Source: Oscillospiraceae bacterium
GTDB lineage: Bacteria; Bacillota; Clostridia; Oscillospirales; Ruminococcaceae
Length of the DNA stretch: 64,000 bases
Direction of reading: 5' to 3'
Assembly (NCBI GenBank): GCA_017550285.1
Contig: JAFZPP010000050.1
Span: forward strand, 1 to 64,000
In this document: piece by piece, positions 1 through 64,000 of the stretch
Layout: every line of letters starts with the position of its first letter
Position numbering within the stretch: the stretch's first letter is position 1
Position numbers and translations under genes: made by a program
Notes under the pieces: model-generated
What the model saw: only the letters and a program-made list of their open reading frames with translations
Told to the model about the DNA's origin: nothing
Database searches by the model: none

Positions 1-627
1 ACAACTACCACCACGCGGGCGACCACTACCACAACGTCAACGACCACGACGCGGACAACTACTACCACAACGTCAACAACAACGACCACGCGGGCAACGA
101 CGAATACAACATCAACAACGACGACCACGCGGGCAACTACCACTACTACAACGTCAACAACGACGACCACGCGGGCAACCACTACTACAACGTCAACAAC
201 GACGACCACACGGGCAACCACTACCACCACATCAACAACTACTACCACGCGCGCGACGACTACATCAACTACCACCACAACAACAACCACATCCACCACA
301 ACAACCACATCCACCACAACAACAACTACGTCCACTACTACTACGACATCAACAACTACTACAACGACAACCACTTCCACTACGACCACGACAGCAACTA
401 CCACAACAACGACAACCACTTCCACTACGACCACGACAGCAACTACCACCACCACAACAACAACTACGTCCACTACTACTACGACATCAACTACTACAAC
501 GACAACCACTTCCACTACGACGACTACATCAACTACCACAACAACGACAACCACTTCTACTACTACGACGACATCAACTGCCACAACAACGACAACCACT
601 AAGACGACTACCACAACGACCACCACT
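1..627 (+). repeat. In-frame Thr-codon tandem repeat
   Basis: This is low-complexity ACN-codon DNA. To about base 250 it has a 36-bp period marked by cgg-gca (Arg-Ala) pairs, then a more irregular period marked by tca/tcc/gca codons. It encodes the Thr-rich linker of the surface protein. Such tracts change length easily by slippage or recombination. Confidence 0.85.
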
Positions 628-1509
628 GAACCGATTGAGACATTCCAAGTGCAGTTCTATGCGCAGGCATGGGATTATACAGATCTTGACAATCCGATTG
701 GTGAAACGCAGACTGTTGCAAAAGGAGCGGATGCTGAACTGCCGACAACGGAAAACGGTCTCCCGAAGCATCTGGGGTCTGAGGAAGAAGAAGAAGATCT
801 CCTTTACCTCGCCTACTGGGACGGTGATTATACCAATATAACCGAAAACCGAAATATCGTTGCTGTGTATGCGCCGCTTGCCACGCTCATTACATACGAT
901 AAGACAGGCAGCACGCCGGATGACCCCGAGGAAATACAGATTCCGTGCCTGTCCAATCCGAATCTGACGCCTGCCGCTGTATCAGAGGAAGGCTACAGCG
1001 CAGCATGGTTCCGGTCATATGAAGGGGAATGGCTCCCGGACACCGCGTGTGAACAGCCGGTCTTGCCGAATCCGGAGCTGAGAGAATATGAATATACTTA
1101 CATCTGGTATAAAGAGCTTGTGTTTACACTGAAGGAAAATGACGAAACCAGCTATTCGACAAACTATAAACTGTTCTGCTCTACATTCATCGGAGATGAT
1201 GAGGAAATTCATTTCAGATATACGCTGTGCGTTCCGTTCAGTCCGGAAGAACCCGCCATGAATTTCTGGGATCTGGCAGATTCCGATCCTGAAGATGTAA
1301 CGATTCCGATTGAGGCGCCCAATGACGATTATTATTTTATCCCCTTGAGCTATTTCAAATTTACGGTGAAATCGGGAGATTCGTGCAGTGATCCTATGGA
1401 GCTCTCACTGCTGATACCCATGTTTGAAAACAGCGGTGATGAACCTGTCCTGATTGCCGATGCCATAGCGGATTTGGAATATGAATCGGAATTGCCGCAG
1501 ACGGAGTGA
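1..1509 (+). CDS. Thr-rich surface protein, C-terminal part (5' end outside window)
   Basis: The frame is open from base 1, so the true start lies upstream. Residues 1-209 are almost pure Thr, first in a 12-residue period (Arg-Ala followed by Thr runs broken by one Ser, to about base 250), then in Thr runs broken by Ser or Ala. About 290 non-repetitive residues follow. Their first 70 or so (VQFYAQAWDY ... YTNITENRNIVAVYAP) resemble the Listeria-Bacteroides (Flg_new) beta repeat of surface proteins. The rest is acidic, beta-rich and unrecognised. No sortase motif or dockerin is visible before the stop. Such linkers are typical of extracellular, probably O-glycosylated proteins of ruminococci. 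The N-terminal catalytic or binding part cannot be seen here. Confidence 0.8.
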   Translation, partial: TTTTTRATTTTTSTTTTRTTTTTTSTTTTTRATTNTTSTTTTTRATTTTTTSTTTTTRATTTTTSTTTTTRATTTTTSTTTTTRATTTSTTTTTTTTSTTTTTSTTTTTTSTTTTTSTTTTTTTTSTTTTTATTTTTTTTSTTTTTATTTTTTTTTSTTTTTSTTTTTTTSTTTTTSTTTTTTTTSTTTTTSTATTTTTTKTTTTTTTTEPIETFQVQFYAQAWDYTDLDNPIGETQTVAKGADAELPTTENGLPKHLGSEEEEEDLLYLAYWDGDYTNITENRNIVAVYAPLATLITYDKTGSTPDDPEEIQIPCLSNPNLTPAAVSEEGYSAAWFRSYEGEWLPDTACEQPVLPNPELREYEYTYIWYKELVFTLKENDETSYSTNYKLFCSTFIGDDEEIHFRYTLCVPFSPEEPAMNFWDLADSDPEDVTIPIEAPNDDYYFIPLSYFKFTVKSGDSCSDPMELSLLIPMFENSGDEPVLIADAIADLEYESELPQTE

Positions 1510-1550
1510 GGTTTGCCGCAGTCAAATGCAGGATCACAAAAAAAACAAAA

Positions 1551-1589
1551 TGTGGAAGAGCATGACCGAAAATGCCATGTTCTTCCGCA
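1551..1589. terminator. Bidirectional terminator hairpin
   Basis: A 14-bp stem (tgtggaagagcatg against catgttcttccgca, with G-U pairs) lies between two convergent genes. The upstream A-run gives a strong U-tract on the minus strand, and a weaker T-rich stretch follows on the plus strand. Confidence 0.75.
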
Positions 1590-1650
1590 TTTCTTTCAGA
1601 AAGCAATGATATGATTCAGTATACGGGATAAAACCTGTGCGATGCGCCGC

Positions 1651-3390
1651 TCAGTGATTCTGCCATGCAGGGAGCGGTTCCCATTTGACTTGGTTTCTGC
1701 CGCCTTCCTTGGCAGTGTAGAGGAGCTGATCGGCACGGCTGACATTCCCCTCAACAGAAAGCCTGCCGTCCATTGCACAGCAGCCGAAGCTGAGCGTCAT
1801 CCGGATCTCGTTTCCGTCCGCAAGGCAGGTCGCATTCATGACACGCACGCGGATCGCCTCCGCCAGCTCTGCGGCTTCCTCAAGCGTTGTGTCCGGCAAG
1901 AGCATGATGAACTCCTCACCGCCCCAACGGTACGCATTATCTCCGGGACGGCAGCTTTTTTGCAGGATATCGGAAGTAAATGCGAGCGCATCATCTCCGG
2001 CGTTATGTCCGTAGGTGTCGTTGACACGCTTGAAATGGTCGATATCACAGAGGAACATGGAGACATTCCTGCCGGCAGCGAGCATTTTCCCGTAGCGGTG
2101 CAGATAATCGGCGTAGAAGCCCATGCGGTTTTTGAGCTGGGTAAGACGGTCATGCTGCGAATCCTCCAGAAATGTCTCGGATTCGAGTGCAAGACCGCAG
2201 ATCAGCGCAGCCGGCGACAGACTGCGGCAGTCTGCATCGGCATCAAATCCGCCCGGCTTGTTGATCATCTGATATGCACCGATGAACTCGCCGTTGACAT
2301 CTGCAACGGGCATGACCAGCACAGAGCGCGTCACATAGCCGGTTTTCTTGTCCACCTCCGGATTGAAATCCGGATCGCTGTAGGGATCGTTTGTCACAAC
2401 GACCTTCTGTTCCCGCAGGGCTTTTCCCACCAGACCGGTTGTTTCGGGGATGACAATGCGTTCAGTGCCGATTGCAGAGAGCGTCCACAATTCATGACGG
2501 CGCTTATCCCATTTCCAGAAGCTCGCCCGATCAGCGCCGGTTAAGACCTTGCCCAGCGCGGTGAGATCTGTGAACAGTGTTTCGTGGGAGCTTTCCTGAT
2601 CGCTGCACATCCGCTTGTACAGATCATGCGTAATGGAAAAGATGCTGGCGAGTGTTTCCTGTGCACTGATGTCTGTCATATTTCTTTCTCCTTTCGTATC
2701 GTACAGCGGCGCAAGCGCAATATCCGTGCCGCTGATTGCATCTGCGATTTTCGCTTCATCGTCAATATGCATCAGAAAGACTCTGACGCCGTTCTGTGTG
2801 AGTTTCCGCAGGACAGGCAGAATCCTGTCGATTTGCATATGCACGGCAGATCCATGGCAGCATGCCTCTGTATACAGCGTGACACCCTCGTGCAAATACG
2901 GCAGAAACGGATCCAGCGAGGCAGTGTCTCCTGTATAGAGAATCTCCTGTCCGTCCGCATTGAGATGCCAGCCGAAGCATCTTCCGGCAAGGCGCGGTGT
3001 ATGCGGCACAGGGACGGCACGGGCAGAAAACGGGAGGATTGCGTCTGCTGCTGTTTCAATGCGGTAGCCTGCCGGATCGCATCCCTCGATACGGTCAAGA
3101 TACAGCCGCAGATCCTCTGCAACCTCCTGTGAGGGCGCTGTTACAATCACCGGCATATGCAGGATATAGAATGCATAATGAATCAGCAGCGGGATTCCGC
3201 CGACATGGTCTGCATGGGTATGTGTGACAAACACGCGGATCTCAGAGCAATCTGACAGAAACGGTGCGTGCTTCAGTATCCGGAATGCAGATGCGGGACA
3301 GTCCAGAAGGATCAGCGAACGTCCGCTTCGGAAAAAAGCACTGTTATGCACATCAGAAAATGCAGAGCCGCGTCCGTAAAATTGCAGCAT
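1651..3390 (-). CDS. Metallo-beta-lactamase / GAF / GGDEF fusion protein
   Basis: The 579 residues hold three domains. Residues 1-235 are a metallo-beta-lactamase-fold hydrolase with the HTHADH metal motif at 57-62 and later TGD and H ligands. Residues about 260-400 are a GAF-like sensor. Residues about 410-570 are a GGDEF diguanylate cyclase with an intact GGEEF at 490-494 and an RPGD inhibitory I-site five residues before it (481-484). The cyclase should therefore make c-di-GMP and be product-inhibited. Met238 (base 2679) has its own AAAGGAG Shine-Dalgarno, so the GAF-GGDEF half may also be made separately. Fusion of an MBL hydrolase to a cyclase is unusual. The hydrolase substrate is unknown. 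No signal peptide or TM segment is seen. Confidence 0.9.
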   Translation of the reverse strand: MLQFYGRGSAFSDVHNSAFFRSGRSLILLDCPASAFRILKHAPFLSDCSEIRVFVTHTHADHVGGIPLLIHYAFYILHMPVIVTAPSQEVAEDLRLYLDRIEGCDPAGYRIETAADAILPFSARAVPVPHTPRLAGRCFGWHLNADGQEILYTGDTASLDPFLPYLHEGVTLYTEACCHGSAVHMQIDRILPVLRKLTQNGVRVFLMHIDDEAKIADAISGTDIALAPLYDTKGERNMTDISAQETLASIFSITHDLYKRMCSDQESSHETLFTDLTALGKVLTGADRASFWKWDKRRHELWTLSAIGTERIVIPETTGLVGKALREQKVVVTNDPYSDPDFNPEVDKKTGYVTRSVLVMPVADVNGEFIGAYQMINKPGGFDADADCRSLSPAALICGLALESETFLEDSQHDRLTQLKNRMGFYADYLHRYGKMLAAGRNVSMFLCDIDHFKRVNDTYGHNAGDDALAFTSDILQKSCRPGDNAYRWGGEEFIMLLPDTTLEEAAELAEAIRVRVMNATCLADGNEIRMTLSFGCCAMDGRLSVEGNVSRADQLLYTAKEGGRNQVKWEPLPAWQNH

Positions 3391-3466
3391 GGATGCCCTC
3401 CTTTGCTGTTTTCGGGGTCAGAAACGGATCACTTGATATTTTAATTATAGCATAGAAAAGGGTAAT

Positions 3467-3680
3467 TGTCCAGCACATTTTCTAAATCCTTTCCGTTGAT
3501 CCAAAGCACTCCGGAAGGCTGCCTGCAAATCATCCCTTGCTCCATCCTCCTTTTCCCAATCTCCCGTTGCACTTTTCGCCATAAGCGGGCAGTGCCCGCC
3601 TGCATTTTATCCCCCCTGCTGCGAAGCAGCAATTTTTTTGCTGTCCCTCCATTGAAATTCACCTGATAATATGGTATAAT
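3467..3680 (+). repeat. Intergenic repeat element, copy C
   Basis: The 346-bp gap before the MFS gene holds no gene. It carries a diverged copy of the dispersed element also seen near 31.3 and 43.1 kb: a gatccaaag segment, a tgcaaatca segment, a pyrimidine-rich tract and ttgcactttt. A palindromic unit gcgggcagtgcccgc (3584-3598) follows, then a small gctgc-gaa-gcagc hairpin with T7, then a full promoter. Confidence 0.65.
3652..3680 (+). promoter_or_regulatory. Sigma-A promoter of the MFS gene
   Basis: TTGAAA, a 17-nt spacer, then TATAAT, 57 nt before the start codon. It lies at the end of the intergenic repeat element; the 11 bases before the -10 box are nearly identical to those in the copy at 43.1 kb. 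Confidence 0.75.
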
Positions 3681-3736
3681 AAAGCCACGGTTTTGAGGTT
3701 AACAGAATAAACAACCGGTGAAAGGTATTTCTGACA

Positions 3737-5080
3737 ATGGATCAAAAACAAAAACTGAACACAGGACAGACAATCCGCGTGGGATTTGCATTTCTTGCAA
3801 TCCTTGCGTTCTGGCAGATGTACAACAATGTCATTCCGCTGATTCTGACAAAGACATTTCACATGGACAAGGGTTTTTCCGGCGTGATTATGGCTGCCGA
3901 CAATGTCCTTGCCCTGTTCCTGCTTCCGCTGTTCGGCGGCTTATCGGACCGCTGCAAGGCGAAAATCGGCAAGCGCAAGCCGTTTATTCTCGGCGGCAGC
4001 ATTGCAGCCGTCTTTCTGATGCTGCTGGTTCCGTTTCTGGACAATGCATACTTCAAAAATCCGAAGACGGGAATTGAAATCGTGTTTGTCTGCGTACTCG
4101 GCTGCATTCTGGTTGCCATGGGTACATACCGCAGTCCGGCGGTCGCGCTGATGCCGGATGTCACACCGAAGCCGCTGCGCAGCAAGGCGAATGCGATCAT
4201 CAATCTGATGGGCGCACTCGGCGGCATCATCTATCTGATTATCGCAAAGATCATGTATCCCTCCGCCAAAACGCAGCATGCGGCGCATGTCGATTATCTG
4301 CCGCTGTTTCTGGTTGTGGCGGGCATTATGATTCTGTCGCTGATCGTGGTAATGTTCTTTGTCAACGAGATACAGTGGAATGCAGAGATGCTTGCCTATG
4401 AAAAGGCGCATCCGGAGGAAAATCTCGCAGAGGAGACTGCCGATCACAAAGAGGTGCTCCCGAAGGATGTGAAAAAAAGCCTGCTCTTTCTGCTCTTTTC
4501 GGTCGCACTGTGGTATATGGGCTACAATGCAATGGAAACATGGTTTACGACCTATGCCGATGCCATGTGGAACATCGGAATCGGCGATGCGTCGCTCGGG
4601 CTGACAGTCGCAACGGGCGGTGCGATCCTCTTTTTCATTCCGTCCGGTATTCTGGCGAGCAGAATCGGACGCAAAAAGACGATCATGGGCGGCATCCTGC
4701 TGCTCTCCGCCTGTTTCTTCGGCGTATTCGCCTATACCTGTGTGTATCATGAATTCCACAGCCTGCTGTATATCCTGTTCTTTCTGGTCGGTACGGCATG
4801 GGCGTTTATCAACGTCAATTCGCTGCCGATGGTGCTTGAGATGTGCAAAGGCTCCGAGGTCGGTCGCTTCACCGGCTTCTATTATTCATTCAGCATGGCG
4901 GCGCAGATCGTGACGCCGGTTTGTGCGGGCGCACTGCTGGAGCATGCCGGCTGCATGACGCTGTTTCCGTATTGTGCGGTGTTTGCGCTGCTGTCATTTG
5001 TGACGATGCTCTTTGTCAGGCACGGTGATACAAAGTTTGAAGCAAGACGCGGACTGGAAGCGTTTGAGGATATGGACTGA
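3737..5080 (+). CDS. MFS transporter, sugar-porter (SLC45/GPH)-like
   Basis: The 447-residue polytopic membrane protein has about 12 hydrophobic segments. The loop after TM2 (GGLSDRCKAKIGKRKPFIL) is the MFS motif A, in the form found in SLC45-like and glycoside-pentoside-hexuronide sugar transporters. A charged central loop (about residues 220-250) separates the two six-helix halves. It probably imports or exports a sugar or glycoside with a cation. The gene is monocistronic: its own promoter lies upstream and a hairpin downstream. The Shine-Dalgarno (gaaagg) is 11 nt from the ATG. The substrate cannot be read from the sequence. Confidence 0.85.
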   Translation: MDQKQKLNTGQTIRVGFAFLAILAFWQMYNNVIPLILTKTFHMDKGFSGVIMAADNVLALFLLPLFGGLSDRCKAKIGKRKPFILGGSIAAVFLMLLVPFLDNAYFKNPKTGIEIVFVCVLGCILVAMGTYRSPAVALMPDVTPKPLRSKANAIINLMGALGGIIYLIIAKIMYPSAKTQHAAHVDYLPLFLVVAGIMILSLIVVMFFVNEIQWNAEMLAYEKAHPEENLAEETADHKEVLPKDVKKSLLFLLFSVALWYMGYNAMETWFTTYADAMWNIGIGDASLGLTVATGGAILFFIPSGILASRIGRKKTIMGGILLLSACFFGVFAYTCVYHEFHSLLYILFFLVGTAWAFINVNSLPMVLEMCKGSEVGRFTGFYYSFSMAAQIVTPVCAGALLEHAGCMTLFPYCAVFALLSFVTMLFVRHGDTKFEARRGLEAFEDMD

Positions 5081-5088
5081 ATCAGAAA

Positions 5089-5134
5089 GCAGAGAACGCA
5101 GACGGTTGTGATGAACTGTCTGCGTTCTGCTGTT
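5089..5134 (+). terminator. Terminator-like hairpin after the MFS gene
   Basis: The stem gcag-ag-aacgcagac pairs with gtctgcgttctgc (2-nt bulge, about 14-nt loop), followed by a short T-poor tail. It is probably a terminator, though the U-tract is weak. Confidence 0.55.
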
Positions 5135-5172
5135 TCGTGTGCATTGATTTTTCAAAAAATTTTCTATGATAA

Positions 5173-5202
5173 CTGTAAGGTTCCGGACTCCGGTTCTGTC
5201 TT
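5173..5202 (+). promoter_or_regulatory. Candidate ECF-type promoter, sigma module 1
   Basis: CTGTAA, 17 nt, CTGTCTT, ending 24 nt before the sigma start codon. The same spacing and -10-like box precede the other two ECF genes (14113-14142 minus strand, 43292-43321). I infer autoregulation. The -10 box does not fit sigma-A. Confidence 0.55.
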
Positions 5203-5226
5203 ATAGAGTGAAAGGGGGCGTGCAGC

Positions 5227-5784
5227 ATGAAAGACAGCGAGATCATTCACCGGCTCGAACAGCGCGACGAATCTGCGCTCAGCGATATTTCGGATGCATA
5301 CGGCAATCTCGGCAGACAGATTGCCATGCGGATTCTCGGCAGCGAATCAGATACCGACGAATGCCTGAATGATGCGCTGCTGCGCATCTGGAACAGCATA
5401 CCGCCTGCAAAGCCGCGGTATCTCAAGGCATATTATTCTGCGGTTGTGCGGAATACGGCACTGAATAAGCATACATACAACACTGCGGAAAAGCGCGGCG
5501 CAGCGGAGGTTTCTCTCGTGCTGGACGAGCTTTCCGAGGTGCTGGCGGACGGGCAGGATGTACAGGCACAGGCGGAGGCTTCCATGCTCGGGGAATGCAT
5601 CCGGCAGTTTCTGCACAGACAGAAGGCAGTACAGCAGAAAATCTTTATGCAGCGGTATTTTTATATGATGACGGGTCCGGAAATCGCGGCAGGGCTCGGT
5701 ATCACGGAAAACCGCGTTACGGTAACGCTGCACCGGATGCGGCAAAAGCTGCGGGAACATCTGGAACAGGAGGGATACTTATGA
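5227..5784 (+). CDS. ECF-type RNA polymerase sigma factor (module 1)
   Basis: The 185 residues are of typical ECF size. Region 2 is at about residues 10-95 (DTDECLNDALLRIWNSIPPAKP, the core-binding and -10-melting part) and region 4 at 120-180 (IFMQRYFYMMTGPEIAAGLGITENRVTVTLHRMRQKL, a helix-turn-helix for the -35). Between them is a variable acidic linker. It is paralogous to the genes at 13520 and 43356. The final codons (EQEGYL) contain AGGAGGG, the Shine-Dalgarno of the next gene, which overlaps by 4 nt (ATGA), so the two are translationally coupled. The regulon is unknown. Confidence 0.92.
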   Translation: MKDSEIIHRLEQRDESALSDISDAYGNLGRQIAMRILGSESDTDECLNDALLRIWNSIPPAKPRYLKAYYSAVVRNTALNKHTYNTAEKRGAAEVSLVLDELSEVLADGQDVQAQAEASMLGECIRQFLHRQKAVQQKIFMQRYFYMMTGPEIAAGLGITENRVTVTLHRMRQKLREHLEQEGYL

Positions 5785-6581
5785 AGCTGACGAAAATGCA
5801 GCTTTTACAGGCAATCGGTCAGGCGGACGAAAAGCTGATCGAACGGACGGCACCGAAGGAATCCGGCAATGCCGCAGCGCAGCCTTTGCTCCGGATACGC
5901 CGCAGAGCATTTGAAATGCTTTCGGTTTGTGCAGCGCTCTGCGTTTTTATCGGCGGCGGACTGCTGATCCGGAATCTGTATCACGCGGATATGGACGATC
6001 CGTCAATCGCCGCTGCAAATGACGAAGCAGCAGCAAGGGCTGCACTGGAGAATTTTCTGGAAGTCTGCAAGAAAGGCGACCGTGAACAGATCATGGAGCT
6101 GTCTCTGATTGAATACATTTGCAACGCGATTGACGATAACCCCGACAGCGCAGCAGAACTGATTGCCTCATACCGTGACAGGTTTGCAATGGTCAGCCGG
6201 TATCAGATTGATACCTGTAAAGATATCACGGAGATACTGGAAAGCTGCCGGCAGAACGAACAGGATCTATGCGAACTGTATGCCTACAGGCTGAAGGAAA
6301 AAGGAAACTATGAAGAGGCAGAAAAGCTCTTCACCGAAAATGCTGCTCTCGATTATTACAACCGTGTGGACAAGGGATATTCATTCTGGGTCCGGCTTTC
6401 CGGCTCTCCTGCCGATCAATGGGCGCAGTATGACATGGACCTCTGTGAGATACAGGTTGTCCGGTATGACGGAAAGTGGTATATACAGCCGGTTGAGTAT
6501 CTGTCCGGCGGAAGACTGAGCGAAGAGGGCAAAGAAAAGCTGGCGCAGTACCGTGCGGCAGATCCGGAATACCGGAAATAA
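5781..6581 (+). CDS. Membrane-anchored sigma partner, putative anti-sigma factor (module 1)
   Basis: The 266-residue protein starts at the ATG overlapping the sigma stop codon. Upstream in-frame codons lie inside the sigma gene and have no ribosome site. The N-terminus MKLTKMQLLQAIGQADEKLIE matches the other two partners (LLxAxG pattern) and is probably the cytoplasmic sigma-binding helix. One TM helix is at about residues 45-65. The extracellular part (about 80-255) begins with an alpha-helical EAAARAALENFLEVCKKGD and ends in a beta-rich WYIQPVEY stretch, resembling NTF2/DUF4878-like folds. There is no zinc-binding ZAS motif. The anti-sigma role is inferred from position and topology, not from a recognised domain. 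Confidence 0.7.
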   Translation: MKLTKMQLLQAIGQADEKLIERTAPKESGNAAAQPLLRIRRRAFEMLSVCAALCVFIGGGLLIRNLYHADMDDPSIAAANDEAAARAALENFLEVCKKGDREQIMELSLIEYICNAIDDNPDSAAELIASYRDRFAMVSRYQIDTCKDITEILESCRQNEQDLCELYAYRLKEKGNYEEAEKLFTENAALDYYNRVDKGYSFWVRLSGSPADQWAQYDMDLCEIQVVRYDGKWYIQPVEYLSGGRLSEEGKEKLAQYRAADPEYRK

Positions 6582-6662
6582 CCTTCTGAAAGGAGAATGA
6601 ACCGGTTTCGCCGAAAGGAACGAAGCCGGTTCTGCGCAGAAAAGCAGCACGCTGCGTCTTCA

Positions 6663-6754
6663 CGGCAGCCGTATCTGCATGATGTACAGTATCTCCGATG
6701 CATGATTCGCGTCGGCGCTGTACGGGAGCAGATGCGGCTGCCGCGCTTTTTTTT
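6663..6754 (+). terminator. Long-armed terminator before pgk
   Basis: A 16-bp stem (6663-6678 with 6728-6743, one G-U) encloses a second tgtacag/ctgtac stem and is followed by T8 (6747-6754). It ends the sigma module transcript. The 279-bp gap otherwise holds only the pgk promoter. Confidence 0.75.
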
Positions 6755-6764
6755 GCTCTGCATA

Positions 6765-6793
6765 TTGCAAAAATCCGGAAAATAGTGTATAAT
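6765..6793 (+). promoter_or_regulatory. pgk promoter
   Basis: TTGCAA, a 17-nt spacer, TATAAT, 67 nt upstream of the pgk start and just after the preceding terminator. Confidence 0.7.
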
Positions 6794-6860
6794 AAGAACG
6801 AATGCGGAAAAATGCCGCATATCTCAAACTCAATACTCTTTTTGAAAGGATGTTTTTATC

Positions 6861-8090
6861 ATGGCTGGACTGAATAAGGTTACAGTAGACGACATTCAGG
6901 CAAAGGGCAAGAAGATCCTTGTCCGCTGCGACTTCAACGTTCCGCTGAAGGACGGCGAGATCACCAACGACAACCGTATCACCGCGGCACTCCCGACGAT
7001 CAAGAAGCTGCTCTCCGAGGGCGGCAAGGTCGTGCTCTGCTCGCATCTGGGCAAGCCGAAGAACGGTCCGGAGGCAAAGTTCTCCCTCGCACCGGTCGCA
7101 AAGCGTCTGGCAGAGCTGCTGCCGGAGACCAAGGTTGTCTTTGCAGCGGATGATGCAGTCGTCGGCGAGAACGCAAAGGCTGCTGTCGCAGCAATGAAGG
7201 ACGGCGAGATCGTTCTGCTCGAGAACACCCGTTTCCGCGGCAATGAGGAGACCAAGGAGGCTGAATATGACGGCTTCTCCAAGGAGCTCGCAGACCTCGT
7301 TGACGGTCAGGTCTTTGTCATGGATGCATTCGGTTCCTCCCACCGTGCACACGCTTCCACTGTCGGCGTCGCACGTTTCGTCAAGGAGACCGCAGTCGGC
7401 TATCTGATGCAGAAGGAGATTCAGTATCTCGGCAATGCAGTTGAGGATCCGCAGCGCCCGTTCGTTGCCATTCTCGGCGGCGCAAAGGTTGCTGACAAGC
7501 TGAATGTTATCTCCAACCTGCTCGAGAAGTGCGATACCCTGATCATCGGCGGCGGTATGGCTTACACCTTCATCAAGGCACAGGGCGGCGAAATCGGCAA
7601 GTCCCTCGTCGATGACGAGAAGCTCGATTACTGCAAGGAGATGCTTGCAAAGGCTGAGAAGCTCGGCAAGAAGATTCTGCTGCCGGTCGATACCGCAATC
7701 GCAGCTGCATTCCCGGATCCGATCGACGCACCGGTTGATGTCGAGTTCGTTGAGGCAGGCAAGATTCCGGCTGACAAAATGGGTCTCGATATCGGTCCGA
7801 AGACAATGGAAATCTTCGCAGATGCTGCAAAGACCGCAAAGACTGTTGTCTGGAACGGTCCGATGGGCGTATTCGAGAACCCGACCCTGAAGAAGGGTAC
7901 CGTTGCTGTCTGCGAGGCACTGGCTGCTGCTGACGCAACCACAATCATCGGCGGCGGCGACTCTGCAACCGCAGCAATCCAGCTCGGCTTTGCAGATAAG
8001 ATGAGCCACATCTCCACCGGCGGCGGCGCATCCCTTGAGTACCTCGAGGGCAAGGTTCTGCCGGGCGTTGCAGCAATCGCTGAGAAATAA
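6861..8090 (+). CDS. pgk: Phosphoglycerate kinase
   Basis: The 409 residues catalyse 1,3-bisphosphoglycerate + ADP = 3-phosphoglycerate + ATP in lower glycolysis. Visible signatures are the N-terminal [13 protein letters not shown] substrate motif, the HLGKPK loop, the [12 protein letters not shown]-type stretch (here [12 protein letters not shown]), the [10 protein letters not shown] hinge and the C-terminal GGGDSATAA nucleotide loop. The length is normal (about 395-415). Codon use is strongly biased (gcaaag, ggcaag, no rare codons), consistent with high expression. The Shine-Dalgarno is AAAGGATG. tpiA lies 2 kb downstream in the same direction, and gap is absent from the window. Confidence 0.98.
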
Positions 8091-8104
8091 TCTGATTATG
8101 ATTT

Positions 8105-8141
8105 GCAGTTTCGGGCGGATAGTTTTATCCGCCTGAACTGT
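8105..8141 (+). other. Intercistronic hairpin after pgk
   Basis: A near-perfect 15-bp inverted repeat (cagtttcgggcggata against tatccgcctgaactg) around a 5-nt loop. No U-tract follows, so it is more likely an mRNA-stabilising or attenuating element than a full terminator. Confidence 0.5.
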
Positions 8142-8172
8142 ATTCAGACAATGCAAGGAGGACAGCAACGGC

Positions 8173-9015
8173 ATGAAATACTGGAAACAAGTCTTTTGGG
8201 CATTGCGCAAGCCGATTCTCGGGCTGATCCCGTTCACGGTGCTGCTCGGCTTTCTGATCTGGCTGCCGAACCGCGATACAGCGCCGCTCTGGAAGCCGAT
8301 GTGCTGCACCGTCGGTGCGGGACTGCTGCTGATTATCCTGCTGGTCGTGATGATCTCCGCGACGCTCAAAAAAGAGGAGCCGCTGAATGAAATCATGGCT
8401 AAAGAGGGCTACAGCGAAGCATGGCTCCAAAAGCACAGCGAAATCTATCCGACACCGGACAGATCGCAGAAACTCCGCAGAGTCGATGTGCTGAGCTATC
8501 TCGGCAGATATGACGACGCAAAAGCGCTGCTGGAGTCCATTCCGACCGCAGGCTTCAATGACGACCAGAAATATGAATATCAGAATGCGCGGCTCGATAT
8601 GCTGCTGTCGTCCGGACACTACAGTGAGGCGATTGCAGAGCTGGACCGCTGCCGCAAATTCATGGATATCTATGCGAATACCTACCGGCTGCGCGGCGCG
8701 GCATACGGCTGCAATGCGGCAGTCATCCGCGCAATCGCAGGCGATTATGAGGATTCCGAGCATTTTCTCAAAGCCGCAGAGCATGCGATTCTCGAGCAGA
8801 AGACCATGTCTCCGGTCATCGTCATGATCGCAAAGACCATGCAGCTCTATGCCCTCGGCTTTGATACACAGGCAGAGGAGCAGGCTGCAAAGACCCGTCA
8901 GGAGATCGAGACCAGTCCGGCACTCGCCAAGGATTTCCAGAAGACGCATATGATGCAGCTGCTGGAACGCGCGAAGGATGTCGCACCGGAAAACCGTCAA
9001 GAGGTGCAGGCATGA
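8173..9015 (+). CDS. Two-TM protein with helical (TPR-like) repeats
   Basis: The 280-residue protein has two TM helices near the N-terminus (about residues 18-35 and 46-68), then a cytoplasmic or external region of Leu/Ala-rich helix pairs, YLGRYDDAKALLESIP, SGHYSEAIAELDRCRK and YEDSEHFLKAAEHAI, which read as degenerate TPRs. This suggests a protein-protein scaffold. AGGAGG precedes the ATG. The stop overlaps the next start by 4 nt, and the next gene has the same two-TM-plus-helices plan, so the two probably arose by duplication and work together. No enzyme motif is seen. Confidence 0.7.
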   Translation: MKYWKQVFWALRKPILGLIPFTVLLGFLIWLPNRDTAPLWKPMCCTVGAGLLLIILLVVMISATLKKEEPLNEIMAKEGYSEAWLQKHSEIYPTPDRSQKLRRVDVLSYLGRYDDAKALLESIPTAGFNDDQKYEYQNARLDMLLSSGHYSEAIAELDRCRKFMDIYANTYRLRGAAYGCNAAVIRAIAGDYEDSEHFLKAAEHAILEQKTMSPVIVMIAKTMQLYALGFDTQAEEQAAKTRQEIETSPALAKDFQKTHMMQLLERAKDVAPENRQEVQA

Positions 9016-9998
9016 AGGAGCTGATTCGCCATATTTTCAGAGACTGTCCGAAATTTGTGCGGATTACGGTCTATATCATGTCCAGTATCCTGACCGCAGT
9101 CGGTCTGGTTTTCTTCCTTTCGCTCCTCGGCAAATCCGCCGGCCGTGCGCTGATGGTTCTCATTTATTATCTGCTGCTCGCCGCGGGCTCGGCGCTGGTT
9201 CTGATTTACGCATGGAAGCTGTATTACAAGCTGATTCATAAGCATGCATATGCAAAGCTCGACCGGCTCTATGCAGACAGCGGCTTCTGCGCGGATATGG
9301 CACAGACACTGAATGCGATTGTCCCGATGCCGAATGCCCAGGATATTGCACTGCGGATTTTCATTCTGGTGATGGGCGAGCACTATGCCGAAGCCGAAAA
9401 GGAAATCGCGCATCTCAATGAAACAACGCAGGATTCGCGCAATCTGGCGATGATTCTGACTGCAAAAATCAAGCTGTACATGATGACCGACCGCATGGAC
9501 AAGGCGGTGCGTCTGTTTGAAAATCACAGCAGCTCGCTGGAATACAACTTCGATTTGCAGCCGGATGTCCGCCCCGAATACCGCGTCTACAGCGATGATG
9601 TCTTCGAGTATTACAAGCTCGCGGCAGTGTATTCGATTCTGACGAATCATCCGGAAAACGCGGAGAATTACCGCAAGCATGCGGCATTCCGGCTCAGCAG
9701 CCGCACCGCGGGCGAATCGCAGTTCTATACCGGTCTCATGGAGCTGAACGCGCTCTATGCACGCGGCAAAACCCAAGAGGCATATGACCTCTCAAATCAG
9801 CTCTTCATGCTGACCGAGGAGATTCAGCCGCCGCTGCTGCAATCGCAGAAGAATGAGATGCGGCGCACGCTGGAGCAGGCAAAAATCTTCGCGGCACATA
9901 CCGTGATGATCGAGGAGAGCCGGCTCACCGACCGGAATCTCCCGACCGCACAGCCAGCCGGACCGACACCCGAGGAGGCAGGCTTCGCAGCGCTCTGA
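9012..9998 (+). CDS. Two-TM protein with helical repeats, partner of the preceding gene
   Basis: The 328 residues have TM helices at about 15-38 and 46-70, followed by helical repeats (AQDIALRIFILVMGEHYAEAEKEIAHLNE, DRMDKAVRLFENH, YYKLAAVYSILTNHPENAENY) of TPR-like character and a short Pro-rich tail. The ATG overlaps the upstream stop, with a GAGGTGCAGG-type ribosome site inside the upstream gene. Its position between pgk and tpiA may reflect only co-transcription. Function unknown. Confidence 0.7.
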   Translation: MKELIRHIFRDCPKFVRITVYIMSSILTAVGLVFFLSLLGKSAGRALMVLIYYLLLAAGSALVLIYAWKLYYKLIHKHAYAKLDRLYADSGFCADMAQTLNAIVPMPNAQDIALRIFILVMGEHYAEAEKEIAHLNETTQDSRNLAMILTAKIKLYMMTDRMDKAVRLFENHSSSLEYNFDLQPDVRPEYRVYSDDVFEYYKLAAVYSILTNHPENAENYRKHAAFRLSSRTAGESQFYTGLMELNALYARGKTQEAYDLSNQLFMLTEEIQPPLLQSQKNEMRRTLEQAKIFAAHTVMIEESRLTDRNLPTAQPAGPTPEEAGFAAL

Positions 9999-10070
9999 AC
10001 GCTGCATCATCCCCAATCAGCCGAATATCCGGTTTCAGACCGGAGAATATATTTTGAAGGAGTATCTGTT

Positions 10071-10847
10071 ATGAACAAGAATCTGAGAAAGGCGATTATC
10101 GCCGGCAACTGGAAAATGAACAAGACCCGTCCGGAGGCAAAGGCACTTCTGGAGGAGATCAAGCCGCTCGTTGCAAATGCAGCAGGCAAGATCGAGGTCA
10201 TCGCATGCGTGCCGTTCACGAACCTTGAGACCGCTGTCAACACGACCGCAGGCTCCAATGTCAAGGTCGGCGCGGAGAACGTCCACTTTGAGAAGTCCGG
10301 CGCATTCACCGGTGAAATCTCCGCTGATATGCTGACCGAGATGGGCGTTGAGTATGTTGTCATCGGTCACTCCGAGCGCCGCCAGTATTTCGGCGAGACC
10401 GACGAGACCGTTAACAAGCGCACCAAGGCAGCCCTCGCAGCAGGTCTGAAGCCGATTGTCTGCGTCGGTGAGCTCAAGTGGGAGCGCGAGTGCGGCATCA
10501 CGGAGGAAGTCGTCGGCAAGCAGATCAAGCTCGATCTGTGGGATGTCACCGAGGAGGAGCTCAAGAACGTTGTCATCGCATATGAGCCGGTCTGGGCAAT
10601 CGGCACCGGTCTGACCGCAACACCGGAGCAGGCTGAGGAGGTCTGCGGCTTCATCCGCGCAACCCTCGCAAAGCTCTACAATCAGGCTGCTGCGGACGCT
10701 GTCACGATTCAGTACGGCGGCTCCATGAACGCAAAGAATGCGGCTGAGCTGCTCGCAAAGCCGAACATCGACGGCGGTCTGATCGGCGGTGCTTCGCTGA
10801 AGGCTGCTGATTTCAACGTTATCGTACAGGCTGCTGTTGAGGGCTGA
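10071..10847 (+). CDS. tpiA: Triosephosphate isomerase
   Basis: The 258 residues interconvert dihydroxyacetone phosphate and glyceraldehyde 3-phosphate. The (beta/alpha)8 signatures are all present: AGNWKMNKT (active-site Asn/Lys), VIGHSERR (catalytic His), IAYEPVWAIGTG (catalytic Glu and the flexible loop) and the phosphate-binding YGGSM and GGLIGGASL. The length is normal. Codon bias matches pgk, suggesting high expression. The Shine-Dalgarno is AAGGAG, 8 nt from the ATG. Confidence 0.98.
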   Translation: MNKNLRKAIIAGNWKMNKTRPEAKALLEEIKPLVANAAGKIEVIACVPFTNLETAVNTTAGSNVKVGAENVHFEKSGAFTGEISADMLTEMGVEYVVIGHSERRQYFGETDETVNKRTKAALAAGLKPIVCVGELKWERECGITEEVVGKQIKLDLWDVTEEELKNVVIAYEPVWAIGTGLTATPEQAEEVCGFIRATLAKLYNQAAADAVTIQYGGSMNAKNAAELLAKPNIDGGLIGGASLKAADFNVIVQAAVEG

Positions 10848-10885
10848 TTCTCCGCTGTTCCGCATCTGACAAAGGAAGGCGCATT

Positions 10886-11380
10886 ATGACCGACAACGCA
10901 AAACCGATTCGCATTCTGGCACTGACAGCAATCGTGCTGCAAGCAATTTCAGCACTGTTCTTTTGCATCGTGCATCTGATTCCGGCACCGTTCCTGAATA
11001 CGTTTGGTGCCGGTCAGTATCCGGATCATCCGGAGGCATATCAGCACGCGCTGCTGTTTGTGATTCCGCTGCTGCGGATGATCGTCGTATTCATATTCGG
11101 ATATTTTCTCCGGAAGGAGAGCACCAAGCCGAGCAGCGCCGCACCGGTTCTGCTGATTCTGATTCTGGTGAGCACCGTTGTACTCGTGCTGCTCTCGATC
11201 TGCGTCAGTACGCTGACGAACGTCCTGATTTCCCGCATGTACAGCACAGCAGATATGGCAGTCGTCTCCATTCTGAATACAGTCTCCGGCTGTGCGGAGC
11301 TGATTACGGCGCCTGTCATGCCGATGCTTGCGGCTGCCGCGGGCATCAACTATTGCAAACATCGCAATGCTCTGACATAA
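10886..11380 (+). CDS. Small membrane protein, four TM segments
   Basis: The 164 residues are mostly hydrophobic, with four probable TM helices (about 10-32, 52-72, 82-110 and 128-155) and short polar loops. I do not recognise a family. AAGGAAGG precedes the ATG. It follows tpiA by 38 nt and precedes a bidirectional terminator, so it is probably the last gene of the pgk-tpiA run. Confidence 0.7.
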   Translation: MTDNAKPIRILALTAIVLQAISALFFCIVHLIPAPFLNTFGAGQYPDHPEAYQHALLFVIPLLRMIVVFIFGYFLRKESTKPSSAAPVLLILILVSTVVLVLLSICVSTLTNVLISRMYSTADMAVVSILNTVSGCAELITAPVMPMLAAAAGINYCKHRNALT

Positions 11381-11388
11381 TGCATCAT

Positions 11389-11436
11389 AAAAAAGCAGCC
11401 GCAGAACCGGAAATTCCCGATTCTGCGGCTGTTTTT
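11389..11436. terminator. Bidirectional terminator
   Basis: A perfect 11-bp stem (cagccgcagaa with ttctgcggctg, 14-nt loop) is flanked by A6 and T5. It ends transcripts from both sides, where the plus-strand glycolytic run meets the minus-strand PASTA gene. Confidence 0.9.
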
Positions 11437-11444
11437 ATGTCCTG

Positions 11445-13523
11445 TTACTGCACGGCTTTGAATGCGCCTGCAATGTCCTCACTGAGCGTCTCATAGCTCT
11501 TTTTGTCAAAATCTAAGCGGTAGGTTCCGATGGCTGCCTCCTTGCCGTTTTCATCGTTGTACAGAACTGCAACCATTTCGGCTGTATCAATCCCCTCAAT
11601 CATGAGCGAGGTGACGCCGGCTGCATATTCCGGATCGAACTGGCCGCCGACTGCTTTTGCAACACCGCCCTCATAAAGGCCGATATGGTATTTTCCGGAA
11701 ATATTAGCCGGAATATTGAAGGAAATGCGAACCGCCTCCTGCTTATGACCGGAGGAAACCGTCAGCGTGACAAGCGTATTCTCATCCGGCACAGTCCCAG
11801 GGTCAACATCCTGTGCAATGACCGTTCCTGCCTGCGCATCGTCATCGACGACCTTCTTTGTATTCGGAATTTTCAAAGCATTTGCGGTTGTCTCAGCCAG
11901 CTCCCACTGCATCCCGACGAATTGCGGCACCAGTATGCCCTCATATCCTGCACCGGTCGAAACCGTCAGCTCGATCACCGAGCCCTCGCCAACCTCCTCA
12001 GTCGGCTGCACACTCTGTTTCAGAACAGTACCCTTCTCTGCCTCGTCAAAAATTTGCTTCTTCACAAGCTCCAGATTCAGACTGTCGGCAATGTTCTTTG
12101 CCGTATCCCAGTCCATATTGACGAAATTCGGAACAGGGACAGTATCGGGATTCTTGCCGAGGCTGACTGTCACTCTGACATACGAACCGGGTTCTATTTC
12201 CACCGGTCCCTCCGGATCGGTGGAGATCACCCTGCCCTTTTCCACTTCCGAGCTATAGGCGGAGCGCTTGTCTGCATAGAGCCCGAGCCCGATGATCGTC
12301 GATTTTGCCGTCTCAAATTCCCAGTCGGTCACATCCGGCATAAGCACCTTTTTGTTTCCGAGCGAAACCTTGACATGCATGGTCGTTCCGGTTGAGACCA
12401 GTCCTTCTGCCGGAATATCCTGATCGAAGATTCTGTTCTCTTCATATCCGGAATACTCGAAGCTGTCCGCAATGATCTGGATCCGGTCGCCGTACATCTC
12501 CGCCGCTTCGTTGTAGTCCATACCGATGAGCTCCGGAACGCGAATACTGTCCTTCTGTTCGGCAGGGATCTCAAATTCGACCGGTTCAAAGCTGTCACTC
12601 ACGGTGCTGTCCTTATTCAGATTGACAAACTTGTATTTGCCGGGTTTCTGTCTCTGATAAGCAAAGACCACATAAACCGTTTGCTGCGGTGCAAGCGGCG
12701 TATCCAGCTCATACACACTTGCACGGTTCACCATTATTTTTTTCTTGCCGTCCATGACAGCAAACTCCGAGTGGTACGTGAATGCTTTGTTGGTCGGGTT
12801 TTTGAGCTTCACTGTGACTTCCGTCTCATTCGCACCCATGACCTCCATATACGGTTGATCATGTTCATCATACTCGTGTCTGACCGTAGGGATCCTGAAC
12901 TCGACAGGTTCAAAGCTGTCGCTCACGCTGCCGTCCTTATTCAGATTGACAAACTTGTATGTGCCGTCATCCAGAAATTCATAAGAGAAACCTTCGCCGT
13001 TCGTTTGTTTCGGGACATAATGCGATTCAGGCGGCGAACCCAAATAATTAACGGGGATAATCCGGTCACCGTCCAGTATCGCGAATTCCGGATTGATTGA
13101 GAAATCTTTGTCGGTCGGATTTCTCAGTCTGACGGAGATTTCTGTTGAACTCGCTTCCATGACAGTCATATACGGGTGATCCGGTTCCTCAAAAATCGGT
13201 GCACCCTGTGAAGCAGATGTCATCTCTGAGTCGGAGATCATCTGCGAACCGGATGTGATGCCGGCTGCATCCTGCTTCATTTTGTGAACACCGAAAATAA
13301 TTGCCGCGTTCAGCCCGACGCAGAGTGCAACCGCAGCCGCAGCAGTGCCCATATTGATGCGGAACGGCTTTTTCTTTGTCTGCGTGATCGGTTGTGTTAC
13401 TGTTGTATCCATATGTTTTTCATCCTTTGCACGTCCGGTATTGCGTGAATCCGGCAGCGCATATTTGTGGACGGTCTCCTCGGAGAGCTCTCCGACCGCG
13501 TCCAGCAGATCGTGATTGTTCAC
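11445..13523 (-). CDS. PASTA-domain membrane protein, putative anti-sigma factor (module 2)
   Basis: The 692 residues begin at a GTG preceded by AAGGAGG and overlapping the sigma stop by 4 nt. The N-terminus MNNHDLLDAVGELSEETVHKYA matches the other sigma partners. One TM helix is at 57-79. Outside lie two about 100-residue beta repeats (115-212 and 222-320, both ending KFVNLNKDxxVSDSFEPVEF), then four PASTA domains (about 327-388, 392-456, 462-523, 529-592) and a tail (VRISFNIP onwards) like that after PASTA repeats in Firmicutes Ser/Thr kinases. PASTA domains bind muropeptides and beta-lactams. No kinase domain is present, so I infer a cell-wall sensor controlling the coupled sigma factor. 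Confidence 0.85.
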   Translation of the reverse strand: MNNHDLLDAVGELSEETVHKYALPDSRNTGRAKDEKHMDTTVTQPITQTKKKPFRINMGTAAAAVALCVGLNAAIIFGVHKMKQDAAGITSGSQMISDSEMTSASQGAPIFEEPDHPYMTVMEASSTEISVRLRNPTDKDFSINPEFAILDGDRIIPVNYLGSPPESHYVPKQTNGEGFSYEFLDDGTYKFVNLNKDGSVSDSFEPVEFRIPTVRHEYDEHDQPYMEVMGANETEVTVKLKNPTNKAFTYHSEFAVMDGKKKIMVNRASVYELDTPLAPQQTVYVVFAYQRQKPGKYKFVNLNKDSTVSDSFEPVEFEIPAEQKDSIRVPELIGMDYNEAAEMYGDRIQIIADSFEYSGYEENRIFDQDIPAEGLVSTGTTMHVKVSLGNKKVLMPDVTDWEFETAKSTIIGLGLYADKRSAYSSEVEKGRVISTDPEGPVEIEPGSYVRVTVSLGKNPDTVPVPNFVNMDWDTAKNIADSLNLELVKKQIFDEAEKGTVLKQSVQPTEEVGEGSVIELTVSTGAGYEGILVPQFVGMQWELAETTANALKIPNTKKVVDDDAQAGTVIAQDVDPGTVPDENTLVTLTVSSGHKQEAVRISFNIPANISGKYHIGLYEGGVAKAVGGQFDPEYAAGVTSLMIEGIDTAEMVAVLYNDENGKEAAIGTYRLDFDKKSYETLSEDIAGAFKAVQ

Positions 13524-14086
13524 AGCAATTCCTCCTTTTCAAGATATGTATGCAGCTTGTCGCGTGTCCGCCGCAGTGTGCTCCGAACCGTATTTTCGCT
13601 GACGGCAAGCTCTGCTGCAATCTCCCCCGGCTCCAGCATGGTAAAATAGCGCCGCATGAAGATCTGCGCATGCTGTCGGGGGAGTGAAGCGAGGAACGAT
13701 TCCAGAGCGTCCGTGAGTGCCATGCGGTCGAGCACCTGCTCCGTATCGGACTGTGAGGGGATGCATTCGGAAAGCTCCTCGAGCACAGCCGGAACCTCGC
13801 CGCCGCCGCGTTTTTGCGCATGCTCCTCCGCATAGCGGTTGAGTGCAAGATTGCGCGTCAGCTTTGCCAAGAATGCCGAAAAGAATTTCGGCTTCTTCGG
13901 CGGGATGCTGTTCCACGCTTTCAGCAGCGCATCATTGACGCATTCCTCGGCGTCGCGGCTGTCGTGCAGGATGTGCACGGCAATCGTTTGCAGCAGCCCG
14001 CCGTACGCACGGTCTGCCTCTGCGATGCCCTGCTCATTGCGCTGCTCAAACAGTGCGATCATGGCATTGTCGTTCACGGTTTCCAC
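13520..14086 (-). CDS. ECF-type RNA polymerase sigma factor (module 2)
   Basis: The 188 residues start with GTG. Region 2 is at about 15-95 (DAEECVNDALLKAWNSIPPKKPKFFSAFLAKLTRNLALN) and region 4 at 125-185 (IFMRRYFTMLEPGEIAAELAVSENTVRSTLRRTRDKL). It is paralogous to the sigma genes at 5227 and 43356. The C-terminal LEKEELL codons contain AAGGAGG, the ribosome site of the PASTA gene. Two promoters precede it: an ECF-like box pair and a sigma-A pair, which suggests a basal level plus autoinduction. Confidence 0.92.
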   Translation of the reverse strand: METVNDNAMIALFEQRNEQGIAEADRAYGGLLQTIAVHILHDSRDAEECVNDALLKAWNSIPPKKPKFFSAFLAKLTRNLALNRYAEEHAQKRGGGEVPAVLEELSECIPSQSDTEQVLDRMALTDALESFLASLPRQHAQIFMRRYFTMLEPGEIAAELAVSENTVRSTLRRTRDKLHTYLEKEELL

Positions 14087-14112
14087 CGTCCTTTCATGTT
14101 CCTCTGCCTATT

Positions 14113-14142
14113 ATGACAGAAAACAAGCTCGAAATTGTGCAA
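14113..14142 (-). promoter_or_regulatory. Candidate ECF-type promoter, sigma module 2
   Basis: On the minus strand, TTGCAC, 17 nt, CTGTCAT, ending 26 nt before the GTG start. The -10-like TTCTGTC box and the spacing match the two other ECF genes; the -35 is less similar. Confidence 0.5.
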
Positions 14143-14156
14143 GGGATGCAATCAAA

Positions 14157-14185
14157 ATTTTATCATGATTTTTCATGTATGTCAA
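14157..14185 (-). promoter_or_regulatory. Sigma-A promoter, sigma module 2
   Basis: On the minus strand, TTGACA, 17 nt, TAAAAT, upstream of the ECF-type box. Confidence 0.6.
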
Positions 14186-14258
14186 GCGCGCTGTTCACAG
14201 CAGCTTCACTTTAGCACATAAAAACTTTAACGCGCGAAATCTTTGTGCAAATTGCCTA

Positions 14259-14287
14259 TTGCAATTCGGGGCGCTTTGTGCTATAAT
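14259..14287 (+). promoter_or_regulatory. Promoter of a short transcript
   Basis: TTGCAA, 17 nt, TATAAT with an upstream TG (extended -10). It points into the 435-bp gap between divergent gene groups, with the terminator 14473-14513 about 180 nt downstream. Confidence 0.65.
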
Positions 14288-14322
14288 CATAATATCACAA
14301 GAGGAAGGAAGCGTCGATTGCC

Positions 14323-14427
14323 ATGTACAGCGGCAGATTGTTTGAAGCTGAATACCGATTTTACGGCTTTATCCGGTATTACGATAAGGTCTCTTTGGCT
14401 TTGGCTGAAAACATTTGCGCAGCATAA
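14323..14427 (+). CDS. Possible 34-residue small protein
   Basis: ATG to TAA, 34 codons, rich in Tyr, Phe and Arg at the start and Ala/Leu at the end (MYSGRLFEAEY ... ALAENICAA). GAGGAAGG lies 13 nt upstream, a long spacing. It lies inside a short unit with its own promoter and terminator. I do not recognise it, and it may not be translated. Confidence 0.35.
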   Translation: MYSGRLFEAEYRFYGFIRYYDKVSLALAENICAA

Positions 14428-14472
14428 GGATTTCTGCGGCATGCCGCATCCGGTCTTTATATCTGAAAACGC

Positions 14473-14513
14473 AAAGCGCTTACAGCTGAAAGTCAAAGCT
14501 GTAAGCGCTTTTT
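14473..14513. terminator. Bidirectional terminator, 15-bp stem
   Basis: Perfect arms 14473-14487 and 14497-14511 (aaagcgcttacagct and its complement), with T-runs on the plus strand and an A-rich flank giving U's on the minus strand. It ends both the small transcript and the symporter gene. Confidence 0.9.
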
Positions 14514-14521
14514 ATGCGGTA

Positions 14522-15895
14522 TCAGATCTCCGTGACGAAGGGCGTCAGCAGAATGATGATCATGCAGACCGGACAGACATACCGCAGCATCACCGAAAGC
14601 AGCATCCGTGCGCGGAATGACTTCTGGCTCACGAGCACCTCATCCTCGACGTATTCCGGCTTCACAACCCAGCCGATCAGTATGCAGGTCAGCAGCGCGA
14701 CAACCGGCATCATAATATTATTGCTGATGAAATCGAAGAAATCGAGGAACTGCATCCCGATCAGCCGGACATTGCTCCATGTGCTGTAGCCCAGAACGGA
14801 GAGCATGCCGAGCAGCAGACAGCAGAGCACCGTAATGATGCAGGCAGGGATGCGCTTCAAGCCGAATTTCTCCATGATGATCGAGACAACGGTTTCCATG
14901 AGCGAGATCGACGAGGTCATGGCGGCAAGTGCAACCAGCACGAAGAATACCGCACCGACGACCTGTCCGCCCGTCATCGAGCCAAAGACATTCGGCAGCG
15001 TAATGAACATCAGGCTCGGACCGGCATTCAGTGCATTTGTATCGCCGCCGGAGAAAACGAACACCGCCGGTACGATAATCAGTCCGGCGAGAATCGCAAT
15101 GCCGGTATCGAAAATCTCGATCTGCCGCACCGATTGCTCAAGGGAATCCTCCTTGCGCATGTAGGAGCCGTAGGTTACCATAATGCCCATGGCAAGCGAC
15201 ATCGAATAGAAAAGCTGTCCCATTGCCGCGGCAACGGTTTTCAGCAGCTTTTCCGCAGTAAAGCCCTCGAGATTCGGCAGCAGATAGTATTTGACGCCTG
15301 CTGCGGCGCCGTCGAGCGTCAAGGTATAGACTGCAATGCCGATTGTCAGCAGGACAAGCACCGGCATCATGAATTTGCTGATGCGCTCGATGCCCTTCTG
15401 CACGCCGAGCATCACAACCAGTGCAGTCACCAGCAGGAAGATCAGAAAGCAGACCGTCGGCTGACCGGCACGCCCGATGAAGCTCGAAAAGAATGCGCCG
15501 TCTCCGCCGGCAGTGCTGCCCTGTCCTGTCACAAAGGTCAGCAGATATTTCAGCACCCAGCCGCCGATCACACAGTAATAAGGCGTGATGATGACCGGCA
15601 CAAATGCCGCAAGCCAGCAGAGCGGTGAGAACTTTTTGCTGATATCGGCATATGCGCCGATTACGCTCTTTCCGGTCTTTCTGCCGATTGCAATTTCCGT
15701 GATCATCAGCGAGAAGCCGAAAGTCACGGCGAGAATCAGATAAATCAGCAGGAAAATGCCGCCGCCGTATTTGGCTGCCAGATACGGAAAGCGCCAGATA
15801 TTGCCCAGCCCGACCGCGGAACCTGCGGCTGCAAGGATGAAGCCGAGCTTTGAGCCGAAGCCGGATTTCTGCGCTGTTTCGTGATTCGTTTCCAT
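14522..15895 (-). CDS. Sodium:neurotransmitter symporter (SNF/NSS) family transporter
   Basis: The 457 residues have 11-12 hydrophobic segments. The N-terminal GFGSKLGFILAAAGSAVGLGNIWRFPYLAAKYGGG is the LeuT-fold TM1 signature, with the unwound GSAVGLGN sodium/substrate site. It probably imports an amino acid with Na+ (Trp/Tyr transporter TnaT and MhsT are in this family); the aromatic pathway next door makes an aromatic substrate plausible but unproven. I chose the ATG at 15895, preceded by AGGACGGGG, rather than a TTG 14 codons upstream. Confidence 0.9.
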   Translation of the reverse strand: METNHETAQKSGFGSKLGFILAAAGSAVGLGNIWRFPYLAAKYGGGIFLLIYLILAVTFGFSLMITEIAIGRKTGKSVIGAYADISKKFSPLCWLAAFVPVIITPYYCVIGGWVLKYLLTFVTGQGSTAGGDGAFFSSFIGRAGQPTVCFLIFLLVTALVVMLGVQKGIERISKFMMPVLVLLTIGIAVYTLTLDGAAAGVKYYLLPNLEGFTAEKLLKTVAAAMGQLFYSMSLAMGIMVTYGSYMRKEDSLEQSVRQIEIFDTGIAILAGLIIVPAVFVFSGGDTNALNAGPSLMFITLPNVFGSMTGGQVVGAVFFVLVALAAMTSSISLMETVVSIIMEKFGLKRIPACIITVLCCLLLGMLSVLGYSTWSNVRLIGMQFLDFFDFISNNIMMPVVALLTCILIGWVVKPEYVEDEVLVSQKSFRARMLLSVMLRYVCPVCMIIILLTPFVTEI

Positions 15896-15955
15896 GATTA
15901 CCCCGTCCTGTTCTGTTGATTTCTGAACGCGCCGCAATCAGGCGCATACGCTTAT

Positions 15956-15984
15956 ATCATATCCGATTTTTCCGGTTTCGTCAA
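15956..15984 (-). promoter_or_regulatory. Promoter of the SNF symporter
   Basis: On the minus strand, TTGACG, 17 nt, TATGAT, about 60 nt before the chosen start. Confidence 0.65.
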
Positions 15985-16030
15985 GTGAAAACCGCGATTT
16001 TCAGCATATTTTGAAAGGAAGTTTCTATTT

Positions 16031-17032
16031 ATGATCGTCGTACTGAAACAAAATCCGAATCAGGCACAGCTCGAAAGCCTGATCGCATGGCTCGAGGAGA
16101 AGCAAATCAGCGTCAATAAGAGCGTCGGTACATCCCACACGATTCTCGGTCTTGTCGGTGATACCGCTGCGATTGACCCTGACCTGATTTCCGCACTCGA
16201 AATCGTCGAGGACGTCAAGCGCGTGCAGGAGCCCTATAAGCATGCGAACAAAAAGTTTCATCCGGAGCCGACGGTCATCCGTGTCCGCGACACACAGATC
16301 GGCGGCGGCACGCTGACCCTCATGGCAGGTCCGTGCTCGGTCGAGAGTGAGGAGCAGATCGTCGGCATTGCAAAGCAGGTCAAGGCAAGCGGCGCAACGG
16401 TACTCCGCGGCGGCGCATTCAAGCCGCGCACCTCGCCCTATTCCTTCCAGGGCATGGGACTCGAGGGGCTGGAGCTGCTGAAAGTCGCGCGGGAGGAGAC
16501 CGGTCTGCCGATTGTCACGGAGATCATGGATATCGAGCATCTGCCTGCATTCAAGGATGTCGATATCATTCAGGTCGGCGCGCGCAATATGCAGAATTTC
16601 TCGCTGCTCAAGGAGCTCGGTCATCAGGAAAAGCCGGTGCTTTTGAAGCGCGGTCTCTCCGCAACCTATGAGGAATGGCTCATGAGCGCCGAATACATCA
16701 TGTCCGGCGGCAATCACAATGTCATTCTCTGCGAGCGCGGCATCCGTACCTTCGAGACCTATACGCGCAATATTCTTGATATCGGCGCGGTGACGGTGCT
16801 CAAGCATCTGACGCATCTGCCGATCATCGTCGATCCGTCCCATGCCTGCGGCAAAGCGTGGATGGTGCCGAAAATTGCACCGGCAGCAGTCGCGGCAGGC
16901 GCAGACGGTCTGATTATTGAAGTGCATAACGATCCGGAGCATGCGGTCTGTGACGGTCCGCAGTCGATCAAGCCGGAGGCATTCGATACGCTCGCCAAGA
17001 AGCTGCATGCGCTGCATGACTTCATGCAGTAA
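16031..17032 (+). CDS. aroF: 3-deoxy-7-phosphoheptulonate synthase (DAHP synthase)
   Basis: The 333 residues catalyse the first shikimate step, phosphoenolpyruvate + erythrose 4-phosphate to DAHP. Residues 1-75 form a ferredoxin-like regulatory domain, as in Thermotoga-type enzymes. The barrel follows, with [45 protein letters not shown] and DPSHACGK. This is the AroA-II-like (KDO8PS-related) class rather than the E. coli AroG type. The N-terminal domain suggests feedback control by Phe or Tyr. It is the first gene of the aromatic locus, with no T-box in the short leader. Confidence 0.95.
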
Positions 17033-17042
17033 GGAGGGCATC

Positions 17043-17459
17043 ATGGGAAAACTGCAAATCCGGCACAACACGCTGACGGCAGCGGAATTCTGCAAGCTCT
17101 GGAACGCAGTCTGGGACGGCTGTCCGGCAAAGGAGCAGGTCGATCTGGCACTGCGCAATTCCGTCTTCCGCGTCGGCATCTATGACGGCGAAGCAATCGT
17201 CGGCATGGCGCGGATGATCGGCGATCTCGGGCTCTGCTACTATATTAAAGATGTGATTGTTCTGCCGGATTATCAGCGGCGCGGCGTCGGTACGATCCTG
17301 ATGAACGAGCTGCTCGGCTTTGTCCGTTCGCACGGCGTACCGGATACGGAGATTTTCGTCGAGCTCTGCGCGATGCCCGATAAGATTCCGTTCTATGAGA
17401 CCTTCGGATTCCGCGCAAATGAAGCGCAGCGGCTCCGGCTCATGTGCGAAACGGAATGA
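17043..17459 (+). CDS. GNAT-family N-acetyltransferase
   Basis: The 138 residues have the GNAT acetyl-CoA site VLPDYQRRGVGTILM (motif A, Q/R-x-x-G-x-G) and a C-terminal FYETFGFR motif B. The start is the ATG after AGGAGGGCATC, 10 nt after aroF. Its position between aroF and tyrA suggests co-transcription only. The substrate is unknown. Confidence 0.85.
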   Translation: MGKLQIRHNTLTAAEFCKLWNAVWDGCPAKEQVDLALRNSVFRVGIYDGEAIVGMARMIGDLGLCYYIKDVIVLPDYQRRGVGTILMNELLGFVRSHGVPDTEIFVELCAMPDKIPFYETFGFRANEAQRLRLMCETE

Positions 17460-18235
17460 ACACTGCCATGACAAATCAGGAAATTCTGGATATTGCGATG
17501 CAGCAGTCCGCAGTTGATCTCGGATGCGATCCGGCGGATTTCAGAAAGCATCAGCCGGTCATTGTGCAGGCGAGCATCTCGCCGGACGCGCGGAAGTATC
17601 TGAAACAGCCCTTTGCAGCGAATTTTGTCAGCTACGGGAGCAATATTGTTGCATCGGCGAATGCGTGTCTGAAGGATGCCGTCAGCGCATATCTGGAAAA
17701 ATACTCGCTGATTCACAGCTTTGAGCCGCCGCATCTGCATGTGCTGCATGAAGCATTAAAGCCCTTCGGATACGGCGTCGGCACGACATCGGAATACTGG
17801 CTGCCGGATGTGAACAGTCTGCATCCGCTTTCCTGCGGCTATGAGCTTTGCATCCTCACGCACGGGGATTTTGCATCGCTCTATCTGCCGCAGTGGTCGA
17901 ATGCACTCTGCGAAAAGCGCGCAGAACTGGATGTTCTCGGCGTCGGCGCATATGACGGCGAACGGCTGATCGGTCTGGCGGGCTGCTCGGCGGACTGCGA
18001 TACAATGTGGCAGATCGGAATAGATGTACTGCCGGAATACCGCCGAAAAGGCATCGCTGCCGCACTGACAAGCCGTCTTGCGGTTGAAATATTGCAGCGG
18101 GACAAGGTCCCGTTTTACTGCTGTGCATGGTGCAATCTGGCATCGGCAAGGAACGCGGTGAAATCCGGTTTCCGTCCTGCGTGGACGGAAATGGATGTCC
18201 GCAGTTTGGATGATATTGCGGCGATGAACGGATGA
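17456..18235 (+). CDS. GNAT-family acetyltransferase (GNAT_acetyltransf-like)
   Basis: The 259-residue protein has an N-terminal about 130-residue domain (PFAANFVSYGSNIVASANACLKDAV, LHVLHEALKPFGYGVG) and a C-terminal GNAT fold with VLPEYRRKGIAAALTSRLAVEI and a final WCNLASARNAVKSGFRPAW. This two-part plan is known in Firmicutes proteins of PF12746 type. The ATG at 17456 overlaps the preceding stop (ATGA) and is preferred; a second ATG four codons later (17468) is also possible. Substrate unknown. Confidence 0.8.
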   Translation: MNTAMTNQEILDIAMQQSAVDLGCDPADFRKHQPVIVQASISPDARKYLKQPFAANFVSYGSNIVASANACLKDAVSAYLEKYSLIHSFEPPHLHVLHEALKPFGYGVGTTSEYWLPDVNSLHPLSCGYELCILTHGDFASLYLPQWSNALCEKRAELDVLGVGAYDGERLIGLAGCSADCDTMWQIGIDVLPEYRRKGIAAALTSRLAVEILQRDKVPFYCCAWCNLASARNAVKSGFRPAWTEMDVRSLDDIAAMNG

Positions 18236-18259
18236 AGCATCAATTACGGAGGACATAAC

Positions 18260-19099
18260 ATGAATATTGCAATTATCGGTCTGGGACTGATCGGCGGTTC
18301 CTATGCAAAAGCGACGAAATCACGCACTTTGCATACGGTCTACGGCTACGATCTCGATCAGGAGGTCATGATGTTCGCGCGCATGACCGGCGCAATGGAC
18401 AAGGCGCTGACGGATGAACTGCTCCGCGAATGCGACCTTGTGATTACGGCACTGCGTCCGGCTGCGGCGATTCAATGGACGAAAGAGCATGCCGCAATCC
18501 TCGGCGAAGCGAAATGTGTGCTCGTCGATATCTGCGGCGTCAAGCGGGCGGTCGTCGGCGAAATGGCTGCACTTGCTGCGGAAAACGGTTACCGCTACAT
18601 CGGCGGTCACCCGATGGCAGGCAAGGAGACCGGCGGATTTGTCAACGCGACCGAATCGCTTTTTGAGGGCGCTTCAATGATCCTGACGCCGGATTCCGCG
18701 ACCGATCTGCCGACGCTCGAAATGCTCAAAAACTATTTCACCGATATCGGTTTTGCACACCTGACCTTCTCGAATCCCGATGAGCATGACCGCATCATCG
18801 CCTATACTTCGCAGCTAGCGCATATCGTTTCCGGCGCATATGTCAAGTCGCCGACCGCGCAGAAGCGCCGCGGATTCTCCGCAGGCAGCTTCCGCGATCT
18901 GACAAGAGTTGCCCGTCTGGATGAAAAAATGTGGACGGAGCTGATGCTCGATAACCGCGAATATCTTGCGGATGAGCTGCGCATCCTGATCGACAATCTC
19001 AAGCCGTATCTCGAAGCGCTCGAAAACAATGACGCCGAAGCACTCTGCGAATGCCTGAAAGAAGGCAGAATCGCAAAGGCATCGGCAGGAGGAAACTAA
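18260..19099 (+). CDS. tyrA: Prephenate dehydrogenase
   Basis: The 279 residues oxidise prephenate to 4-hydroxyphenylpyruvate for tyrosine. The N-terminal Rossmann motif is IIGLGLIGGS (residues 4-13). Later signatures are VDICGVK, GGHPMAGKETGGF and the helical C-terminal domain with AYTSQLAHIVSGAYVKS and FRDLTRVARLDEKMW. No chorismate mutase or ACT domain is fused, unlike many homologues. CGGAGG lies upstream of the ATG. The next gene begins at the base after its stop. Confidence 0.95.
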   Translation: MNIAIIGLGLIGGSYAKATKSRTLHTVYGYDLDQEVMMFARMTGAMDKALTDELLRECDLVITALRPAAAIQWTKEHAAILGEAKCVLVDICGVKRAVVGEMAALAAENGYRYIGGHPMAGKETGGFVNATESLFEGASMILTPDSATDLPTLEMLKNYFTDIGFAHLTFSNPDEHDRIIAYTSQLAHIVSGAYVKSPTAQKRRGFSAGSFRDLTRVARLDEKMWTELMLDNREYLADELRILIDNLKPYLEALENNDAEALCECLKEGRIAKASAGGN

Positions 19100-19855
19100 A
19101 TGCATAAAGGACTCAAAATTTTTCTTGGAATTCTCGGCGGACTGGCTGCGGCAGTTCTGCTCACATGGCTGATTGCGCCGGGTCTGCCGGTCCGCATCAT
19201 CGCAAACAGGATGTTCAGCTATCAGGATACCGTGCTGGGCGATTATCCCTATGCAGAAATCGGTACGCCCTCGGATTTTAAGCCTGTGACAGAGTACGGA
19301 CTCCAGCTCATGCTGCCGCAGAGCGCAGAAAAGCTCGACAAGTCGTCCTCATTGAAAATCTATTCCAATAAAGACAGCAAGCCTGCTTCCGAAGAAACGC
19401 TGGCAGTTGCATTTCTCGATCATTCCACAGCAGAGGATATGGAGCTGATCGGTGAAAACGGCTTTACACAGGAACAATTTGACCGCGGCATGCGCGGTAT
19501 CCGCAGAGCGAAGCCGAATGACAATTATGAATGCTGGGATATGCTTTATAATGTCACGCCGTCGGATTACAATGTCCGTAAGCACGGCACATGGAAGTTT
19601 TATTTGCAGCTGATGCGAATGAAAGACGAACTGTATGCCGGCGTCGGAGAAGTCGGCTACCATTTTGAAAATGATACCGCAAAGGGATTCGTATTTGAGT
19701 ACGGAAAACCGGGCGCGGACAGCAGTAATTACGCGCTGCTGATTGAATTGTACGGGAAGGACGATCTCAACCGCTGCCACGGCGCACTCATCAAATCCAA
19801 GGATTATGACATGCTCAAAAAAATCGCAAACTCCGCACAGGTTGTGCCGGAATAA
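19100..19855 (+). CDS. Membrane-anchored protein of unknown function
   Basis: The 251 residues have one N-terminal TM helix (about 5-30, FLGILGGLAAAVLLTWLIAPGL) and an external mixed domain (FKPVTEYGLQLMLPQSAEKL ... YALLIELYGKDDLNRCHGALIKSKDYDMLKKI). The ATG follows the tyrA stop directly, and the ribosome site GGAGG lies inside tyrA. I do not recognise the family. It has no obvious role in aromatic synthesis. Confidence 0.65.
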   Translation: MHKGLKIFLGILGGLAAAVLLTWLIAPGLPVRIIANRMFSYQDTVLGDYPYAEIGTPSDFKPVTEYGLQLMLPQSAEKLDKSSSLKIYSNKDSKPASEETLAVAFLDHSTAEDMELIGENGFTQEQFDRGMRGIRRAKPNDNYECWDMLYNVTPSDYNVRKHGTWKFYLQLMRMKDELYAGVGEVGYHFENDTAKGFVFEYGKPGADSSNYALLIELYGKDDLNRCHGALIKSKDYDMLKKIANSAQVVPE

Positions 19856-19867
19856 GGAGAAAAGCGA

Positions 19868-20938
19868 ATGAATACACAGATTCTGACAACGCCCTCGGGC
19901 GAAACCTATCCGATCAAAACCGGCAGCGGACTGCTGCAAAGCATCGGCGCAGAGCTTGCGGCAATCACAAAGCCCTGCCGCGTAATGATTGTCAGCGACA
20001 GCAATGTAGCGCCGCTGTATCTGCTGAAAGTAAAGAAATCGCTCGCAGAAGCGGGATTTTTCACACAGACACATGTGGTGCCGGCAGGCGAGGAGAGCAA
20101 ATCCGCTGCGGTACTCGGAGAACTGCTGGAAGCCTTCGCGGAGGCGCATCTGACGCGCACCGATCTCGCGGTCGCACTCGGCGGCGGCGTCATCGGCGAC
20201 CTGACCGGCTTTGCGGCAGGCTGCTATCTGCGCGGTATCCGCTTTGTGCAGATTCCGACGACACTGCTTGCCGCAGTTGACGCATCCGTCGGCGGAAAGA
20301 CAGCTGTCAACCTCGCACACGGCAAAAATCTCGCCGGACTGTTCCACCAGCCGATTGGAGTATATTGCGATGTTGATACGCTGCAAACGCTGCCGGAACA
20401 TGAAATTGCAGACGGCGCAGCAGAAGCAATCAAGCACGGTATCCTTGACGATCCGGCACTGTTCGATATTTATGAGAACGGCAATCCTGCCGAAAAATAT
20501 GAGGAGATTATTGTACGCTCGGTGATCTATAAATCCAGAATCGTGATGGAGGATCCGAACGAAAAAGGCGTCCGGAAGATGCTGAATCTCGGTCATACAC
20601 CGGCACATGCAATCGAGCGTCTGAGCAATTTTGCAATCTCGCACGGGCATGCCGTTGCAATCGGTCTTGCGATTGTCGCACGCGCATCCGTGCGCAGAGG
20701 CATCCTTGATTCAGACGAATCTGCGCGGATTATCAATACAATCCGTCGCAGCGGACTGCCGGTTTTCTGCCCGTATTCGGCGGCGGATATGGCGACGGTT
20801 GCTGCACTTGACAAGAAGGCAGCTGCCTCGGATATCACAGTGATCCTGCCGGAGAAAATCGGACAGTGCCGCATGGAGAAAATGCCGCTGACTGAACTCG
20901 AATCGCTCTTTTCGGACGGTCTGGAGGGACAGGCATGA
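19868..20938 (+). CDS. aroB: 3-dehydroquinate synthase
   Basis: The 356 residues convert DAHP to 3-dehydroquinate with NAD+ and a divalent metal. Visible features are the glycine-rich GGGVIGDLTGFAAGCYLRGI, the PTTLLAAVDASVGGKTAVN substrate loop, metal ligands in AEAIKHGIL and LNLGHTPAHAIE, and ISHGHAVAIGL. The size is normal. AAGGAG is upstream. The stop overlaps the aroA start by 4 nt. Confidence 0.96.
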   Translation: MNTQILTTPSGETYPIKTGSGLLQSIGAELAAITKPCRVMIVSDSNVAPLYLLKVKKSLAEAGFFTQTHVVPAGEESKSAAVLGELLEAFAEAHLTRTDLAVALGGGVIGDLTGFAAGCYLRGIRFVQIPTTLLAAVDASVGGKTAVNLAHGKNLAGLFHQPIGVYCDVDTLQTLPEHEIADGAAEAIKHGILDDPALFDIYENGNPAEKYEEIIVRSVIYKSRIVMEDPNEKGVRKMLNLGHTPAHAIERLSNFAISHGHAVAIGLAIVARASVRRGILDSDESARIINTIRRSGLPVFCPYSAADMATVAALDKKAAASDITVILPEKIGQCRMEKMPLTELESLFSDGLEGQA

Positions 20939-22209
20939 ACATCACCTGCTATCCGGCAGCGCTTTCGGGAACGGTCGCGGCAATCCCTTCAAAATCAGAT
21001 GTGCACCGTAAGCTGATCTGCACGGCGCTCTCACAGAACGGCGGAATCCTGCCGCTGCACACGCCGTATTGTGACGATATTGCGGCGACGGTCCGCTGCC
21101 TGACCGCACTCGGCGCATCCTTTTCGGAAACGGAAGCCGGCATGCAGATCACGCCGGTCACCAGACAGCCCGAAGCGCTCCTCGACTGCGGCGAAAGCGG
21201 CTCGACGCTGCGGTTTCTGCTGCCGGTCGCTATGTGCGTGTGCGATCATATCCATGTGACCGGCGCAGGCAGACTGCCGGTGCGTCCGATCAGTACGCTG
21301 ACCGACGCAATGTCCGCACACGGCATACAGTTTCACCAGACAACACTTCCGCTGACAGCAGAGGGCACGCTGACCGGCGGCACCTATGAAATCGCGGGAA
21401 ATATCAGCTCGCAGTTCCTCAGCGGTCTGCTTATGGCACTGCCGCTCTGCGATTCCGACAGTGAAATCCGACTGACCACACCGCTCCAATCCTCTGCCTA
21501 TGTCGATATGACGCTTGATACGCTGCGATTGTTCGGCGCAGATATTCAGACTGAAACAGTATCCGGTCTGATGCGGTATCACATCAAAGGCAAGCAGAAG
21601 CTGTATTTTCCTGACAGCATTCAGGTGGACGGCGACTGGTCAAACGCAGCATTCTGGCTGACTGCCGGCGCCTTGCAGGATGAAAGCACAGTCGGCGTAT
21701 CGGGGCTGTTTGCCGATTCGATTCAGGGCGACAAGGAGATTACTGCGATTCTGGCGCGCTCCGGTGCAAAAATCACGCATACCCCGAGCGGAACGATTGT
21801 TTCATGTGGAACAATGTCGGAATTTGACGCAAATATGGAGAAAATACCGGATCTCCTTCCGATTCTGGCAGTTCGCGCAGCACTGAGCAGCGGGATATGT
21901 CACTTCACACATGCAGAGCGGCTGCGGCTGAAGGAATCCGACCGGCTTGCTTCGGTTGCGGCGATGCTGCGCGCGCTCGGCGGAAAGGTCGAGGAATATC
22001 CGGACGGGCTGTGCGTGTGCGGCGGACAGCTCTCCGGCGGGACGGTTGATGCGCAGAACGATCACCGGCTTGTCATGGCGGCTGCGATTGCTGCACTGCG
22101 ATGCGCAGAGCCGGTCACGATTCTCGGTGCTGAGGCGGTCAACAAATCCTATCCGTCCTTCTTTGCCGATTACGCCGCACTGGGCGGGAAATATACAGAA
22201 TCCACGTAA
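20935..22209 (+). CDS. aroA: 3-phosphoshikimate 1-carboxyvinyltransferase (EPSP synthase)
   Basis: The 424 residues join shikimate 3-phosphate and PEP. The two inverse alpha/beta domains are evident: PSKSDVHRKLICTAL at the N-terminus, GESGSTLRFLLPVA in place of the classical NAGTAMRPL, and RLKESDRLASVAAMLRALG and DHRLVMAAAIAAL in the C-terminal half. The variant PEP loop resembles those of some Firmicutes enzymes; glyphosate sensitivity cannot be judged. The ATG overlaps the aroB stop, with GGAGGG upstream. Confidence 0.95.
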   Translation: MNITCYPAALSGTVAAIPSKSDVHRKLICTALSQNGGILPLHTPYCDDIAATVRCLTALGASFSETEAGMQITPVTRQPEALLDCGESGSTLRFLLPVAMCVCDHIHVTGAGRLPVRPISTLTDAMSAHGIQFHQTTLPLTAEGTLTGGTYEIAGNISSQFLSGLLMALPLCDSDSEIRLTTPLQSSAYVDMTLDTLRLFGADIQTETVSGLMRYHIKGKQKLYFPDSIQVDGDWSNAAFWLTAGALQDESTVGVSGLFADSIQGDKEITAILARSGAKITHTPSGTIVSCGTMSEFDANMEKIPDLLPILAVRAALSSGICHFTHAERLRLKESDRLASVAAMLRALGGKVEEYPDGLCVCGGQLSGGTVDAQNDHRLVMAAAIAALRCAEPVTILGAEAVNKSYPSFFADYAALGGKYTEST

Positions 22210-22233
22210 ATACATACAAAGCAGGAGAAACCT

Positions 22234-23322
22234 ATGGCTTCACAATTCGGAGAACAGCTGCGCGTCTCGATCTTCGGCGAGTCGCACGGCAACGGCATCG
22301 GCGCGCTGATTGAAGGTCTGCCTGCGGGCGAAGCAATCGACTTTGATCGGCTCATGCGCTTTATGGAGCGGCGGCAGGGCGGCAGAAATGCCCTCTCGAC
22401 CGCGCGAAAAGAGCCGGACCGTCCGGAATTTGTTTCCGGCGTACTGGACGGCATAACGACCGGATTCCCCGTCTGCATTCAGATTGCGAATACGAATACG
22501 CGCTCCGGAGACTATAACAATCTTGCACTGAAACCGCGCCCGTCTCATGCAGATTTCACGGCTTATATGAAGTGGCACGGACATGCGGATATGCGCGGCG
22601 GCGGACATTTCTCCGGTCGCCTGACAGCGCCGCTCTGTGCGGCAGGCGGCATTGCTTTGCAGATTCTGGAACGCCGCGGCATCTATGTCGGCGCACATCT
22701 TTCGTCAATCGGTTCCGTGCAGGATGATGCGTTTCCGATGCAGCCGGAGTCTGTGCTGTTCGAGCAGATTGCCGCAAAGGAATTTCCCGTATTATCTGAT
22801 AAAAAAGGCGCAATGATGCAGCAGGAGATTCTCGCTGCGCGGGAAGCACTGGATTCCGTCGGCGGCACGATTGCGTGCATGATCACAGGAATGCCTGCCG
22901 GTCTCGGAGACCCGATGTTTGACGGCATCGAGAACCGGCTTGCGCGTGTTTTATTCGGGATTCCGGCAGTCAAGGGCGTGGAATTCGGCGACGGCTTTGC
23001 ACTCTCTGGGATGCGCGGTTCGGCTGCAAACGACCCGTTCGGCACCGATTTGCAGGGCAATATCGTTACAAAAACAAACCGAAACGGCGGCATCCTCGGC
23101 GGCATCACGACCGGTATGCCGGTGCGGTTCCGCGTCGGAATCAAGCCGACGCCCTCGATTGCACAGAAGCAGCAGACGGTCACCCTGCCGGAGGGCAATG
23201 AAACCGAAATTGAAATCAAGGGGCGCCATGATCCGTGCATTGCGCAGCGTGCGGTGCCTGTTGTCGAGGCGGCTGCGGCGCTGACAGCGCTCGATGTACT
23301 GCTTTGCGACGGCAGGTTTTGA
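22234..23322 (+). CDS. aroC: Chorismate synthase
   Basis: The 362 residues use reduced FMN to eliminate phosphate from EPSP and give chorismate. Signatures are FGESHGNGIGALIEGLPAG near the N-terminus, RRQGGRNALSTARKEPD, RPSHADFTAYMKWHG, RGGGHFSGRLTAPLCAAGGIA and the C-terminal RHDPCIAQRAVPVVEAAAAL. AGGAG lies upstream of the ATG. Confidence 0.97.
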   Translation: MASQFGEQLRVSIFGESHGNGIGALIEGLPAGEAIDFDRLMRFMERRQGGRNALSTARKEPDRPEFVSGVLDGITTGFPVCIQIANTNTRSGDYNNLALKPRPSHADFTAYMKWHGHADMRGGGHFSGRLTAPLCAAGGIALQILERRGIYVGAHLSSIGSVQDDAFPMQPESVLFEQIAAKEFPVLSDKKGAMMQQEILAAREALDSVGGTIACMITGMPAGLGDPMFDGIENRLARVLFGIPAVKGVEFGDGFALSGMRGSAANDPFGTDLQGNIVTKTNRNGGILGGITTGMPVRFRVGIKPTPSIAQKQQTVTLPEGNETEIEIKGRHDPCIAQRAVPVVEAAAALTALDVLLCDGRF

Positions 23323-23346
23323 TGCATTCTTTTCTGCGGAGGGCAT

Positions 23347-23679
23347 ATGACCGGTACAGAGATCGTGATTCTCGTTATTTTGATTCTGCACGCTGCCGCC
23401 GCGTTTGTGCTCGGCGGTTTGCAGCTTACAGGACGCGGCCCGCTGCTCAACAGCCAGTATCCGGCGGAGCAGGCGCCCAAACCTGACCCGAAACCCTATT
23501 ACCGTCAGAGCGGCATCATTCTGCTGCTGGTCGGTGTGATGATGCTTGTCAATGCTGCCGCGGTTTTTCTGCACAGCAGCAGGCTGACGCTTGCGAATGC
23601 CGTGATCATTCCCGTTATTGTGATCTATACGATTGTATCAACCGCCGCGATGACGAATCAATCCAGTCATCGCAGATAA
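23347..23679 (+). CDS. Small membrane protein, three TM segments
   Basis: The 110 residues have hydrophobic segments at about 3-25, 50-75 and 80-102 and a polar Pro-rich loop between the first two. It is not recognised. GGAGGG precedes the ATG, 24 nt after aroC and 11 nt before pheA, so it sits inside the aromatic transcript without a clear function there. Confidence 0.65.
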   Translation: MTGTEIVILVILILHAAAAFVLGGLQLTGRGPLLNSQYPAEQAPKPDPKPYYRQSGIILLLVGVMMLVNAAAVFLHSSRLTLANAVIIPVIVIYTIVSTAAMTNQSSHRR

Positions 23680-23690
23680 AGGAGTTTTCT

Positions 23691-24833
23691 ATGGAATTAT
23701 CGGAAATCCGTCCGCAGCTTGACGCCGTGGACAATGAACTGCTTGCGCTCTTTCTCAAGCGCATGGCGCTGATCGACAAGGTTGCCGATGTCAAGCGGCG
23801 CGACCCCTCGAAGCCGCTTTATGATCCCGCACGCGAGCGCGAAATACTGATGCGCATTCGTGAACGGGCGGGCAGTGATTACGGCGATTCTGCGCATCAG
23901 CTGTTCCGGACGCTTCTTGAGCTTTCCCGCGCGCGTCAGGCAGCACAGCTGATTCCGGCGACGAGCGTTGCGGCGCGTGTCGCGGCGATGTGCGCAAATG
24001 AACAGACAATCTTCCCGCAGGCAGGACGTATTGCGGTCTCGGGCGTTGAGGGCAGTCATGCCGGTGCCGCAGCCGACCGTCTGTTCCCGAAGGGCGATAT
24101 CATTTTCATGGACGGTTTTCCTGCCGTCGTGCAGGCGGTTCAGGCAGGACTCTGCAAATTCGGCATTCTTCCTGTTGAGAACAGTGTGCACGGCTCCGTG
24201 CGGCAGGTTTATGATCTCCTCAGAGAGCCAAATATCTGCATCGTCCGCAGCGTGCGGCAGCTGATCCGTCATGTATTGCTGACGCAGAAGGATGCATCGC
24301 TCTCCGATATTAAAACGATCTATACGCACGAACAGGCAGCCGGACAGTGCAGCCGGTTCTTGCAGCAGCTCGGCGCGGATGTTGTCCCGTGCGTCAGTAC
24401 GGCGCATGCGGCACAGCGTGCGGCGGAAGCGAAGGACAAGTCCGTCGCGGCGATTGCCGGTGAAGCATGTGCAAAGCTCTACGGTCTGTCTGTTCTGACC
24501 GGTGAGATTCAGAACGAAAGCAACAATGATACGCGCTTTTTGTGCATCACGAAGGGTGCATCCTGCTATGCCGGCGCCGACCGTATGAGCATTCTCGTCA
24601 ACTGTGCAAACTCCCCCGGTGCGCTCTATCAGATGATTGCAAAAATCTCAGCACTCGGCATCAATATGTGCAAACTGGAAAGCATGCCGATTCCGGGCAC
24701 GAATTTCTCCTACCGCTTCTATATGGACCTTGAATGCAATCTGCATCAGGAGGGCGTACTCGGACTGCTCTGCGAGCTCGAGCGCTCCTGCGATTCGTTC
24801 ACGCTGCTCGGAAACTATACGGAGATTGTGTAA
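23691..24833 (+). CDS. pheA: Bifunctional chorismate mutase / prephenate dehydratase
   Basis: The 380 residues make phenylpyruvate from chorismate. Residues 1-88 are an AroQ-type chorismate mutase (LDAVDNELLALFLKRMALIDKVADVKRR). Residues about 108-285 are prephenate dehydratase (SVHGSVRQVYDLL, YTHEQAAGQCSRFLQ, NESNNDTRFLCI, where TRF is the catalytic motif). Residues 295-380 are an ACT regulatory domain (NSPGALYQMIAKISALGINMCKLESMPIPG, containing the ESRP-like Phe-binding region). Feedback inhibition by phenylalanine is expected. AAGGAG is upstream. Confidence 0.96.
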   Translation: MELSEIRPQLDAVDNELLALFLKRMALIDKVADVKRRDPSKPLYDPAREREILMRIRERAGSDYGDSAHQLFRTLLELSRARQAAQLIPATSVAARVAAMCANEQTIFPQAGRIAVSGVEGSHAGAAADRLFPKGDIIFMDGFPAVVQAVQAGLCKFGILPVENSVHGSVRQVYDLLREPNICIVRSVRQLIRHVLLTQKDASLSDIKTIYTHEQAAGQCSRFLQQLGADVVPCVSTAHAAQRAAEAKDKSVAAIAGEACAKLYGLSVLTGEIQNESNNDTRFLCITKGASCYAGADRMSILVNCANSPGALYQMIAKISALGINMCKLESMPIPGTNFSYRFYMDLECNLHQEGVLGLLCELERSCDSFTLLGNYTEIV

Positions 24834-24865
24834 AATATGCCGCATAAGCAGAAAGGAACTTTTCA

Positions 24866-26155
24866 ATGACCGAATTCAAAACACCATACGGACTGATCGG
24901 GCGGAAGCTCGGTCACAGCATCTCGCCGGAGATTCATGCGGCGCTCGGCAATCCGCATTATTCGCTTTATGAACTCGAACCGGAGGAGATGCCCGAATTT
25001 CTTGCAGATACGCGCCTGAAAGCACTGAACGTCACAATTCCCTATAAGATCGCAGTGATCCCGCTTTGTGCGCGGCTCGATCCGCTTGCGGAGATCATCG
25101 GCAGCGTCAATACGCTTGTGCGGCAGCCGGACAACACATGGAAGGGCTATAATACCGACGCATACGGTCTGCGCTGCATGATGCGTGCAGGCGGACTGAC
25201 CTTTGAAGGCGCACATGTACTGCTGCTCGGCAACGGCGGCGTTTCGCAGACGATTCAGGCAGTTGCAAAGCTGGACGGATGCGCCTCGCTGTCCGTGCTG
25301 GATTTGCAGGGCGCGGAGTTCACCTATAACGATATGCCGAAATTCTATGAACGCACGACGCTGCTTGTCAATGCGACACCGGTCGGCATGTATCCGAATG
25401 CGGGCAAATCACTCGCCGATCTGCGGAATTTTCCGAATCTGCGCGGCGTTGCGGATGTGATCTATAATCCTGCGCGGACGGCGCTGCTCTTGCAGGCGGA
25501 GGAGCTCGGCATCCCCTATGCAGGCGGATTAACGATGCTTGTCGCGCAGGCAAAGCAGGCGGCGGAGTATTTCTTCGGCAATCCGGTTGACGATGTGAAA
25601 ATCGCGGAGATCGGCGCCGATATGCAGCGCGATGCGGAAAATATTGTGCTGATCGGTATGCCGGGCTGCGGCAAATCGACAATCGGCAATGCGCTCGAAA
25701 AGCTGACCGGACGTCCGCAGGTTGATCTCGATGCGGAAATCGTCAAAAAGGCAGGCAAGCCGATTCCGGAAATCTTTGCAGCAGGCGGCGAAGATGCCTT
25801 CCGCAAAATCGAATCTGAGGTTGTGCGGGAGCAGAGCGCACAGCGCGGCGTGATTCTCGTGACGGGCGGCGGCGTTGTGACCCGTGCGGAAAATTATGCG
25901 CCGCTTCGCAGCAACGGCAGAATTTATCAGATATGCCGTCCGATAGAGAAACTGAGCCGTGAGGGAAGACCGCTTTCAATCGGCGCCGACCTCAACGAAA
26001 TGGCAGCGGTGCGTATGCCGCTCTATCAGAAATTTGCAGATGCAAAGATTGAAAATGACCGCACGCCCGAAGCGGCTGCGGCGGAAATCTGGAGGGATTA
26101 CTGTGCATATACTCGTGCTGAATGGACCGAATTTGAACATGCTGGGAATTCGTGA
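24866..26155 (+). CDS. aroE-aroK: Shikimate dehydrogenase-shikimate kinase fusion
   Basis: The 429 residues cover two consecutive pathway steps. Residues 1-250 are AroE, with GHSISPEIHAAL, NVTIPYK (catalytic Lys61), NTDAYG (Asp97) and an NADP-site loop LGNGGVSQT. The canonical GAGGAS is changed to GNGGVS. Residues 260-410 are AroK with the P-loop GMPGCGKST (264-272), VDLDAEIVKKAG, FRKIESEVV, TGGGVV and the lid CRPIEKLSREGRP. The reading frame is continuous across a short linker. The last 15 residues exist only because the frame runs on into aroQ. Fusions of AroE and AroK are known but not common. Confidence 0.95.
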   Translation: MTEFKTPYGLIGRKLGHSISPEIHAALGNPHYSLYELEPEEMPEFLADTRLKALNVTIPYKIAVIPLCARLDPLAEIIGSVNTLVRQPDNTWKGYNTDAYGLRCMMRAGGLTFEGAHVLLLGNGGVSQTIQAVAKLDGCASLSVLDLQGAEFTYNDMPKFYERTTLLVNATPVGMYPNAGKSLADLRNFPNLRGVADVIYNPARTALLLQAEELGIPYAGGLTMLVAQAKQAAEYFFGNPVDDVKIAEIGADMQRDAENIVLIGMPGCGKSTIGNALEKLTGRPQVDLDAEIVKKAGKPIPEIFAAGGEDAFRKIESEVVREQSAQRGVILVTGGGVVTRAENYAPLRSNGRIYQICRPIEKLSREGRPLSIGADLNEMAAVRMPLYQKFADAKIENDRTPEAAAAEIWRDYCAYTRAEWTEFEHAGNS

Positions 26156-26549
26156 GCCGGAGCATTACGGCACACAGACACTCGCCGATCTGACCGCGAT
26201 GCTCGAGGCAGAGGCTGAGCGGCTCGGCATTACGATTGAGTGTTATCAGTCGAACCACGAGGGCGATCTCGTCGATAAGATTCAGGCAGCCTACGGCACC
26301 GCGGACGGCATCCTGATCAATCCGGCAGCCTATACGCATACGAGCGTCGCGCTGCTGGATGCGGTCAAGGCAGTCTCGCTCCCGACCGTCGAGGTGCATA
26401 TCTCCGACCCCGATACGCGCGACGAGTTCCGGAAGATTTCGTATATCCGGCAGGCGTGCATCGCAACCGTCAAGGGCAAGGGCTTCTCCGGCTACATCGA
26501 AGGACTGCATATCCTTGTGAATGCTGTATCGCATCGTGATGATTTATAA
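26103..26549 (+). CDS. aroQ: 3-dehydroquinate dehydratase, type II
   Basis: The 148 residues dehydrate 3-dehydroquinate. The start is a GTG, fixed by GGAGG seven nt upstream and by the invariant N-terminus [22 protein letters not shown], in which the catalytic Tyr is present. Further signatures are [32 protein letters not shown] and VEVHISDP. The gene overlaps the 3' end of aroE-aroK by 53 nt in another frame. The locus has no type I AroD, so this is the dehydratase of the pathway. Confidence 0.96.
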   Translation: [148 protein letters not shown]

Positions 26550-26550
26550 T

Positions 26551-26597
26551 GAGGGCTCTGCCCTCATACTCCCGCCAAAGGGACATTATCCCTTTGG
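26551..26597 (+). terminator. Two consecutive hairpins after aroQ
   Basis: gagggc-tct-gccctc (26551-26565) is followed by ccaaaggga-cattat-ccctttgg (26575-26597), then a T-rich stretch. It probably terminates the aromatic transcript. Its form resembles the GC-rich intergenic hairpins elsewhere in the window but its sequence differs. Confidence 0.6.
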
Positions 26598-26722
26598 AAT
26601 CCCATTTTTAATAATCAAAAAGATGATTTCACTTACCGGATTACCGCAATATGCAGTAAACTATAATACAACAAAATGCGGTGTGCTATATTGAAATCAT
26701 CCGGAAGAGGGCGGGTTTCAGT

Positions 26723-26947
26723 ATGGTGTATCATCGGATCCGTGATTTGCGCGAGGATGCGGATATGAAGCAGCGCGATGTCGCGGCATATCTGCACTGT
26801 TCACAGCAGGTCTACAGCAACTATGAACTCGGGCAGCGCGATATCCCGACGGCGGTGCTGATCGCGCTTGCCGAGCTGCATCATACAAATGTCGATTATC
26901 TGCTCGGGCTGACCGATGTCCGCAGCTTCTATCCCGAGCTCAAATAA
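26723..26947 (+). CDS. XRE-family helix-turn-helix regulator
   Basis: The 74 residues are essentially one Cro/CI-type HTH: IRDLREDADMKQRDVAAYLHCSQQVYSNYELGQRDIPTAVLIALAELHHTNVDYLLGLTD. The start is the ATG at 26723 (agaggg upstream); a GTG 14 codons earlier is less likely. A TATAAT (26662-26667) lies upstream but its -35 is poor. The gene stands alone, and its targets cannot be told from the sequence. Confidence 0.85.
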   Translation: MVYHRIRDLREDADMKQRDVAAYLHCSQQVYSNYELGQRDIPTAVLIALAELHHTNVDYLLGLTDVRSFYPELK

Positions 26948-26948
26948 A

Positions 26949-26985
26949 CACCGCAGAGCCGTTGCTTTGGCTCTGCGGTGTTTTT
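26949..26985. terminator. Bidirectional terminator
   Basis: A perfect 12-bp stem (caccgcagagcc and its complement, 8-nt loop) with T5 downstream, between the HTH gene and the convergent solute-binding gene. Confidence 0.9.
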
Positions 26986-26989
26986 GCGC

Positions 26990-28579
26990 TCAGTCAAACG
27001 TGTATTCCGGATATTGCCACTGTATATCGTACTTGCTGTTCGCAAGACTTTCAGCATAGCTTTCACCTTGGTTGAGATAGCGGCTGAGCATATGGGTCTC
27101 CAGTTCCATTTTCAGATACGGATCCTGATCTTTATAAATGCTGCCGTAATCCAGAGATTTGATGTTATTGTGCAGCACGGCAAATTCAGACTGTCCGCCG
27201 AGCAGCGGATTCGGAATGTTCATGCTGCTCATGACCTTCTGGTTATTGACAAATGCCGGCGAACCGTATGCTTTGGCATAATTTTCAGAAAATGCCTTCA
27301 TCGTTTCCGGATTGACAACAAAATCATAGATGAAATCATGCGCCATAGTCTTGTTATTGCAATAAGGCGAGAGCATAATCCAGTTGCCGCCCCAGTACCA
27401 TGAACAGGGACCCTCTGTGATATTGTATTTGCCGTAGGTCTCGCCTTCTTCGCCGCCCTCGGCGTTATAGAGCATGGCTCTGTTTCCGAGACACCATGAG
27501 GAGAAGAAGTATCCGAGTGCAGAATTATCCTGTCCGACCTTATACCACTGATCGCTCCATTGATCGGCATCGGTGATATAGCCGTTATCATGGTACATTT
27601 TGATGAGATTCGCAGTCGGTTTGAAATCATCCAGAATCTTCACATGGTTGTCCGCGGAGCGCGTCAGGGTGACCGAACTAAATTGAAGCGCCTGCCAGAG
27701 ATCGGCGTAAGTCGCAACCATTGCGGTCCCGCCGGCGGTGACCGTCTTGAGCTTTTCGGCAGTTTCGGTGAATGTATCCCAGTTGCAGACAAGATTCTGC
27801 ATTTCCGCCGGTGTTTTTACGCCGAGATATTTTTCTGCCAGATCGCTGCGGTAGACATAGCCGCCCGGAGAGACCTGCCATGCGACGCCCTTCTGCACAC
27901 CGCTTCTGTCTTTGCCGACCGTCAGCGTATACGGATAGCAGTTTTCAAAATCCTTTTCGGTAAATCCGAGCTCGGAAAGCGGTGCGGAATATATCGGATC
28001 ATCCTTATATTGACGAATCCAGTCGTCCGCGGCAATATAAAGGTCGATATCGGTACCGGAATCAATCTTCGCAGCGAGCTGCTGGGACATATTATAACCG
28101 ACGGTATCAATCAAAACCGTTTTCACCTTGCCCTGATATTCCGGATGCAGCGTCATGAACTGGTCGATCATCACATTGACCTCATCATTTGTCCAGAAGG
28201 CAATCGTCAGCGTATCGCCGTCGTCGGTAATGCCCGCTTTCGGTGCATTCGGCATCAGATCATGCCAGCTTGTCGGCTGCTGCGCAACGGTATTGGCTGT
28301 GTAGTACAGCAGAATCAGTTGTGCATCCTCCGCAGTGAGTGCGCCGTCACCGTTGACATCGGCGCGTTCTGCATCGTCCGGAAAGATCGCGTTGTACTTG
28401 CCTGCAACGAGCTCGGCATAAGCATTCAGCGCGAACTGTGCATCCTCGACCGAGACGACGCCGTCCATCAGGGCATCGCCGCGCAATGCGGCTTCGACCG
28501 GTGTGCCGGCGGCAGTCATACCGGTGCAGAGGAGCAGTGCAGAAGCAGCTGCTGCGATTCGTTTGTGCATTTGTTTCAT
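26990..28579 (-). CDS. Extracellular solute-binding protein with an N-terminal dockerin-type module
   Basis: The 529 residues start with a signal peptide (1-30, ending TPVEA). Residues 34-96 carry two Ca-binding dockerin-type repeats (DALMDGVVSVEDAQFALNAYAEL and DVNGDGALTAEDAQLILLYYT). From about 120 on it reads as a family 1 solute-binding protein of sugar ABC importers (LTIAFWTNDEVNVMIDQFMTLHPEY, DIDLYIAADDWI, PGGYVYRSDLAEKYLG, WYWGGNWIML). There is no clear lipobox, so the dockerin rather than a lipid may hold it at the surface by binding a cohesin. No permease or ATPase genes lie nearby. Confidence 0.85.
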   Translation of the reverse strand: MKQMHKRIAAAASALLLCTGMTAAGTPVEAALRGDALMDGVVSVEDAQFALNAYAELVAGKYNAIFPDDAERADVNGDGALTAEDAQLILLYYTANTVAQQPTSWHDLMPNAPKAGITDDGDTLTIAFWTNDEVNVMIDQFMTLHPEYQGKVKTVLIDTVGYNMSQQLAAKIDSGTDIDLYIAADDWIRQYKDDPIYSAPLSELGFTEKDFENCYPYTLTVGKDRSGVQKGVAWQVSPGGYVYRSDLAEKYLGVKTPAEMQNLVCNWDTFTETAEKLKTVTAGGTAMVATYADLWQALQFSSVTLTRSADNHVKILDDFKPTANLIKMYHDNGYITDADQWSDQWYKVGQDNSALGYFFSSWCLGNRAMLYNAEGGEEGETYGKYNITEGPCSWYWGGNWIMLSPYCNNKTMAHDFIYDFVVNPETMKAFSENYAKAYGSPAFVNNQKVMSSMNIPNPLLGGQSEFAVLHNNIKSLDYGSIYKDQDPYLKMELETHMLSRYLNQGESYAESLANSKYDIQWQYPEYTFD

Positions 28580-28614
28580 GATGTTTTCCTTTCTGTCATA
28601 AGTATATTTGACAA

Positions 28615-29007
28615 TTAAAATTTGACGGTGCGCGGCGGCGCGGTGAAGGAGCTGAATGTTGCTTCTGCGGATTTGAAATACAGCACTTCCGTATTGTCAT
28701 CCTCTGCGGAATACATCGCTTGAAGCTGCGGATACTGCGCAAGCATATGCTGCTTTGCCTCGATGCGGTCATCGCGGACAAGCTCGCCTGCAACGCGCAG
28801 CCATACGCCGTTCATGAAGGCGCAGAGCTCTGCCTTCGGGTTTGCCTGAAGCTGCTTTGAAACAGCCTTGACCTTGCCGGTCTGGATATAGAGCTTGCCC
28901 TCGAACAGATCGACTGTGCCGAACGGACGGACACGCGGCTGATCGCCCTCGACGGTTGCGAGATAATAAGTACCTGCGGCTTTCAGAAAATCGTATACCT
29001 CCTGCAT
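28615..29007 (-). CDS. Pyridoxamine 5'-phosphate oxidase-family (FMN-binding split-barrel) protein
   Basis: The 130 residues match the small FMN-binding split barrel: YDFLKAAGTYYLATVEGDQPRVRPFGTVDLFEGKLYIQTGKVKAVSKQL and FMNGVWLRVAGELV. The substrate is unknown; these proteins often reduce flavins or quinones or bind haem or F420. The ATG at 29007 is set by AAAGGAGG, itself inside a longer open frame. It is 35 nt upstream of the solute-binding gene on the same strand. Confidence 0.85.
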   Translation of the reverse strand: MQEVYDFLKAAGTYYLATVEGDQPRVRPFGTVDLFEGKLYIQTGKVKAVSKQLQANPKAELCAFMNGVWLRVAGELVRDDRIEAKQHMLAQYPQLQAMYSAEDDNTEVLYFKSAEATFSSFTAPPRTVKF

Positions 29008-29056
29008 GTCGGAACCTCCTTTCTGCATGATTTGGCGGATATATCGGAAGCGAAGC

Positions 29057-29752
29057 TCAGCCCTCGGTCATTTTCACGGAAATGATACCGGCGGTTTTCT
29101 TCGCATGCTCCAGCAGAACATCCGATGTTGTGAATTTACGCGAATGCAGCGAGATATATGCCATATAGACATTTTTTTCGCTGTCATTCATTCGGGTCAC
29201 CTGTAGATTGTGGATCGCAAAGCCCTTGTCCTTGCTGTAGCGCAGGGTGCTGTCCAGTGCGTTTTTGTCGGTGTAAACCAGCTGCATATGGTATTCCGGC
29301 GTCTGCCGGATGCGGCTGCCGATATTGAACAGGAAAATTTCCACGCACAGCACAAAGATCACGGAGAGCAGCGCGCCCTCATAGAAGCCTGCGCCAATTG
29401 CCAGCCCGATGATACCGGATGCCCAGAGACCGGCAGCTGTGGTCAGACCTTTCAGCTTATGCGTACCGGTCAGGATGATCGTGCCGCCGCCGATGAAGCC
29501 CAGTCCGGAGACAAACTGTGCACCGAGACGGGAGAGATCGGTCGGATAGCGGCGGTTGACTGCAAGATAGATGCCGGTTGCCGAGACAACCGTCGCACCG
29601 ATGCAGACGAGAATATGCGTCCGGAAGCCTGCCGGACGGTTTTTGTAGGATCGCTCGATGCCGATTGCACCGCCGCAAAAAACCGCAAACAGCAGCCGCA
29701 CCAGAACGGAAAGCAGCGTGACATCGCGCAGAGGATCAAGAAAATGCAGCAT
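29057..29752 (-). CDS. MgtC/SapB-family membrane protein (downstream copy)
   Basis: The 231 residues have the MgtC signature GGAIGIERSYKNRPAGFRTHILVCIGATVVS, four to five TM helices to about residue 135 and a soluble ACT-like C-terminal domain (YHMQLVYTDKNALDSTLRYSKDKGFAIHNLQVTRM). Family members in pathogens act in Mg2+ limitation and restrain the F-ATPase; the role here is unknown. It follows a paralogue by 15 nt. Confidence 0.9.
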   Translation of the reverse strand: MLHFLDPLRDVTLLSVLVRLLFAVFCGGAIGIERSYKNRPAGFRTHILVCIGATVVSATGIYLAVNRRYPTDLSRLGAQFVSGLGFIGGGTIILTGTHKLKGLTTAAGLWASGIIGLAIGAGFYEGALLSVIFVLCVEIFLFNIGSRIRQTPEYHMQLVYTDKNALDSTLRYSKDKGFAIHNLQVTRMNDSEKNVYMAYISLHSRKFTTSDVLLEHAKKTAGIISVKMTEG

Positions 29753-29767
29753 ATGTACGCTCCTTTC

Positions 29768-30514
29768 TCATGAGATCAGCTCGCAGACAGAGCGGACACA
29801 GTCCAGCTCCGCGACGGACGAGATCAGTGCCGAATGCGAGCTGTTTTTCTTGCTGAGCCGGATAATCATAATTGCCGAAGGATTAAGCGCATCCTCCTGC
29901 TCCGAGCGCTCGATATCGAAATCATGGATTGCTGCGCCCAGACTGAGGATCGTTTTCGAGATCGTGCTGATATCTTCCATATCTCCGAATTCCACGGCGA
30001 TCGTGATATTCCGCATCCGGCGCTTGAATGCCGTCTCGACCGGCTGGAGCACCTCCATAGAGAAGATGATCAGCACCATGCCGATCAGGACGATCTCATA
30101 GAAACCGGCACCGGCTGCGATGCCGAGCGCCGCCGACGCGACAAGTCCGATTGCCGTCGTCAGACCGGAAACCTGCTGATGCACGGTGCCGATGATCGTG
30201 CCGCCTGCGAGGAAGCCGATGCCGCTGATGACCTGTGCAGCATAGCGCGTGCCGTCGAATTTGACATCTGCCGCATCCCAGAGCCATGCCCACTGCGTTT
30301 GCAGCAGCTCGTATTCATAGAGCGAGATCAGCATGGTCAGCGCAGCGCCGAGACTGACAAGCATATATGTACGCATGCCGGTATTGCGGCGCTTCTGCGA
30401 TCTGCCGAGACCGATCAGACCGCCCGCCGCCAGCGCAAGCAGCAGCCGGAGCAGAACGGAGCCGAACTGAAAGCCCCGCAGAGATTCAAAAAAATCTGTC
30501 AAAACAGGATTCAT
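29768..30514 (-). CDS. MgtC/SapB-family membrane protein (upstream copy)
   Basis: The roughly 248 residues have the MgtC core GGLIGLGRSQKRRNTGMRTYMLVSLGAALTM, GGTIIGTVHQQVSGLTTAIGLVASAALGIAAGAGFYE and a C-terminal ACT-like domain (NITIAVEFGDMEDISTISKTILSLGAAIHDFDIERSE). The ATG at 30514 is chosen; a TTG two codons upstream (30520) is possible. The ribosome site is poor (GGAG abuts the ATG). It is a paralogue of the next gene, with clearly different sequence. Confidence 0.88.
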   Translation of the reverse strand: MNPVLTDFFESLRGFQFGSVLLRLLLALAAGGLIGLGRSQKRRNTGMRTYMLVSLGAALTMLISLYEYELLQTQWAWLWDAADVKFDGTRYAAQVISGIGFLAGGTIIGTVHQQVSGLTTAIGLVASAALGIAAGAGFYEIVLIGMVLIIFSMEVLQPVETAFKRRMRNITIAVEFGDMEDISTISKTILSLGAAIHDFDIERSEQEDALNPSAIMIIRLSKKNSSHSALISSVAELDCVRSVCELIS

Positions 30515-30540
30515 CTCCAATCGAATTGCGATATAAATCT

Positions 30541-30569
30541 ATTTTATCATATTATTCCCGAAAAAGCAA
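30541..30569 (-). promoter_or_regulatory. Promoter of the MgtC pair
   Basis: On the minus strand, TTGCTT, 17 nt, TAAAAT, 27 nt before the start. It may drive the co-directional run mgtC-mgtC-oxidoreductase-solute-binding protein. Confidence 0.55.
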
Positions 30570-30685
30570 GCAGCGCACAACGGCAGATCGCAAGAAAAGA
30601 CATGTACCGCTTCATAAAGTCATAAAAATCCGTGCTTGGATATGCGAAAATTCATGCAAAACAGGAATTTTGTGAAATCTGTCTC

Positions 30686-30714
30686 TTGCACGGCAGATAA
30701 ATTTGTGCTATAAT
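30686..30714 (+). promoter_or_regulatory. carD promoter
   Basis: TTGCAC, 17 nt, TATAAT with an extended TGC before the -10, 64 nt before the ATG. Confidence 0.75.
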
Positions 30715-30778
30715 GATAATAGGAAAATATCGTCCGTTGCGCTTTGAACGTGTTACATGAAAAGAGGGGAAACCGACT

Positions 30779-31318
30779 ATGAAACAAACCTATGAAGCCG
30801 GAATGCATGTCAGATACGGCGGAACAGGCATCTGTCTGATCGACCGGATCGAGGAGGTGCCGTATCCGGGACAGCAGCCGATGCGTCTTTGCTATGTGCT
30901 CAAGCCGGTTCGCAATTCCGGCATGGAGGTCTCGGTGCCGCTGGATAATGAAACGCTCTGCGCAAAGATGCAGCCGCTGCGCACACCCGAGGAAATTGAC
31001 CGGATGCTGGACGAAGCGGTGCAGGATACGCCGCCGACGTGGATCGAGGACCGGAAGCAGCGCAGCACGGAATTCAAGCGGATTCTTGCAGGCGGCGATG
31101 CGCCGACGCTGCTGCGGATGATTCACGGGATTCTGCGGCAGAAGGCGATTCTGAAAGCGGAAGGCAAACATCTGACCGCAATGGATGACAATGCGCGAAA
31201 GGATGCAGCGCGGATGCTGGATGAGGAATTCGGCTTCTCGCTCGGCATGAAGCCGGAGGAAGCGAGCAGATATATTTATGACAAACTGAGCGGGCAGTGC
31301 CCACCTCCGTTGCTCTAA
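30779..31318 (+). CDS. CarD-family transcription regulator
   Basis: The 179 residues carry an N-terminal CarD/TRCF RNA-polymerase-interacting domain (MHVRYGGTGICLIDRIEEVPYPGQQPMRLCYVLKP, VSVPLDN) and a C-terminal helical domain (LLRMIHGILRQKAILKAEGKHLTAMDDNARKDAARMLDEEFGFSLGM). CarD proteins bind the RNAP beta subunit and stabilise open promoter complexes. The last 10 residues (SGQCPPPLL and stop) are encoded by the first 31-nt unit of an intergenic repeat, so the native C-terminus may have been replaced. Confidence 0.88.
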   Translation: MKQTYEAGMHVRYGGTGICLIDRIEEVPYPGQQPMRLCYVLKPVRNSGMEVSVPLDNETLCAKMQPLRTPEEIDRMLDEAVQDTPPTWIEDRKQRSTEFKRILAGGDAPTLLRMIHGILRQKAILKAEGKHLTAMDDNARKDAARMLDEEFGFSLGMKPEEASRYIYDKLSGQCPPPLL

Positions 31319-31456
31319 AGGCGGGCAGCCCCCGCTGGCATTGATCTAAAGTTCTCAGGATGCGCATTTGCAAATCAGTTCGAACGCTCTCCTTCCTTCT
31401 TCCTCCTTTTTTCTCATTTTTTCATTGCACTTTTTACGATAATATGCTATTATAAT
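31290..31456 (+). repeat. Intergenic repeat element, copy A (two 31-nt units plus promoter)
   Basis: Two adjacent 31-nt units (31290-31320, 31321-31351) each begin gcgggcag and end in ctaaag. They are followed by ttctcagg, a tttgcaaatcag segment, a pyrimidine-rich tract and TTGCAC-N17-TATTAT (31425-31453). The whole is homologous, in reverse orientation, to 43062-43224. Unit 1 supplies the stop codon of carD. Confidence 0.85.
31425..31453 (+). promoter_or_regulatory. Outward promoter of repeat copy A
   Basis: TTGCAC, 17 nt, TATTAT. It points into the left end of the mobile element, where no plus-strand gene starts for 4 kb. It may have driven surE before the element inserted. Confidence 0.5.
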
Positions 31457-31567
31457 CGCGGCTTCTCCTAATTTCTCCATAAGGCTCAAAAAGCACGCAA
31501 AACCGCAGATATCAGTATTTATCAAGAATCAACTCTTGCTCAATTAGATGCTTTTTCCTGCATCATA

Positions 31568-31577
31568 GTTGACCAAA
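31568..31577 (+). other. Candidate left attachment core
   Basis: The decamer gttgaccaaa recurs at 39928-39937 just after the integrase gene, in the same orientation. The repeat is short; it is an inferred element boundary. Confidence 0.3.
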
Positions 31578-31620
31578 AGTTGCCCAAATTACAACAAGAC
31601 AGGCGAATGTATCAAGTGTA

Positions 31621-31658
31621 ACCCCCCATCAACAGATTACAGTCTGTTAGTGGGGGGT
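31621..31658. terminator. Strong hairpin near the element's left end
   Basis: accccccatcaacaga pairs with tctgttagtggggggt (16 bp, two mismatches, 6-nt loop). It lies about 100 nt beyond the stop of the minus-strand secreted-protein gene. The U-tract is weak, so termination is likely but not certain. The rest of the 437-bp gap holds the repeat element and the element junction and no gene. Confidence 0.5.
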
Positions 31659-31755
31659 TGCTATTAGATATACCTGAAAGCCGGTTCGTGTACAATAAAA
31701 TACTGACTGGCTTTTGGCTTCATGAACAATACAGATGTAGTTTAATCAAAACAAA

Positions 31756-33522
31756 TCATGATAATAATCTGCGTTTTAATAATGTCAAATCAACGGCATT
31801 TACTCTCTTATCTCCCGAAATATCAGAAAGCTGCAGTTGAATGTCAGAAAGCGCTTCCTCTGTTGTCAAGTAAGTACTAAGCAACACGGCATCAGTCCCT
31901 AAAACTTCACCGTTAAGATTGATGTCTCCCATTATTCTACACTGTTCCGCTTGATATAAGTAAGCGTTTAGATTACTGCGGACATCACTGACGCTAACAA
32001 TACCACCATCTTTTTCATCATAACTCTCAAGTCCATACTGTGGAATACAGTATTCAAATGATTCACTATTGTAATATAGATAGGAATCTTCATTCAATGC
32101 GTCTGGATAGTTTGAATCCCATACAAGAATTCGCACATCATAGCTTTTGTTATTTATTTTCCATGCGCCCAATTCTTGACCATAGCAAATCACTTTATGA
32201 GCACCGGTCTGTGTATTGAAAGTCAGTAGCAGAGGGGACTCTCCTTCCGGAACAAATTGTATAGTAGTGTTTGATGTGTCAGGAACATCCAAGTCAGGAG
32301 AATCATTCAATTCAAGAAGCTCTTCCAAAATTTCTTTGGCATCTTCTATTATTTGGACTTTCTCAGCATTTTCAGCCGTATTTGGCAGTACATAGAAATC
32401 GCCCTCTTTAGCGTGAACAAGTGTGCCGTTATTCCTTATAAACAGCGCCGAGCTTTCCACATATGATAAAGGTGGTATAAAACCTTTTAGCGACGAAGTC
32501 TTGGCATGAGTAATAAGATATGCTAAAGCTACCGCTGTTCCTGATGCAGTCGCAGTAAGTACTACGGTACCTATAGCAACTTTTCTATTATTTTGATTTC
32601 CGCCTTGTAGTTGTGTAATAGAAGGTTTACTGCCATTATCGCTTATGTTGTCGCTGGAACCGGTATTACTGTTGCCTCCTCCGGGAAGAAGCCACCACGG
32701 AAACAACAGCGGTATAACAGAGTCGCCGCTTTTATGAGAATTATCATTGCTGTTTTCCGAATCTTGTGATGAGGTATTATCTCCGGTATTTTCATTAGAA
32801 CCTGCTTCTGCTTCGGAATTTGCTTTTTCATCTTTTTGCTTTTTCTCTTTAGTACTGCTACGAATAAAATCATATATAATAAGACCATTTCCAAGGACTT
32901 CATATGATACATTATACGTTACATATTCTAACCATTCGCCATAACCATTTGAACAAGAAAGAGTAAGATTAAAACTGAAAGATGAGTCATGTATGCTGCC
33001 AGGTAACAGACTGCCGTTCCTATAATTAGTTGAGGAATTAACATATTTACTCAGTTGATTCAAGCCCTTTGTTTGATTTATATCTCTATACGACGGTGGT
33101 TTTACTTCCCATATATATGTAAGTGAATCTAAGTCTGATCTGTAGCTTATATCTGCAAATCCATATGCTCCATCGCTATACACGATTTTCAATTCGCCAT
33201 CATCAACTATGTTTGCTGGATTGTTCCAAATGTTGTTTTGTACTCTTTTGTGTATTTCATTATACGGAAGCTTGTCATAATTCTTTAATACCCACCAATT
33301 ATTACGCTGACTTTTGATATCAACATTGATATTGGGTTCATCTAAAACGTCATCCGCTGCTTCCAAATCGTCAAATTGAGTTCCGATTATAGGATCTTTT
33401 TCAAGCAACGTTGTTTGTGTAGAACTTGCTGCACAAACAGATTGAAAACATAATTCTGGAATAACCATCAGAATAGTAAGAAATACGCATATTATTCTTT
33501 TAAAGATATTTATCCTTTTCAT
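31756..33522 (-). CDS. Secreted dockerin protein with a nuclease-like motif
   Basis: The 588 residues begin with a signal peptide (1-32, KRIICVFLTILMVIP ... VCAAS). Residues about 108-165 contain GFADIS, then WEVKPP and QLSKYV. The D124-x14-E139-x-K141 spacing fits the PD-(D/E)xK nuclease core seen in toxin REase domains; this is a motif match by eye. An Asn/Ser-rich linker follows (225-315), then a hydrophobic helix (316-338), an about 190-residue domain, and two C-terminal dockerin repeats (533-551 and 567-587). The ATG at 33522 follows AGAGAG; a TTG 12 codons upstream overlaps the previous gene. It is AT-rich, unlike the flanks. A toxin role is a hypothesis. Confidence 0.65.
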   Translation of the reverse strand: MKRINIFKRIICVFLTILMVIPELCFQSVCAASSTQTTLLEKDPIIGTQFDDLEAADDVLDEPNINVDIKSQRNNWWVLKNYDKLPYNEIHKRVQNNIWNNPANIVDDGELKIVYSDGAYGFADISYRSDLDSLTYIWEVKPPSYRDINQTKGLNQLSKYVNSSTNYRNGSLLPGSIHDSSFSFNLTLSCSNGYGEWLEYVTYNVSYEVLGNGLIIYDFIRSSTKEKKQKDEKANSEAEAGSNENTGDNTSSQDSENSNDNSHKSGDSVIPLLFPWWLLPGGGNSNTGSSDNISDNGSKPSITQLQGGNQNNRKVAIGTVVLTATASGTAVALAYLITHAKTSSLKGFIPPLSYVESSALFIRNNGTLVHAKEGDFYVLPNTAENAEKVQIIEDAKEILEELLELNDSPDLDVPDTSNTTIQFVPEGESPLLLTFNTQTGAHKVICYGQELGAWKINNKSYDVRILVWDSNYPDALNEDSYLYYNSESFEYCIPQYGLESYDEKDGGIVSVSDVRSNLNAYLYQAEQCRIMGDINLNGEVLGTDAVLLSTYLTTEEALSDIQLQLSDISGDKRVNAVDLTLLKRRLLS

Positions 33523-33547
33523 ATGATACTCTCTTTCGTTTTTATTT

Positions 33548-34924
33548 TTATTCAGCAATTTTTTTCAGAATTTGCAGATTATGGGTTGTATTGCGTTCTG
33601 CATTTGAACGTGATCTATCAGAAACAAGAAACGGTTGCAATTTTTCCCTGATAGGGTTTACAATATCTTCTGCTGTACAATTTGGTTCTTGTTTAAAGTG
33701 TATTTTGCAGAATTCATGTGAGACTTTTATTTTGTCAGCATATGCATTAAGCACGGCGTTTACGTCTTTTGCTTTTAAAAACAAGCATGATTCATTATAG
33801 TAGTGAAAATCATAATACGGGTCTGTTTCATCAAATATTGTCAGGCATTCAGGCGCAAAAAAGAACAAAAAGCGTATCGCTGAATCAGCATCAGACACTT
33901 TGTCCAGTTCCGGCATTAACCATGTCATTGCGTTTTCCAGCGCTTTTTTGAAACAGGCTTGCACTTCATCCGGATGCTCCATATCGGGAATCGGACACCT
34001 GCTCATTGCAATTTCTTGTACTCTGCTGTAATCACTCGGTAAAGCCCTGCGATAATAGAATCCAGTATGCATCAGCCAATGTCCGACTTCCGATTTCAAA
34101 TCTTCCGAAAAATCCAGTTCTTTCCGATAGATCGTAGCAATTCCACCAAGTACGCCAAATGTACCACTGAAGCCATCCTTTATGATTGCGATCACATGAA
34201 TAAATTCATCATTTACAATTCGGATGAAATAAGGTGATTTATTTTTGACTTCCCGAAATCCGAGTGGTTTGAGCGCTTCTGCAAAATAATGCTTGATTGC
34301 TGCATTGAAAGAAGCCTTTTTTTTGTTTTGAGTCGTATCTTTTTTGAAAAACAAAAACACTGTCTGCTCATCTTCCGCAGCTTCATCAGCAGAGAACAGT
34401 ATATTTTGATCGTCCATTCCGATCATGGGCGCAAGCTCTTTCAGGCTGTCCTCCACAAAAGTATTGTCTTCGTTTTGTATGTCTGAAAACTGTTCCCATG
34501 TAGTGCCGCTGCTCAAAAATGGCTTCCAGAGCTCTTCAGACGGCTGCGGAATATCATCTCCGAAATAGTCATCTGCGCGCCCTATGATCAGCGAATCAGC
34601 CCTTTTTCCGCTTTTATCATACAAATCAAGTGTTGCACAGTCGCTGTCAATTACTGTCGTGTTGATACATACTGTGTGCAGCATTTTTGCAATTCTGCCG
34701 GTATCAGTTTGTGCAAACTGGTTTCCTTGCTCATAGGCGTCCGAAGTGACAGTCACCCATTTGCAGCCATCCGCAAATCTTAAAATATAAGAAATCTCGC
34801 TTTCATCGCTGTTGCAGATTGTATAACCTTCTTTCTTCATTTTTTGGCAGAATAGATTGGTAAATTGGCTAGGGAGAGAGATGATTGGCGTATAGATCTG
34901 TGTGGAAGAGAAAAACATTCCCAT
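33548..34924 (-). CDS. Cytoplasmic cargo protein of unknown function (possible partner of the dockerin protein)
   Basis: The 458 residues have no signal peptide or TM segment. The N-terminal part (1-150) is alpha/beta (FTNLFCQKMKKEGYTICN, WVTVTSDAYEQGN). From 185 on there is a second domain (FNAAIKHYFAEALKPLGFREVKNKSPYFIRIVNDEFIHVIAIIKDG). Proteins beginning 'F..al...L..lGF.k....f.R' include uncharacterised DUFs and some immunity-type families, but I cannot assign one. AGGAGG precedes the ATG, and a consensus promoter lies upstream. It ends 25 nt before the secreted dockerin gene and is co-transcribed with it, so an immunity-like role is possible but only inferred. Confidence 0.6.
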   Translation of the reverse strand: MGMFFSSTQIYTPIISLPSQFTNLFCQKMKKEGYTICNSDESEISYILRFADGCKWVTVTSDAYEQGNQFAQTDTGRIAKMLHTVCINTTVIDSDCATLDLYDKSGKRADSLIIGRADDYFGDDIPQPSEELWKPFLSSGTTWEQFSDIQNEDNTFVEDSLKELAPMIGMDDQNILFSADEAAEDEQTVFLFFKKDTTQNKKKASFNAAIKHYFAEALKPLGFREVKNKSPYFIRIVNDEFIHVIAIIKDGFSGTFGVLGGIATIYRKELDFSEDLKSEVGHWLMHTGFYYRRALPSDYSRVQEIAMSRCPIPDMEHPDEVQACFKKALENAMTWLMPELDKVSDADSAIRFLFFFAPECLTIFDETDPYYDFHYYNESCLFLKAKDVNAVLNAYADKIKVSHEFCKIHFKQEPNCTAEDIVNPIREKLQPFLVSDRSRSNAERNTTHNLQILKKIAE

Positions 34925-35016
34925 ATAAAGCCTCCTGTGTATTATTTGAATAATTGTTTGTTGTAGTTATATCATTTAAGAAGTTTGCATTCAAACGCCT
35001 TATTCTACTATGCTTG

Positions 35017-35045
35017 ATTATATCATTCCTGTGAACTGTTGTCAA
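35017..35045 (-). promoter_or_regulatory. Consensus promoter of the cargo pair
   Basis: On the minus strand, TTGACA, 17 nt, TATAAT, a perfect sigma-A consensus. A second pair TTGAAT-N17-TATAAC lies nearer the gene. Confidence 0.75.
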
Positions 35046-35192
35046 TGGACATTCCGGAGGATTATAGCTTTATGTATTCGTTTGCACCTATGATTTTAGA
35101 CTTATAAAATGAATCACTCCATAGCGTAGGAACTCAACATCAATAAGAATCGTGATATTATCCTGAAGAAAGAGCCGAAATAGTTTAGTCTG

Positions 35193-35325
35193 TTATGCAA
35201 CCCTACAAACTTTTCTCGAACATGAAAAAATCGTCCGTTTTGTGAGGATATATACGAGAACGCCAAACAGATTGCTCAATCCGAGACAGTGACAACAAGC
35301 CCGGATTATGCATCCCTACAAACTT
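35193..35325 (+). repeat. Two 20-bp direct repeats in a gene-free stretch
   Basis: ttatgcaaccctacaaactt (35193-35212) recurs at 35306-35325 with one change, 113 bp apart. The gap 34925-35546 otherwise has promoters for the minus-strand cargo, no convincing gene and no tRNA. Confidence 0.6.
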
Positions 35326-35546
35326 GTTTTGCAAACTGGAATAAAGTGCTGTTTTCTGTGATACCTCATGAGGGGTTCCACTGATTTCAGCTTTGGGACA
35401 TATGACAGCGCAATGCACAATACAATGCCGGCAGTTTTGTGCAGTCAGACAAAGTTTCGGAAACAGACTATTATTTTTCCGCGTTTCTGTAGGGCTGTAT
35501 GAGAGGCGGTTCTCTCAAATCAATCAAAATCTAGGAGGTCATCAAA

Positions 35547-35822
35547 ATGAAAAGAAGCCAGCAAGAAGTCATCGACCGCATCCTCGATCTTCTGACCGAG
35601 CTCGTCGATGACACGCCCGCCAATCAGCAGGCAGAAACCAAGCCCGTGGAAATGCTCACGATCAAGGAATGCACCGAGGCAGTCAAGGGCGTTTCCGAGC
35701 ATACCATCCGCAAACTGGTCGCGCAGGGGCGAGTCCGTTACATCCGTACCGGTGAGGGTGAGCGCGGCAAAATCCTGATCTGCAAACAGTCACTGCTTGA
35801 CTATCTGGGAGGTGGAAAATAA
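35547..35822 (+). CDS. Excisionase-like DNA-binding protein
   Basis: The 91 residues have a coil-like N-terminus (SQQEVIDRILDLLTELVDD) and a winged-helix MerR/excisionase domain (LTIKECTEAVKGVSEHTIRKLVAQGRVRYIRTGEGERGKILICKQSLLDYL). Such proteins bend att DNA for integrase-driven excision. AGGAGG is upstream of the ATG. It is 3 kb from the integrase. Confidence 0.8.
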   Translation: MKRSQQEVIDRILDLLTELVDDTPANQQAETKPVEMLTIKECTEAVKGVSEHTIRKLVAQGRVRYIRTGEGERGKILICKQSLLDYLGGGK

Positions 35823-35872
35823 CAAAGCACCTGCGACGGCAGATGCTTCATGTGTATTCAGTTGGGTAAGAA

Positions 35873-36697
35873 TTACGATAGTGTTATTCCGCAGCTCTCG
35901 TTATCTTTAACATACTGATTGATGATAAACTCTGCTGCTTCTTGTCCGCTTTCAAAATTCCACCGAATGGGGAATCCCTCTCGCTCACGCCGATGTGCGT
36001 AAGTCAGATGATAAATACGCCATAGTTCAGTTCCGTCTTTCCTCACCGACTGGAACAGCATATCATCATTCGCTTCGCATTTGTATATTGCATACACCTG
36101 ACCGTCAAAAAACGGATCATCGTCACCGAGTTCAAGCCTCAGTTCGGGAACAAAGACTGCTTCGCGTTTCTCTTCGGGCAGCATGAACCAGTTGAAATCT
36201 TCACCGAATTTATCTACACAGCGTTCCATGATTTCTTCCATTGACATATCGGCTGTGATCTTGATGCGGTTCTGTTCACGCAGGGAATCAGAAGCACCTT
36301 TTCCGAAATACCGTTCAAAATAATCATCGAACAGCAGTATTCCGGAACGCCGCACCATGACAGGATTGTCGCCGTTTGGCTGATAGAGGAGATCGCAGTT
36401 GAGGCGGTAAACTATCTGTTTCAGCACATATATCAACTCGTCAGTTGAATTGCAATCAGAATATGAAAAATATCGGAAGGAAAGAGAATGATTCACACGA
36501 ACACCATAGTCCTCTTCCAACCATTGCATCGTTCTTTCACTCAGCGAGAGAACAGATACCTTGATATGCTCGTTTATAAAACAGCTTTTGTTTGCAAACT
36601 CATTCGGGCTGGATGGGTATAACATCTGCATCAGCTCGATAAGCTCGGATGAACTATTAGCGTAAAGTCTGATATAATTTTCGACCGACATTTTCAT
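35873..36697 (-). CDS. Cargo protein of unknown function
   Basis: The 274 residues have no signal or TM segment. The N-terminus (ENYIRLYANSSSELIELMQMLYP) is helical and the C-terminal part (FFDGQVYAIYKCEANDDMLFQSVRKDGTELWRIYHLTY, FESGQEAAEFIINQYV) is beta-rich. I do not recognise it. The start is ATG 36697 after GGGGG; ATG two codons later is possible. A good promoter is upstream. It lies inside the mobile element, facing away from the mobilisation genes. Confidence 0.6.
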   Translation of the reverse strand: MKMSVENYIRLYANSSSELIELMQMLYPSSPNEFANKSCFINEHIKVSVLSLSERTMQWLEEDYGVRVNHSLSFRYFSYSDCNSTDELIYVLKQIVYRLNCDLLYQPNGDNPVMVRRSGILLFDDYFERYFGKGASDSLREQNRIKITADMSMEEIMERCVDKFGEDFNWFMLPEEKREAVFVPELRLELGDDDPFFDGQVYAIYKCEANDDMLFQSVRKDGTELWRIYHLTYAHRREREGFPIRWNFESGQEAAEFIINQYVKDNESCGITLS

Positions 36698-36721
36698 ATC
36701 ACCCCCACTGTTTACGATTCG

Positions 36722-36750
36722 ATTATATCATAGGTGCAGCAAAAAGTCAA
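36722..36750 (-). promoter_or_regulatory. Promoter of the 35873-36697 gene
   Basis: On the minus strand, TTGACT, 17 nt, TATAAT, 24 nt before the start codon. Confidence 0.7.
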
Positions 36751-36807
36751 ACCGAATACGATTCCAAATATCAAGTTGTATGCGATTCAAGGGTAAAACG
36801 CGCAAAT

Positions 36808-36960
36808 CCGGAGTATCCGTATACATTTGATTTTGATGGGTGTAGCAAGCAGAGAAAGAAACCGTATACTCCGGTTCTTTTCGGCGGCGGATATGGCGTA
36901 CCCCCTCGCCGAAGCGTTAAGATGCTATCAGCCCCTTAACGCATACCCCTGAGCAAATCA
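36808..36960 (+). other. Candidate transfer origin (oriT) region
   Basis: The 308-bp gap before mobC holds a ccggagtat/atactccgg inverted repeat (36808-36816 and 36866-36874) and a perfect gcgttaag/cttaacgc repeat (36914-36921, 36935-36942) followed by catacccctg, which loosely resembles nic regions of MOBP relaxases. The position upstream of mobC and the relaxase fits an oriT. The exact nic site is not determined. Confidence 0.45.
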
Positions 36961-37005
36961 ATCGCACAGGAACGACCACCAAAACTAACAGAAAGGAGAA
37001 TTTCC

Positions 37006-37344
37006 ATGAGAAAAACCAAACAGATCAAGCGCAAGGAGATCATTTTCGAGCCGGATGAATGGGCGCGGATTGAAGCAGAGGCCGCAAAGTTAAATCTTAG
37101 AACAAGCGAGTATATCCGCCGCATGGTGGTGAACGGTCAAATTATTCAGATGGATGTTTCCGGTATAACCCCACTCGTCAACGCGATGCGGACGATCAAC
37201 AACAATGTGAACCAGATCGCACGGAAGGCAAATGAAACGCACAGCATTTATGCGGAGGACATCGAAATTTTGAAAGGAGGTCTCAGCGAGATATGCCGAT
37301 TGTTAAGTCAGTGCCTGTCAGAACTACAGTGCAAAAAAGCCTAG
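37006..37344 (+). CDS. mobC: MobC-family mobilisation protein
   Basis: The 112 residues hold a ribbon-helix-helix start (KRKEIIFEPDEWARIEAEAAKLNLRTSEYIRRMVVNG) and the MobC signature NAMRTINNNVNQIARKANE. It assists the relaxase at oriT. AAAGGAG is upstream. It overlaps the relaxase gene by 52 nt. Confidence 0.88.
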   Translation: MRKTKQIKRKEIIFEPDEWARIEAEAAKLNLRTSEYIRRMVVNGQIIQMDVSGITPLVNAMRTINNNVNQIARKANETHSIYAEDIEILKGGLSEICRLLSQCLSELQCKKA

Positions 37345-38522
37345 CCTATATCCTGAATCCGGACAAGACTGAAGGGCTGTTATACACAGCCTCGATCAAC
37401 TGCATGACCGATGCCGCCGACGCTTATCTGAATATGAAGATGGTTTATGAGCTGTACAGCGGACACAGATTTGACGAACCCCTCCCGAAAACAGGGAAAG
37501 GGCGCGTGAAGGTGATTCATTACATCCAGTCATTTTCGCCGGATGAGAACATTACCCCGGAACAGGCACACCGCATTGCAAAAGCATTTGCGCGAAAGAC
37601 ATTCGGGGATGACTGTCAGGTCGTAATCGCAACGCATACCGATAAGCATCATATCCATACCCACTTCATTCTGAACACCTATTCAATCACGGGAAGACGC
37701 TTCTATGACAACTGGCACTCTCGCAGCCATATCCGGGAATACTCTGACCGTGTCTGTCAGGCGTTTGGCATTCAGCCGAATGAAAACAACGGGAAGGCAA
37801 AATCGACCAGCTATGCAGAATGGTACCACCGCGACAGGGGTACATCATGGAAAGATCAAATCCGGCAGGAGCTTGACCGTCTGGTGCCGGAAGTGAAGAA
37901 TCTCGAAGAATTATTCGGAATCATGGAGGAGCGTGGTTTCACTGTCCGGCGCGGCAGGCACCTGATGCTGAAAGCCCCGAATCAAAAGCGGGCGATCCGG
38001 CTGGACAATCTCGGTGACCTCTATTCGCTGGATTGTTTGTATATCCGCATTTTGTATCATACCGGTGAACTGCAAAAGAGTGAATACCTCTCCGATTGGC
38101 AAAAAGCCTATGGTTTGGTACTTGGGGAAACCGTTTCACTGAAACGAGCAAACACGAATCGTTCGCAATCGCCGGATATGCCGGGTATTCACAGGCTTGC
38201 AGCACAGCTTGCAGTCATCAACCGGGAGGGAATCCATTCGCTCGGAGAGGTCGAAGGGAAGTTACAGGCATACAAGGCGGAATGTATTCGTATTGCCGGT
38301 GAGATCGAAAGGCTTGACCACGCTGCGGATGATTTTGAAGAACAGCTTTCCGGACTACGGACACAATATGAAAAAGCGTATCAGTACTATGATGTATACA
38401 GCGATATTGTGCAGACCTACCGGTCATTTTCGCAGGGTGACTATATCTCCAAGCTCGTCCAGGAAGAACGCAAGCAGCTGGATGCCGAAAAGCCGCACAG
38501 GAAGAAGAATGTGTCGCTTTGA
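37293..38522 (+). CDS. Relaxase (MobA/VirD2-like, MOBP type)
   Basis: The 409 residues nick and lead the transferred strand. Motif I with the likely catalytic Tyr is SLAYILNPDKT (Tyr19), and the metal-binding HHIHTHFILN motif III is at 119-128. The C-terminal part is helical and coiled (ELDRLVPEVKNLEELFGIMEE, LDHAADDFEEQLSGLRTQYEKAYQYY). The start has AAAGGAGG inside mobC, so translation is coupled. No helicase or primase domain is fused. Confidence 0.9.
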   Translation: MPIVKSVPVRTTVQKSLAYILNPDKTEGLLYTASINCMTDAADAYLNMKMVYELYSGHRFDEPLPKTGKGRVKVIHYIQSFSPDENITPEQAHRIAKAFARKTFGDDCQVVIATHTDKHHIHTHFILNTYSITGRRFYDNWHSRSHIREYSDRVCQAFGIQPNENNGKAKSTSYAEWYHRDRGTSWKDQIRQELDRLVPEVKNLEELFGIMEERGFTVRRGRHLMLKAPNQKRAIRLDNLGDLYSLDCLYIRILYHTGELQKSEYLSDWQKAYGLVLGETVSLKRANTNRSQSPDMPGIHRLAAQLAVINREGIHSLGEVEGKLQAYKAECIRIAGEIERLDHAADDFEEQLSGLRTQYEKAYQYYDVYSDIVQTYRSFSQGDYISKLVQEERKQLDAEKPHRKKNVSL

Positions 38523-38555
38523 CGGCGCGGGCGGCGGGCGGAGATTAGAAAGTTA

Positions 38556-38584
38556 TTGACTTTAAACTACGAAAGTGGTATAAT
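38556..38584 (+). promoter_or_regulatory. Integrase promoter
   Basis: TTGACT, 17 nt, TATAAT, 37 nt before the 16-residue leader frame and 84 nt before the integrase. Confidence 0.75.
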
Positions 38585-38620
38585 GACAGTGATATATTCG
38601 CTGTCGGAAACGGAGGTTAT

Positions 38621-38671
38621 ATGAAACAGACAGTGAACACCGTCACAATCAGAAAGGTGGCGGTAAAATGA
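38621..38671 (+). CDS. 16-residue leader peptide before the integrase
   Basis: MKQTVNTVTIRKVAVK, preceded by GGAGG. Its TGA overlaps the integrase ATG (aaaATGA), so the integrase start appears translationally coupled to it. The sequence is Lys/Val/Thr-rich without attenuation-type codon runs. It may be a short coupling leader; function unknown. Confidence 0.5.
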   Translation: MKQTVNTVTIRKVAVK

Positions 38672-39861
38672 ATATTCAGGAACGAAGAAACAAGGACGGC
38701 AAGATTACATCTTACCGCATCCGTGTGTTCGACCATCGAGACACGCAGACCTATAGGCAGGTATTCCGCACATTGTCCATCAAGTATGATCCCACCAAGT
38801 CTGAAGCGTGGAACAGGAAAAATGCCGAGAAGCAGGGTACGATCTTTGAAAAGCAGATCGAGGAGCATACCATCAGCGATTCGCACATCACCTTTGACAG
38901 CTACTGCGAGTATGCGATCGGCATGAAAGAGCAGGCAGGGCTTTCGCCATCAACAATCTACAGCTATTCCGGATACCGAAAGCAAATTGCACCGTACATC
39001 GGGCATATCCAGTTGAAGCAGCTAACCCCTGCCACGATTAACAAGGCATATTCGGATATGCTCGCCGCGGGTGTATCCAAGGCGACGGTGTATCAGTATC
39101 ACCTGTTTATTCATTCGATGCTCGCAATGGCATTCAAAGAGAATCTGATTCCGCGCAACTACGCAAGTGCAGCAATGCCGCCGAAACGTGACCAGAAGGA
39201 AGTGAAGGCACTCAGCGAGGACGAAATCAATGCATTCTTTACAGCCTTGTATGCGGATAGCAAGCACTATATGTATCAGGTGCTGTTTAGCCTGATGCTT
39301 ACTACAGGATGCAGGATTGGTGAAATCTGTGCGCTGACATGGGACAACATCGACTTTGATACGAATCGCATTCACATCTGTCGACATTATGTCTGCTGCA
39401 AGAATGGCTCACGCATTATAGACGGATGCAAGACGAATGCCGGTGAACGTTGGCTCACAATGGACAAGGGTATAATGGATATGCTCAGGGAATACCGTGT
39501 GTTTTATCTCAAGAAAGCGGAGAGTTTCGGCAGCAAGTGGGATTATGAAGCAAATGCTGTGTTCTACGCTGAGAAGCGATACGGCGGTTTTATCAATCCA
39601 GACACAGTAAGGGCATTTCTGCAACGCTTCACTAGGCAACACGGTTTGCCGAGGATTCACCCGCACATGTTTCGTCATACATCTGTCAGCCTCCAGTTGC
39701 AGGCGGGAATCAGCATTGCAGATGCAGCAAAACGAGCAGGACATGCCCGACCGGATGTAACCCTGCGAATCTACTCTCATGCGTTGAAAAAGAACGATCT
39801 GCACTGCTGCGAGGCTGTCACGAAAGTTATGCCGAAAATGCCAAAGCGCGATGCAGGCTGA
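38668..39861 (+). CDS. Tyrosine recombinase (Tn916/phage-type integrase)
   Basis: The 397 residues hold an N-terminal arm-binding domain (1-70, ERRNKDGKITSYRIRVFDHRD), a SAM-like core-binding domain (75-165) and the catalytic domain with Arg216 (TTGCRIGEICALTW), HMFRH (His333, Arg336), His359 (AGHARPDVT) and Tyr369 (TLRIYSHA). All key residues are present, so it should be active. It catalyses insertion and excision of the element. The element's right end lies about 70 bp downstream. Confidence 0.95.
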   Translation: MNIQERRNKDGKITSYRIRVFDHRDTQTYRQVFRTLSIKYDPTKSEAWNRKNAEKQGTIFEKQIEEHTISDSHITFDSYCEYAIGMKEQAGLSPSTIYSYSGYRKQIAPYIGHIQLKQLTPATINKAYSDMLAAGVSKATVYQYHLFIHSMLAMAFKENLIPRNYASAAMPPKRDQKEVKALSEDEINAFFTALYADSKHYMYQVLFSLMLTTGCRIGEICALTWDNIDFDTNRIHICRHYVCCKNGSRIIDGCKTNAGERWLTMDKGIMDMLREYRVFYLKKAESFGSKWDYEANAVFYAEKRYGGFINPDTVRAFLQRFTRQHGLPRIHPHMFRHTSVSLQLQAGISIADAAKRAGHARPDVTLRIYSHALKKNDLHCCEAVTKVMPKMPKRDAG

Positions 39862-39927
39862 AAGATACGAAAAGCTGCGATAACTCTATCTTCCGGTATC
39901 GTTCAGCAGCGTAAAAATTGACCGATT

Positions 39928-39937
39928 GTTGACCAAA
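39928..39937 (+). other. Candidate right attachment core
   Basis: gttgaccaaa, identical to 31568-31577, lies 67 nt after the integrase stop. Confidence 0.3.
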
Positions 39938-39991
39938 GCACAGAAATGAACGCTGAAGCCACCCGAAAAGAGCGTATTTTCGCGGAAAGGC

Positions 39992-40116
39992 TTGAAATTT
40001 GCGGCTTTATATGCTATAAGCGGGTAGAACCCGCCGCCGTTTTCGCTCCCATGCAGTACATTATGTTATTTTTTCGCTGCTCTCCCATTGAAATTTGCAG
40101 CTTAATATGCTATAAT
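39992..40116 (+). repeat. Intergenic repeat copy D with tandem promoter boxes
   Basis: TTGAAA-N17-TATAAG (39992-40020) is followed by the palindrome gcgggtagaacccgc (40020-40034), a 50-nt stretch, and a second TTGAAA-N17-TATAAT (40088-40116). The two promoter copies share 20 of 29 or more bases. The same layout (promoter relic, palindrome, promoter) is seen before the MFS gene at 3.6 kb. Confidence 0.7.
40088..40116 (+). promoter_or_regulatory. surE promoter
   Basis: TTGAAA, 17 nt, TATAAT with an extended TGC; 33 nt before the surE start. A duplicate with TATAAG lies 96 nt upstream. Confidence 0.75.
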
Positions 40117-40149
40117 AAGGCATCCGCAATCTATGGAGGAGAGAATCCG

Positions 40150-40866
40150 ATGCGCAGAATACTAATCACGAATGATGACGGCATCACCGCAGACGGTCTG
40201 ATTCGTCTGGCGGCTGCCGCACAGAAATACGGCGAGGTCTGGGTTGTTGCACCGGACGCACAGCGCAGTGCCGCCTCGCACAGCATCACCCTGCATTCCC
40301 ATATCGACGTTTATCCGCATGATTTTCCGGTCGCCGGCGTGCATGCATTTTCTTGCAGCGGCACACCGGGCGACTGCGTCCGCGTCGGCAGCCTGAATGT
40401 CATGCCGCAGAAGCCGGACGCCGTGCTCTCCGGCATCAATTACGGCTACAATGTTGCGTCGGATATCCAGTATTCCGCAACAGCAGGCGGCGCATTTGAA
40501 GCAGCATTCCAAGGGTATACGGCGATCTCGCTCTCCGAGCAGGCATGTCCCTGCCACGAGGTCACGGATGCATTTCTCGATCAGATTCTCGCGGAGCTGA
40601 TTGACCGGCACCCCGATACCGGTCAGATCTGGAATGTCAATTTCCCGGGCTGTCCGCTCGCCGAATGCAAAGGGATTCTCAGAGACCGCAGGGTCTCGCG
40701 CGGCATGTTCTACCGCGACCATTACAATGTAACGGCGAAGCTGCCGGACGGCGGCATCCGGTATATGATTGAAGGCGACTACAATGAGGATGCCGAACCG
40801 GAGACAGATTTCCGTGCCGTGGTCGAGAATTATATTTCAATCGGCATTGCAAACAATATCGGATAA
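40150..40866 (+). CDS. surE: 5'/3'-nucleotidase SurE
   Basis: The 238 residues dephosphorylate nucleoside monophosphates with a divalent metal. Signatures are ILITNDDGITADGL (metal-binding DD), VVAPDAQRSAASHSITLH, SGTPGDCVRVG and LSGINYGYNVASDIQYSATAGGAFEAAFQG. The ATG at 40150 has GGAGGAG upstream; upstream in-frame ATGs have none. A bidirectional terminator follows. Confidence 0.95.
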   Translation: MRRILITNDDGITADGLIRLAAAAQKYGEVWVVAPDAQRSAASHSITLHSHIDVYPHDFPVAGVHAFSCSGTPGDCVRVGSLNVMPQKPDAVLSGINYGYNVASDIQYSATAGGAFEAAFQGYTAISLSEQACPCHEVTDAFLDQILAELIDRHPDTGQIWNVNFPGCPLAECKGILRDRRVSRGMFYRDHYNVTAKLPDGGIRYMIEGDYNEDAEPETDFRAVVENYISIGIANNIG

Positions 40867-40910
40867 CATGAAACGGGGCGTCCGCATCAGGCGGATTCCC
40901 GTATCAAAAA

Positions 40911-40946
40911 TGCCCCGAAGTGCGTTACACAGAGCACTTCGGGGCA
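40911..40946. terminator. Bidirectional terminator
   Basis: A perfect 13-bp stem (tgccccgaagtgc and its complement) with A-run upstream and T's downstream, between surE and the convergent acyltransferase gene. Confidence 0.9.
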
Positions 40947-40975
40947 TTGCTGTTTTCGCAGATGATCGGGCGAAA

Positions 40976-42289
40976 TCAGGATGCAGCTGCGGATTTCTGC
41001 TTTCTTCGCTCCGGCAGCGAGGTCAGCCAGAGCAGTGGCTTCATAATCAGCCAGCTGATCAGCTTGCCGAGATAGAAGACAGGGAAGCTCGCCAGTACCG
41101 TCAGCAGGAAATGCAGCGGAATGATCTTAAAATAGCGCTGCACAAAGATCGCAGGCGTATTCTCGCCCTCCAGAAAATGCCGGACATAAATGCAGTCGCC
41201 GATATACGAGAGCAGATAAACCGTCATCGAAAGCGACGCGACCGCTTTCAGGATGCCGCGGACGATCTTATTGCGGATTTTGATATCATAGAGCAGCAGG
41301 AAGAACGTACCTGCGACAAAAATATTCAGGAAATCCTCGTTCGTAAAGTTGACGCCCTGATCCCAGCCGAAATCCGTGGTAAAGCGGTCGAGCAGCACTT
41401 CGCCGGTCAGCAGCAGCACCAGAACCGGCAGCAGAATCCATTTTTTGATGCGCGGACGGTATTCCGCAATCATCAGCCCCGTCCAGTAATAGGCGAAGGG
41501 CCAGATGCTGCCGAAATAATTGGGCGTGAAGCCGATTGCGACCTTCTCCTCGGGATGCTGGATAATCCGGAAGCGGTTGACCGAGATTGCAAGATTCGCA
41601 ACGAAAATCAGAACAATCAGTGCGCCGATCTTTGCTTTTTTCGTCTGCATGCCGCGGTATGCCGCATTGATGAACGGCATCATCAGGTAGAGCGGAATGA
41701 ACATGTTGACATACCAGCCGTAGCCGGGCTGCTGCAAATGATAAACCGATTCTGCCCAGACATAAAATTCCCAGTGCTCTTGCAGCACGAGAATCTTGAA
41801 AGCAATGGTGATCGCGGCGATGATCATGGAATTGACAACAATCGGCGTGATTTTGATATAGTGCTTCGCGGTCGGCTTTGCATTGCCCATGAGAAAGCCC
41901 GAGATAATCAGAAACAGCGGGACGCATTCGTAGCTGAGCATCCGGAAGCCCGAAATCACAGCAACGGACTTTTCCGCCATGGCGAAGCCGTAAAAGCCGC
42001 CGTACAGGCAGAAATGCAGCGACAGTACAAAGTACATCGCGCAGATTTTCACAAGGTCGATGCCGGAATCACGTTCCCGCTTTGCAGGTGCAGCCGCTTT
42101 CGGCTGCGGTGCTGCCGGTTCTTCGGATACAGCCTCCGGCACAGCCGCCGGATTGTCCGCAGACTGCGCTGCCGGTTCCGCTTCTTCCGGAATCGGCTCC
42201 TGCGCAGGCTCCGCTGTTTCCGTCAGCAGCTCCGGCGGCTGGATTTCCGCAGCTGCCGTATGATTATTCTTCTTTGATCCGGATGCCAT
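40976..42289 (-). CDS. Acyltransferase family 3 membrane protein
   Basis: The 437 residues start with an Ala/Glu/Pro-rich disordered tail (1-75), then RERDSGIDLVKICAMYFVLSLHFCLYGGFYG, the TM1 and catalytic-His region of acyltransferase-3 (OatA/WecH-type) enzymes, and about ten TM helices. It probably acylates a surface glycan or peptidoglycan sugar. GAGAGGA precedes the ATG. It lies 36 nt after the zinc-ribbon gene on the same strand. Confidence 0.85.
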   Translation of the reverse strand: MASGSKKNNHTAAAEIQPPELLTETAEPAQEPIPEEAEPAAQSADNPAAVPEAVSEEPAAPQPKAAAPAKRERDSGIDLVKICAMYFVLSLHFCLYGGFYGFAMAEKSVAVISGFRMLSYECVPLFLIISGFLMGNAKPTAKHYIKITPIVVNSMIIAAITIAFKILVLQEHWEFYVWAESVYHLQQPGYGWYVNMFIPLYLMMPFINAAYRGMQTKKAKIGALIVLIFVANLAISVNRFRIIQHPEEKVAIGFTPNYFGSIWPFAYYWTGLMIAEYRPRIKKWILLPVLVLLLTGEVLLDRFTTDFGWDQGVNFTNEDFLNIFVAGTFFLLLYDIKIRNKIVRGILKAVASLSMTVYLLSYIGDCIYVRHFLEGENTPAIFVQRYFKIIPLHFLLTVLASFPVFYLGKLISWLIMKPLLWLTSLPERRKQKSAAAS

Positions 42290-42325
42290 ATATGTTCCTC
42301 TCTTTCACGCAGCGCCGCTGCGAAT

Positions 42326-43027
42326 TCAGATGCCCTGCTGCGTCGATGCGAGCTCCGGTGCAGGTGCAATCTCCGTATCCAGCGCGCGGAATGTATCCTG
42401 ATAATCCCCGACAATCAGCTGCGACGTTTTCGCAGGATCTACAAGGAAAGCCGCTTTGATCACCACGCTTGCACCGGGCTGGAGCTCAAACACAGAGCTG
42501 ACCGATTCATCGTCCGTGTCAAGCATCGTTTCCTGACAGGAGACGCCGTCCTGAAAGACCTGTATTCTGTATTTCTGCACAAAGTGCATATTTTTCTCTT
42601 CATTGTTCTGATACCGGATCCGGACAACGAGAACATCATTGTGGAACACATCCTTCGTCACTTCCGAATCGAGGAAGGTGATTTCAGCCGCCGACTGTGT
42701 TTCCGTGCTGCCGGAATCACCGGAGCCGGATGCTGTCGTGATATAACCGTTCCGCGGCTGTCTGTTGCTGTACCGGCTGCGCCTGCGGATCATATCGCCC
42801 ATGATCGTTAAAAAGATGGCAAGTGCAATGATCGTTATGACTGCCAGAATCACCATAATTGCGGCTGCCGTCTTTTTACCGTTTGCCGTCAAATGCTGCG
42901 GTATTTCAAACGGTGCAGCAGGCTGTTCGGACGGCTGCGGCGCGGTACGTTTCAGCGGCTTGCCGCATTCCGGACAGGTGCCGGTGCCGCGCGGAACCGG
43001 CTGATTGCAGTGCGGACAATGTTTCAT
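42326..43027 (-). CDS. Zinc-ribbon membrane protein
   Basis: The 233 residues open with a zinc ribbon (CPHCNQPVPRGTGTCPECGKPL, four Cys), then a Pro-rich spacer, one TM helix (about 52-78) and an external domain rich in beta strands (AEITFLDSEVTKDVFHNDVLVVRIRYQNNEEKNM), which resembles DUF5067-type immunoglobulin-like proteins. GGAGG lies upstream of the ATG. The promoter comes from repeat copy B. Confidence 0.75.
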   Translation of the reverse strand: MKHCPHCNQPVPRGTGTCPECGKPLKRTAPQPSEQPAAPFEIPQHLTANGKKTAAAIMVILAVITIIALAIFLTIMGDMIRRRSRYSNRQPRNGYITTASGSGDSGSTETQSAAEITFLDSEVTKDVFHNDVLVVRIRYQNNEEKNMHFVQKYRIQVFQDGVSCQETMLDTDDESVSSVFELQPGASVVIKAAFLVDPAKTSQLIVGDYQDTFRALDTEIAPAPELASTQQGI

Positions 43028-43061
43028 TTTCTGTATCCTCCGTTCTGTCGGATTTGCTGAT

Positions 43062-43090
43062 ATTATACCATATTATCACAGAAAGTGCAA
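43062..43090 (-). promoter_or_regulatory. Promoter of the zinc-ribbon gene (within repeat copy B)
   Basis: On the minus strand, TTGCAC, 17 nt, TATAAT, 35 nt before the start codon. Confidence 0.75.
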
Positions 43091-43224
43091 TGGGAAAATG
43101 AGAAAAAGAAGGAAAGAGGAAGGAGCATGTTAGGACTGATTTGCAAATGCATATCCTGAGAACTTTAGATCAATGCCCGCGTGGGCTCCCCGCCTTTAGA
43201 TCATTTCGTGCAGGCATTGCCTGC
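43062..43224 (-). repeat. Intergenic repeat element, copy B (two 31-nt units plus promoter)
   Basis: On the minus strand the 31-nt units are 43224-43194 and 43193-43163, each ending gatctaaag. They are followed by ttctcaggat, tttgcaaatcag, a pyrimidine-rich tract and a promoter, in the same order as copy A at 31.3 kb. Confidence 0.85.
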
Positions 43225-43291
43225 TTTACAGCTCCTTGATTCCGACGCGGATTTCTGCTATGATAATATCAGAAAAGATTTTTTCAATAAG

Positions 43292-43321
43292 CTGTAACAC
43301 TCAGCAGCTTTTTTCTGTCTT
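43292..43321 (+). promoter_or_regulatory. Candidate ECF-type promoter, sigma module 3
   Basis: CTGTAA, 17 nt, CTGTCTT, 34 nt before the chosen start. Both boxes are identical to those at 5173-5202. Confidence 0.6.
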
Positions 43322-43355
43322 TTAAGGCGAAGATGCAATTCAGGAGGTGATGCAG

Positions 43356-43913
43356 GTGAAGGATGAAGCCATTTTGCAGCTTTTTGCCGAACGCAATGAA
43401 CGCGCAATCGCCGCAGCCGAACGGAAATACGGCAGAGGCTGCCGTAAAATCGCCATGGAGGTCCTCGGCAACCCGCAGGATGCGGAGGAGACCGTCAACG
43501 AAATGTGGCTGCGCGTCTGGAATGCAATTCCGCCTGCAAAGCCGGAGAATCTGTTTGCATTTCTTTCCGCATCCGTCCGGAACTGCGCACTGAACCGCGC
43601 GGAATCCAACAGCAGTCAGCGGCGCGGCGGCGGCGTTGCACCGCAGGCGCTCGAAGAGCTCAGCTTCTGCGTCGCAGGCAGCGACTCCGTCGAGGGCACC
43701 GTCGATTATCATCTGCTGCTGGCAGCGTATGAGCGCTTTCTGGATTCGCTTTCTTCCGATGTACGGACGATTTTTGTGGAGCGCTACACAAATCTCCGGA
43801 CAAGCAGGGAGATCGCGGCGGAATTCCGGATCTCCGAAAGCAAGGTGCGTGTCACACTGATGCGAACCCGAAAAAAACTCAGGGCGTTTCTTGAAAAGGA
43901 GGGCTTTTTATGA
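43356..43913 (+). CDS. ECF-type RNA polymerase sigma factor (module 3)
   Basis: The 185 residues begin at GTG 43356, eight nt after AGGAGG, which gives MKDEAILQLFAERNERAI, aligned with the start of the 5227 gene. GTG 43347 and ATG 43350 overlap the ribosome site and are less likely. Region 2 is QDAEETVNEMWLRVWNAIPPAKPENLFAFLSASVRNCALN and region 4 is TIFVERYTNLRTSREIAAEFRISESKVRVTLMRTRKKL. The C-terminal LEKEGFL codons contain AAGGAGGG, the ribosome site of the next gene (ATGA overlap). Confidence 0.92.
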   Translation: MKDEAILQLFAERNERAIAAAERKYGRGCRKIAMEVLGNPQDAEETVNEMWLRVWNAIPPAKPENLFAFLSASVRNCALNRAESNSSQRRGGGVAPQALEELSFCVAGSDSVEGTVDYHLLLAAYERFLDSLSSDVRTIFVERYTNLRTSREIAAEFRISESKVRVTLMRTRKKLRAFLEKEGFL

Positions 43914-45178
43914 CAGAAAAGGAACTGCTGCATGTGATGCAGAATGTCAATGAAAAATACAGCGACGAAGTGCAGAAGCGCATCGACGCAGCACAAAAAC
44001 CGGTATACCGCCGTGTGATGCCGGTTCTGCTTGCAGCCGGTGCAGCGGCATGTGTCGCGCTGACTGTAATCACGGCACTGCCGAAGCAGACGGAACGCAT
44101 GAACGTCGCAAGCTGCGATCTGACGGAAGAGGTCGCAGAGGTGCAGGTATCGGAGCCCGAAGCAGATGCATCTGCCAAGCCTGAAAAGGAAGCGGCGCGC
44201 GAGTCTGCTGCCGAAAAGCAGGCGCAGAAGTCTGCGGTCGAGGTGACAGAGAAGGAGAAGGCGGATGCTGCGCAGGAACGCACCGCAGAATCAGCCGAGC
44301 CTGCAAAACCCACGGAGCAGCCTGCCGCACAGACAGCGGAGACAAAGCCGGCTGCGCAGGAAACCACACAGACAACCGCCGCCGCCGCACCGGACGAAGC
44401 ACAGCTCCCGATTATCGGCGACTTCGATCTGGACGGGCAGTTCACGCTGGCAGACGGCGTCCTGTGCAATCTGATCCACTTTGCACAGCGCAATGATGTG
44501 CTGGATCAGATTTCGCTGACCGATGCACAGCGCCGTCAGGCAGACCTGATTCCGGGCTGTGTCCGAGATGACAATCCGGCATATCCGCTCGGTTATGACG
44601 AGTATCATGCGATTCTCGTTACGCTGCATCTGATCTATTCCTATGATCTGACCGGTATCACGCCGCTGGATTATCTTGCAAATCAGAATTATTATGATGA
44701 TTATTTGCTGTACCGTTCGCCGCGGCTCGTCCGCAGCCTGCCGATCGACTGGGCTTCGATCGGTCTGACCGGTGATTTCACCGAGGATGACTTCTGGAGA
44801 GTTGTCAGTCCGGATTATGCACTGGAGCGCTATGAGGAAGAAAACGGTCCGCTCCGCACAGATAATGATGAGATCAGCGACTTCTTAAATGCGGTCCGTG
44901 TCACACAGAGCAAGTATCTGGAAATGGTAAGTACCGTGCCGGAGAAATGGATGCCGCAGATTGTGGAGTACGGTGTTGCAGGCGAATTCTGCATCCGGTA
45001 TACTGCAAAGCTGCATCGTGAGAAATTCGGTACGCCGGGCTATGAACCTGTTTATGAGGAGCCTGTGGATCCTGCACTGATTTTCAGCGATGACGTGCTG
45101 ACGCCGGAAATCCTGCGCAAAATACTCGCCGATGCAAAGACATGGACGATTGATACCGCTCCGGACCCGAGATTCTGA
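43910..45178 (+). CDS. Membrane protein with dockerin-like ectodomain, putative anti-sigma factor (module 3)
   Basis: The 422 residues begin MTEKELLHVMQNVNEKYSDEV, like the other sigma partners. One TM helix is at about 36-56. A long Glu/Ala/Lys/Thr-rich linker (60-162) leads to a dockerin-type segment (IIGDFDLDGQFTLADGVLCNLIHFAQ, 168-193, with a degenerate second half at 214-245) and a C-terminal about 170-residue domain (FTEDDFWRVVSPDYALERYEEENG). This ectodomain could meet the cellulosome or other surface complexes, like the RsgI sensors of Clostridium thermocellum in concept, though RsgI itself is not seen. The role is inferred. Confidence 0.75.
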   Translation: MTEKELLHVMQNVNEKYSDEVQKRIDAAQKPVYRRVMPVLLAAGAAACVALTVITALPKQTERMNVASCDLTEEVAEVQVSEPEADASAKPEKEAARESAAEKQAQKSAVEVTEKEKADAAQERTAESAEPAKPTEQPAAQTAETKPAAQETTQTTAAAAPDEAQLPIIGDFDLDGQFTLADGVLCNLIHFAQRNDVLDQISLTDAQRRQADLIPGCVRDDNPAYPLGYDEYHAILVTLHLIYSYDLTGITPLDYLANQNYYDDYLLYRSPRLVRSLPIDWASIGLTGDFTEDDFWRVVSPDYALERYEEENGPLRTDNDEISDFLNAVRVTQSKYLEMVSTVPEKWMPQIVEYGVAGEFCIRYTAKLHREKFGTPGYEPVYEEPVDPALIFSDDVLTPEILRKILADAKTWTIDTAPDPRF

Positions 45179-45207
45179 TGATCTGTATATTCCATATCTC
45201 CCGTTTT

Positions 45208-45246
45208 GCCGCCCGTTCGGAGTTTTTCCGGACGGGCAGCTTTTTT
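45208..45246 (+). terminator. Terminator of sigma module 3
   Basis: A 13-bp stem with two mismatches (gccgcccgttcgg with ccggacgggcagc) followed by T6. Confidence 0.85.
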
Positions 45247-45280
45247 GCGCTGCTAAAACGAAATAATTTTCATTTTGCTC

Positions 45281-45309
45281 TTGACAAATGCGGCGAAAGC
45301 TGATATAAT
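45281..45309 (+). promoter_or_regulatory. ylxM-ffh promoter
   Basis: TTGACA, 17 nt, TATAAT, a perfect sigma-A consensus, 27 nt before the ylxM start. Confidence 0.85.
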
Positions 45310-45336
45310 AGGGAAGCTGGTGTAAAGGTTCTCACC

Positions 45337-45702
45337 ATGACAGAGGAAAGGCAGGCGGTCGGATCAGTGAAAAATCTGGATTTTGTGCTCCTGCTCGATT
45401 GCTACGGCACACTGCTGACCGAGCGTCAGCGGAATCTGCTCGAAGGCTATTATGATGAAGACCTCTCGCTCGCGGAGCTTGCACAGCCGCTGGGGATTTC
45501 CCGTCAGGCGGTACACGACAGCATCCGCAGAGGGGAACGTCAGCTGGAAGCGCTCGAAGCACAAATGGGCATCGCCGAAAGGCTGAAAGCAGCCCGTGCA
45601 GTCTTCGAGGAAATCGAACAGCTCAGTGCAGAGCTGCCCGAACCGCAGCGCTCCGGCATCGCGGAGGCGGCGGGACGCGGCATCAGCACATTACTATTAT
45701 AA
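45337..45702 (+). CDS. ylxM: YlxM/UPF0122-family DNA-binding protein
   Basis: The 121 residues match the sigma-region-4-like HTH protein next to ffh: LLDCYGTLLTERQRNLLEGYYDEDLSLAELAQPLGISRQAVHDSIRRGERQLEALE. In Firmicutes it forms a signal-recognition-particle operon with ffh and may regulate it. The ATG at 45337 is used; a GTG ten codons later would give the more common family length. aaagg is upstream. Confidence 0.88.
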   Translation: MTEERQAVGSVKNLDFVLLLDCYGTLLTERQRNLLEGYYDEDLSLAELAQPLGISRQAVHDSIRRGERQLEALEAQMGIAERLKAARAVFEEIEQLSAELPEPQRSGIAEAAGRGISTLLL

Positions 45703-45729
45703 TGAAACACAGAACAGGAGGGAACGGCA

Positions 45730-47106
45730 ATGGCTTTTGAAGGATTGCAGGATAAGCTCGGACAGGTGTTCAAAAAGCTCAAGGCACGCGGAAAGCTCAC
45801 CGAGGCGGATGTCAAGGAAGCAATGCGTGAGGTGCGGCTTGCCCTTCTGGAAGCGGATGTCAGCTATAAGGTCGTCAAGGATTTCGTCGCGCGCGTTTCG
45901 GAGCGTGCCGTCGGCGAAGAGGTACTCGCAAGCCTGACCCCTGCACAGCAGGTCGTCAAGATCGTCAACGAGGAGCTCGTATCCCTCATGGGCGACGGCA
46001 ACAGCCGCCTGAATTTTGCACCGAAGCCCCCGACAATCCTCATGTTCTGCGGCTTACAGGGTTCCGGTAAAACGACGCACTGCGCAAAGCTCGCAAAGCT
46101 GCTCAAAAAAGAGGGACATCATCCGCTGCTTGTCGCCTGTGACGTTTACCGTCCGGCTGCAATCGACCAGCTGAAGGTCGTCGGCGGTCAGGCTGAGGTC
46201 TCCGTATTTGAGCTCGGTCAGATTGATCCGGTCGAGATCGCGGTTCAGGGCGTCAAATACGCAAAGGATCACAACCACGATATTGTCATTCTCGATACGG
46301 CAGGCAGACTGCATATCGACGAAAAGCTCATGGATGAGCTCAAAAATATCAAAGCAGAAACGAATCCCGATGAGATCATGCTCGTCGTGGATGCGATGAC
46401 CGGTCAGGATGCCGTCAATGTCGCAAAGGCATTTGACGATGCGCTCGGCATCACAGGCGTTCTGATGTCGAAGCTCGATTCCGATACCAGAGGCGGTGCG
46501 GCGCTCTCCGTGCTCTCCGTCACCGGCAAGCCGATCAAATATGTCGGTATGGGCGAAAAGCTCGACGATTTCGAGCAGTTCCACCCCGACAGAATGGCAT
46601 CCAGAATCCTCGGCATGGGCGATGTCCTCTCGCTGATTGAAAAGGCGGAGGATGTTTACTCCAAGCAGGAGGCGGAGCGCCTGACCCAGAAGCTCCAGAA
46701 GAGCCAGTTCGATATGGAGGATCTGCTCGAGCAGATGCGCCAGATCCGAAAAATGGGCGACCTCAAAAAGATCGTCGGCATGCTGCCGGGCGTCGGCAAC
46801 AAGATCGACGATCTGGATATCGACGACAATGCATTCGGCAGAGTGGAGGCGATGATTACCTCGATGACGCCGGCAGAGCGTGCAAAGCCTTCGATCATCA
46901 ATCCGTCGCGCAAGCGCAGAATCGCCAAGGGCTCCGGCACAGAGGTGCAGGACGTCAACCGTCTGCTCAAGCAGTTTGAGCAGATGCAGCAGATGATGAA
47001 GAAGCTCGGCGGCATGAACGGCAAAAAGGGTCTCTTCGGCAGACGCAAAATGCCGAAGCTCGATCCGAAAATGCTGGACGGCATGGGCGGCTTCCCGAAA
47101 TTCTGA
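45730..47106 (+). CDS. ffh: Signal recognition particle protein Ffh (SRP54)
   Basis: The 458 residues target membrane and secreted proteins with SRP RNA and FtsY. Seen are the N domain, the G domain with GLQGSGKTTHCAKLA, DVYRPAAIDQL, DTAGRLH and SKLDSDTRGGAAL, and a Met-rich M domain (QFDMEDLLEQMRQIRKMGDLKKIVGMLPGVG, RKRRIAKGSG, EQMQQMMKKL). AGGAGG precedes the ATG. The SRP RNA gene is not in the window. Confidence 0.97.
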   Translation: MAFEGLQDKLGQVFKKLKARGKLTEADVKEAMREVRLALLEADVSYKVVKDFVARVSERAVGEEVLASLTPAQQVVKIVNEELVSLMGDGNSRLNFAPKPPTILMFCGLQGSGKTTHCAKLAKLLKKEGHHPLLVACDVYRPAAIDQLKVVGGQAEVSVFELGQIDPVEIAVQGVKYAKDHNHDIVILDTAGRLHIDEKLMDELKNIKAETNPDEIMLVVDAMTGQDAVNVAKAFDDALGITGVLMSKLDSDTRGGAALSVLSVTGKPIKYVGMGEKLDDFEQFHPDRMASRILGMGDVLSLIEKAEDVYSKQEAERLTQKLQKSQFDMEDLLEQMRQIRKMGDLKKIVGMLPGVGNKIDDLDIDDNAFGRVEAMITSMTPAERAKPSIINPSRKRRIAKGSGTEVQDVNRLLKQFEQMQQMMKKLGGMNGKKGLFGRRKMPKLDPKMLDGMGGFPKF

Positions 47107-47115
47107 GGCAGCGCC

Positions 47116-47385
47116 ATGGTTACGAACAATAATGATCCGTTTATCCACTGGCTGACGCTTCTGATTCCGGTTGTCATCCTCGGAAGCGGCATCATGGTGC
47201 TGGTTTCGGCACTGTTCGGCTTTCCGAAGATGTATGAGGAGAGCAAAAATCCGCGGATGCAGGATCAGCTTGCACAGTGGGGCAAAACAAAGGCGCGCAT
47301 CATTCACGCGGTTGCGTCGCTGCCGCTTATCGCATTCGGCGGCTGGCTGCTGTATTGCTGGCTGAACGGACCTGTACAGCGGTAA
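47116..47385 (+). CDS. Small membrane protein, two TM segments
   Basis: The 89 residues have TM helices at about 12-36 and 66-86. It lies between ffh and rpsP, 9 nt after ffh. The ribosome site is weak (gaggcag). It is unrecognised and probably co-transcribed with ffh. Confidence 0.6.
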   Translation: MVTNNNDPFIHWLTLLIPVVILGSGIMVLVSALFGFPKMYEESKNPRMQDQLAQWGKTKARIIHAVASLPLIAFGGWLLYCWLNGPVQR

Positions 47386-47455
47386 ATCCGATTTCATTGC
47401 AAACACTCATATTTGCATGAATATATATGTTATCAAAATGTGGAGGTGAATAAAC

Positions 47456-47698
47456 ATGGCAGTTAAGATTCGTCTGAGAAGAATGGGCGCAAAGAAGGCT
47501 CCGTTCTACCGTATCGTCGTCGCTGACGGCAGATATCCGAGAGACGGCCGCTTCATTGAGGAGATCGGTTACTACGATCCGACCAAGGAGCCGTCCGTTG
47601 TGAAGGTTGACGCTGAGAAGGCAAAGACCTGGCTTCAGAACGGCGCACAGCCGACTGATACCGTCCGCGATATCCTGAAGAAGCAGGGCGTGCTGTAA
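47456..47698 (+). CDS. rpsP: 30S ribosomal protein S16
   Basis: The 80 residues have [40 protein letters not shown], the S16 signature. TGGAGGTG precedes the ATG. In Firmicutes it stands between ffh and khpA, as here. Confidence 0.97.
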
Positions 47699-47733
47699 TC
47701 GGCATTCCCCACTAACTTATCTGGGAGAAAATC

Positions 47734-47967
47734 ATGAAAGAACTGTTGTATGCAATCGTAGAAGGCTTGGTCACGGACAAGACCGCAATTCAGATCACCG
47801 AGGATGCGGTAAATGAAGAAGGTATCACCGTTCTGCATCTTACCGTCGCGCCGGATGACATGGGTCGTGTCATCGGCAAGCAGGGCAGAATTGCGAAGGC
47901 GATCCGCACACTGATGCGTGCAGGTGCAGCCCGTGAGAACCTGAAAGTTGCAGTGGAGATCGACTGA
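47734..47967 (+). CDS. khpA: KH-domain RNA-binding protein KhpA (YlqC)
   Basis: The 77 residues carry a KH domain with the GRVIGKQGRIAKAIR motif and a helical C-terminus. KhpA binds RNA with KhpB (Jag) and affects cell division and small RNAs in other Firmicutes. GGGAG lies upstream. A terminator follows, where rimM-trmD-rplS would be expected in Bacillus. Confidence 0.93.
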   Translation: MKELLYAIVEGLVTDKTAIQITEDAVNEEGITVLHLTVAPDDMGRVIGKQGRIAKAIRTLMRAGAARENLKVAVEID

Positions 47968-47996
47968 TCTGCACATAGAATTGCACAGGAAAATTA

Positions 47997-48038
47997 AGGG
48001 GCAGGAGCCGGTTTCCGGTTTCTTGCCCCTGATTTTTT
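47997..48038 (+). terminator. Terminator of the ffh-khpA operon
   Basis: aggggcaggagccgg pairs with ccggtttcttgcccct (with small mismatches), then T6. Confidence 0.8.
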
Positions 48039-48202
48039 CGCAGATTCATCAGAAATATGAGATAAAGATATCAGCGGCTGCGGTGTCCCGCAGCATATCT
48101 TCTGCAAGCATGCATCTCAAGCGGCATGTACCCGATCATGCGATAAGTAAAAAGCGCCAATTTTATGAGCACAGTATCTCCGGAAATTTCTGCATTCAGC
48201 AC

Positions 48203-48231
48203 TTGCGTTTTTTATGAAAATAGAGTATAAT
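48203..48231 (+). promoter_or_regulatory. Promoter of the sodium-pump genes
   Basis: TTGCGT, 17 nt, TATAAT, 33 nt before the first start. Confidence 0.7.
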
Positions 48232-48264
48232 AAATATGTATGTAATATTAAGGGAGGTCTTTCC

Positions 48265-48702
48265 ATGTTCTCGTATCCCGTCATGCTGGCGGATAAGGTT
48301 CTGCACGGCACCGAGAAGCTGACCGGCACCGAGATTGTCTCCATGACACTGATCGGTCTGCTCGTTGTATTCTTTGCGCTGCTCATCCTTGTCGCATTTC
48401 TGTATTGCTCCGGCGGTTTCTTTAAAAAGACAGCCGCCGCACCGAAGGCTGCGCCGAAAAAGGAAGCACCCAAAGCGGCTCCGGCAAAAGCACCTGTCAA
48501 GGCAGCCGTTCCGAAACCGGCAGCTCCGGCTGCGGAGGATGATTCCGAGGTCATTGCGGTCATCATGGCGGCGATCTCGGCAATGGGCGCTGCGGAAGGC
48601 AAACAGTATCAGCTTCGCTCCGTGCGGCAGGTCTCGCGCGGCGGCTCCGGACGCTCCGTCTGGGCACAGGCAGGCGTGCTGGATGCTACACGCCCCTTTT
48701 AA
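48265..48702 (+). CDS. OadG-like small subunit of a sodium-pumping decarboxylase
   Basis: The 145 residues hold one TM helix (about 24-48, SMTLIGLLVVFFALLILVAFLY), an Ala/Pro/Lys-rich hinge (55-90) and a short C-terminus (VIAVIMAAISAMGAAEGKQYQLRSVRQV ... WAQAG) like the OadG/MmdD tail. These subunits hold the complex together. The ATG at 48265 follows GGGAGG; the more upstream frame has no ribosome site. It is 59 nt before oadB. Confidence 0.82.
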   Translation: MFSYPVMLADKVLHGTEKLTGTEIVSMTLIGLLVVFFALLILVAFLYCSGGFFKKTAAAPKAAPKKEAPKAAPAKAPVKAAVPKPAAPAAEDDSEVIAVIMAAISAMGAAEGKQYQLRSVRQVSRGGSGRSVWAQAGVLDATRPF

Positions 48703-48761
48703 CATCGGATCAGACTGATTCAGCTATACACAGATAAAAATAACTTTGGAGGACTTAAACA

Positions 48762-49973
48762 ATGGGCGGTGTATTAGATTTCTTCACCAACACCCTCGGC
48801 GGTCTCTGGTCAGACAGCGGTCTTCATGCGCTGTTTGCCGATGGCGGCTGGAAGAATCTGATTATGATTCTGGTTTCATTCGTATTTATGTATCTTGCAA
48901 TCGCAAAGGGCTTCGAGCCGCTGCTGCTGCTGCCGATCTCCTTCGGTATGCTGCTGACGAATCTCCCGATGGCAGGGCTCTATCATCCGGACCTCTGGGT
49001 GCTCGTTGACGGGCATGTCAATTACGGAGAGGTGCTCAAGGAGGGCGGCTTGCTCGATATATTGTATTTAGGCGTTAAGCTGCAATTATATCCGCCGCTG
49101 ATCTTCCTCGGCATCGGATGTATGACCGACTTCTCCCCGCTGATTGCAAACCCCAAGAGTTTCCTGCTCGGTGCTGCCGCACAGGGCGGTATCTTCTTCA
49201 CCTTCGTCGTTGCAGGTCTGCTCGGCTTTACCGCTGCTGAGGCGGGCTCGATTGCAATTATCGGCGGTGCGGACGGTCCGACTGCAATCTATGTTTCCAC
49301 CAGACTTCTGACCGGCGGCGGCGCAATCACGACGGGTAATATCGCGCTGGCTGCATATACTTATATGGCACTCGTCCCGATCATTCAGCCGCCGATCATG
49401 AAGGCGCTGACCTCCAAGAAGGAGCGCTCGGTGAAAATGGAGCAGCTCCGCACCGTTTCCAAGACCGAGAAGATCATCTTCCCGATTGCGGTTACGATTA
49501 TCGTTTCGCTGCTGGTTCCGTCTGCTGCACCGCTCGTCGGCATGCTGATGTTCGGCAATCTGCTCAAGGAATCCGGCGTTGCCGCAAGACTCATTGATAC
49601 CGCACAGAATGCACTCATGAACATCATCACGATCTTCCTCGGTGTTTCCGTCGGTGCAACGACCAAGGCGGATCAGATCATCAATATCAAGTTCGGCGGC
49701 GTCATGCTGCTGGGCGTCATCGCATTCTCGCTCGGTACGACCTGCGGTCTGATCTTCGGCAAGATCATGTACAAGGTCACGGGCGGCAAGGTCAATCCGC
49801 TGATCGGTTCTGCCGGTGTTTCGGCTGTTCCGATGGCAGCGCGTATCTCCCAGAAGGTCGGTGCGGAAACCGATCCGACCAACTTCCTGCTGATGCACGC
49901 CATGGGACCGAATGTCGCGGGCGTTATCGGCTCTGCTGTTGCCGCAGGCGTTCTGCTCTCCGTCATCGGCTGA
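48762..49973 (+). CDS. oadB: Sodium-translocating decarboxylase beta subunit
   Basis: The 403 residues have about 9-11 TM segments and the OadB signatures GSIAIIGGADGPTAIYVS and MLMFGNLLKESGVAARL, with SAVPMAARISQKVGAETDPTNFLLMHAMGPNVAGVIGSA at the C-terminus. This subunit couples decarboxylation of a carboxybiotin to Na+ export (oxaloacetate, methylmalonyl- or glutaconyl-CoA type). The biotin carrier and the carboxyltransferase alpha subunit are not in the window. GGAGG is upstream. Confidence 0.95.
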   Translation: MGGVLDFFTNTLGGLWSDSGLHALFADGGWKNLIMILVSFVFMYLAIAKGFEPLLLLPISFGMLLTNLPMAGLYHPDLWVLVDGHVNYGEVLKEGGLLDILYLGVKLQLYPPLIFLGIGCMTDFSPLIANPKSFLLGAAAQGGIFFTFVVAGLLGFTAAEAGSIAIIGGADGPTAIYVSTRLLTGGGAITTGNIALAAYTYMALVPIIQPPIMKALTSKKERSVKMEQLRTVSKTEKIIFPIAVTIIVSLLVPSAAPLVGMLMFGNLLKESGVAARLIDTAQNALMNIITIFLGVSVGATTKADQIINIKFGGVMLLGVIAFSLGTTCGLIFGKIMYKVTGGKVNPLIGSAGVSAVPMAARISQKVGAETDPTNFLLMHAMGPNVAGVIGSAVAAGVLLSVIG

Positions 49974-50023
49974 GCAGGCGCTGACCGCTGATTCCGGCGG
50001 CAATCAAATTATAGGAACAAAAA

Positions 50024-50087
50024 AGGCGGCTGAGTGTCTCCGATTCCGGTTATTCGGAGCGCGGAGGATGCTCTGCCGTCTGTTTTT
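50024..50087 (+). terminator. Terminator after oadB
   Basis: The outer arms aggcggctgag/ctctgccgtct enclose an inner tctccga/tcggag hairpin, followed by T5. Confidence 0.65.
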
Positions 50088-50141
50088 CACACTTTTACCG
50101 TAAAATATCAGAGATCATCCATTAAAAAACGGAGGTGCACC

Positions 50142-52757
50142 ATGAAAGAGTATCCCATTGTTGACACCGTAGATTCGCTGAAGGCGCTGCTTGCAAGCGT
50201 CCGCAAGGCGCAGGAGGAATTTGCACAGTTCCCGCAGGAAAAGGTCGATGCGATCTTCCGTGCGGCTGCGATTGCCGCCAATCAGGCGCGGATTCCGCTT
50301 GCAAAAATGGCAGTCGAGGAAACCGGCATGGGTGTTGTCGAGGACAAGGTTATCAAAAACCACTTTGCTTCCGAGTATATCTACAATGCCTATAAGGATA
50401 CCAAGACCTGCGGCGTAATCGAGCGCAATGAATCCATGGGAACGATGCGCATTGCAGAGCCGATCGGCGTCATTGCGGCTGTCATCCCGACAACAAACCC
50501 GACCTCGACCGCAATCTTCAAAACGCTGATTACCCTGAAAACCCGAAACGGCATCATTATCTCCCCGCATCCGCGTGCAAAGGAATCGACGATTGCCGCT
50601 GCAAAGATCGTTGCGGAGGCAGCCTACAAGGCAGGTGCACCGGAGGGCATCATCGGCTGGATTGACAAGCCCTCGCTCGATATGACGAATACGGTCATGA
50701 AGTATGCGGATATCATCCTTGCAACGGGCGGTCCCGGCATGGTGCATGCAGCATATTCGAGCGGCAAGCCGGCACTCGGCGTCGGTGCAGGCAATACACC
50801 TGCGATCATCGACGATACCGCGGATATCACGCTCGCTGTCAACTCGATCATTCACTCCAAAACCTTCGATAACGGCATGATCTGCGCTTCGGAGCAGTCC
50901 ACAATCGTGCTCGACAAAATCTATGAGAAGGTCAAAAAGGAATTCATCGCGCGCGGCTGCTACTTCCTCAAGGGCAAGGAACTCGACAAGGTCCGCCAGA
51001 CCATTATCATCAACGGCTCGCTGAATGCAAAGATTGTCGGTCAGAAGGCGCATACCATCGCGGCGCTTGCCGGTGTCGATGTGCCGGAGACAACGAAAAT
51101 TCTGATCGGCGAGGTCGAGAATGTCGATATCACCGAGGAATTTGCACACGAAAAGCTCTCGCCCGTCCTTGCGATGTATCGCGCAAAGAATTTTGAAGAA
51201 GCGATGCAGAAGGCGGAGCGCCTCATTGCAGACGGCGGCTACGGTCATACTTCGTCCGTCTATCTGAATGCCGTCACGGAGCGTGCAAAGATCGACGCCA
51301 TGGCGGAGCGCATGAAGACCTGCCGTATTCTCGTCAATACACCGTCCTCGCACGGCGGCATCGGCGATCTCTATAACTTCAATCTCGTGCCGTCGCTGAC
51401 GCTCGGCTGCGGCTCGTGGGGCGGCAACTCGGTCAGTGAGAATGTCGGCGTCAAGCATCTGCTCAATATCAAGACTGTTGCGGAGAGGAGAGAGAATATG
51501 CTGTGGTTCCGTGCGCCGGAAAAGGTCTATATCAAGCAGGGCTGCCTGCCTGTCGCGCTCGATGAGCTGGGCAATGTGCTCGGCAAGAAGCGTGCGTTCA
51601 TCGTCACGGACAGCTTCCTCTTCAAGAACGGCTATACCAAGTGCATCACCGATAAGCTCGATCAGCTCGGCATCGTCCACAGCACCTTCTTCGAGGTTGA
51701 GCCGGACCCGACGCTCTCCTCTGCAAAGAAGGGCGCCGCGGCAATGACCGCCTTCCAGCCGGATGTCATTATCGCACTCGGCGGCGGCTCGGCAATGGAT
51801 GCCGGCAAGATCATGTGGGTGCTCTATGAGCATCCGGATGCGGACTTTGCCGATATGGCAATGCGTTTCTGCGATATCCGCAAGCGTATCTATACCTTCC
51901 CGAAAATGGGCGAAAAGGCATATTTCATCGCGGTTCCGACCTCTGCCGGTACGGGCTCCGAGGTGACGCCGTTTGCGGTCATCACCGACGACAGCTGCGG
52001 CATCAAGTATCCGCTCGCAGACTATGAGCTGATGCCGAAAATGGCGATTGTCGATCCCGATCTGATGAAAACCGCGCCGAAGGGTCTGACCTCGGCATCC
52101 GGCATTGATGTAGCCACACATGCACTGGAGGCATATGCTTCGATGCTCGCAACCGATTATACGGACGGTCTTGCGATCCGTTCGCTGAAGCTGGTATTTG
52201 AGAATCTGCCGCGCACCTACAAGAACGGCGCTGAGGATATCGAGGCATGGGGCAATATGGCGAATGCCGCAACCATGGCAGGCATGGCGTTTGCAAATGC
52301 ATTCCTCGGCGTCTGCCACTCCATGGCGCATAAGCTCGGCGCATTCCACCACATCCCGCACGGCGTTGCCAATGCGCTGATGCTTGAGCAGGTGATTCGC
52401 TTCAATGCAGCGGAGGTTCCGCCGAAAATGGGTACCTTCCCGCAGTACGCCTATCCGCATACGCTTGCCCGCTATGCAGAGGTTGCTTCCGCACTCGGCT
52501 TCAAGGGCAAGACCGATCAGGATAAGCTCGAAGCACTGATCAAAGCGCTCAATGAGCTGAAACATACAATCGGCATTCCGGACAGCATCAAGGAATGGGG
52601 CATCGACGAGCAGAAGTTCCTCGATCAGCTCGACAAGATGAGCGAGCAGGCATTCGACGATCAATGCACCGGTGCAAATCCGCGCTATCCGCTCATCAGT
52701 GAGATCAAGCAGATGTATCTGAACGCATATTACGGCAAGAACAGCGAAACAGTCTGA
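50142..52757 (+). CDS. adhE: Bifunctional acetaldehyde-CoA/alcohol dehydrogenase
   Basis: The 871 residues reduce acetyl-CoA to ethanol in two NADH-dependent steps. Residues 1-440 are the acetaldehyde dehydrogenase, with the catalytic Cys in GMICASEQS and the TNPTSTAIFKTL loop. Residues 455-870 are an iron-type alcohol dehydrogenase (ALGGGSAMDAGKIMW, STSAGTGSEVTPFAV-type loop, VCHSMAHKLGAFHHIPHGVANAL metal ligands). The start is ATG 50142 with GGAGGTG upstream; upstream in-frame ATGs have no ribosome site. Its length is normal. It is the key ethanol enzyme of this fermenter. Confidence 0.97.
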   Translation: MKEYPIVDTVDSLKALLASVRKAQEEFAQFPQEKVDAIFRAAAIAANQARIPLAKMAVEETGMGVVEDKVIKNHFASEYIYNAYKDTKTCGVIERNESMGTMRIAEPIGVIAAVIPTTNPTSTAIFKTLITLKTRNGIIISPHPRAKESTIAAAKIVAEAAYKAGAPEGIIGWIDKPSLDMTNTVMKYADIILATGGPGMVHAAYSSGKPALGVGAGNTPAIIDDTADITLAVNSIIHSKTFDNGMICASEQSTIVLDKIYEKVKKEFIARGCYFLKGKELDKVRQTIIINGSLNAKIVGQKAHTIAALAGVDVPETTKILIGEVENVDITEEFAHEKLSPVLAMYRAKNFEEAMQKAERLIADGGYGHTSSVYLNAVTERAKIDAMAERMKTCRILVNTPSSHGGIGDLYNFNLVPSLTLGCGSWGGNSVSENVGVKHLLNIKTVAERRENMLWFRAPEKVYIKQGCLPVALDELGNVLGKKRAFIVTDSFLFKNGYTKCITDKLDQLGIVHSTFFEVEPDPTLSSAKKGAAAMTAFQPDVIIALGGGSAMDAGKIMWVLYEHPDADFADMAMRFCDIRKRIYTFPKMGEKAYFIAVPTSAGTGSEVTPFAVITDDSCGIKYPLADYELMPKMAIVDPDLMKTAPKGLTSASGIDVATHALEAYASMLATDYTDGLAIRSLKLVFENLPRTYKNGAEDIEAWGNMANAATMAGMAFANAFLGVCHSMAHKLGAFHHIPHGVANALMLEQVIRFNAAEVPPKMGTFPQYAYPHTLARYAEVASALGFKGKTDQDKLEALIKALNELKHTIGIPDSIKEWGIDEQKFLDQLDKMSEQAFDDQCTGANPRYPLISEIKQMYLNAYYGKNSETV

Positions 52758-52776
52758 AAAGGGGAGGGTGTTTGAT

Positions 52777-53535
52777 ATGCTTTACAAGGAAGATCAGGTC
52801 ATTGCGACCAGACCGAAGAAGATCGTTTACCGCGACGGTGACACGGTTGTCAAGCTGTTCAGCGCGGATTATTCCAAGGCATCCGTACTGAATGAGGCGC
52901 TGAATCAGGCGCGCGTTGAGGAGACCGATCTGCATATTCCGAAGATCATCGAAGTATTCAAGAACGGTGAGCAGTGGGCAATCCGCTCCGATTATATCGA
53001 GGGCAAAACGCTCCAGCAGCTCATGGACGAAAATCCGGAGAAGAAGGACGAATATCTCAAGCAGTTTGTCGAGCTGCAAATGCTGATTCATACCAAGCGC
53101 GCACCGCTCCTGACAAAGCTCAAGGATAAGATGCACCGCAAGATCAGCGACAGCAAATTTGAGGCAACCGTCCGCTTCGAGCTGCATACCCGTCTGGAGG
53201 GCATGCCGAAGCACAAGAAGGTCTGCCACGGCGATTTCAACCCCTCGAATGTGATCATCACGCCGGACGGCACGCCCTATATCATTGACTGGGCACATGC
53301 CACGCAGGGCAATGCATCTGCGGATGTGGCGCGCACATATCTCTATATGATGCTGAACGGGCAGGAGGATCTTGCAAAGGAATATCTCCGGCTGTTCTGC
53401 AAGATGAGCGACACGGCGCTGCAATATGTGCAGAACTGGATGCCGATTGTTGCGGCATCGCAGTCGGTCAAGGAAAACAGCGAGGATGATTTCGAGCTGC
53501 TCTCACGCTGGGTAAACGTCGTGGATTATGTCTGA
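52777..53535 (+). CDS. APH/choline-kinase-like phosphotransferase
   Basis: The 252 residues show a kinase fold: VYRDGDTVVKLF (Lys), CHGDFNPSNVIIT (Brenner motif HxDxxxxN) and YIIDWAHAT (DxD-type metal site). The start is ATG 52777, nine nt after GGGGAGG; a GTG three codons earlier overlaps the ribosome site. It follows adhE by 19 nt. The substrate is unknown; a metabolite kinase is as likely as an aminoglycoside kinase. Confidence 0.8.
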   Translation: MLYKEDQVIATRPKKIVYRDGDTVVKLFSADYSKASVLNEALNQARVEETDLHIPKIIEVFKNGEQWAIRSDYIEGKTLQQLMDENPEKKDEYLKQFVELQMLIHTKRAPLLTKLKDKMHRKISDSKFEATVRFELHTRLEGMPKHKKVCHGDFNPSNVIITPDGTPYIIDWAHATQGNASADVARTYLYMMLNGQEDLAKEYLRLFCKMSDTALQYVQNWMPIVAASQSVKENSEDDFELLSRWVNVVDYV

Positions 53536-53566
53536 GCGGGGAGCCCCCGCCGGCGTTTTTCTAAAG
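53536..53566 (+). repeat. Single 31-nt repeat unit, copy E
   Basis: It starts on the base after the kinase stop, begins gcggggagcccccgcc and ends ctaaag, followed by ttctg, like unit 2 of copies A and B. Confidence 0.75.
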
Positions 53567-53580
53567 TTCTGTTGAGAAAG

Positions 53581-53617
53581 AAAAGGAGCGCAGAGGTTCT
53601 TGGCGCTCCTTTTTTTG
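53581..53617 (+). terminator. Terminator after the adhE-kinase pair
   Basis: A perfect 11-bp stem (aaaaggagcgc with gcgctcctttt, 11-nt loop) and a T-run. Confidence 0.85.
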
Positions 53618-53651
53618 CGGTGTGTGATGCAGATAACGGCGCTGCCCGCCC

Positions 53652-53681
53652 TTGACATAAACGGGAAAATTGTGATATAAT
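53652..53681 (+). promoter_or_regulatory. Promoter of the HSP90-like gene
   Basis: TTGACA, 18 nt, TATAAT, 51 nt before the ATG. No CIRCE or HrcA-type repeat is seen. Confidence 0.7.
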
Positions 53682-53732
53682 GCGCATATCAGGATATGAA
53701 AAAGAAACAGAACGTAAAGGAGGCACCGAGCC

Positions 53733-55523
53733 ATGCCGCAGGAAAGCTATGTATTTCAGGTCAATCTCGGCGGAATGATCGACATTCTCTCGAATCATCT
53801 TTACAGCTCGCCGGATGTCTTCGTGCGTGAGCTGCTCCAGAATGCCGTCGATGCAATCGCCGCAAAGCGAAAAACCGGAATTCCGTCTGCGAAAAAGGAT
53901 GAGATCAGCCTGATTCTGTCGGAAGAAAACGGCAGACCTCTGCTCTGCTTTACCGATACCGGAACCGGACTCACCGAGGCGGAGATTCACCGCTTTCTCG
54001 CCGTGATCGGGCAATCCTCCAAGCATGACCTGCAAAAGGGCGCCGTGCAGGAGGATTATATCGGCAGATTCGGCATCGGACTGCTCTCCTGCTTCCTTGT
54101 CTCCGATGTAATCCGCGTGCAGACACGCTCTTATCAGACGCCGGAACAGTCGCTCGAATGGTGCGGCAATCCCGACGGTACCTATACGATTACGCCCTGC
54201 GAGCCGCTGCCGGAGATCGGCACGCGCATTCTGCTCTCGCCGAAGCCGGACGCCGAAGCCTATTTCACGCCCGAAAAGCTGACATCTCTCGTGCAGTATT
54301 ACGGGCTGCCGCTGCCCGAGCCGATCTATCTTATACAGGACGGTCAGCGTACGCTGCTCAATCCGCCCTTCCCGAGCGGCGAAACGCAGTATGCGCAGAT
54401 CATGGCACTCGGCGAATCGCTTTTCTCCGCGAATTTCCTCGGGTATATCCCGCTTGATTCCCCGACCGGACTGTTCTCCGGCGTGGCATATATCCTCTCG
54501 AATGAAACCGCACCGACTGCAAAGCATTCGCACCGTATCTATCTGAAAAATATGCTGCTGACCGAGGACGGCGGCAGACTGCTCCCGAAATGGGCATTTT
54601 TCCTGCGCTGCTTTATCAATACCAACGGCTTACAGCCGACGGCATCGCGCGAGGATTTCTATGAAAACGGCGCGCTGTTCCGCGCAAGAGAGGAGCTTTC
54701 GCACTGCATCACAGAATATCTCCGGTCGCTTGCCGGAAAGCAGGACCCAATGCTCCAGCGGATTGTCCGGATTCACCGGCTGGCGGTGCAGTCTGTGGCA
54801 ATCGAGGATGATGCGCTCTACCGTGCATTCTTCCCCTATCTGACCTTTGAAACCTCGTTCGGCATGCTGACGGGCAGCGACCTGCTGCATGCCGATACGC
54901 CTGTATACTATACGCCGTTTATCGACGAATACCGGCAGGTCGCGGCGATCTCCGCAGCACGGAATACGCTGCTTGTCAACGCAGGCTATACCTATGTTGC
55001 GCAGCTGCTCGAACGGATGCCGCTGTTCCGTCCGGATATTGCGGTCATGCAGATGAAGCCGGAGCGGCTCGATGCACTGCTCGAAAAGCCCGAATACGGC
55101 GATACCGCGGCTGCACTGCGTCTGATCGCCGAATGCAATCAGGTTCTCTCGGATTACGATTGCAGCGCATCGCTCAAGCGCTTTGCACCGGCAGAGCTGC
55201 CCGTGCTGTATACGGTCAATGAGGAAGCGCTGCTGCTGCGCGATATCCGGCACTCCATGGAGCAGACCGCCGATCTCTTCCGCGGCATGCTGGATGCCTT
55301 TGCAGAGGAATATCACGAGGAGGCAGCCGCAAAGCTCTATCTCAATACCGATAATCCGCTTGTCCGCCGTCTCATGGATGTCTCTGACGGCGAAAAGCTG
55401 CGCTGCTGCTTAGAAATTCTCTATGTTCAGGCGCTGCTGACCGGCGGCTATCCGATGCGCAATCACGAAATGCAGCTGCTCAATACCGATCTGCTGCGGC
55501 TGCTGGACTGGAGCATCGGCTGA
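53733..55523 (+). CDS. Divergent HSP90-family protein (HtpG-like)
   Basis: The 596 residues hold a GHKL ATPase N-terminal domain with ELLQNAVDAI (Glu33, Asn37, Asp40), TDTGTGL (Asp75, Gly77, Gly79) and GRFGIGLLSCFL (111-121), then a middle domain with PTASREDFYEN as in the catalytic loop. The C-terminal region is short and diverged: HtpG of E. coli is 624 residues and has a clearer dimerisation helix. This is one of the atypical HSP90s. AAAGGAGG is upstream. Confidence 0.9.
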   Translation: MPQESYVFQVNLGGMIDILSNHLYSSPDVFVRELLQNAVDAIAAKRKTGIPSAKKDEISLILSEENGRPLLCFTDTGTGLTEAEIHRFLAVIGQSSKHDLQKGAVQEDYIGRFGIGLLSCFLVSDVIRVQTRSYQTPEQSLEWCGNPDGTYTITPCEPLPEIGTRILLSPKPDAEAYFTPEKLTSLVQYYGLPLPEPIYLIQDGQRTLLNPPFPSGETQYAQIMALGESLFSANFLGYIPLDSPTGLFSGVAYILSNETAPTAKHSHRIYLKNMLLTEDGGRLLPKWAFFLRCFINTNGLQPTASREDFYENGALFRAREELSHCITEYLRSLAGKQDPMLQRIVRIHRLAVQSVAIEDDALYRAFFPYLTFETSFGMLTGSDLLHADTPVYYTPFIDEYRQVAAISAARNTLLVNAGYTYVAQLLERMPLFRPDIAVMQMKPERLDALLEKPEYGDTAAALRLIAECNQVLSDYDCSASLKRFAPAELPVLYTVNEEALLLRDIRHSMEQTADLFRGMLDAFAEEYHEEAAAKLYLNTDNPLVRRLMDVSDGEKLRCCLEILYVQALLTGGYPMRNHEMQLLNTDLLRLLDWSIG

Positions 55524-55536
55524 TGAAAGGCGGAGC

Positions 55537-56247
55537 ATGAAACAACAAACCGATTATCTGGAATGCGAAAAGCCGTGGGTCTACTGGCTGCTGATTATGG
55601 CGGCGGGCTGGTTCGGCGGCTATACCTTCATTCAGCGCGGCGGCGTCTTCTGCAACGCGCAGACCGCAAATATCGTCCTCTTCGGCATCGCGCTCGGACA
55701 GCGGAACTGGCAGCATGCAGCCTTTCTGCTGATTCCGATTACGGCATATTTTGCGGGCGCATTTGTCTCGGAGCTGCTCGGAAAAACAGTCAAGCGCTTC
55801 CGGTTTCTCCGCTGGGATACCATTCTCATCGGGATTGAAATTCTGGTTGTTCTGGTGCTCGGGCTGCTTCCGGCAAGCTGTCCCGATCAAATCTGTCAGA
55901 TCGCGCTGAATATCATCTGCTCAATGCAGTTCAATACATTCCGGCAGGTCGAGGGCATTCCGGCAGCGACGACCTTCGTCACGAATCATATCCGCGAGGT
56001 CGGCTCAAATCTTGCAAAATATCTGCGGCATCGGGATGAGAAATCCGGCAGAAAAGTGCGCGTGCACGGGCTCCTGATTCTGTTCTTTGCACTCGGCGCA
56101 GTGCTTTCGGCGATCTGCTGCGGGTTCCTGCATTACCGTGCAATCTGGGGCAGCGGCGTAATTCTGCTGATTCTCTTCATCCGTCTGGCATATGCCGACC
56201 GTTCCTATGAGCGTACACAGCTCGATCAGGTCCCGCACGGACACTGA
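55537..56247 (+). CDS. YoaK/DUF1275-family membrane protein
   Basis: The 236 residues have about six TM helices and the DUF1275 hallmarks GGYTFIQRGGVFCNAQTANIVLFGIALGQ and MQFNTFRQVEGIPAATTFVTNHIREVGSNLAKYL. Function is unknown in the family. It follows the HSP90 gene by 13 nt, with AAAGGCGGAG upstream. Confidence 0.88.
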   Translation: MKQQTDYLECEKPWVYWLLIMAAGWFGGYTFIQRGGVFCNAQTANIVLFGIALGQRNWQHAAFLLIPITAYFAGAFVSELLGKTVKRFRFLRWDTILIGIEILVVLVLGLLPASCPDQICQIALNIICSMQFNTFRQVEGIPAATTFVTNHIREVGSNLAKYLRHRDEKSGRKVRVHGLLILFFALGAVLSAICCGFLHYRAIWGSGVILLILFIRLAYADRSYERTQLDQVPHGH

Positions 56248-56273
56248 TTTCAGTTTTCTCTGTACAAAGCATA

Positions 56274-56315
56274 AGCCGTACCAATGCAGCTTTTCGCGCA
56301 TTGATACGGCTTTTT
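56274..56315 (+). terminator. Terminator after the YoaK-like gene
   Basis: A 13-bp stem with one mismatch (agccgtaccaatg with cattgatacggct, 12-nt loop), then T5. Confidence 0.8.
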
Positions 56316-56331
56316 CTGTATCGTCGAATTC

Positions 56332-56928
56332 TTAACGGATGTACTCGCTGTAATACGCGCACGGGGACGGTGCTGCCGTTCCGAATCCGCCGGAACGGTT
56401 TTTTTCCGCCTTCAGGTCGCGCGTGAGATAGAGGAACCAGATATACAGTGCCGCCGCGGTCAGAATCGCAAGCGGATTCCAGCGAATGCGCTCTGCCAGA
56501 TCAAAGAACAGCGCCAGTGTCCCGATACAGCGAACAGCGATCCGACCGGCTGCAAAACGGCGCGTCGCACGGAGAATCCATGCCGCAGCCGCAGCGGGCA
56601 GAAGCATAAGGAACCCGAACCGGATCACATACTCGTTCAGCGGATAATAGAAAAAGTGTGCTGCTGCGCAGTATCCGCAAAGAACCGGAATCAGCAGGCT
56701 CAGCACCAGCAGCGACGCATGCAGTCCGCAGCGCGAATAATATGCACGCGCCGTGCAGACCGTAATCCAGAAGAATAACCCGTAGCTGACAAGCCCGAGC
56801 GCCGCGACCGGATTGCCGCCGTACCAGCCGCCCGCTTCAAATGCGCTGATCTGCACAATCACGCCGAGCATGCCTCCGATCATTGCCGTCAGAAGAAAAC
56901 CTGCGATGAGTCTGTATTGTTGTTTCAT
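56332..56928 (-). CDS. Membrane protein of unknown function, about six TM segments
   Basis: The 198 residues are nearly all hydrophobic helices (about 6-28, 38-62, 68-90, 96-120, 126-150, 155-178). The ATG at 56928 is set by AAGGAGG. I do not recognise a family. It is on the minus strand, separate from the neighbouring AI-2E gene. Confidence 0.65.
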   Translation of the reverse strand: MKQQYRLIAGFLLTAMIGGMLGVIVQISAFEAGGWYGGNPVAALGLVSYGLFFWITVCTARAYYSRCGLHASLLVLSLLIPVLCGYCAAAHFFYYPLNEYVIRFGFLMLLPAAAAAWILRATRRFAAGRIAVRCIGTLALFFDLAERIRWNPLAILTAAALYIWFLYLTRDLKAEKNRSGGFGTAAPSPCAYYSEYIR

Positions 56929-57010
56929 GGTTTGCCGACCTCCTTTTTTCTGCATTATAGCACAGAAAACAGGCACATGCAATAACCTTTCTGGAATCCT
57001 CAGCGTTTCT

Positions 57011-58129
57011 TCATGATTCCTTCATCTCAGGTTTATTTTCTTTGGAATCTTCCGGAAAACATACCGCGCAGAGCACCGCCGCAAGCGGTACGCCGAGCAG
57101 CATTCCGCTGATGCCGAAGAGCCCGCCGCCCGTGACAATCGCCGCAAGCACCCATGCCGAGGGCAGCCCGACCGACAGCCCTACAATCCGCGGATAGATC
57201 AGGTTGCTCTCGATCTGCTGCAAGACGATGATATAGAGAATGAACCACGGCACCGCGCGCGGCTGCACAAGCAGCATCAGCAGCGCACAGGGAATCGTTC
57301 CGAAGACCGGTCCGAGATACGGAATCATATTCGTAATACCGATGACCGCACTGATCAGCACCGGATACGGAAAGTGAAAGAGCTTCATCCCGAGAAAGCA
57401 GAGTCCGCCGAGAATCAGCGCCTCTTTGCACTGTGAGCTCAGGAAGCAGGCGAAGGTATTGCAGATCATCCGGATATGCCGCAGCACCGTATGCATCTTT
57501 GCGGTGCGGTTGCCGCAGAGTTTTTTGAGCTGTCTGCCGAGCCGCGGCTTGTCCGCCAGCAGATAGAGCGCAAATACCGCGCCGATACCGATATCAAACA
57601 GCACATCGACCAGCGAGGCGGTGTAATCATAGGTTTTCCGCAGCAGATTCGGGAGCTGCTCCTGCAATCTGGAAAGCTGCTGCCCGAGCTGTGCTGCGGG
57701 AATCAGCCGCGCGACCGGCAGTGCTGCATATCTGCCGAACCACTGCCGGAGATTGTCGCTGTAGCTGCCGAGATGATCGGAGAGCAGCGAGACCGAGCGC
57801 AGAATCTGCGGCACGAGAACACAGATAATACTGATCACGACCGAAACCGGCGGCAGCATCGCTCCGAGCAGCGAAACCGGCTGTATCCAGCCTGTCCGGA
57901 TGCGGCGCTTTCCGGCAAACCGCGTAAAATCCAGCCGCAGGCGCTCATACGAGGGCTCGAGCATCGTTGCAAACAGGATGCCGAGCAGCAGCGGACGAAG
58001 CACATGCAGAAGCCGCAGTGCAGCAGCCCAGACCTGCCCGATATGCAGCAGAAGCGCCGCAAATGTCAGCAGGACGGCGCCTGCCGCAACCATCAGCCGG
58101 AAAAGCGGCTCCTGACAGAGCTTCTGCAA
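57011..58129 (-). CDS. AI-2E-family transporter (PerM/UPF0118)
   Basis: The roughly 372 residues have about eight TM helices, with the family's conserved C-terminal region (YPVLISAVIGITNMIPYLGPVFGTIPCALLML, NLIYPRIVGLSVGLPSAWVLAAIVTGGGLFGISGMLLGVPLAAVL). Members include AI-2 exporters and Na+/H+ antiporters; the role here is open. A TTG start at 58129 is chosen because GGGAGGGG sits six nt upstream; the ATG at 58198 has no ribosome site and would overlap the previous gene by 48 nt. Confidence 0.85.
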   Translation of the reverse strand: MQKLCQEPLFRLMVAAGAVLLTFAALLLHIGQVWAAALRLLHVLRPLLLGILFATMLEPSYERLRLDFTRFAGKRRIRTGWIQPVSLLGAMLPPVSVVISIICVLVPQILRSVSLLSDHLGSYSDNLRQWFGRYAALPVARLIPAAQLGQQLSRLQEQLPNLLRKTYDYTASLVDVLFDIGIGAVFALYLLADKPRLGRQLKKLCGNRTAKMHTVLRHIRMICNTFACFLSSQCKEALILGGLCFLGMKLFHFPYPVLISAVIGITNMIPYLGPVFGTIPCALLMLLVQPRAVPWFILYIIVLQQIESNLIYPRIVGLSVGLPSAWVLAAIVTGGGLFGISGMLLGVPLAAVLCAVCFPEDSKENKPEMKES

Positions 58130-58149
58130 TTTGCTCCCCTCCCTCGGAA

Positions 58150-58665
58150 TCAGATGCCGATTTGCAGCGTATTGATCAGCGCTGCAAGCCGGTTCCATGT
58201 ATTGCGGTCGAGTATGCCGGTCTCCGGCAGCGCCGAAACCGCCTGCAATTTCCGGACGGCTGCCGCGGTCTCCGCATCATATGCACCGCTGACTGTGACC
58301 GGCAGCAGATTTGCATAATGCTGCGCTGCCAGATTCAGCAGCACCTGCACAAGCTGCACAAGCTCGCCGCTGTCACGCTCCTGCAATAAAAACATGCCTG
58401 CCGGAAAAATCGTGAGCGGCGAGGCGGCATCCGTAAGCCGGTGATAGGTCTCCACAATCGAATTCCATGTATCGCTGTCGATCTCGCCGGTGACGGGCAG
58501 CCCGTATGCCTGCTGATAGGCACGGACGGCAAGCGCTGCCTCCTCGGTGTATTCCTTCTCCGGCAGGACAATCGGAATGCGGCTGTCCCGCAGTGCGATC
58601 TGATAGAGCAGTGCCAGAATCTCCTCGATATGCTCCTGCTTCTGCGCGTCGGTATAGAGCATCAT
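58150..58665 (-). CDS. Peptidoglycan-binding (PG_binding_1) protein, two repeats
   Basis: The 171 residues hold two PG_binding_1-type helical repeats (LAVRAYQQAYGLPVTGEIDSDTWNSIVE and AAVRKLQAVSALPETGILDRNTWNRLAA). The N-terminus is cytoplasmic-looking, with no signal peptide. ATG 58665 or the next ATG at 58662 is the start, after AGGAGG. It is 12 nt after the SpoIID-like gene on the same strand. Confidence 0.85.
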   Translation of the reverse strand: MMLYTDAQKQEHIEEILALLYQIALRDSRIPIVLPEKEYTEEAALAVRAYQQAYGLPVTGEIDSDTWNSIVETYHRLTDAASPLTIFPAGMFLLQERDSGELVQLVQVLLNLAAQHYANLLPVTVSGAYDAETAAAVRKLQAVSALPETGILDRNTWNRLAALINTLQIGI

Positions 58666-58677
58666 AGCCTCCTGTTC

Positions 58678-60066
58678 TCACCGGATCGTATAGCCCGGTG
58701 CCTGATACGGGCGCTTGCCTGCGCCGCATTTCATCTCAGAATATACGCCGGTGATCGCATCCCATGTCACCGGACCGACCTGCCCGTTCGCCGTCAGACC
58801 GTATTCGCGCTGGAATGCCTGCACGGCAGCCTTCGTCAGCGGTCCGAAATATCCGGTATCGGAGACCGGACGGATGTTGTCATCATACTGTGCAATGAAG
58901 GTCAGATACTGCTGCAAATAGCGGACAGATTCGCTTGTGGCGCCCTCGCGCAGCAGCGTATTCGGATAAAGCCGCGCACATTCCTGCGGCGGATTGGATG
59001 CGAGAATGCCGGCATAGGCGCGGTAGATATCGTTCCATGTGCGCCGGTCGGCAATGCCGGTCTGCGGCAGCCCGTAGGTCTGCTGGAAGGATCGCACGGA
59101 TGCGGCAGTCTCTGCATTGTAATCGCCGGTGATCCGCAGCGGCAGAACACTCTGATAGTATGCACCGATTACCGCCAGATAATACTGAAATGCGCGGACG
59201 GCATCGCCGTAATCGCCTTCGCGCAGGACACTCGGAAAGCTGCGCTGCAATTCGTTGTAGCGCAGTCCCTCGGAATCCAGCTCCGCAAGGCGCTTGACGC
59301 TGACATAGATATATGAGATTCTGTTCCATGTTGCTGCATCGACAATGCCGGTCTGCGGCAGATCGAATACCGACTGGAACACTCTGACTGCCGCTTCGGT
59401 CTGCATATCGTATACGCCGTCTGTATCGGAAATCTTCGGAATCGCAGGAAAATTCCGCGCAATCCGGTTGAGCTGAATCTGAATCGTCTGCACATCCCTG
59501 CCGACCATGCCGCTCTGCTGCGGCATCCCGGGATAGCTCGGTTCCGGCGCACGGATTTCCTGCGCACGGACGATGTCAATATCGCTGCCGTAATAATACT
59601 GCAAAATCTCATAGGGAATCATGCCCTGATTCGCAAGCCCGACCGTTCCCCACTGCGATAACCCCGCACAGCTTGTGCGCGTGCCGTCGCAGAAGGCTGC
59701 AAACAGCGGCTCATAGCTGCCCTGCCGCCGGATATAGGCAGGAAACAGCTCCTCGCAGAGCTGGCTGATGTTGTCAAACAGCTCGCGCCCGTAGACAAAA
59801 GCCTGATCGTACTGCGTTGTGCTTGTGATATCAAAGGGATAGCCGCGCGAACGGTACCATTCGGTATAGATGCGGTTGAGCGCATAGGTATTGATCACAT
59901 AAATATTGGCGCGCAGGGAATTCTCCGGCCATGTCGGATAGATTTCGCTGCAAGCCGAATTTTTCAGATAGCTGATATAGGGGATCGTGACATTCGCCGC
60001 ATCGGAATCCGGCAGCCCGAGATGCACGGTAATTGTATCCGGAATAAAAACCTCTCCGCTGAGCAT
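58678..60066 (-). CDS. SpoIID-like and peptidoglycan-binding protein
   Basis: The 462 residues begin at ATG 60066 after AGAGGAG. Residues about 15-165 resemble the SpoIID lytic transglycosylase domain (IPYISYLKNSACSEIYPTWPENSLRANIYVINTYAL with the conserved Glu, CAGLSQWGTVGLANQGMIPYEILQYYYG). Three PG_binding_1 repeats follow (about 190-265, 285-355, 370-445). Such proteins of spore-forming Clostridia act on peptidoglycan in the spore cortex or septum. No signal peptide is apparent, as with some sporulation proteins. Its function is inferred from domains. Confidence 0.8.
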   Translation of the reverse strand: MLSGEVFIPDTITVHLGLPDSDAANVTIPYISYLKNSACSEIYPTWPENSLRANIYVINTYALNRIYTEWYRSRGYPFDITSTTQYDQAFVYGRELFDNISQLCEELFPAYIRRQGSYEPLFAAFCDGTRTSCAGLSQWGTVGLANQGMIPYEILQYYYGSDIDIVRAQEIRAPEPSYPGMPQQSGMVGRDVQTIQIQLNRIARNFPAIPKISDTDGVYDMQTEAAVRVFQSVFDLPQTGIVDAATWNRISYIYVSVKRLAELDSEGLRYNELQRSFPSVLREGDYGDAVRAFQYYLAVIGAYYQSVLPLRITGDYNAETAASVRSFQQTYGLPQTGIADRRTWNDIYRAYAGILASNPPQECARLYPNTLLREGATSESVRYLQQYLTFIAQYDDNIRPVSDTGYFGPLTKAAVQAFQREYGLTANGQVGPVTWDAITGVYSEMKCGAGKRPYQAPGYTIR

Positions 60067-60079
60067 ATTGCCGCTCCTC

Positions 60080-60730
60080 TCAGTATTGCTGCATATTGTT
60101 GTAATAGGTGATATCGCCGTCCGGCAGCGGTTCATCGGAGCCCGCGGGCAGCGGAATCAGATCGAAATTCTGTACCGAGGTGATATTCGGAAATACGGGG
60201 ACATCGGCGCTGTGCTCGCGGTAATAACCGGCAGCCTGCGCGGTGATATCATAGAGGCAGGATGCCGGATGCCGCTGATCGGCAGAGGGCGGCGGCGCAG
60301 GAACCGTCACGGCTTCGATGTTGCCGCTTTCGTCAGTCGTTTGCAGGGAGATCAGCTCCGGCTCGCGGTTTTCGGTCATGTGTGTGATAATCACCGCGGC
60401 ACCGGCAACCGGCTTTGCACCCTGCGCCGTTGCGACATGCACGCGGATGATGCCGGTATAGGCGCGCTTCGGCAGAGCCGGTTCCACGTTCTCCGGCGGT
60501 GCAGCCTCCGGTATTTCGGATGTCTGCTGTTCAGGAGAATCTGCTTCGGGGATGATAACGGTATCGGGCTGCATATCCGCCGGCGGAATCTCCTCTGCGG
60601 GCTCCGGCTGCGGCGCAGGGGGTATCTCCGGCTGCGGCTTCGGCGGCGGATCCATATTCTGGCTTGCATACATCCGGAACAGCTCCTCGCGGTAGCGGCG
60701 CGCCGTATCCTCAAATTCCTGTCGGTTCAT
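60080..60730 (-). CDS. Pro-rich protein with a carboxypeptidase-regulatory-like domain
   Basis: The 216 residues start at ATG 60730 after GAGAGGAG. A helical N-terminus (RQEFEDTARRYREELFRMYA) is followed by a Pro/Glu-rich linker (25-95) and a beta domain (TGIIRVHVATAQGAKPVAGAAVIITHM, TTDESGNIEAVTVPAPP, YDITAQAAGYYREHSADVPVFPN) like the carboxypeptidase-D regulatory fold. It is 13 nt before the SpoIID-like gene and probably makes one operon with it. Homologous spore-cortex genes in clostridia have the same order, as far as I recall. Confidence 0.7.
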   Translation of the reverse strand: MNRQEFEDTARRYREELFRMYASQNMDPPPKPQPEIPPAPQPEPAEEIPPADMQPDTVIIPEADSPEQQTSEIPEAAPPENVEPALPKRAYTGIIRVHVATAQGAKPVAGAAVIITHMTENREPELISLQTTDESGNIEAVTVPAPPPSADQRHPASCLYDITAQAAGYYREHSADVPVFPNITSVQNFDLIPLPAGSDEPLPDGDITYYNNMQQY

Positions 60731-60786
60731 GAAATATCTCCTCTCTGATATATTCTGCTCAATTCTATGCAGAAACAATCCCGAAC

Positions 60787-60815
60787 TTGACAAGATTCTC
60801 CGGATGTGATAAGAT
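60787..60815 (+). promoter_or_regulatory. Promoter of the tfoX-like/rluA operon
   Basis: TTGACA, 17 nt, TAAGAT, 45 nt before the ATG. The minus-strand promoter of the Pro-rich gene must overlap this gap, but I cannot place it. Confidence 0.65.
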
Positions 60816-60860
60816 AACAGATAACAGCAGGAACGAAATAATCGCAGCAGGGGGGATTCC

Positions 60861-61190
60861 ATGGCTTCCGGCAGGGATTATCTGACCTACATCACGGAGC
60901 AGCTCTCCGGTCTTCCGGAGATTCGCAGCCGTGCAATGATGTCAGAATATATTTTATATTACCGCGGAAAGGTCTTCGGCGGTATTTACGATAACCGGTT
61001 TCTCGTCAAGGAAACGCCGGCGGCATGTAAAATGCTGCCGGATGCACAGAGAGAGATTCCGTATGCGGGGGCAAAGCCGATGCTGCTCGTGCCCGATCCG
61101 GATGACCGCGATCTGCTTGAACAGCTGATTCCGGCGATGTACGAGGAGCTGCCCGAGCCAAAACCGCGGAAGAAGGGATCGCAGCCGTGA
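60861..61190 (+). CDS. TfoX/Sxy N-terminal-domain protein
   Basis: The 109 residues match the TfoX_N fold (YITEQLSGLPEIRSRAMMSEYILYYRGKVFGGIYDNRFLVKETPAACKML). In gamma-proteobacteria TfoX controls competence; single-domain versions in Firmicutes have no known role. Stop and next start overlap (GTGA). Confidence 0.85.
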   Translation: MASGRDYLTYITEQLSGLPEIRSRAMMSEYILYYRGKVFGGIYDNRFLVKETPAACKMLPDAQREIPYAGAKPMLLVPDPDDRDLLEQLIPAMYEELPEPKPRKKGSQP

Positions 61191-62041
61191 GTCGCATGCA
61201 GATCGACGTCCGCTGCGAAGGCACGATGCCGCTCGGGCGCTATCTGCGGCAATATGCGGGCATCTCCGCGCAGATGATCAAGCGGCTCAAGGCGGTGCCG
61301 GACGGCATCACGCGGAACGGACAGCATCTCCGGACGGTCGATCCGGTCAGCAGCGGCGATACGATTCTGCTGCATCTGCCGGAACACTGCGGGCATACGC
61401 CGAATCCGCTGCTGCATGTGCCGGTCGTCTATGAATCCGCGCAGATTCTCGTCTGCGACAAGCCTGCCGGCATGCCGGTACATCCCTCGATGCTGCATCG
61501 GGATGATACGCTGGCAAACTGGTTCGCGGCGCATGAGCCGGAGAGCGGCTTTCATCTGGTCAACCGGCTTGATAAAAACACCTCGGGACTCTGCCTGATC
61601 GCAAAGACCGCCTATGCAGCGCACTGTCTCCGCGGCGGCGTGCAGAAGCGCTATTATGCGCTTGTCAGACCCGGACTGCACGGCAGCGGCACGATTGATG
61701 CACCGATTGCAAGGGAACGGGAATCGGTCATCACGCGCTGTGTCCGCGCAGACGGCAGACCGGCTGTCACGCATTATCTTGTCTTGCAGGAAACGCCGCG
61801 CTGCACCCTGCTGGAGCTGACGCTCGAAACCGGCAGAACACATCAGATTCGCGTCCATATGGCATATACCGGCTATCCGCTGCTCGGTGACGCACTCTAC
61901 GGCGGAGACTGTACATATATAGAAAAACACGCGCTGCATTGCGGCAGCCTGACGCTGACCGACCCTGCAAGCCGCGAAACAATCACACTGCATGTGCCGC
62001 TCCGTGCGGAGATGCAGGCACTTCTGGATGAGAGGGAATGA
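61187..62041 (+). CDS. RluA-family 23S/tRNA pseudouridine synthase
   Basis: The 284 residues have the N-terminal S4-like region (LGRYLRQYAGISAQMIKRLKAV) and the RluA catalytic core: VYESAQILVCDKPAGMPVHPS, HLVNRLDKNTSGLCLIAK (catalytic Asp) and ETGRTHQIRVHMAYTGYPLLGDALYGG. Which uridine it modifies cannot be told. The start is GTG 61187 overlapping the upstream stop, or ATG 61196. It is coupled to both neighbours. Confidence 0.93.
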   Translation: MSRMQIDVRCEGTMPLGRYLRQYAGISAQMIKRLKAVPDGITRNGQHLRTVDPVSSGDTILLHLPEHCGHTPNPLLHVPVVYESAQILVCDKPAGMPVHPSMLHRDDTLANWFAAHEPESGFHLVNRLDKNTSGLCLIAKTAYAAHCLRGGVQKRYYALVRPGLHGSGTIDAPIARERESVITRCVRADGRPAVTHYLVLQETPRCTLLELTLETGRTHQIRVHMAYTGYPLLGDALYGGDCTYIEKHALHCGSLTLTDPASRETITLHVPLRAEMQALLDERE

Positions 62042-63003
62042 ATCCTATGAAGCCTGACTGGAAACTGCAAAAGGCAGCGCCGGATTTTGAACTGATCCGC
62101 GCAGTACCGGAAAACCGCGTCTGCAAAAATCTGTTTCTGCTGCTGCTGATTTTCTGGGTTTATATTTTTGTGACCATTGCGGCGGAGTTCGCATGCTCCT
62201 TCGTCGCCGGCATCGGTTTGCAGTTTGCCGGTATACCGGCGTCCGAATGGAAGGAGAATGCCGATGCAGGGCTGCTGCTTCAGCAGTTTCTGACTCCGGT
62301 CTGCATTGTGATGACCTTCGTCTGCTGCCGCTGCATAGATAACCGCCCCTTCCGTACAATGTATCTGACGCGCAGAAAACTGCTGCCCGATTATCTCGGC
62401 GGTACACTGCTCGGCTTTGCGATGATGAGCATGATCGTGCTGGCGGCATGGGCAGGCGGTGCACTGAAATTCGAGGGTACCGCCGCAGGAAACAGTCCGG
62501 TGATTATGGCGCTGCTGTTTCTCGGCTGGATGATACAGGGCTTCTCCGAGGAGCTGACCTGCCGCGGCTGGCTCATGACCTCGGTCGGTACGCATCACAG
62601 TGTCTGGTTTGCAGTCATTGTCAGCGCGGTGAACTTTGCTTTGCTGCATTTTTCCAATAACGGCTTTTCGGCATTTGCCGTAGTCAATCTGTTTTTATTC
62701 GGCATCGTGGCGGCGCTCTATGTGCTGAAAACAGGCAGTCTCTGGGGCGCGGCGGCGATGCACAGCATCTGGAACTGGGCGCAGGGCAATTTCTTCGGCA
62801 TGCAGGTCAGCGGCATCGGTACGGGCAGCACCGTTCTGAACTTTTCGCAGACCGGAAAAGCCGCATGGCTCGGCGGCGGCACATTCGGTCTGGAGGCAGG
62901 CGCCGCAACAACAGCCGTTCTGATCATTGCAGCGGTGATCCTGCTGCTGATTCCGCAGCGCAGTCTGCAAAATGAGGAGGAGCACACAAATGGAGCAATA
63001 TAA
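62038..63003 (+). CDS. CPBP-family intramembrane metalloprotease
   Basis: The 321 residues have about eight TM helices and the Abi/CAAX motifs EELTCRGWLMT (EExxxR), FALLHFSN and MHSIWNWAQGN. The family cleaves or helps in membrane-protein or bacteriocin-immunity processing. The ATG overlaps the rluA stop. The last codons overlap the next gene by 14 nt. Confidence 0.88.
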   Translation: MNPMKPDWKLQKAAPDFELIRAVPENRVCKNLFLLLLIFWVYIFVTIAAEFACSFVAGIGLQFAGIPASEWKENADAGLLLQQFLTPVCIVMTFVCCRCIDNRPFRTMYLTRRKLLPDYLGGTLLGFAMMSMIVLAAWAGGALKFEGTAAGNSPVIMALLFLGWMIQGFSEELTCRGWLMTSVGTHHSVWFAVIVSAVNFALLHFSNNGFSAFAVVNLFLFGIVAALYVLKTGSLWGAAAMHSIWNWAQGNFFGMQVSGIGTGSTVLNFSQTGKAAWLGGGTFGLEAGAATTAVLIIAAVILLLIPQRSLQNEEEHTNGAI

Positions 63004-64000
63004 TCCGGAACAGTTACAGCAAACCTACCGTACATTACAGTCCGGCGATCCGCGGATGCGCGCAATTCGGACGGCTGCCGCAGCGGCAGAGCAGGCAAAC
63101 GATCTGCCGTGGGCAATCCGGTTTCATCATGATCTGATTCACGAATCGGTCTTTTCCGGCGACCGCTATCAGGCACTCGTGGATTTTCCGCAGTATCTGG
63201 CGCTTGTCAAGCGTGATTCGGCGCTGGAACAGGAGAATCTCTGGGATACACTCTGGATGTTCAAGTGGATTGTCGAGGCGGCAACGGAATTTTATCAGAT
63301 CGAGAAAAAGCAGGTGCTCGGCTGGTTTTCGGAGTACCGGCGGATGCTGCTCGAAAACGGCTATTCGCTGCGCTCGTGGTATGAAAAGCGCGCGATCTTT
63401 TTCAGCTACTGTGACCGCGCGAAAATGCGTCTGGATTTTGAGAGCTTTCAGGAGGCAAAGCGCGACGGTATGGGCGACGGCGAGGCAAGCGAACTGGATT
63501 CGGTTGTCCGCTTTGCGCTTGAAATCGGCGATCAGGAGAAGGCGATGCAGGCGGCAAATCAGATTTTTGACCGCAATCTCCGGACAGAGGAGGTTCCCTG
63601 CAAGACCTATCACTATCTGCTGCGCGATGCGATCCGGCGCGGCGATACGGAAGCTGCGGAGAACTATGCAGTGCCGCTGCGTCCGCTCTGTTCCGGACAG
63701 CGCTTTCAGCTGGAACCGATCGGCATGGTGCTCTGCTATGATGCCCTGACGAATCCGGAACGCGGCTTGCAGTTCTATGCAAAGAACAGGGAACTGCGCG
63801 AAGGCTCGCGGAATCCGTTTTTATGCTTCTGGTTTGACCGCGGCGCGGCAAGGCTGCTGACCGCAGCTGCAGAGCAGGGGCTCTCCGGCAGAGACGCAGC
63901 CGGTGCGATCCTGACGCCGGAGCAGCTCGCTGCGGATGCACAGGAACGCTTGCAGAGCTGCCGGATGCTCGCGGAAAAATTCGATGCGCGCAACCGCTCG
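62990..64000 (+). CDS. Helical-repeat protein, 3' end outside window
   Basis: An open frame of 337 codons starts at ATG 62990 (MEQYNPEQLQQTYRTLQSGDPRM) and runs past the window end without a stop. It follows GAGGAGG and overlaps the CPBP gene's last codons. It is rich in helix pairs of TPR character (AIRFHHDLIHESVFSGDRYQ, SVVRFALEIGDQEKAMQAANQIFD, DAIRRGDTEAAENYA). No TM or enzyme motif is seen so far. Function unknown. Confidence 0.8.
   Translation, partial: MEQYNPEQLQQTYRTLQSGDPRMRAIRTAAAAAEQANDLPWAIRFHHDLIHESVFSGDRYQALVDFPQYLALVKRDSALEQENLWDTLWMFKWIVEAATEFYQIEKKQVLGWFSEYRRMLLENGYSLRSWYEKRAIFFSYCDRAKMRLDFESFQEAKRDGMGDGEASELDSVVRFALEIGDQEKAMQAANQIFDRNLRTEEVPCKTYHYLLRDAIRRGDTEAAENYAVPLRPLCSGQRFQLEPIGMVLCYDALTNPERGLQFYAKNRELREGSRNPFLCFWFDRGAARLLTAAAEQGLSGRDAAGAILTPEQLAADAQERLQSCRMLAEKFDARNRS

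Follow-up and report, generated by a model that had tools for sequence, protein, structure and literature searches.

Putative mobile promoters, reportedly described by Matus-Garcia, Nijveen and van Passel in 2012, are promoter-sized sequences repeated upstream of unrelated genes. REP, BIME and REPIN sequences and MITEs are short, non-coding and palindromic, and integron gene cassettes are small units joined head to tail at a recombination core beside a hairpin. The DDE elements TnGBS, ISLre2 and ISKra4 have a transposase and inverted repeats, and their insertion point lies 15-17 bp upstream of the -35 box (PMC3942029). For mobilizable elements of the IME type, the targets named in the portion of a review drawn on here are gene ends, oriT nic sites and AT-rich or low-specificity sites, and -10 boxes are not among them (PMC5704250).

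The window analysed here (a stretch of 64,000 nucleotides from a Ruminococcus-like gut bacterium of the Oscillospiraceae) contains repeats that resemble these systems in part. The unit of spread is a non-coding cassette of ~95-103 bp, running from a GC palindrome to TTG-N17-TATAA and lying between two extended -10 cores (TRTGNTATAA). As with putative mobile promoters, copies 95-100% identical occur at unlinked sites with differing downstream sequences; what sets the present repeats apart is that the cassette is defined and its attachment site in the -10 box fixed, that cassettes stack in tandem, and that a filled/empty pair of sites exists. Their position with respect to sigma-A promoters is fixed, as it is for TnGBS, ISLre2 and ISKra4, but they sit in the -10 box, supply a -35 box, and have neither inverted repeats nor a gene. 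They are short, non-coding and palindromic, as are REP, BIME and REPIN sequences and MITEs, yet they lack terminal inverted repeats, keep to a fixed -10 insertion point and show a matched core base. The head-to-tail stacking of small units at a core beside a hairpin is a feature shared with integron gene cassettes, whereas here there is no gene, and scattered promoters are the targets in place of a single platform. The window also holds an IME of 8.6 kb (31451-40017, + strand), which has a tyrosine integrase, a relaxase, MobC/NikA and direct att repeats like other IMEs with a tyrosine integrase, but differs from them in targeting a promoter -10 box.

From the sequence comparisons that follow we consider it likely that the repeats are ends or remnants of cassettes of ~95-103 bp lying inside -10 boxes, which bring a -35 box at 17 bp, are predicted to act as new promoters, and probably moved by site-specific recombination between matching -10 cores. 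What the sequences show directly are the borders, spacing, orientation and tandem stacking of the cassettes, one filled/empty pair and the matching of a core base.

A sequence-only reading of the window had listed five 31-nt units, at 31290-31320 and 31321-31351 (+), 43163-43193 and 43194-43224 (-) and 53536-53566 (+), and all are present at these positions; of two related palindromes it had noted, the one given as 3584 begins at 3585 and the other at 40020. The first of the units, at 31290, lies within the 3' end of a CarD-like open frame (ORF 30779-31318) and provides its stop codon, the orthologues of this gene ending differently, and the second, found both by reading and by pattern search, leads into an A-type promoter module (31352-31450, +) with TTGCAC at 31425. 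Element B has the same build on the minus strand, with a promoter module at 43062-43162 ahead of a zinc-ribbon/DUF5067 gene (43027-42326, -) and two units recovered by pattern search, of which that at 43194 has a diverged palindrome, GCAGG-CCTGC. At the left of the window a decayed A-type element (3493-3584, +), recognized by comparison with the A and B modules, retains a 31-nt-unit remnant, TGCAAATC, the pyrimidine tract and TTGCAC, its -10 box being reduced to CATAA. It precedes a 95-bp promoter cassette (3585-3679, +) that extends from the palindrome through TATGGTATAA, contains TTG-N20-TATAAT at 3652 and lies upstream of an MFS gene (3737-5080, MFS_1 domain match). A further promoter cassette of 96 bp (40020-40115, +) stands ahead of surE (ATG at 40150, SurE domain match); both cassettes belong to a 94-97-bp class. 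The claim that the promoter lies before the MFS, zinc-ribbon and surE genes holds in that a cassette or module precedes each, but the promoter of element A points into the IME, and surE is served by the cassette at 40020-40115. The unit at 53536, called D, is a single 31-nt unit that immediately follows a TGA stop, with a T-run following the hairpin and no promoter cassette; its appearance is terminator-like. Rfam gave 0 matches in the window at gathering scores.

Searches of the own genome (3,406,773 bases in 50 contigs) with GCGGG-N5-CCCGC-N9-TCTAAAG at up to 3 mismatches gave 73 matches versus 12 for the reversed pattern, and the 181-bp A stretch had 59 matches there at E<=10, itself counted. 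A stricter form of the 31-nt pattern (up to 1 mismatch) occurred in 12 of 100 sampled genomes, all within the 30 members of the genus and with reversed controls at zero throughout. Across the GTDB genome collection the 31-nt pattern returned 73 stretches, titled as Ruminococcus, Oscillospiraceae, Clostridiales or Clostridia MAGs, and it had no match in viral contigs. The junction itself, TRTGNTATAA followed directly by the palindrome (up to 2 mismatches), was found in 22 of the 30 congeners, with 261 matches summed over genomes versus 2 in the reversed control. In the wider family a related pattern was seen in 3 of 197 genomes, namely the own genome and two of another genus with one match each, one of these (L413) being a clear cassette of the 95-bp class. 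The sequence-only reading's idea of a dispersed, promoter-carrying family is thus borne out by the number of copies and, together with the filled/empty pair described below, by positional variation between species; the outcome it had named as contrary, these copies only and no positional variation, is not what the genome and congener searches returned.

The cassette borders are defined by 139 distinct core-palindrome junctions parsed from the loci compared, 129 of which have a second core downstream. Lengths fall into narrow classes, and among the 126 cassettes remaining at a 170-bp limit 93 measure 94-97 bp and 17 measure 102-103 bp, with a few near 134 and 160; the 110 in the two main classes are too short for a typical gene, so that gene cargo is absent. 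It is in the 102-103-bp class that the 31-nt unit forms the left end. The palindrome is conserved through paired changes: both changes fall in the arms in 88 of the 98 two-mismatch junction rows listed, and 83 of these 88 preserve the palindrome, whereas a random second change would do so about 1 time in 27 (by hand arithmetic, and with related sequences that are not independent). More than one arm pair occurs (CCGGG, GCCGG, GCGCG), and because the set was gathered with palindrome patterns, units that have lost the palindrome are under-counted. The 96-bp cassette (queried as window 40009-40118) had no match in plasmid and phage collections.

In the own genome, TTG-N20-TATAA follows within 150 nt downstream in 25 of 68 31-nt units, so that most units (43/68) stand without one. 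The corresponding figures are 10 of 68 for the motif in reverse orientation on the opposite flank and 1.4% for random 150-nt pieces of the window. The core TGNTATAA lies immediately left of only 4 of the 68, and the leftmost unit at one locus in a relative (G025:C71) has no -10 core before it; many left cores were therefore either lost or never existed.

For the promoter anatomy we used 141 cassette instances selected without reference to any -35 box. TTG stands at a spacer of 17 before TATAA in 136 of them; other spacers are 10 (23/141) and 12 (1/141), with none elsewhere from 10 to 25. The base after the right core is T, giving TATAAT, in 113 of the 141, and in the remaining 28 the sequence after the core opens like a further cassette (GCGGG in 14, CCGGG in 8, GCCGG in 4, GGCGG and CCGGA in 1 each). 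Conservation in the spacer (TTT after the -35 box, ATAA ahead of TRTG) was compared between 118 cassettes and 268 other TTG-N20-TATAAT sites from the same loci, and it is stronger in the cassettes; the other sites may include unrecognised cassettes. A same-strand ORF that has a ribosome-site-like motif begins no more than 250 nt away (median 42 nt) in 53 of the 57 terminal cassettes whose two flanks are of sufficient length, and 19 of the 57 have a divergent ORF on the opposite side. The prediction from this arrangement is that a cassette supplies the gene downstream of it with a new promoter.

Exact spacing and the same orientation upstream of many genes are also what would be expected of an immobile operator-promoter shared by a large regulon and kept similar by a common regulator. 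We regard this as very improbable in view of the comparisons of loci. The 96-bp cassette of the surE type occurs in 5 own-genome contexts, its copies being 95-99% identical (C14, C45 and C1, with C32 at 97%). To its left are the IME end in the window, three diverged ends of the 102-103-bp class (C14, C45, C32) and another promoter (C1); to its right are the leaders of three genes or a further cassette, and, at C32, an IME-type left end. Similarity is lost at the cassette borders, which are sharp at several sites. A cleaner case is a 103-bp cassette at two loci (L018 and L023), identical over the 93 bases before the core, with unrelated promoters to the left and different flanks to the right. 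C14 and C32 also have in common a 94%-similar A-type stretch farther upstream, and these two arrays may therefore have been copied as one block.

The filled/empty pair, the best single example of mobility, strongly contradicts the regulon explanation. The empty site (G021:C24) reads CATTGCGTTTTCCGGCATGATGTGTTATAATAAATAACAGCC. In the filled site (G025:C48) a similar promoter extends to TGTGTTATAA and is followed by two 96-bp cassettes, both of which end in TGTGTTATAA, and then by TAAATAACAGCC. The two cassettes are inserted exactly after TATAA, where the left match stops. The right flanks are 86% identical over 962 bp; the left match beside the core covers only 55 bp at 82%, and the next upstream gene is 94% identical, with G021 ~2 kb longer in between. 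Other loci vary as well: upstream of the gene that follows G025:C71, three cores are found in G025, two in G020 and three in G019, and among its 29 orthologues 15 have a single TTG-N20-TATAA and 11 have none, while another gene has differing upstream inserts in four species (the own genome, G012 with the IME, G010 and G026), which also speaks against an immobile operator. The zinc-ribbon gene of G012 (G012:C272) has the same -10 as element B and a different upstream region; it was rejected as a clean empty site, its two flanks lying on separate contigs.

How the cassettes move is indicated by the core base N of TRTGNTATAA. In 23 cassettes whose left flank is unlike their own right end, N is equal on both sides in 20, where 6.4 would be expected and none of 100,000 shuffles reached this number; IME-like rows, duplicates and cases with less than 60 nt upstream had been dropped. 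Position R is equal in 18 of the 23 (14.6 expected) and is not clearly matched. An earlier, smaller set that included IME ends gave a matched N in 20 of 25, with 8.5 expected. Between copies at different sites that are at least 93% identical, the left N is equal in 16 of 16 pairs and the right N in 14 of 16, against a chance value of 0.31; agreement falls to 14/21 (left) and 17/21 (right) at 88-93% identity and is near chance at 75-88%, the pairs sharing members throughout. Over short times, then, a cassette keeps its core base when it moves, and the site where it lands has the matching base.

This bears on the possibility that the cassettes are MITEs dependent on a DDE transposase with a preference for -10 boxes and a target duplication of 6-8 bp (NTATAA or TGNTATAA). 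Direct repeats of the core do flank each insert, the filled/empty pair would fit, and promoter-targeting DDE elements exist (PMC3942029). A target duplication nevertheless predicts that N should differ among close copies at different sites, and it agrees, which argues against reading the core repeat in this way. Moreover, terminal inverted repeats are absent from the 140 distinct cassettes compared, whose ends match at a mean of 4.7 of 18 positions (best 9) versus 5.4 for shuffled ends. We therefore hold the DDE explanation to be improbable. The agreement of N, and ends that are not inverted repeats, favour core-matched recombination: strand exchange between overlaps that must be identical, or template switching between short homologous stretches, would fit better than a duplication copied from the target.

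An origin akin to REP or REPIN sequences, in which a Y1 (RAYT/IS200) transposase mobilises the 31-nt hairpin in single-stranded form and the promoters are passengers, would account for a hairpin at one end, for paired changes in the arms and for the many 31-nt units (43/68) that stand alone. It does not explain the matched base N, nor 96-bp cassettes at several sites without the ATTGATCTAAAG half, and since the hairpin begins at the junction there is no space for the guide sequence that this model would require; to us this origin is hardly probable. The MITE- or REP-like nature suggested by the sequence-only reading is not supported: terminal inverted repeats are absent, the core base is inherited along the cassette lineage and not taken from each target, and the 31-nt unit forms the left end of a larger cassette.

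Template switching or short-homology recombination would require no recombinase at all. A replication fork would stall at the hairpin after TATAA, the strand would re-pair at the TGNTATAA of another promoter, copy the cassette and switch back. The core base matched beside the junction, with a weaker match three bases upstream, is consistent with this, as are the palindrome kept through paired changes, the tandem arrays of like units, and the longer block common to C14 and C32 (the A-type stretch plus the 96-bp cassette). On the other hand, two precise switches would be needed for every insertion, and between two sites whose left flanks are unrelated the 103-bp cassette shows no difference before the core. 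We consider this route unlikely, and return to site-specific recombination between -10 cores, for which the IME in the window offers a candidate enzyme.

Domain searches identified in this IME an HTH protein, a mobilization protein, a relaxase and an integrase, all on the plus strand: an HTH_17 protein (35547-35822; match below the Pfam cut-off) that is excisionase-like by size and place, a MobC/NikA-like protein (37006-37344), a MobA/VirD2-like relaxase (37293-38522) and a tyrosine integrase (38668-39861; Phage_integrase, E 2e-23). The IME is flanked by direct repeats of the core TATGCTAT, attL at 31443-31450 and attR at 40010-40017 (+), and comparison with other insertions shows its ends to be conserved. 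The left end, TATGCTAT followed directly by TATAAT, recurs in a relative (G003:C34) and at two other own-genome loci. An alternative left end near 35.2 kb, proposed from an arm-like repeat (GCAWCCCTACAAACTT), was ruled out by G003:C34, which sets the end at 31.45 kb. The right end reads TTGAAA-N17-TATAA in the window, and TTG-N17-TATAA occurs in 16 of 17 distinct right junctions (34 rows, each junction found with two queries; the query missed two more ends seen in G025). Nine of the 17 adjoin a cassette-type palindrome, seven adjoin host sequence beginning with T and one adjoins neither. An IME-free allele is seen in G021:C39, where a cassette precedes a gene without the IME and the core reads TATGCCATAA; at this place G025:C9 has the IME, the two being 95.5% identical from the cassette onward, and the left end of the G025:C9 copy lies off its contig. 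In the window the IME splits the -10 box of element A, which adjoins attL, and the surE cassette adjoins attR. As neighbours of the two att sites, element A and the surE cassette probably formed a single array until the IME arrived; no relative with the undivided array was found.

Since the IME ends use the same core, and the right end supplies a -35 box at 17 bp, integrases of this class are candidates for moving the cassettes. Relatives of the integrase (at least 70% identity, fragments counted) are found in 13 of the 30 congeners, all 13 with cassettes, a co-occurrence with a one-sided probability of ~0.004 as calculated by hand and with relatedness ignored. Of the other 17 congeners, 9 have cassettes without a close relative of the IME integrase, including the cassette-rich G029, G023, G005 and G017; these nine are drafts, 58-98% complete, and two of them (G019 and G022) carry IME right-end DNA. 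Six distant integrases (25-33% identity) were inspected for a core downstream, and only that at L393 (G029) has TTG-N20-TATAAT, 384 nt on. The left end of the IME is without a cassette palindrome, and no clear motif common to IME and cassettes was found outside the promoter, TTTTCG upstream of the -35 box occurring in 7/19 IME ends, 17/130 cassettes and 12/289 other promoters. With no common end motif, and with cassettes in nine genomes lacking an integrase relative, the link therefore rests on the common core and geometry and not on common ends or strict co-occurrence.

We propose that a cassette would insert exactly inside the -10 box of a resident promoter, by recombination between matching -10 cores, and thereby add a -35 box at 17 bp from the second -10 core that it also brings. 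The old -10 would then read TATAA-G/C and run into a GC hairpin at the position of the transcription start, so that the old promoter should be weakened; the new -35 together with the second -10 (TATAAT) would take over, and expression would likely pass to the cassette promoter. Arrays may arise by repeated insertion or by duplication at the same core, and the recombinase could be, on weaker grounds, a tyrosine integrase belonging to the same class as that of the resident IME.

Mobile promoters are already in print as an idea, and it is the attachment at the -10 box and the stacking of cassettes that would appear to differ here; our search of the open-access literature (titles and abstract openings, with subscription journals mostly outside its scope) found no description of -10-box promoter cassettes. 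Only tentatively do we extend this to a class of mobile DNA with a promoter as its whole cargo, which would use the -10 hexamer as its attachment site, supply a fresh -35 box, form arrays and be moved by tyrosine integrases of IMEs using the same core, so that promoters throughout the genus might all function as one shared site of recombination.

If the cassettes are active promoters, they would amount to a natural rewiring of gene expression at one exact spot in the promoter, with the gene left unbroken. The question of how mobile promoters move would become directly testable with a DNA of 96 bp, a short target in which a single base varies, and a candidate enzyme. The system would also account for the ability of a mobilizable element to enter the region before working genes while leaving them expressed.

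The 31-nt palindromic unit at 31290-31320 of the window (unit A) reaches into coding sequence: the frame of a CarD-like gene (30779-31318) contains this unit in its last codons and takes its stop from the TAA of that unit. The palindrome was also found in other arrangements. At four of the loci fetched from the genomes compared (L048, L003, L081 and L122) the 31-nt unit is followed by a third class of module, which ends for example in AGAATTT and not in TATAA, and at L048:1440-1500 the palindrome half-unit (GCGGGCAGCGCCCGCGGGTATTT) occurs in short copies placed head-to-tail, followed by a full unit.

In the source genome itself, one 31-nt unit directly borders, at GATGCAGCCAA, a truncated gene for an integrase of the IME (integrative mobilizable element) family (L035:1500, equivalent to contig C29:3172). 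The cargo of the IME in the window includes two proteins encoded on the minus strand, a dockerin protein of 599 aa (31756-33555) and a protein of 457 aa (33548-34921) for which a Pfam search gave no match.

Other repeats are also present. The leftmost part of the window (1-600) is densely packed with short repeats at a spacing of 9-42 nt, and a second dispersed repeat of approximately 170 bp (L375:1174-1345) has matches at many sites across many of the congeners, the 30 sampled genomes of the same genus.
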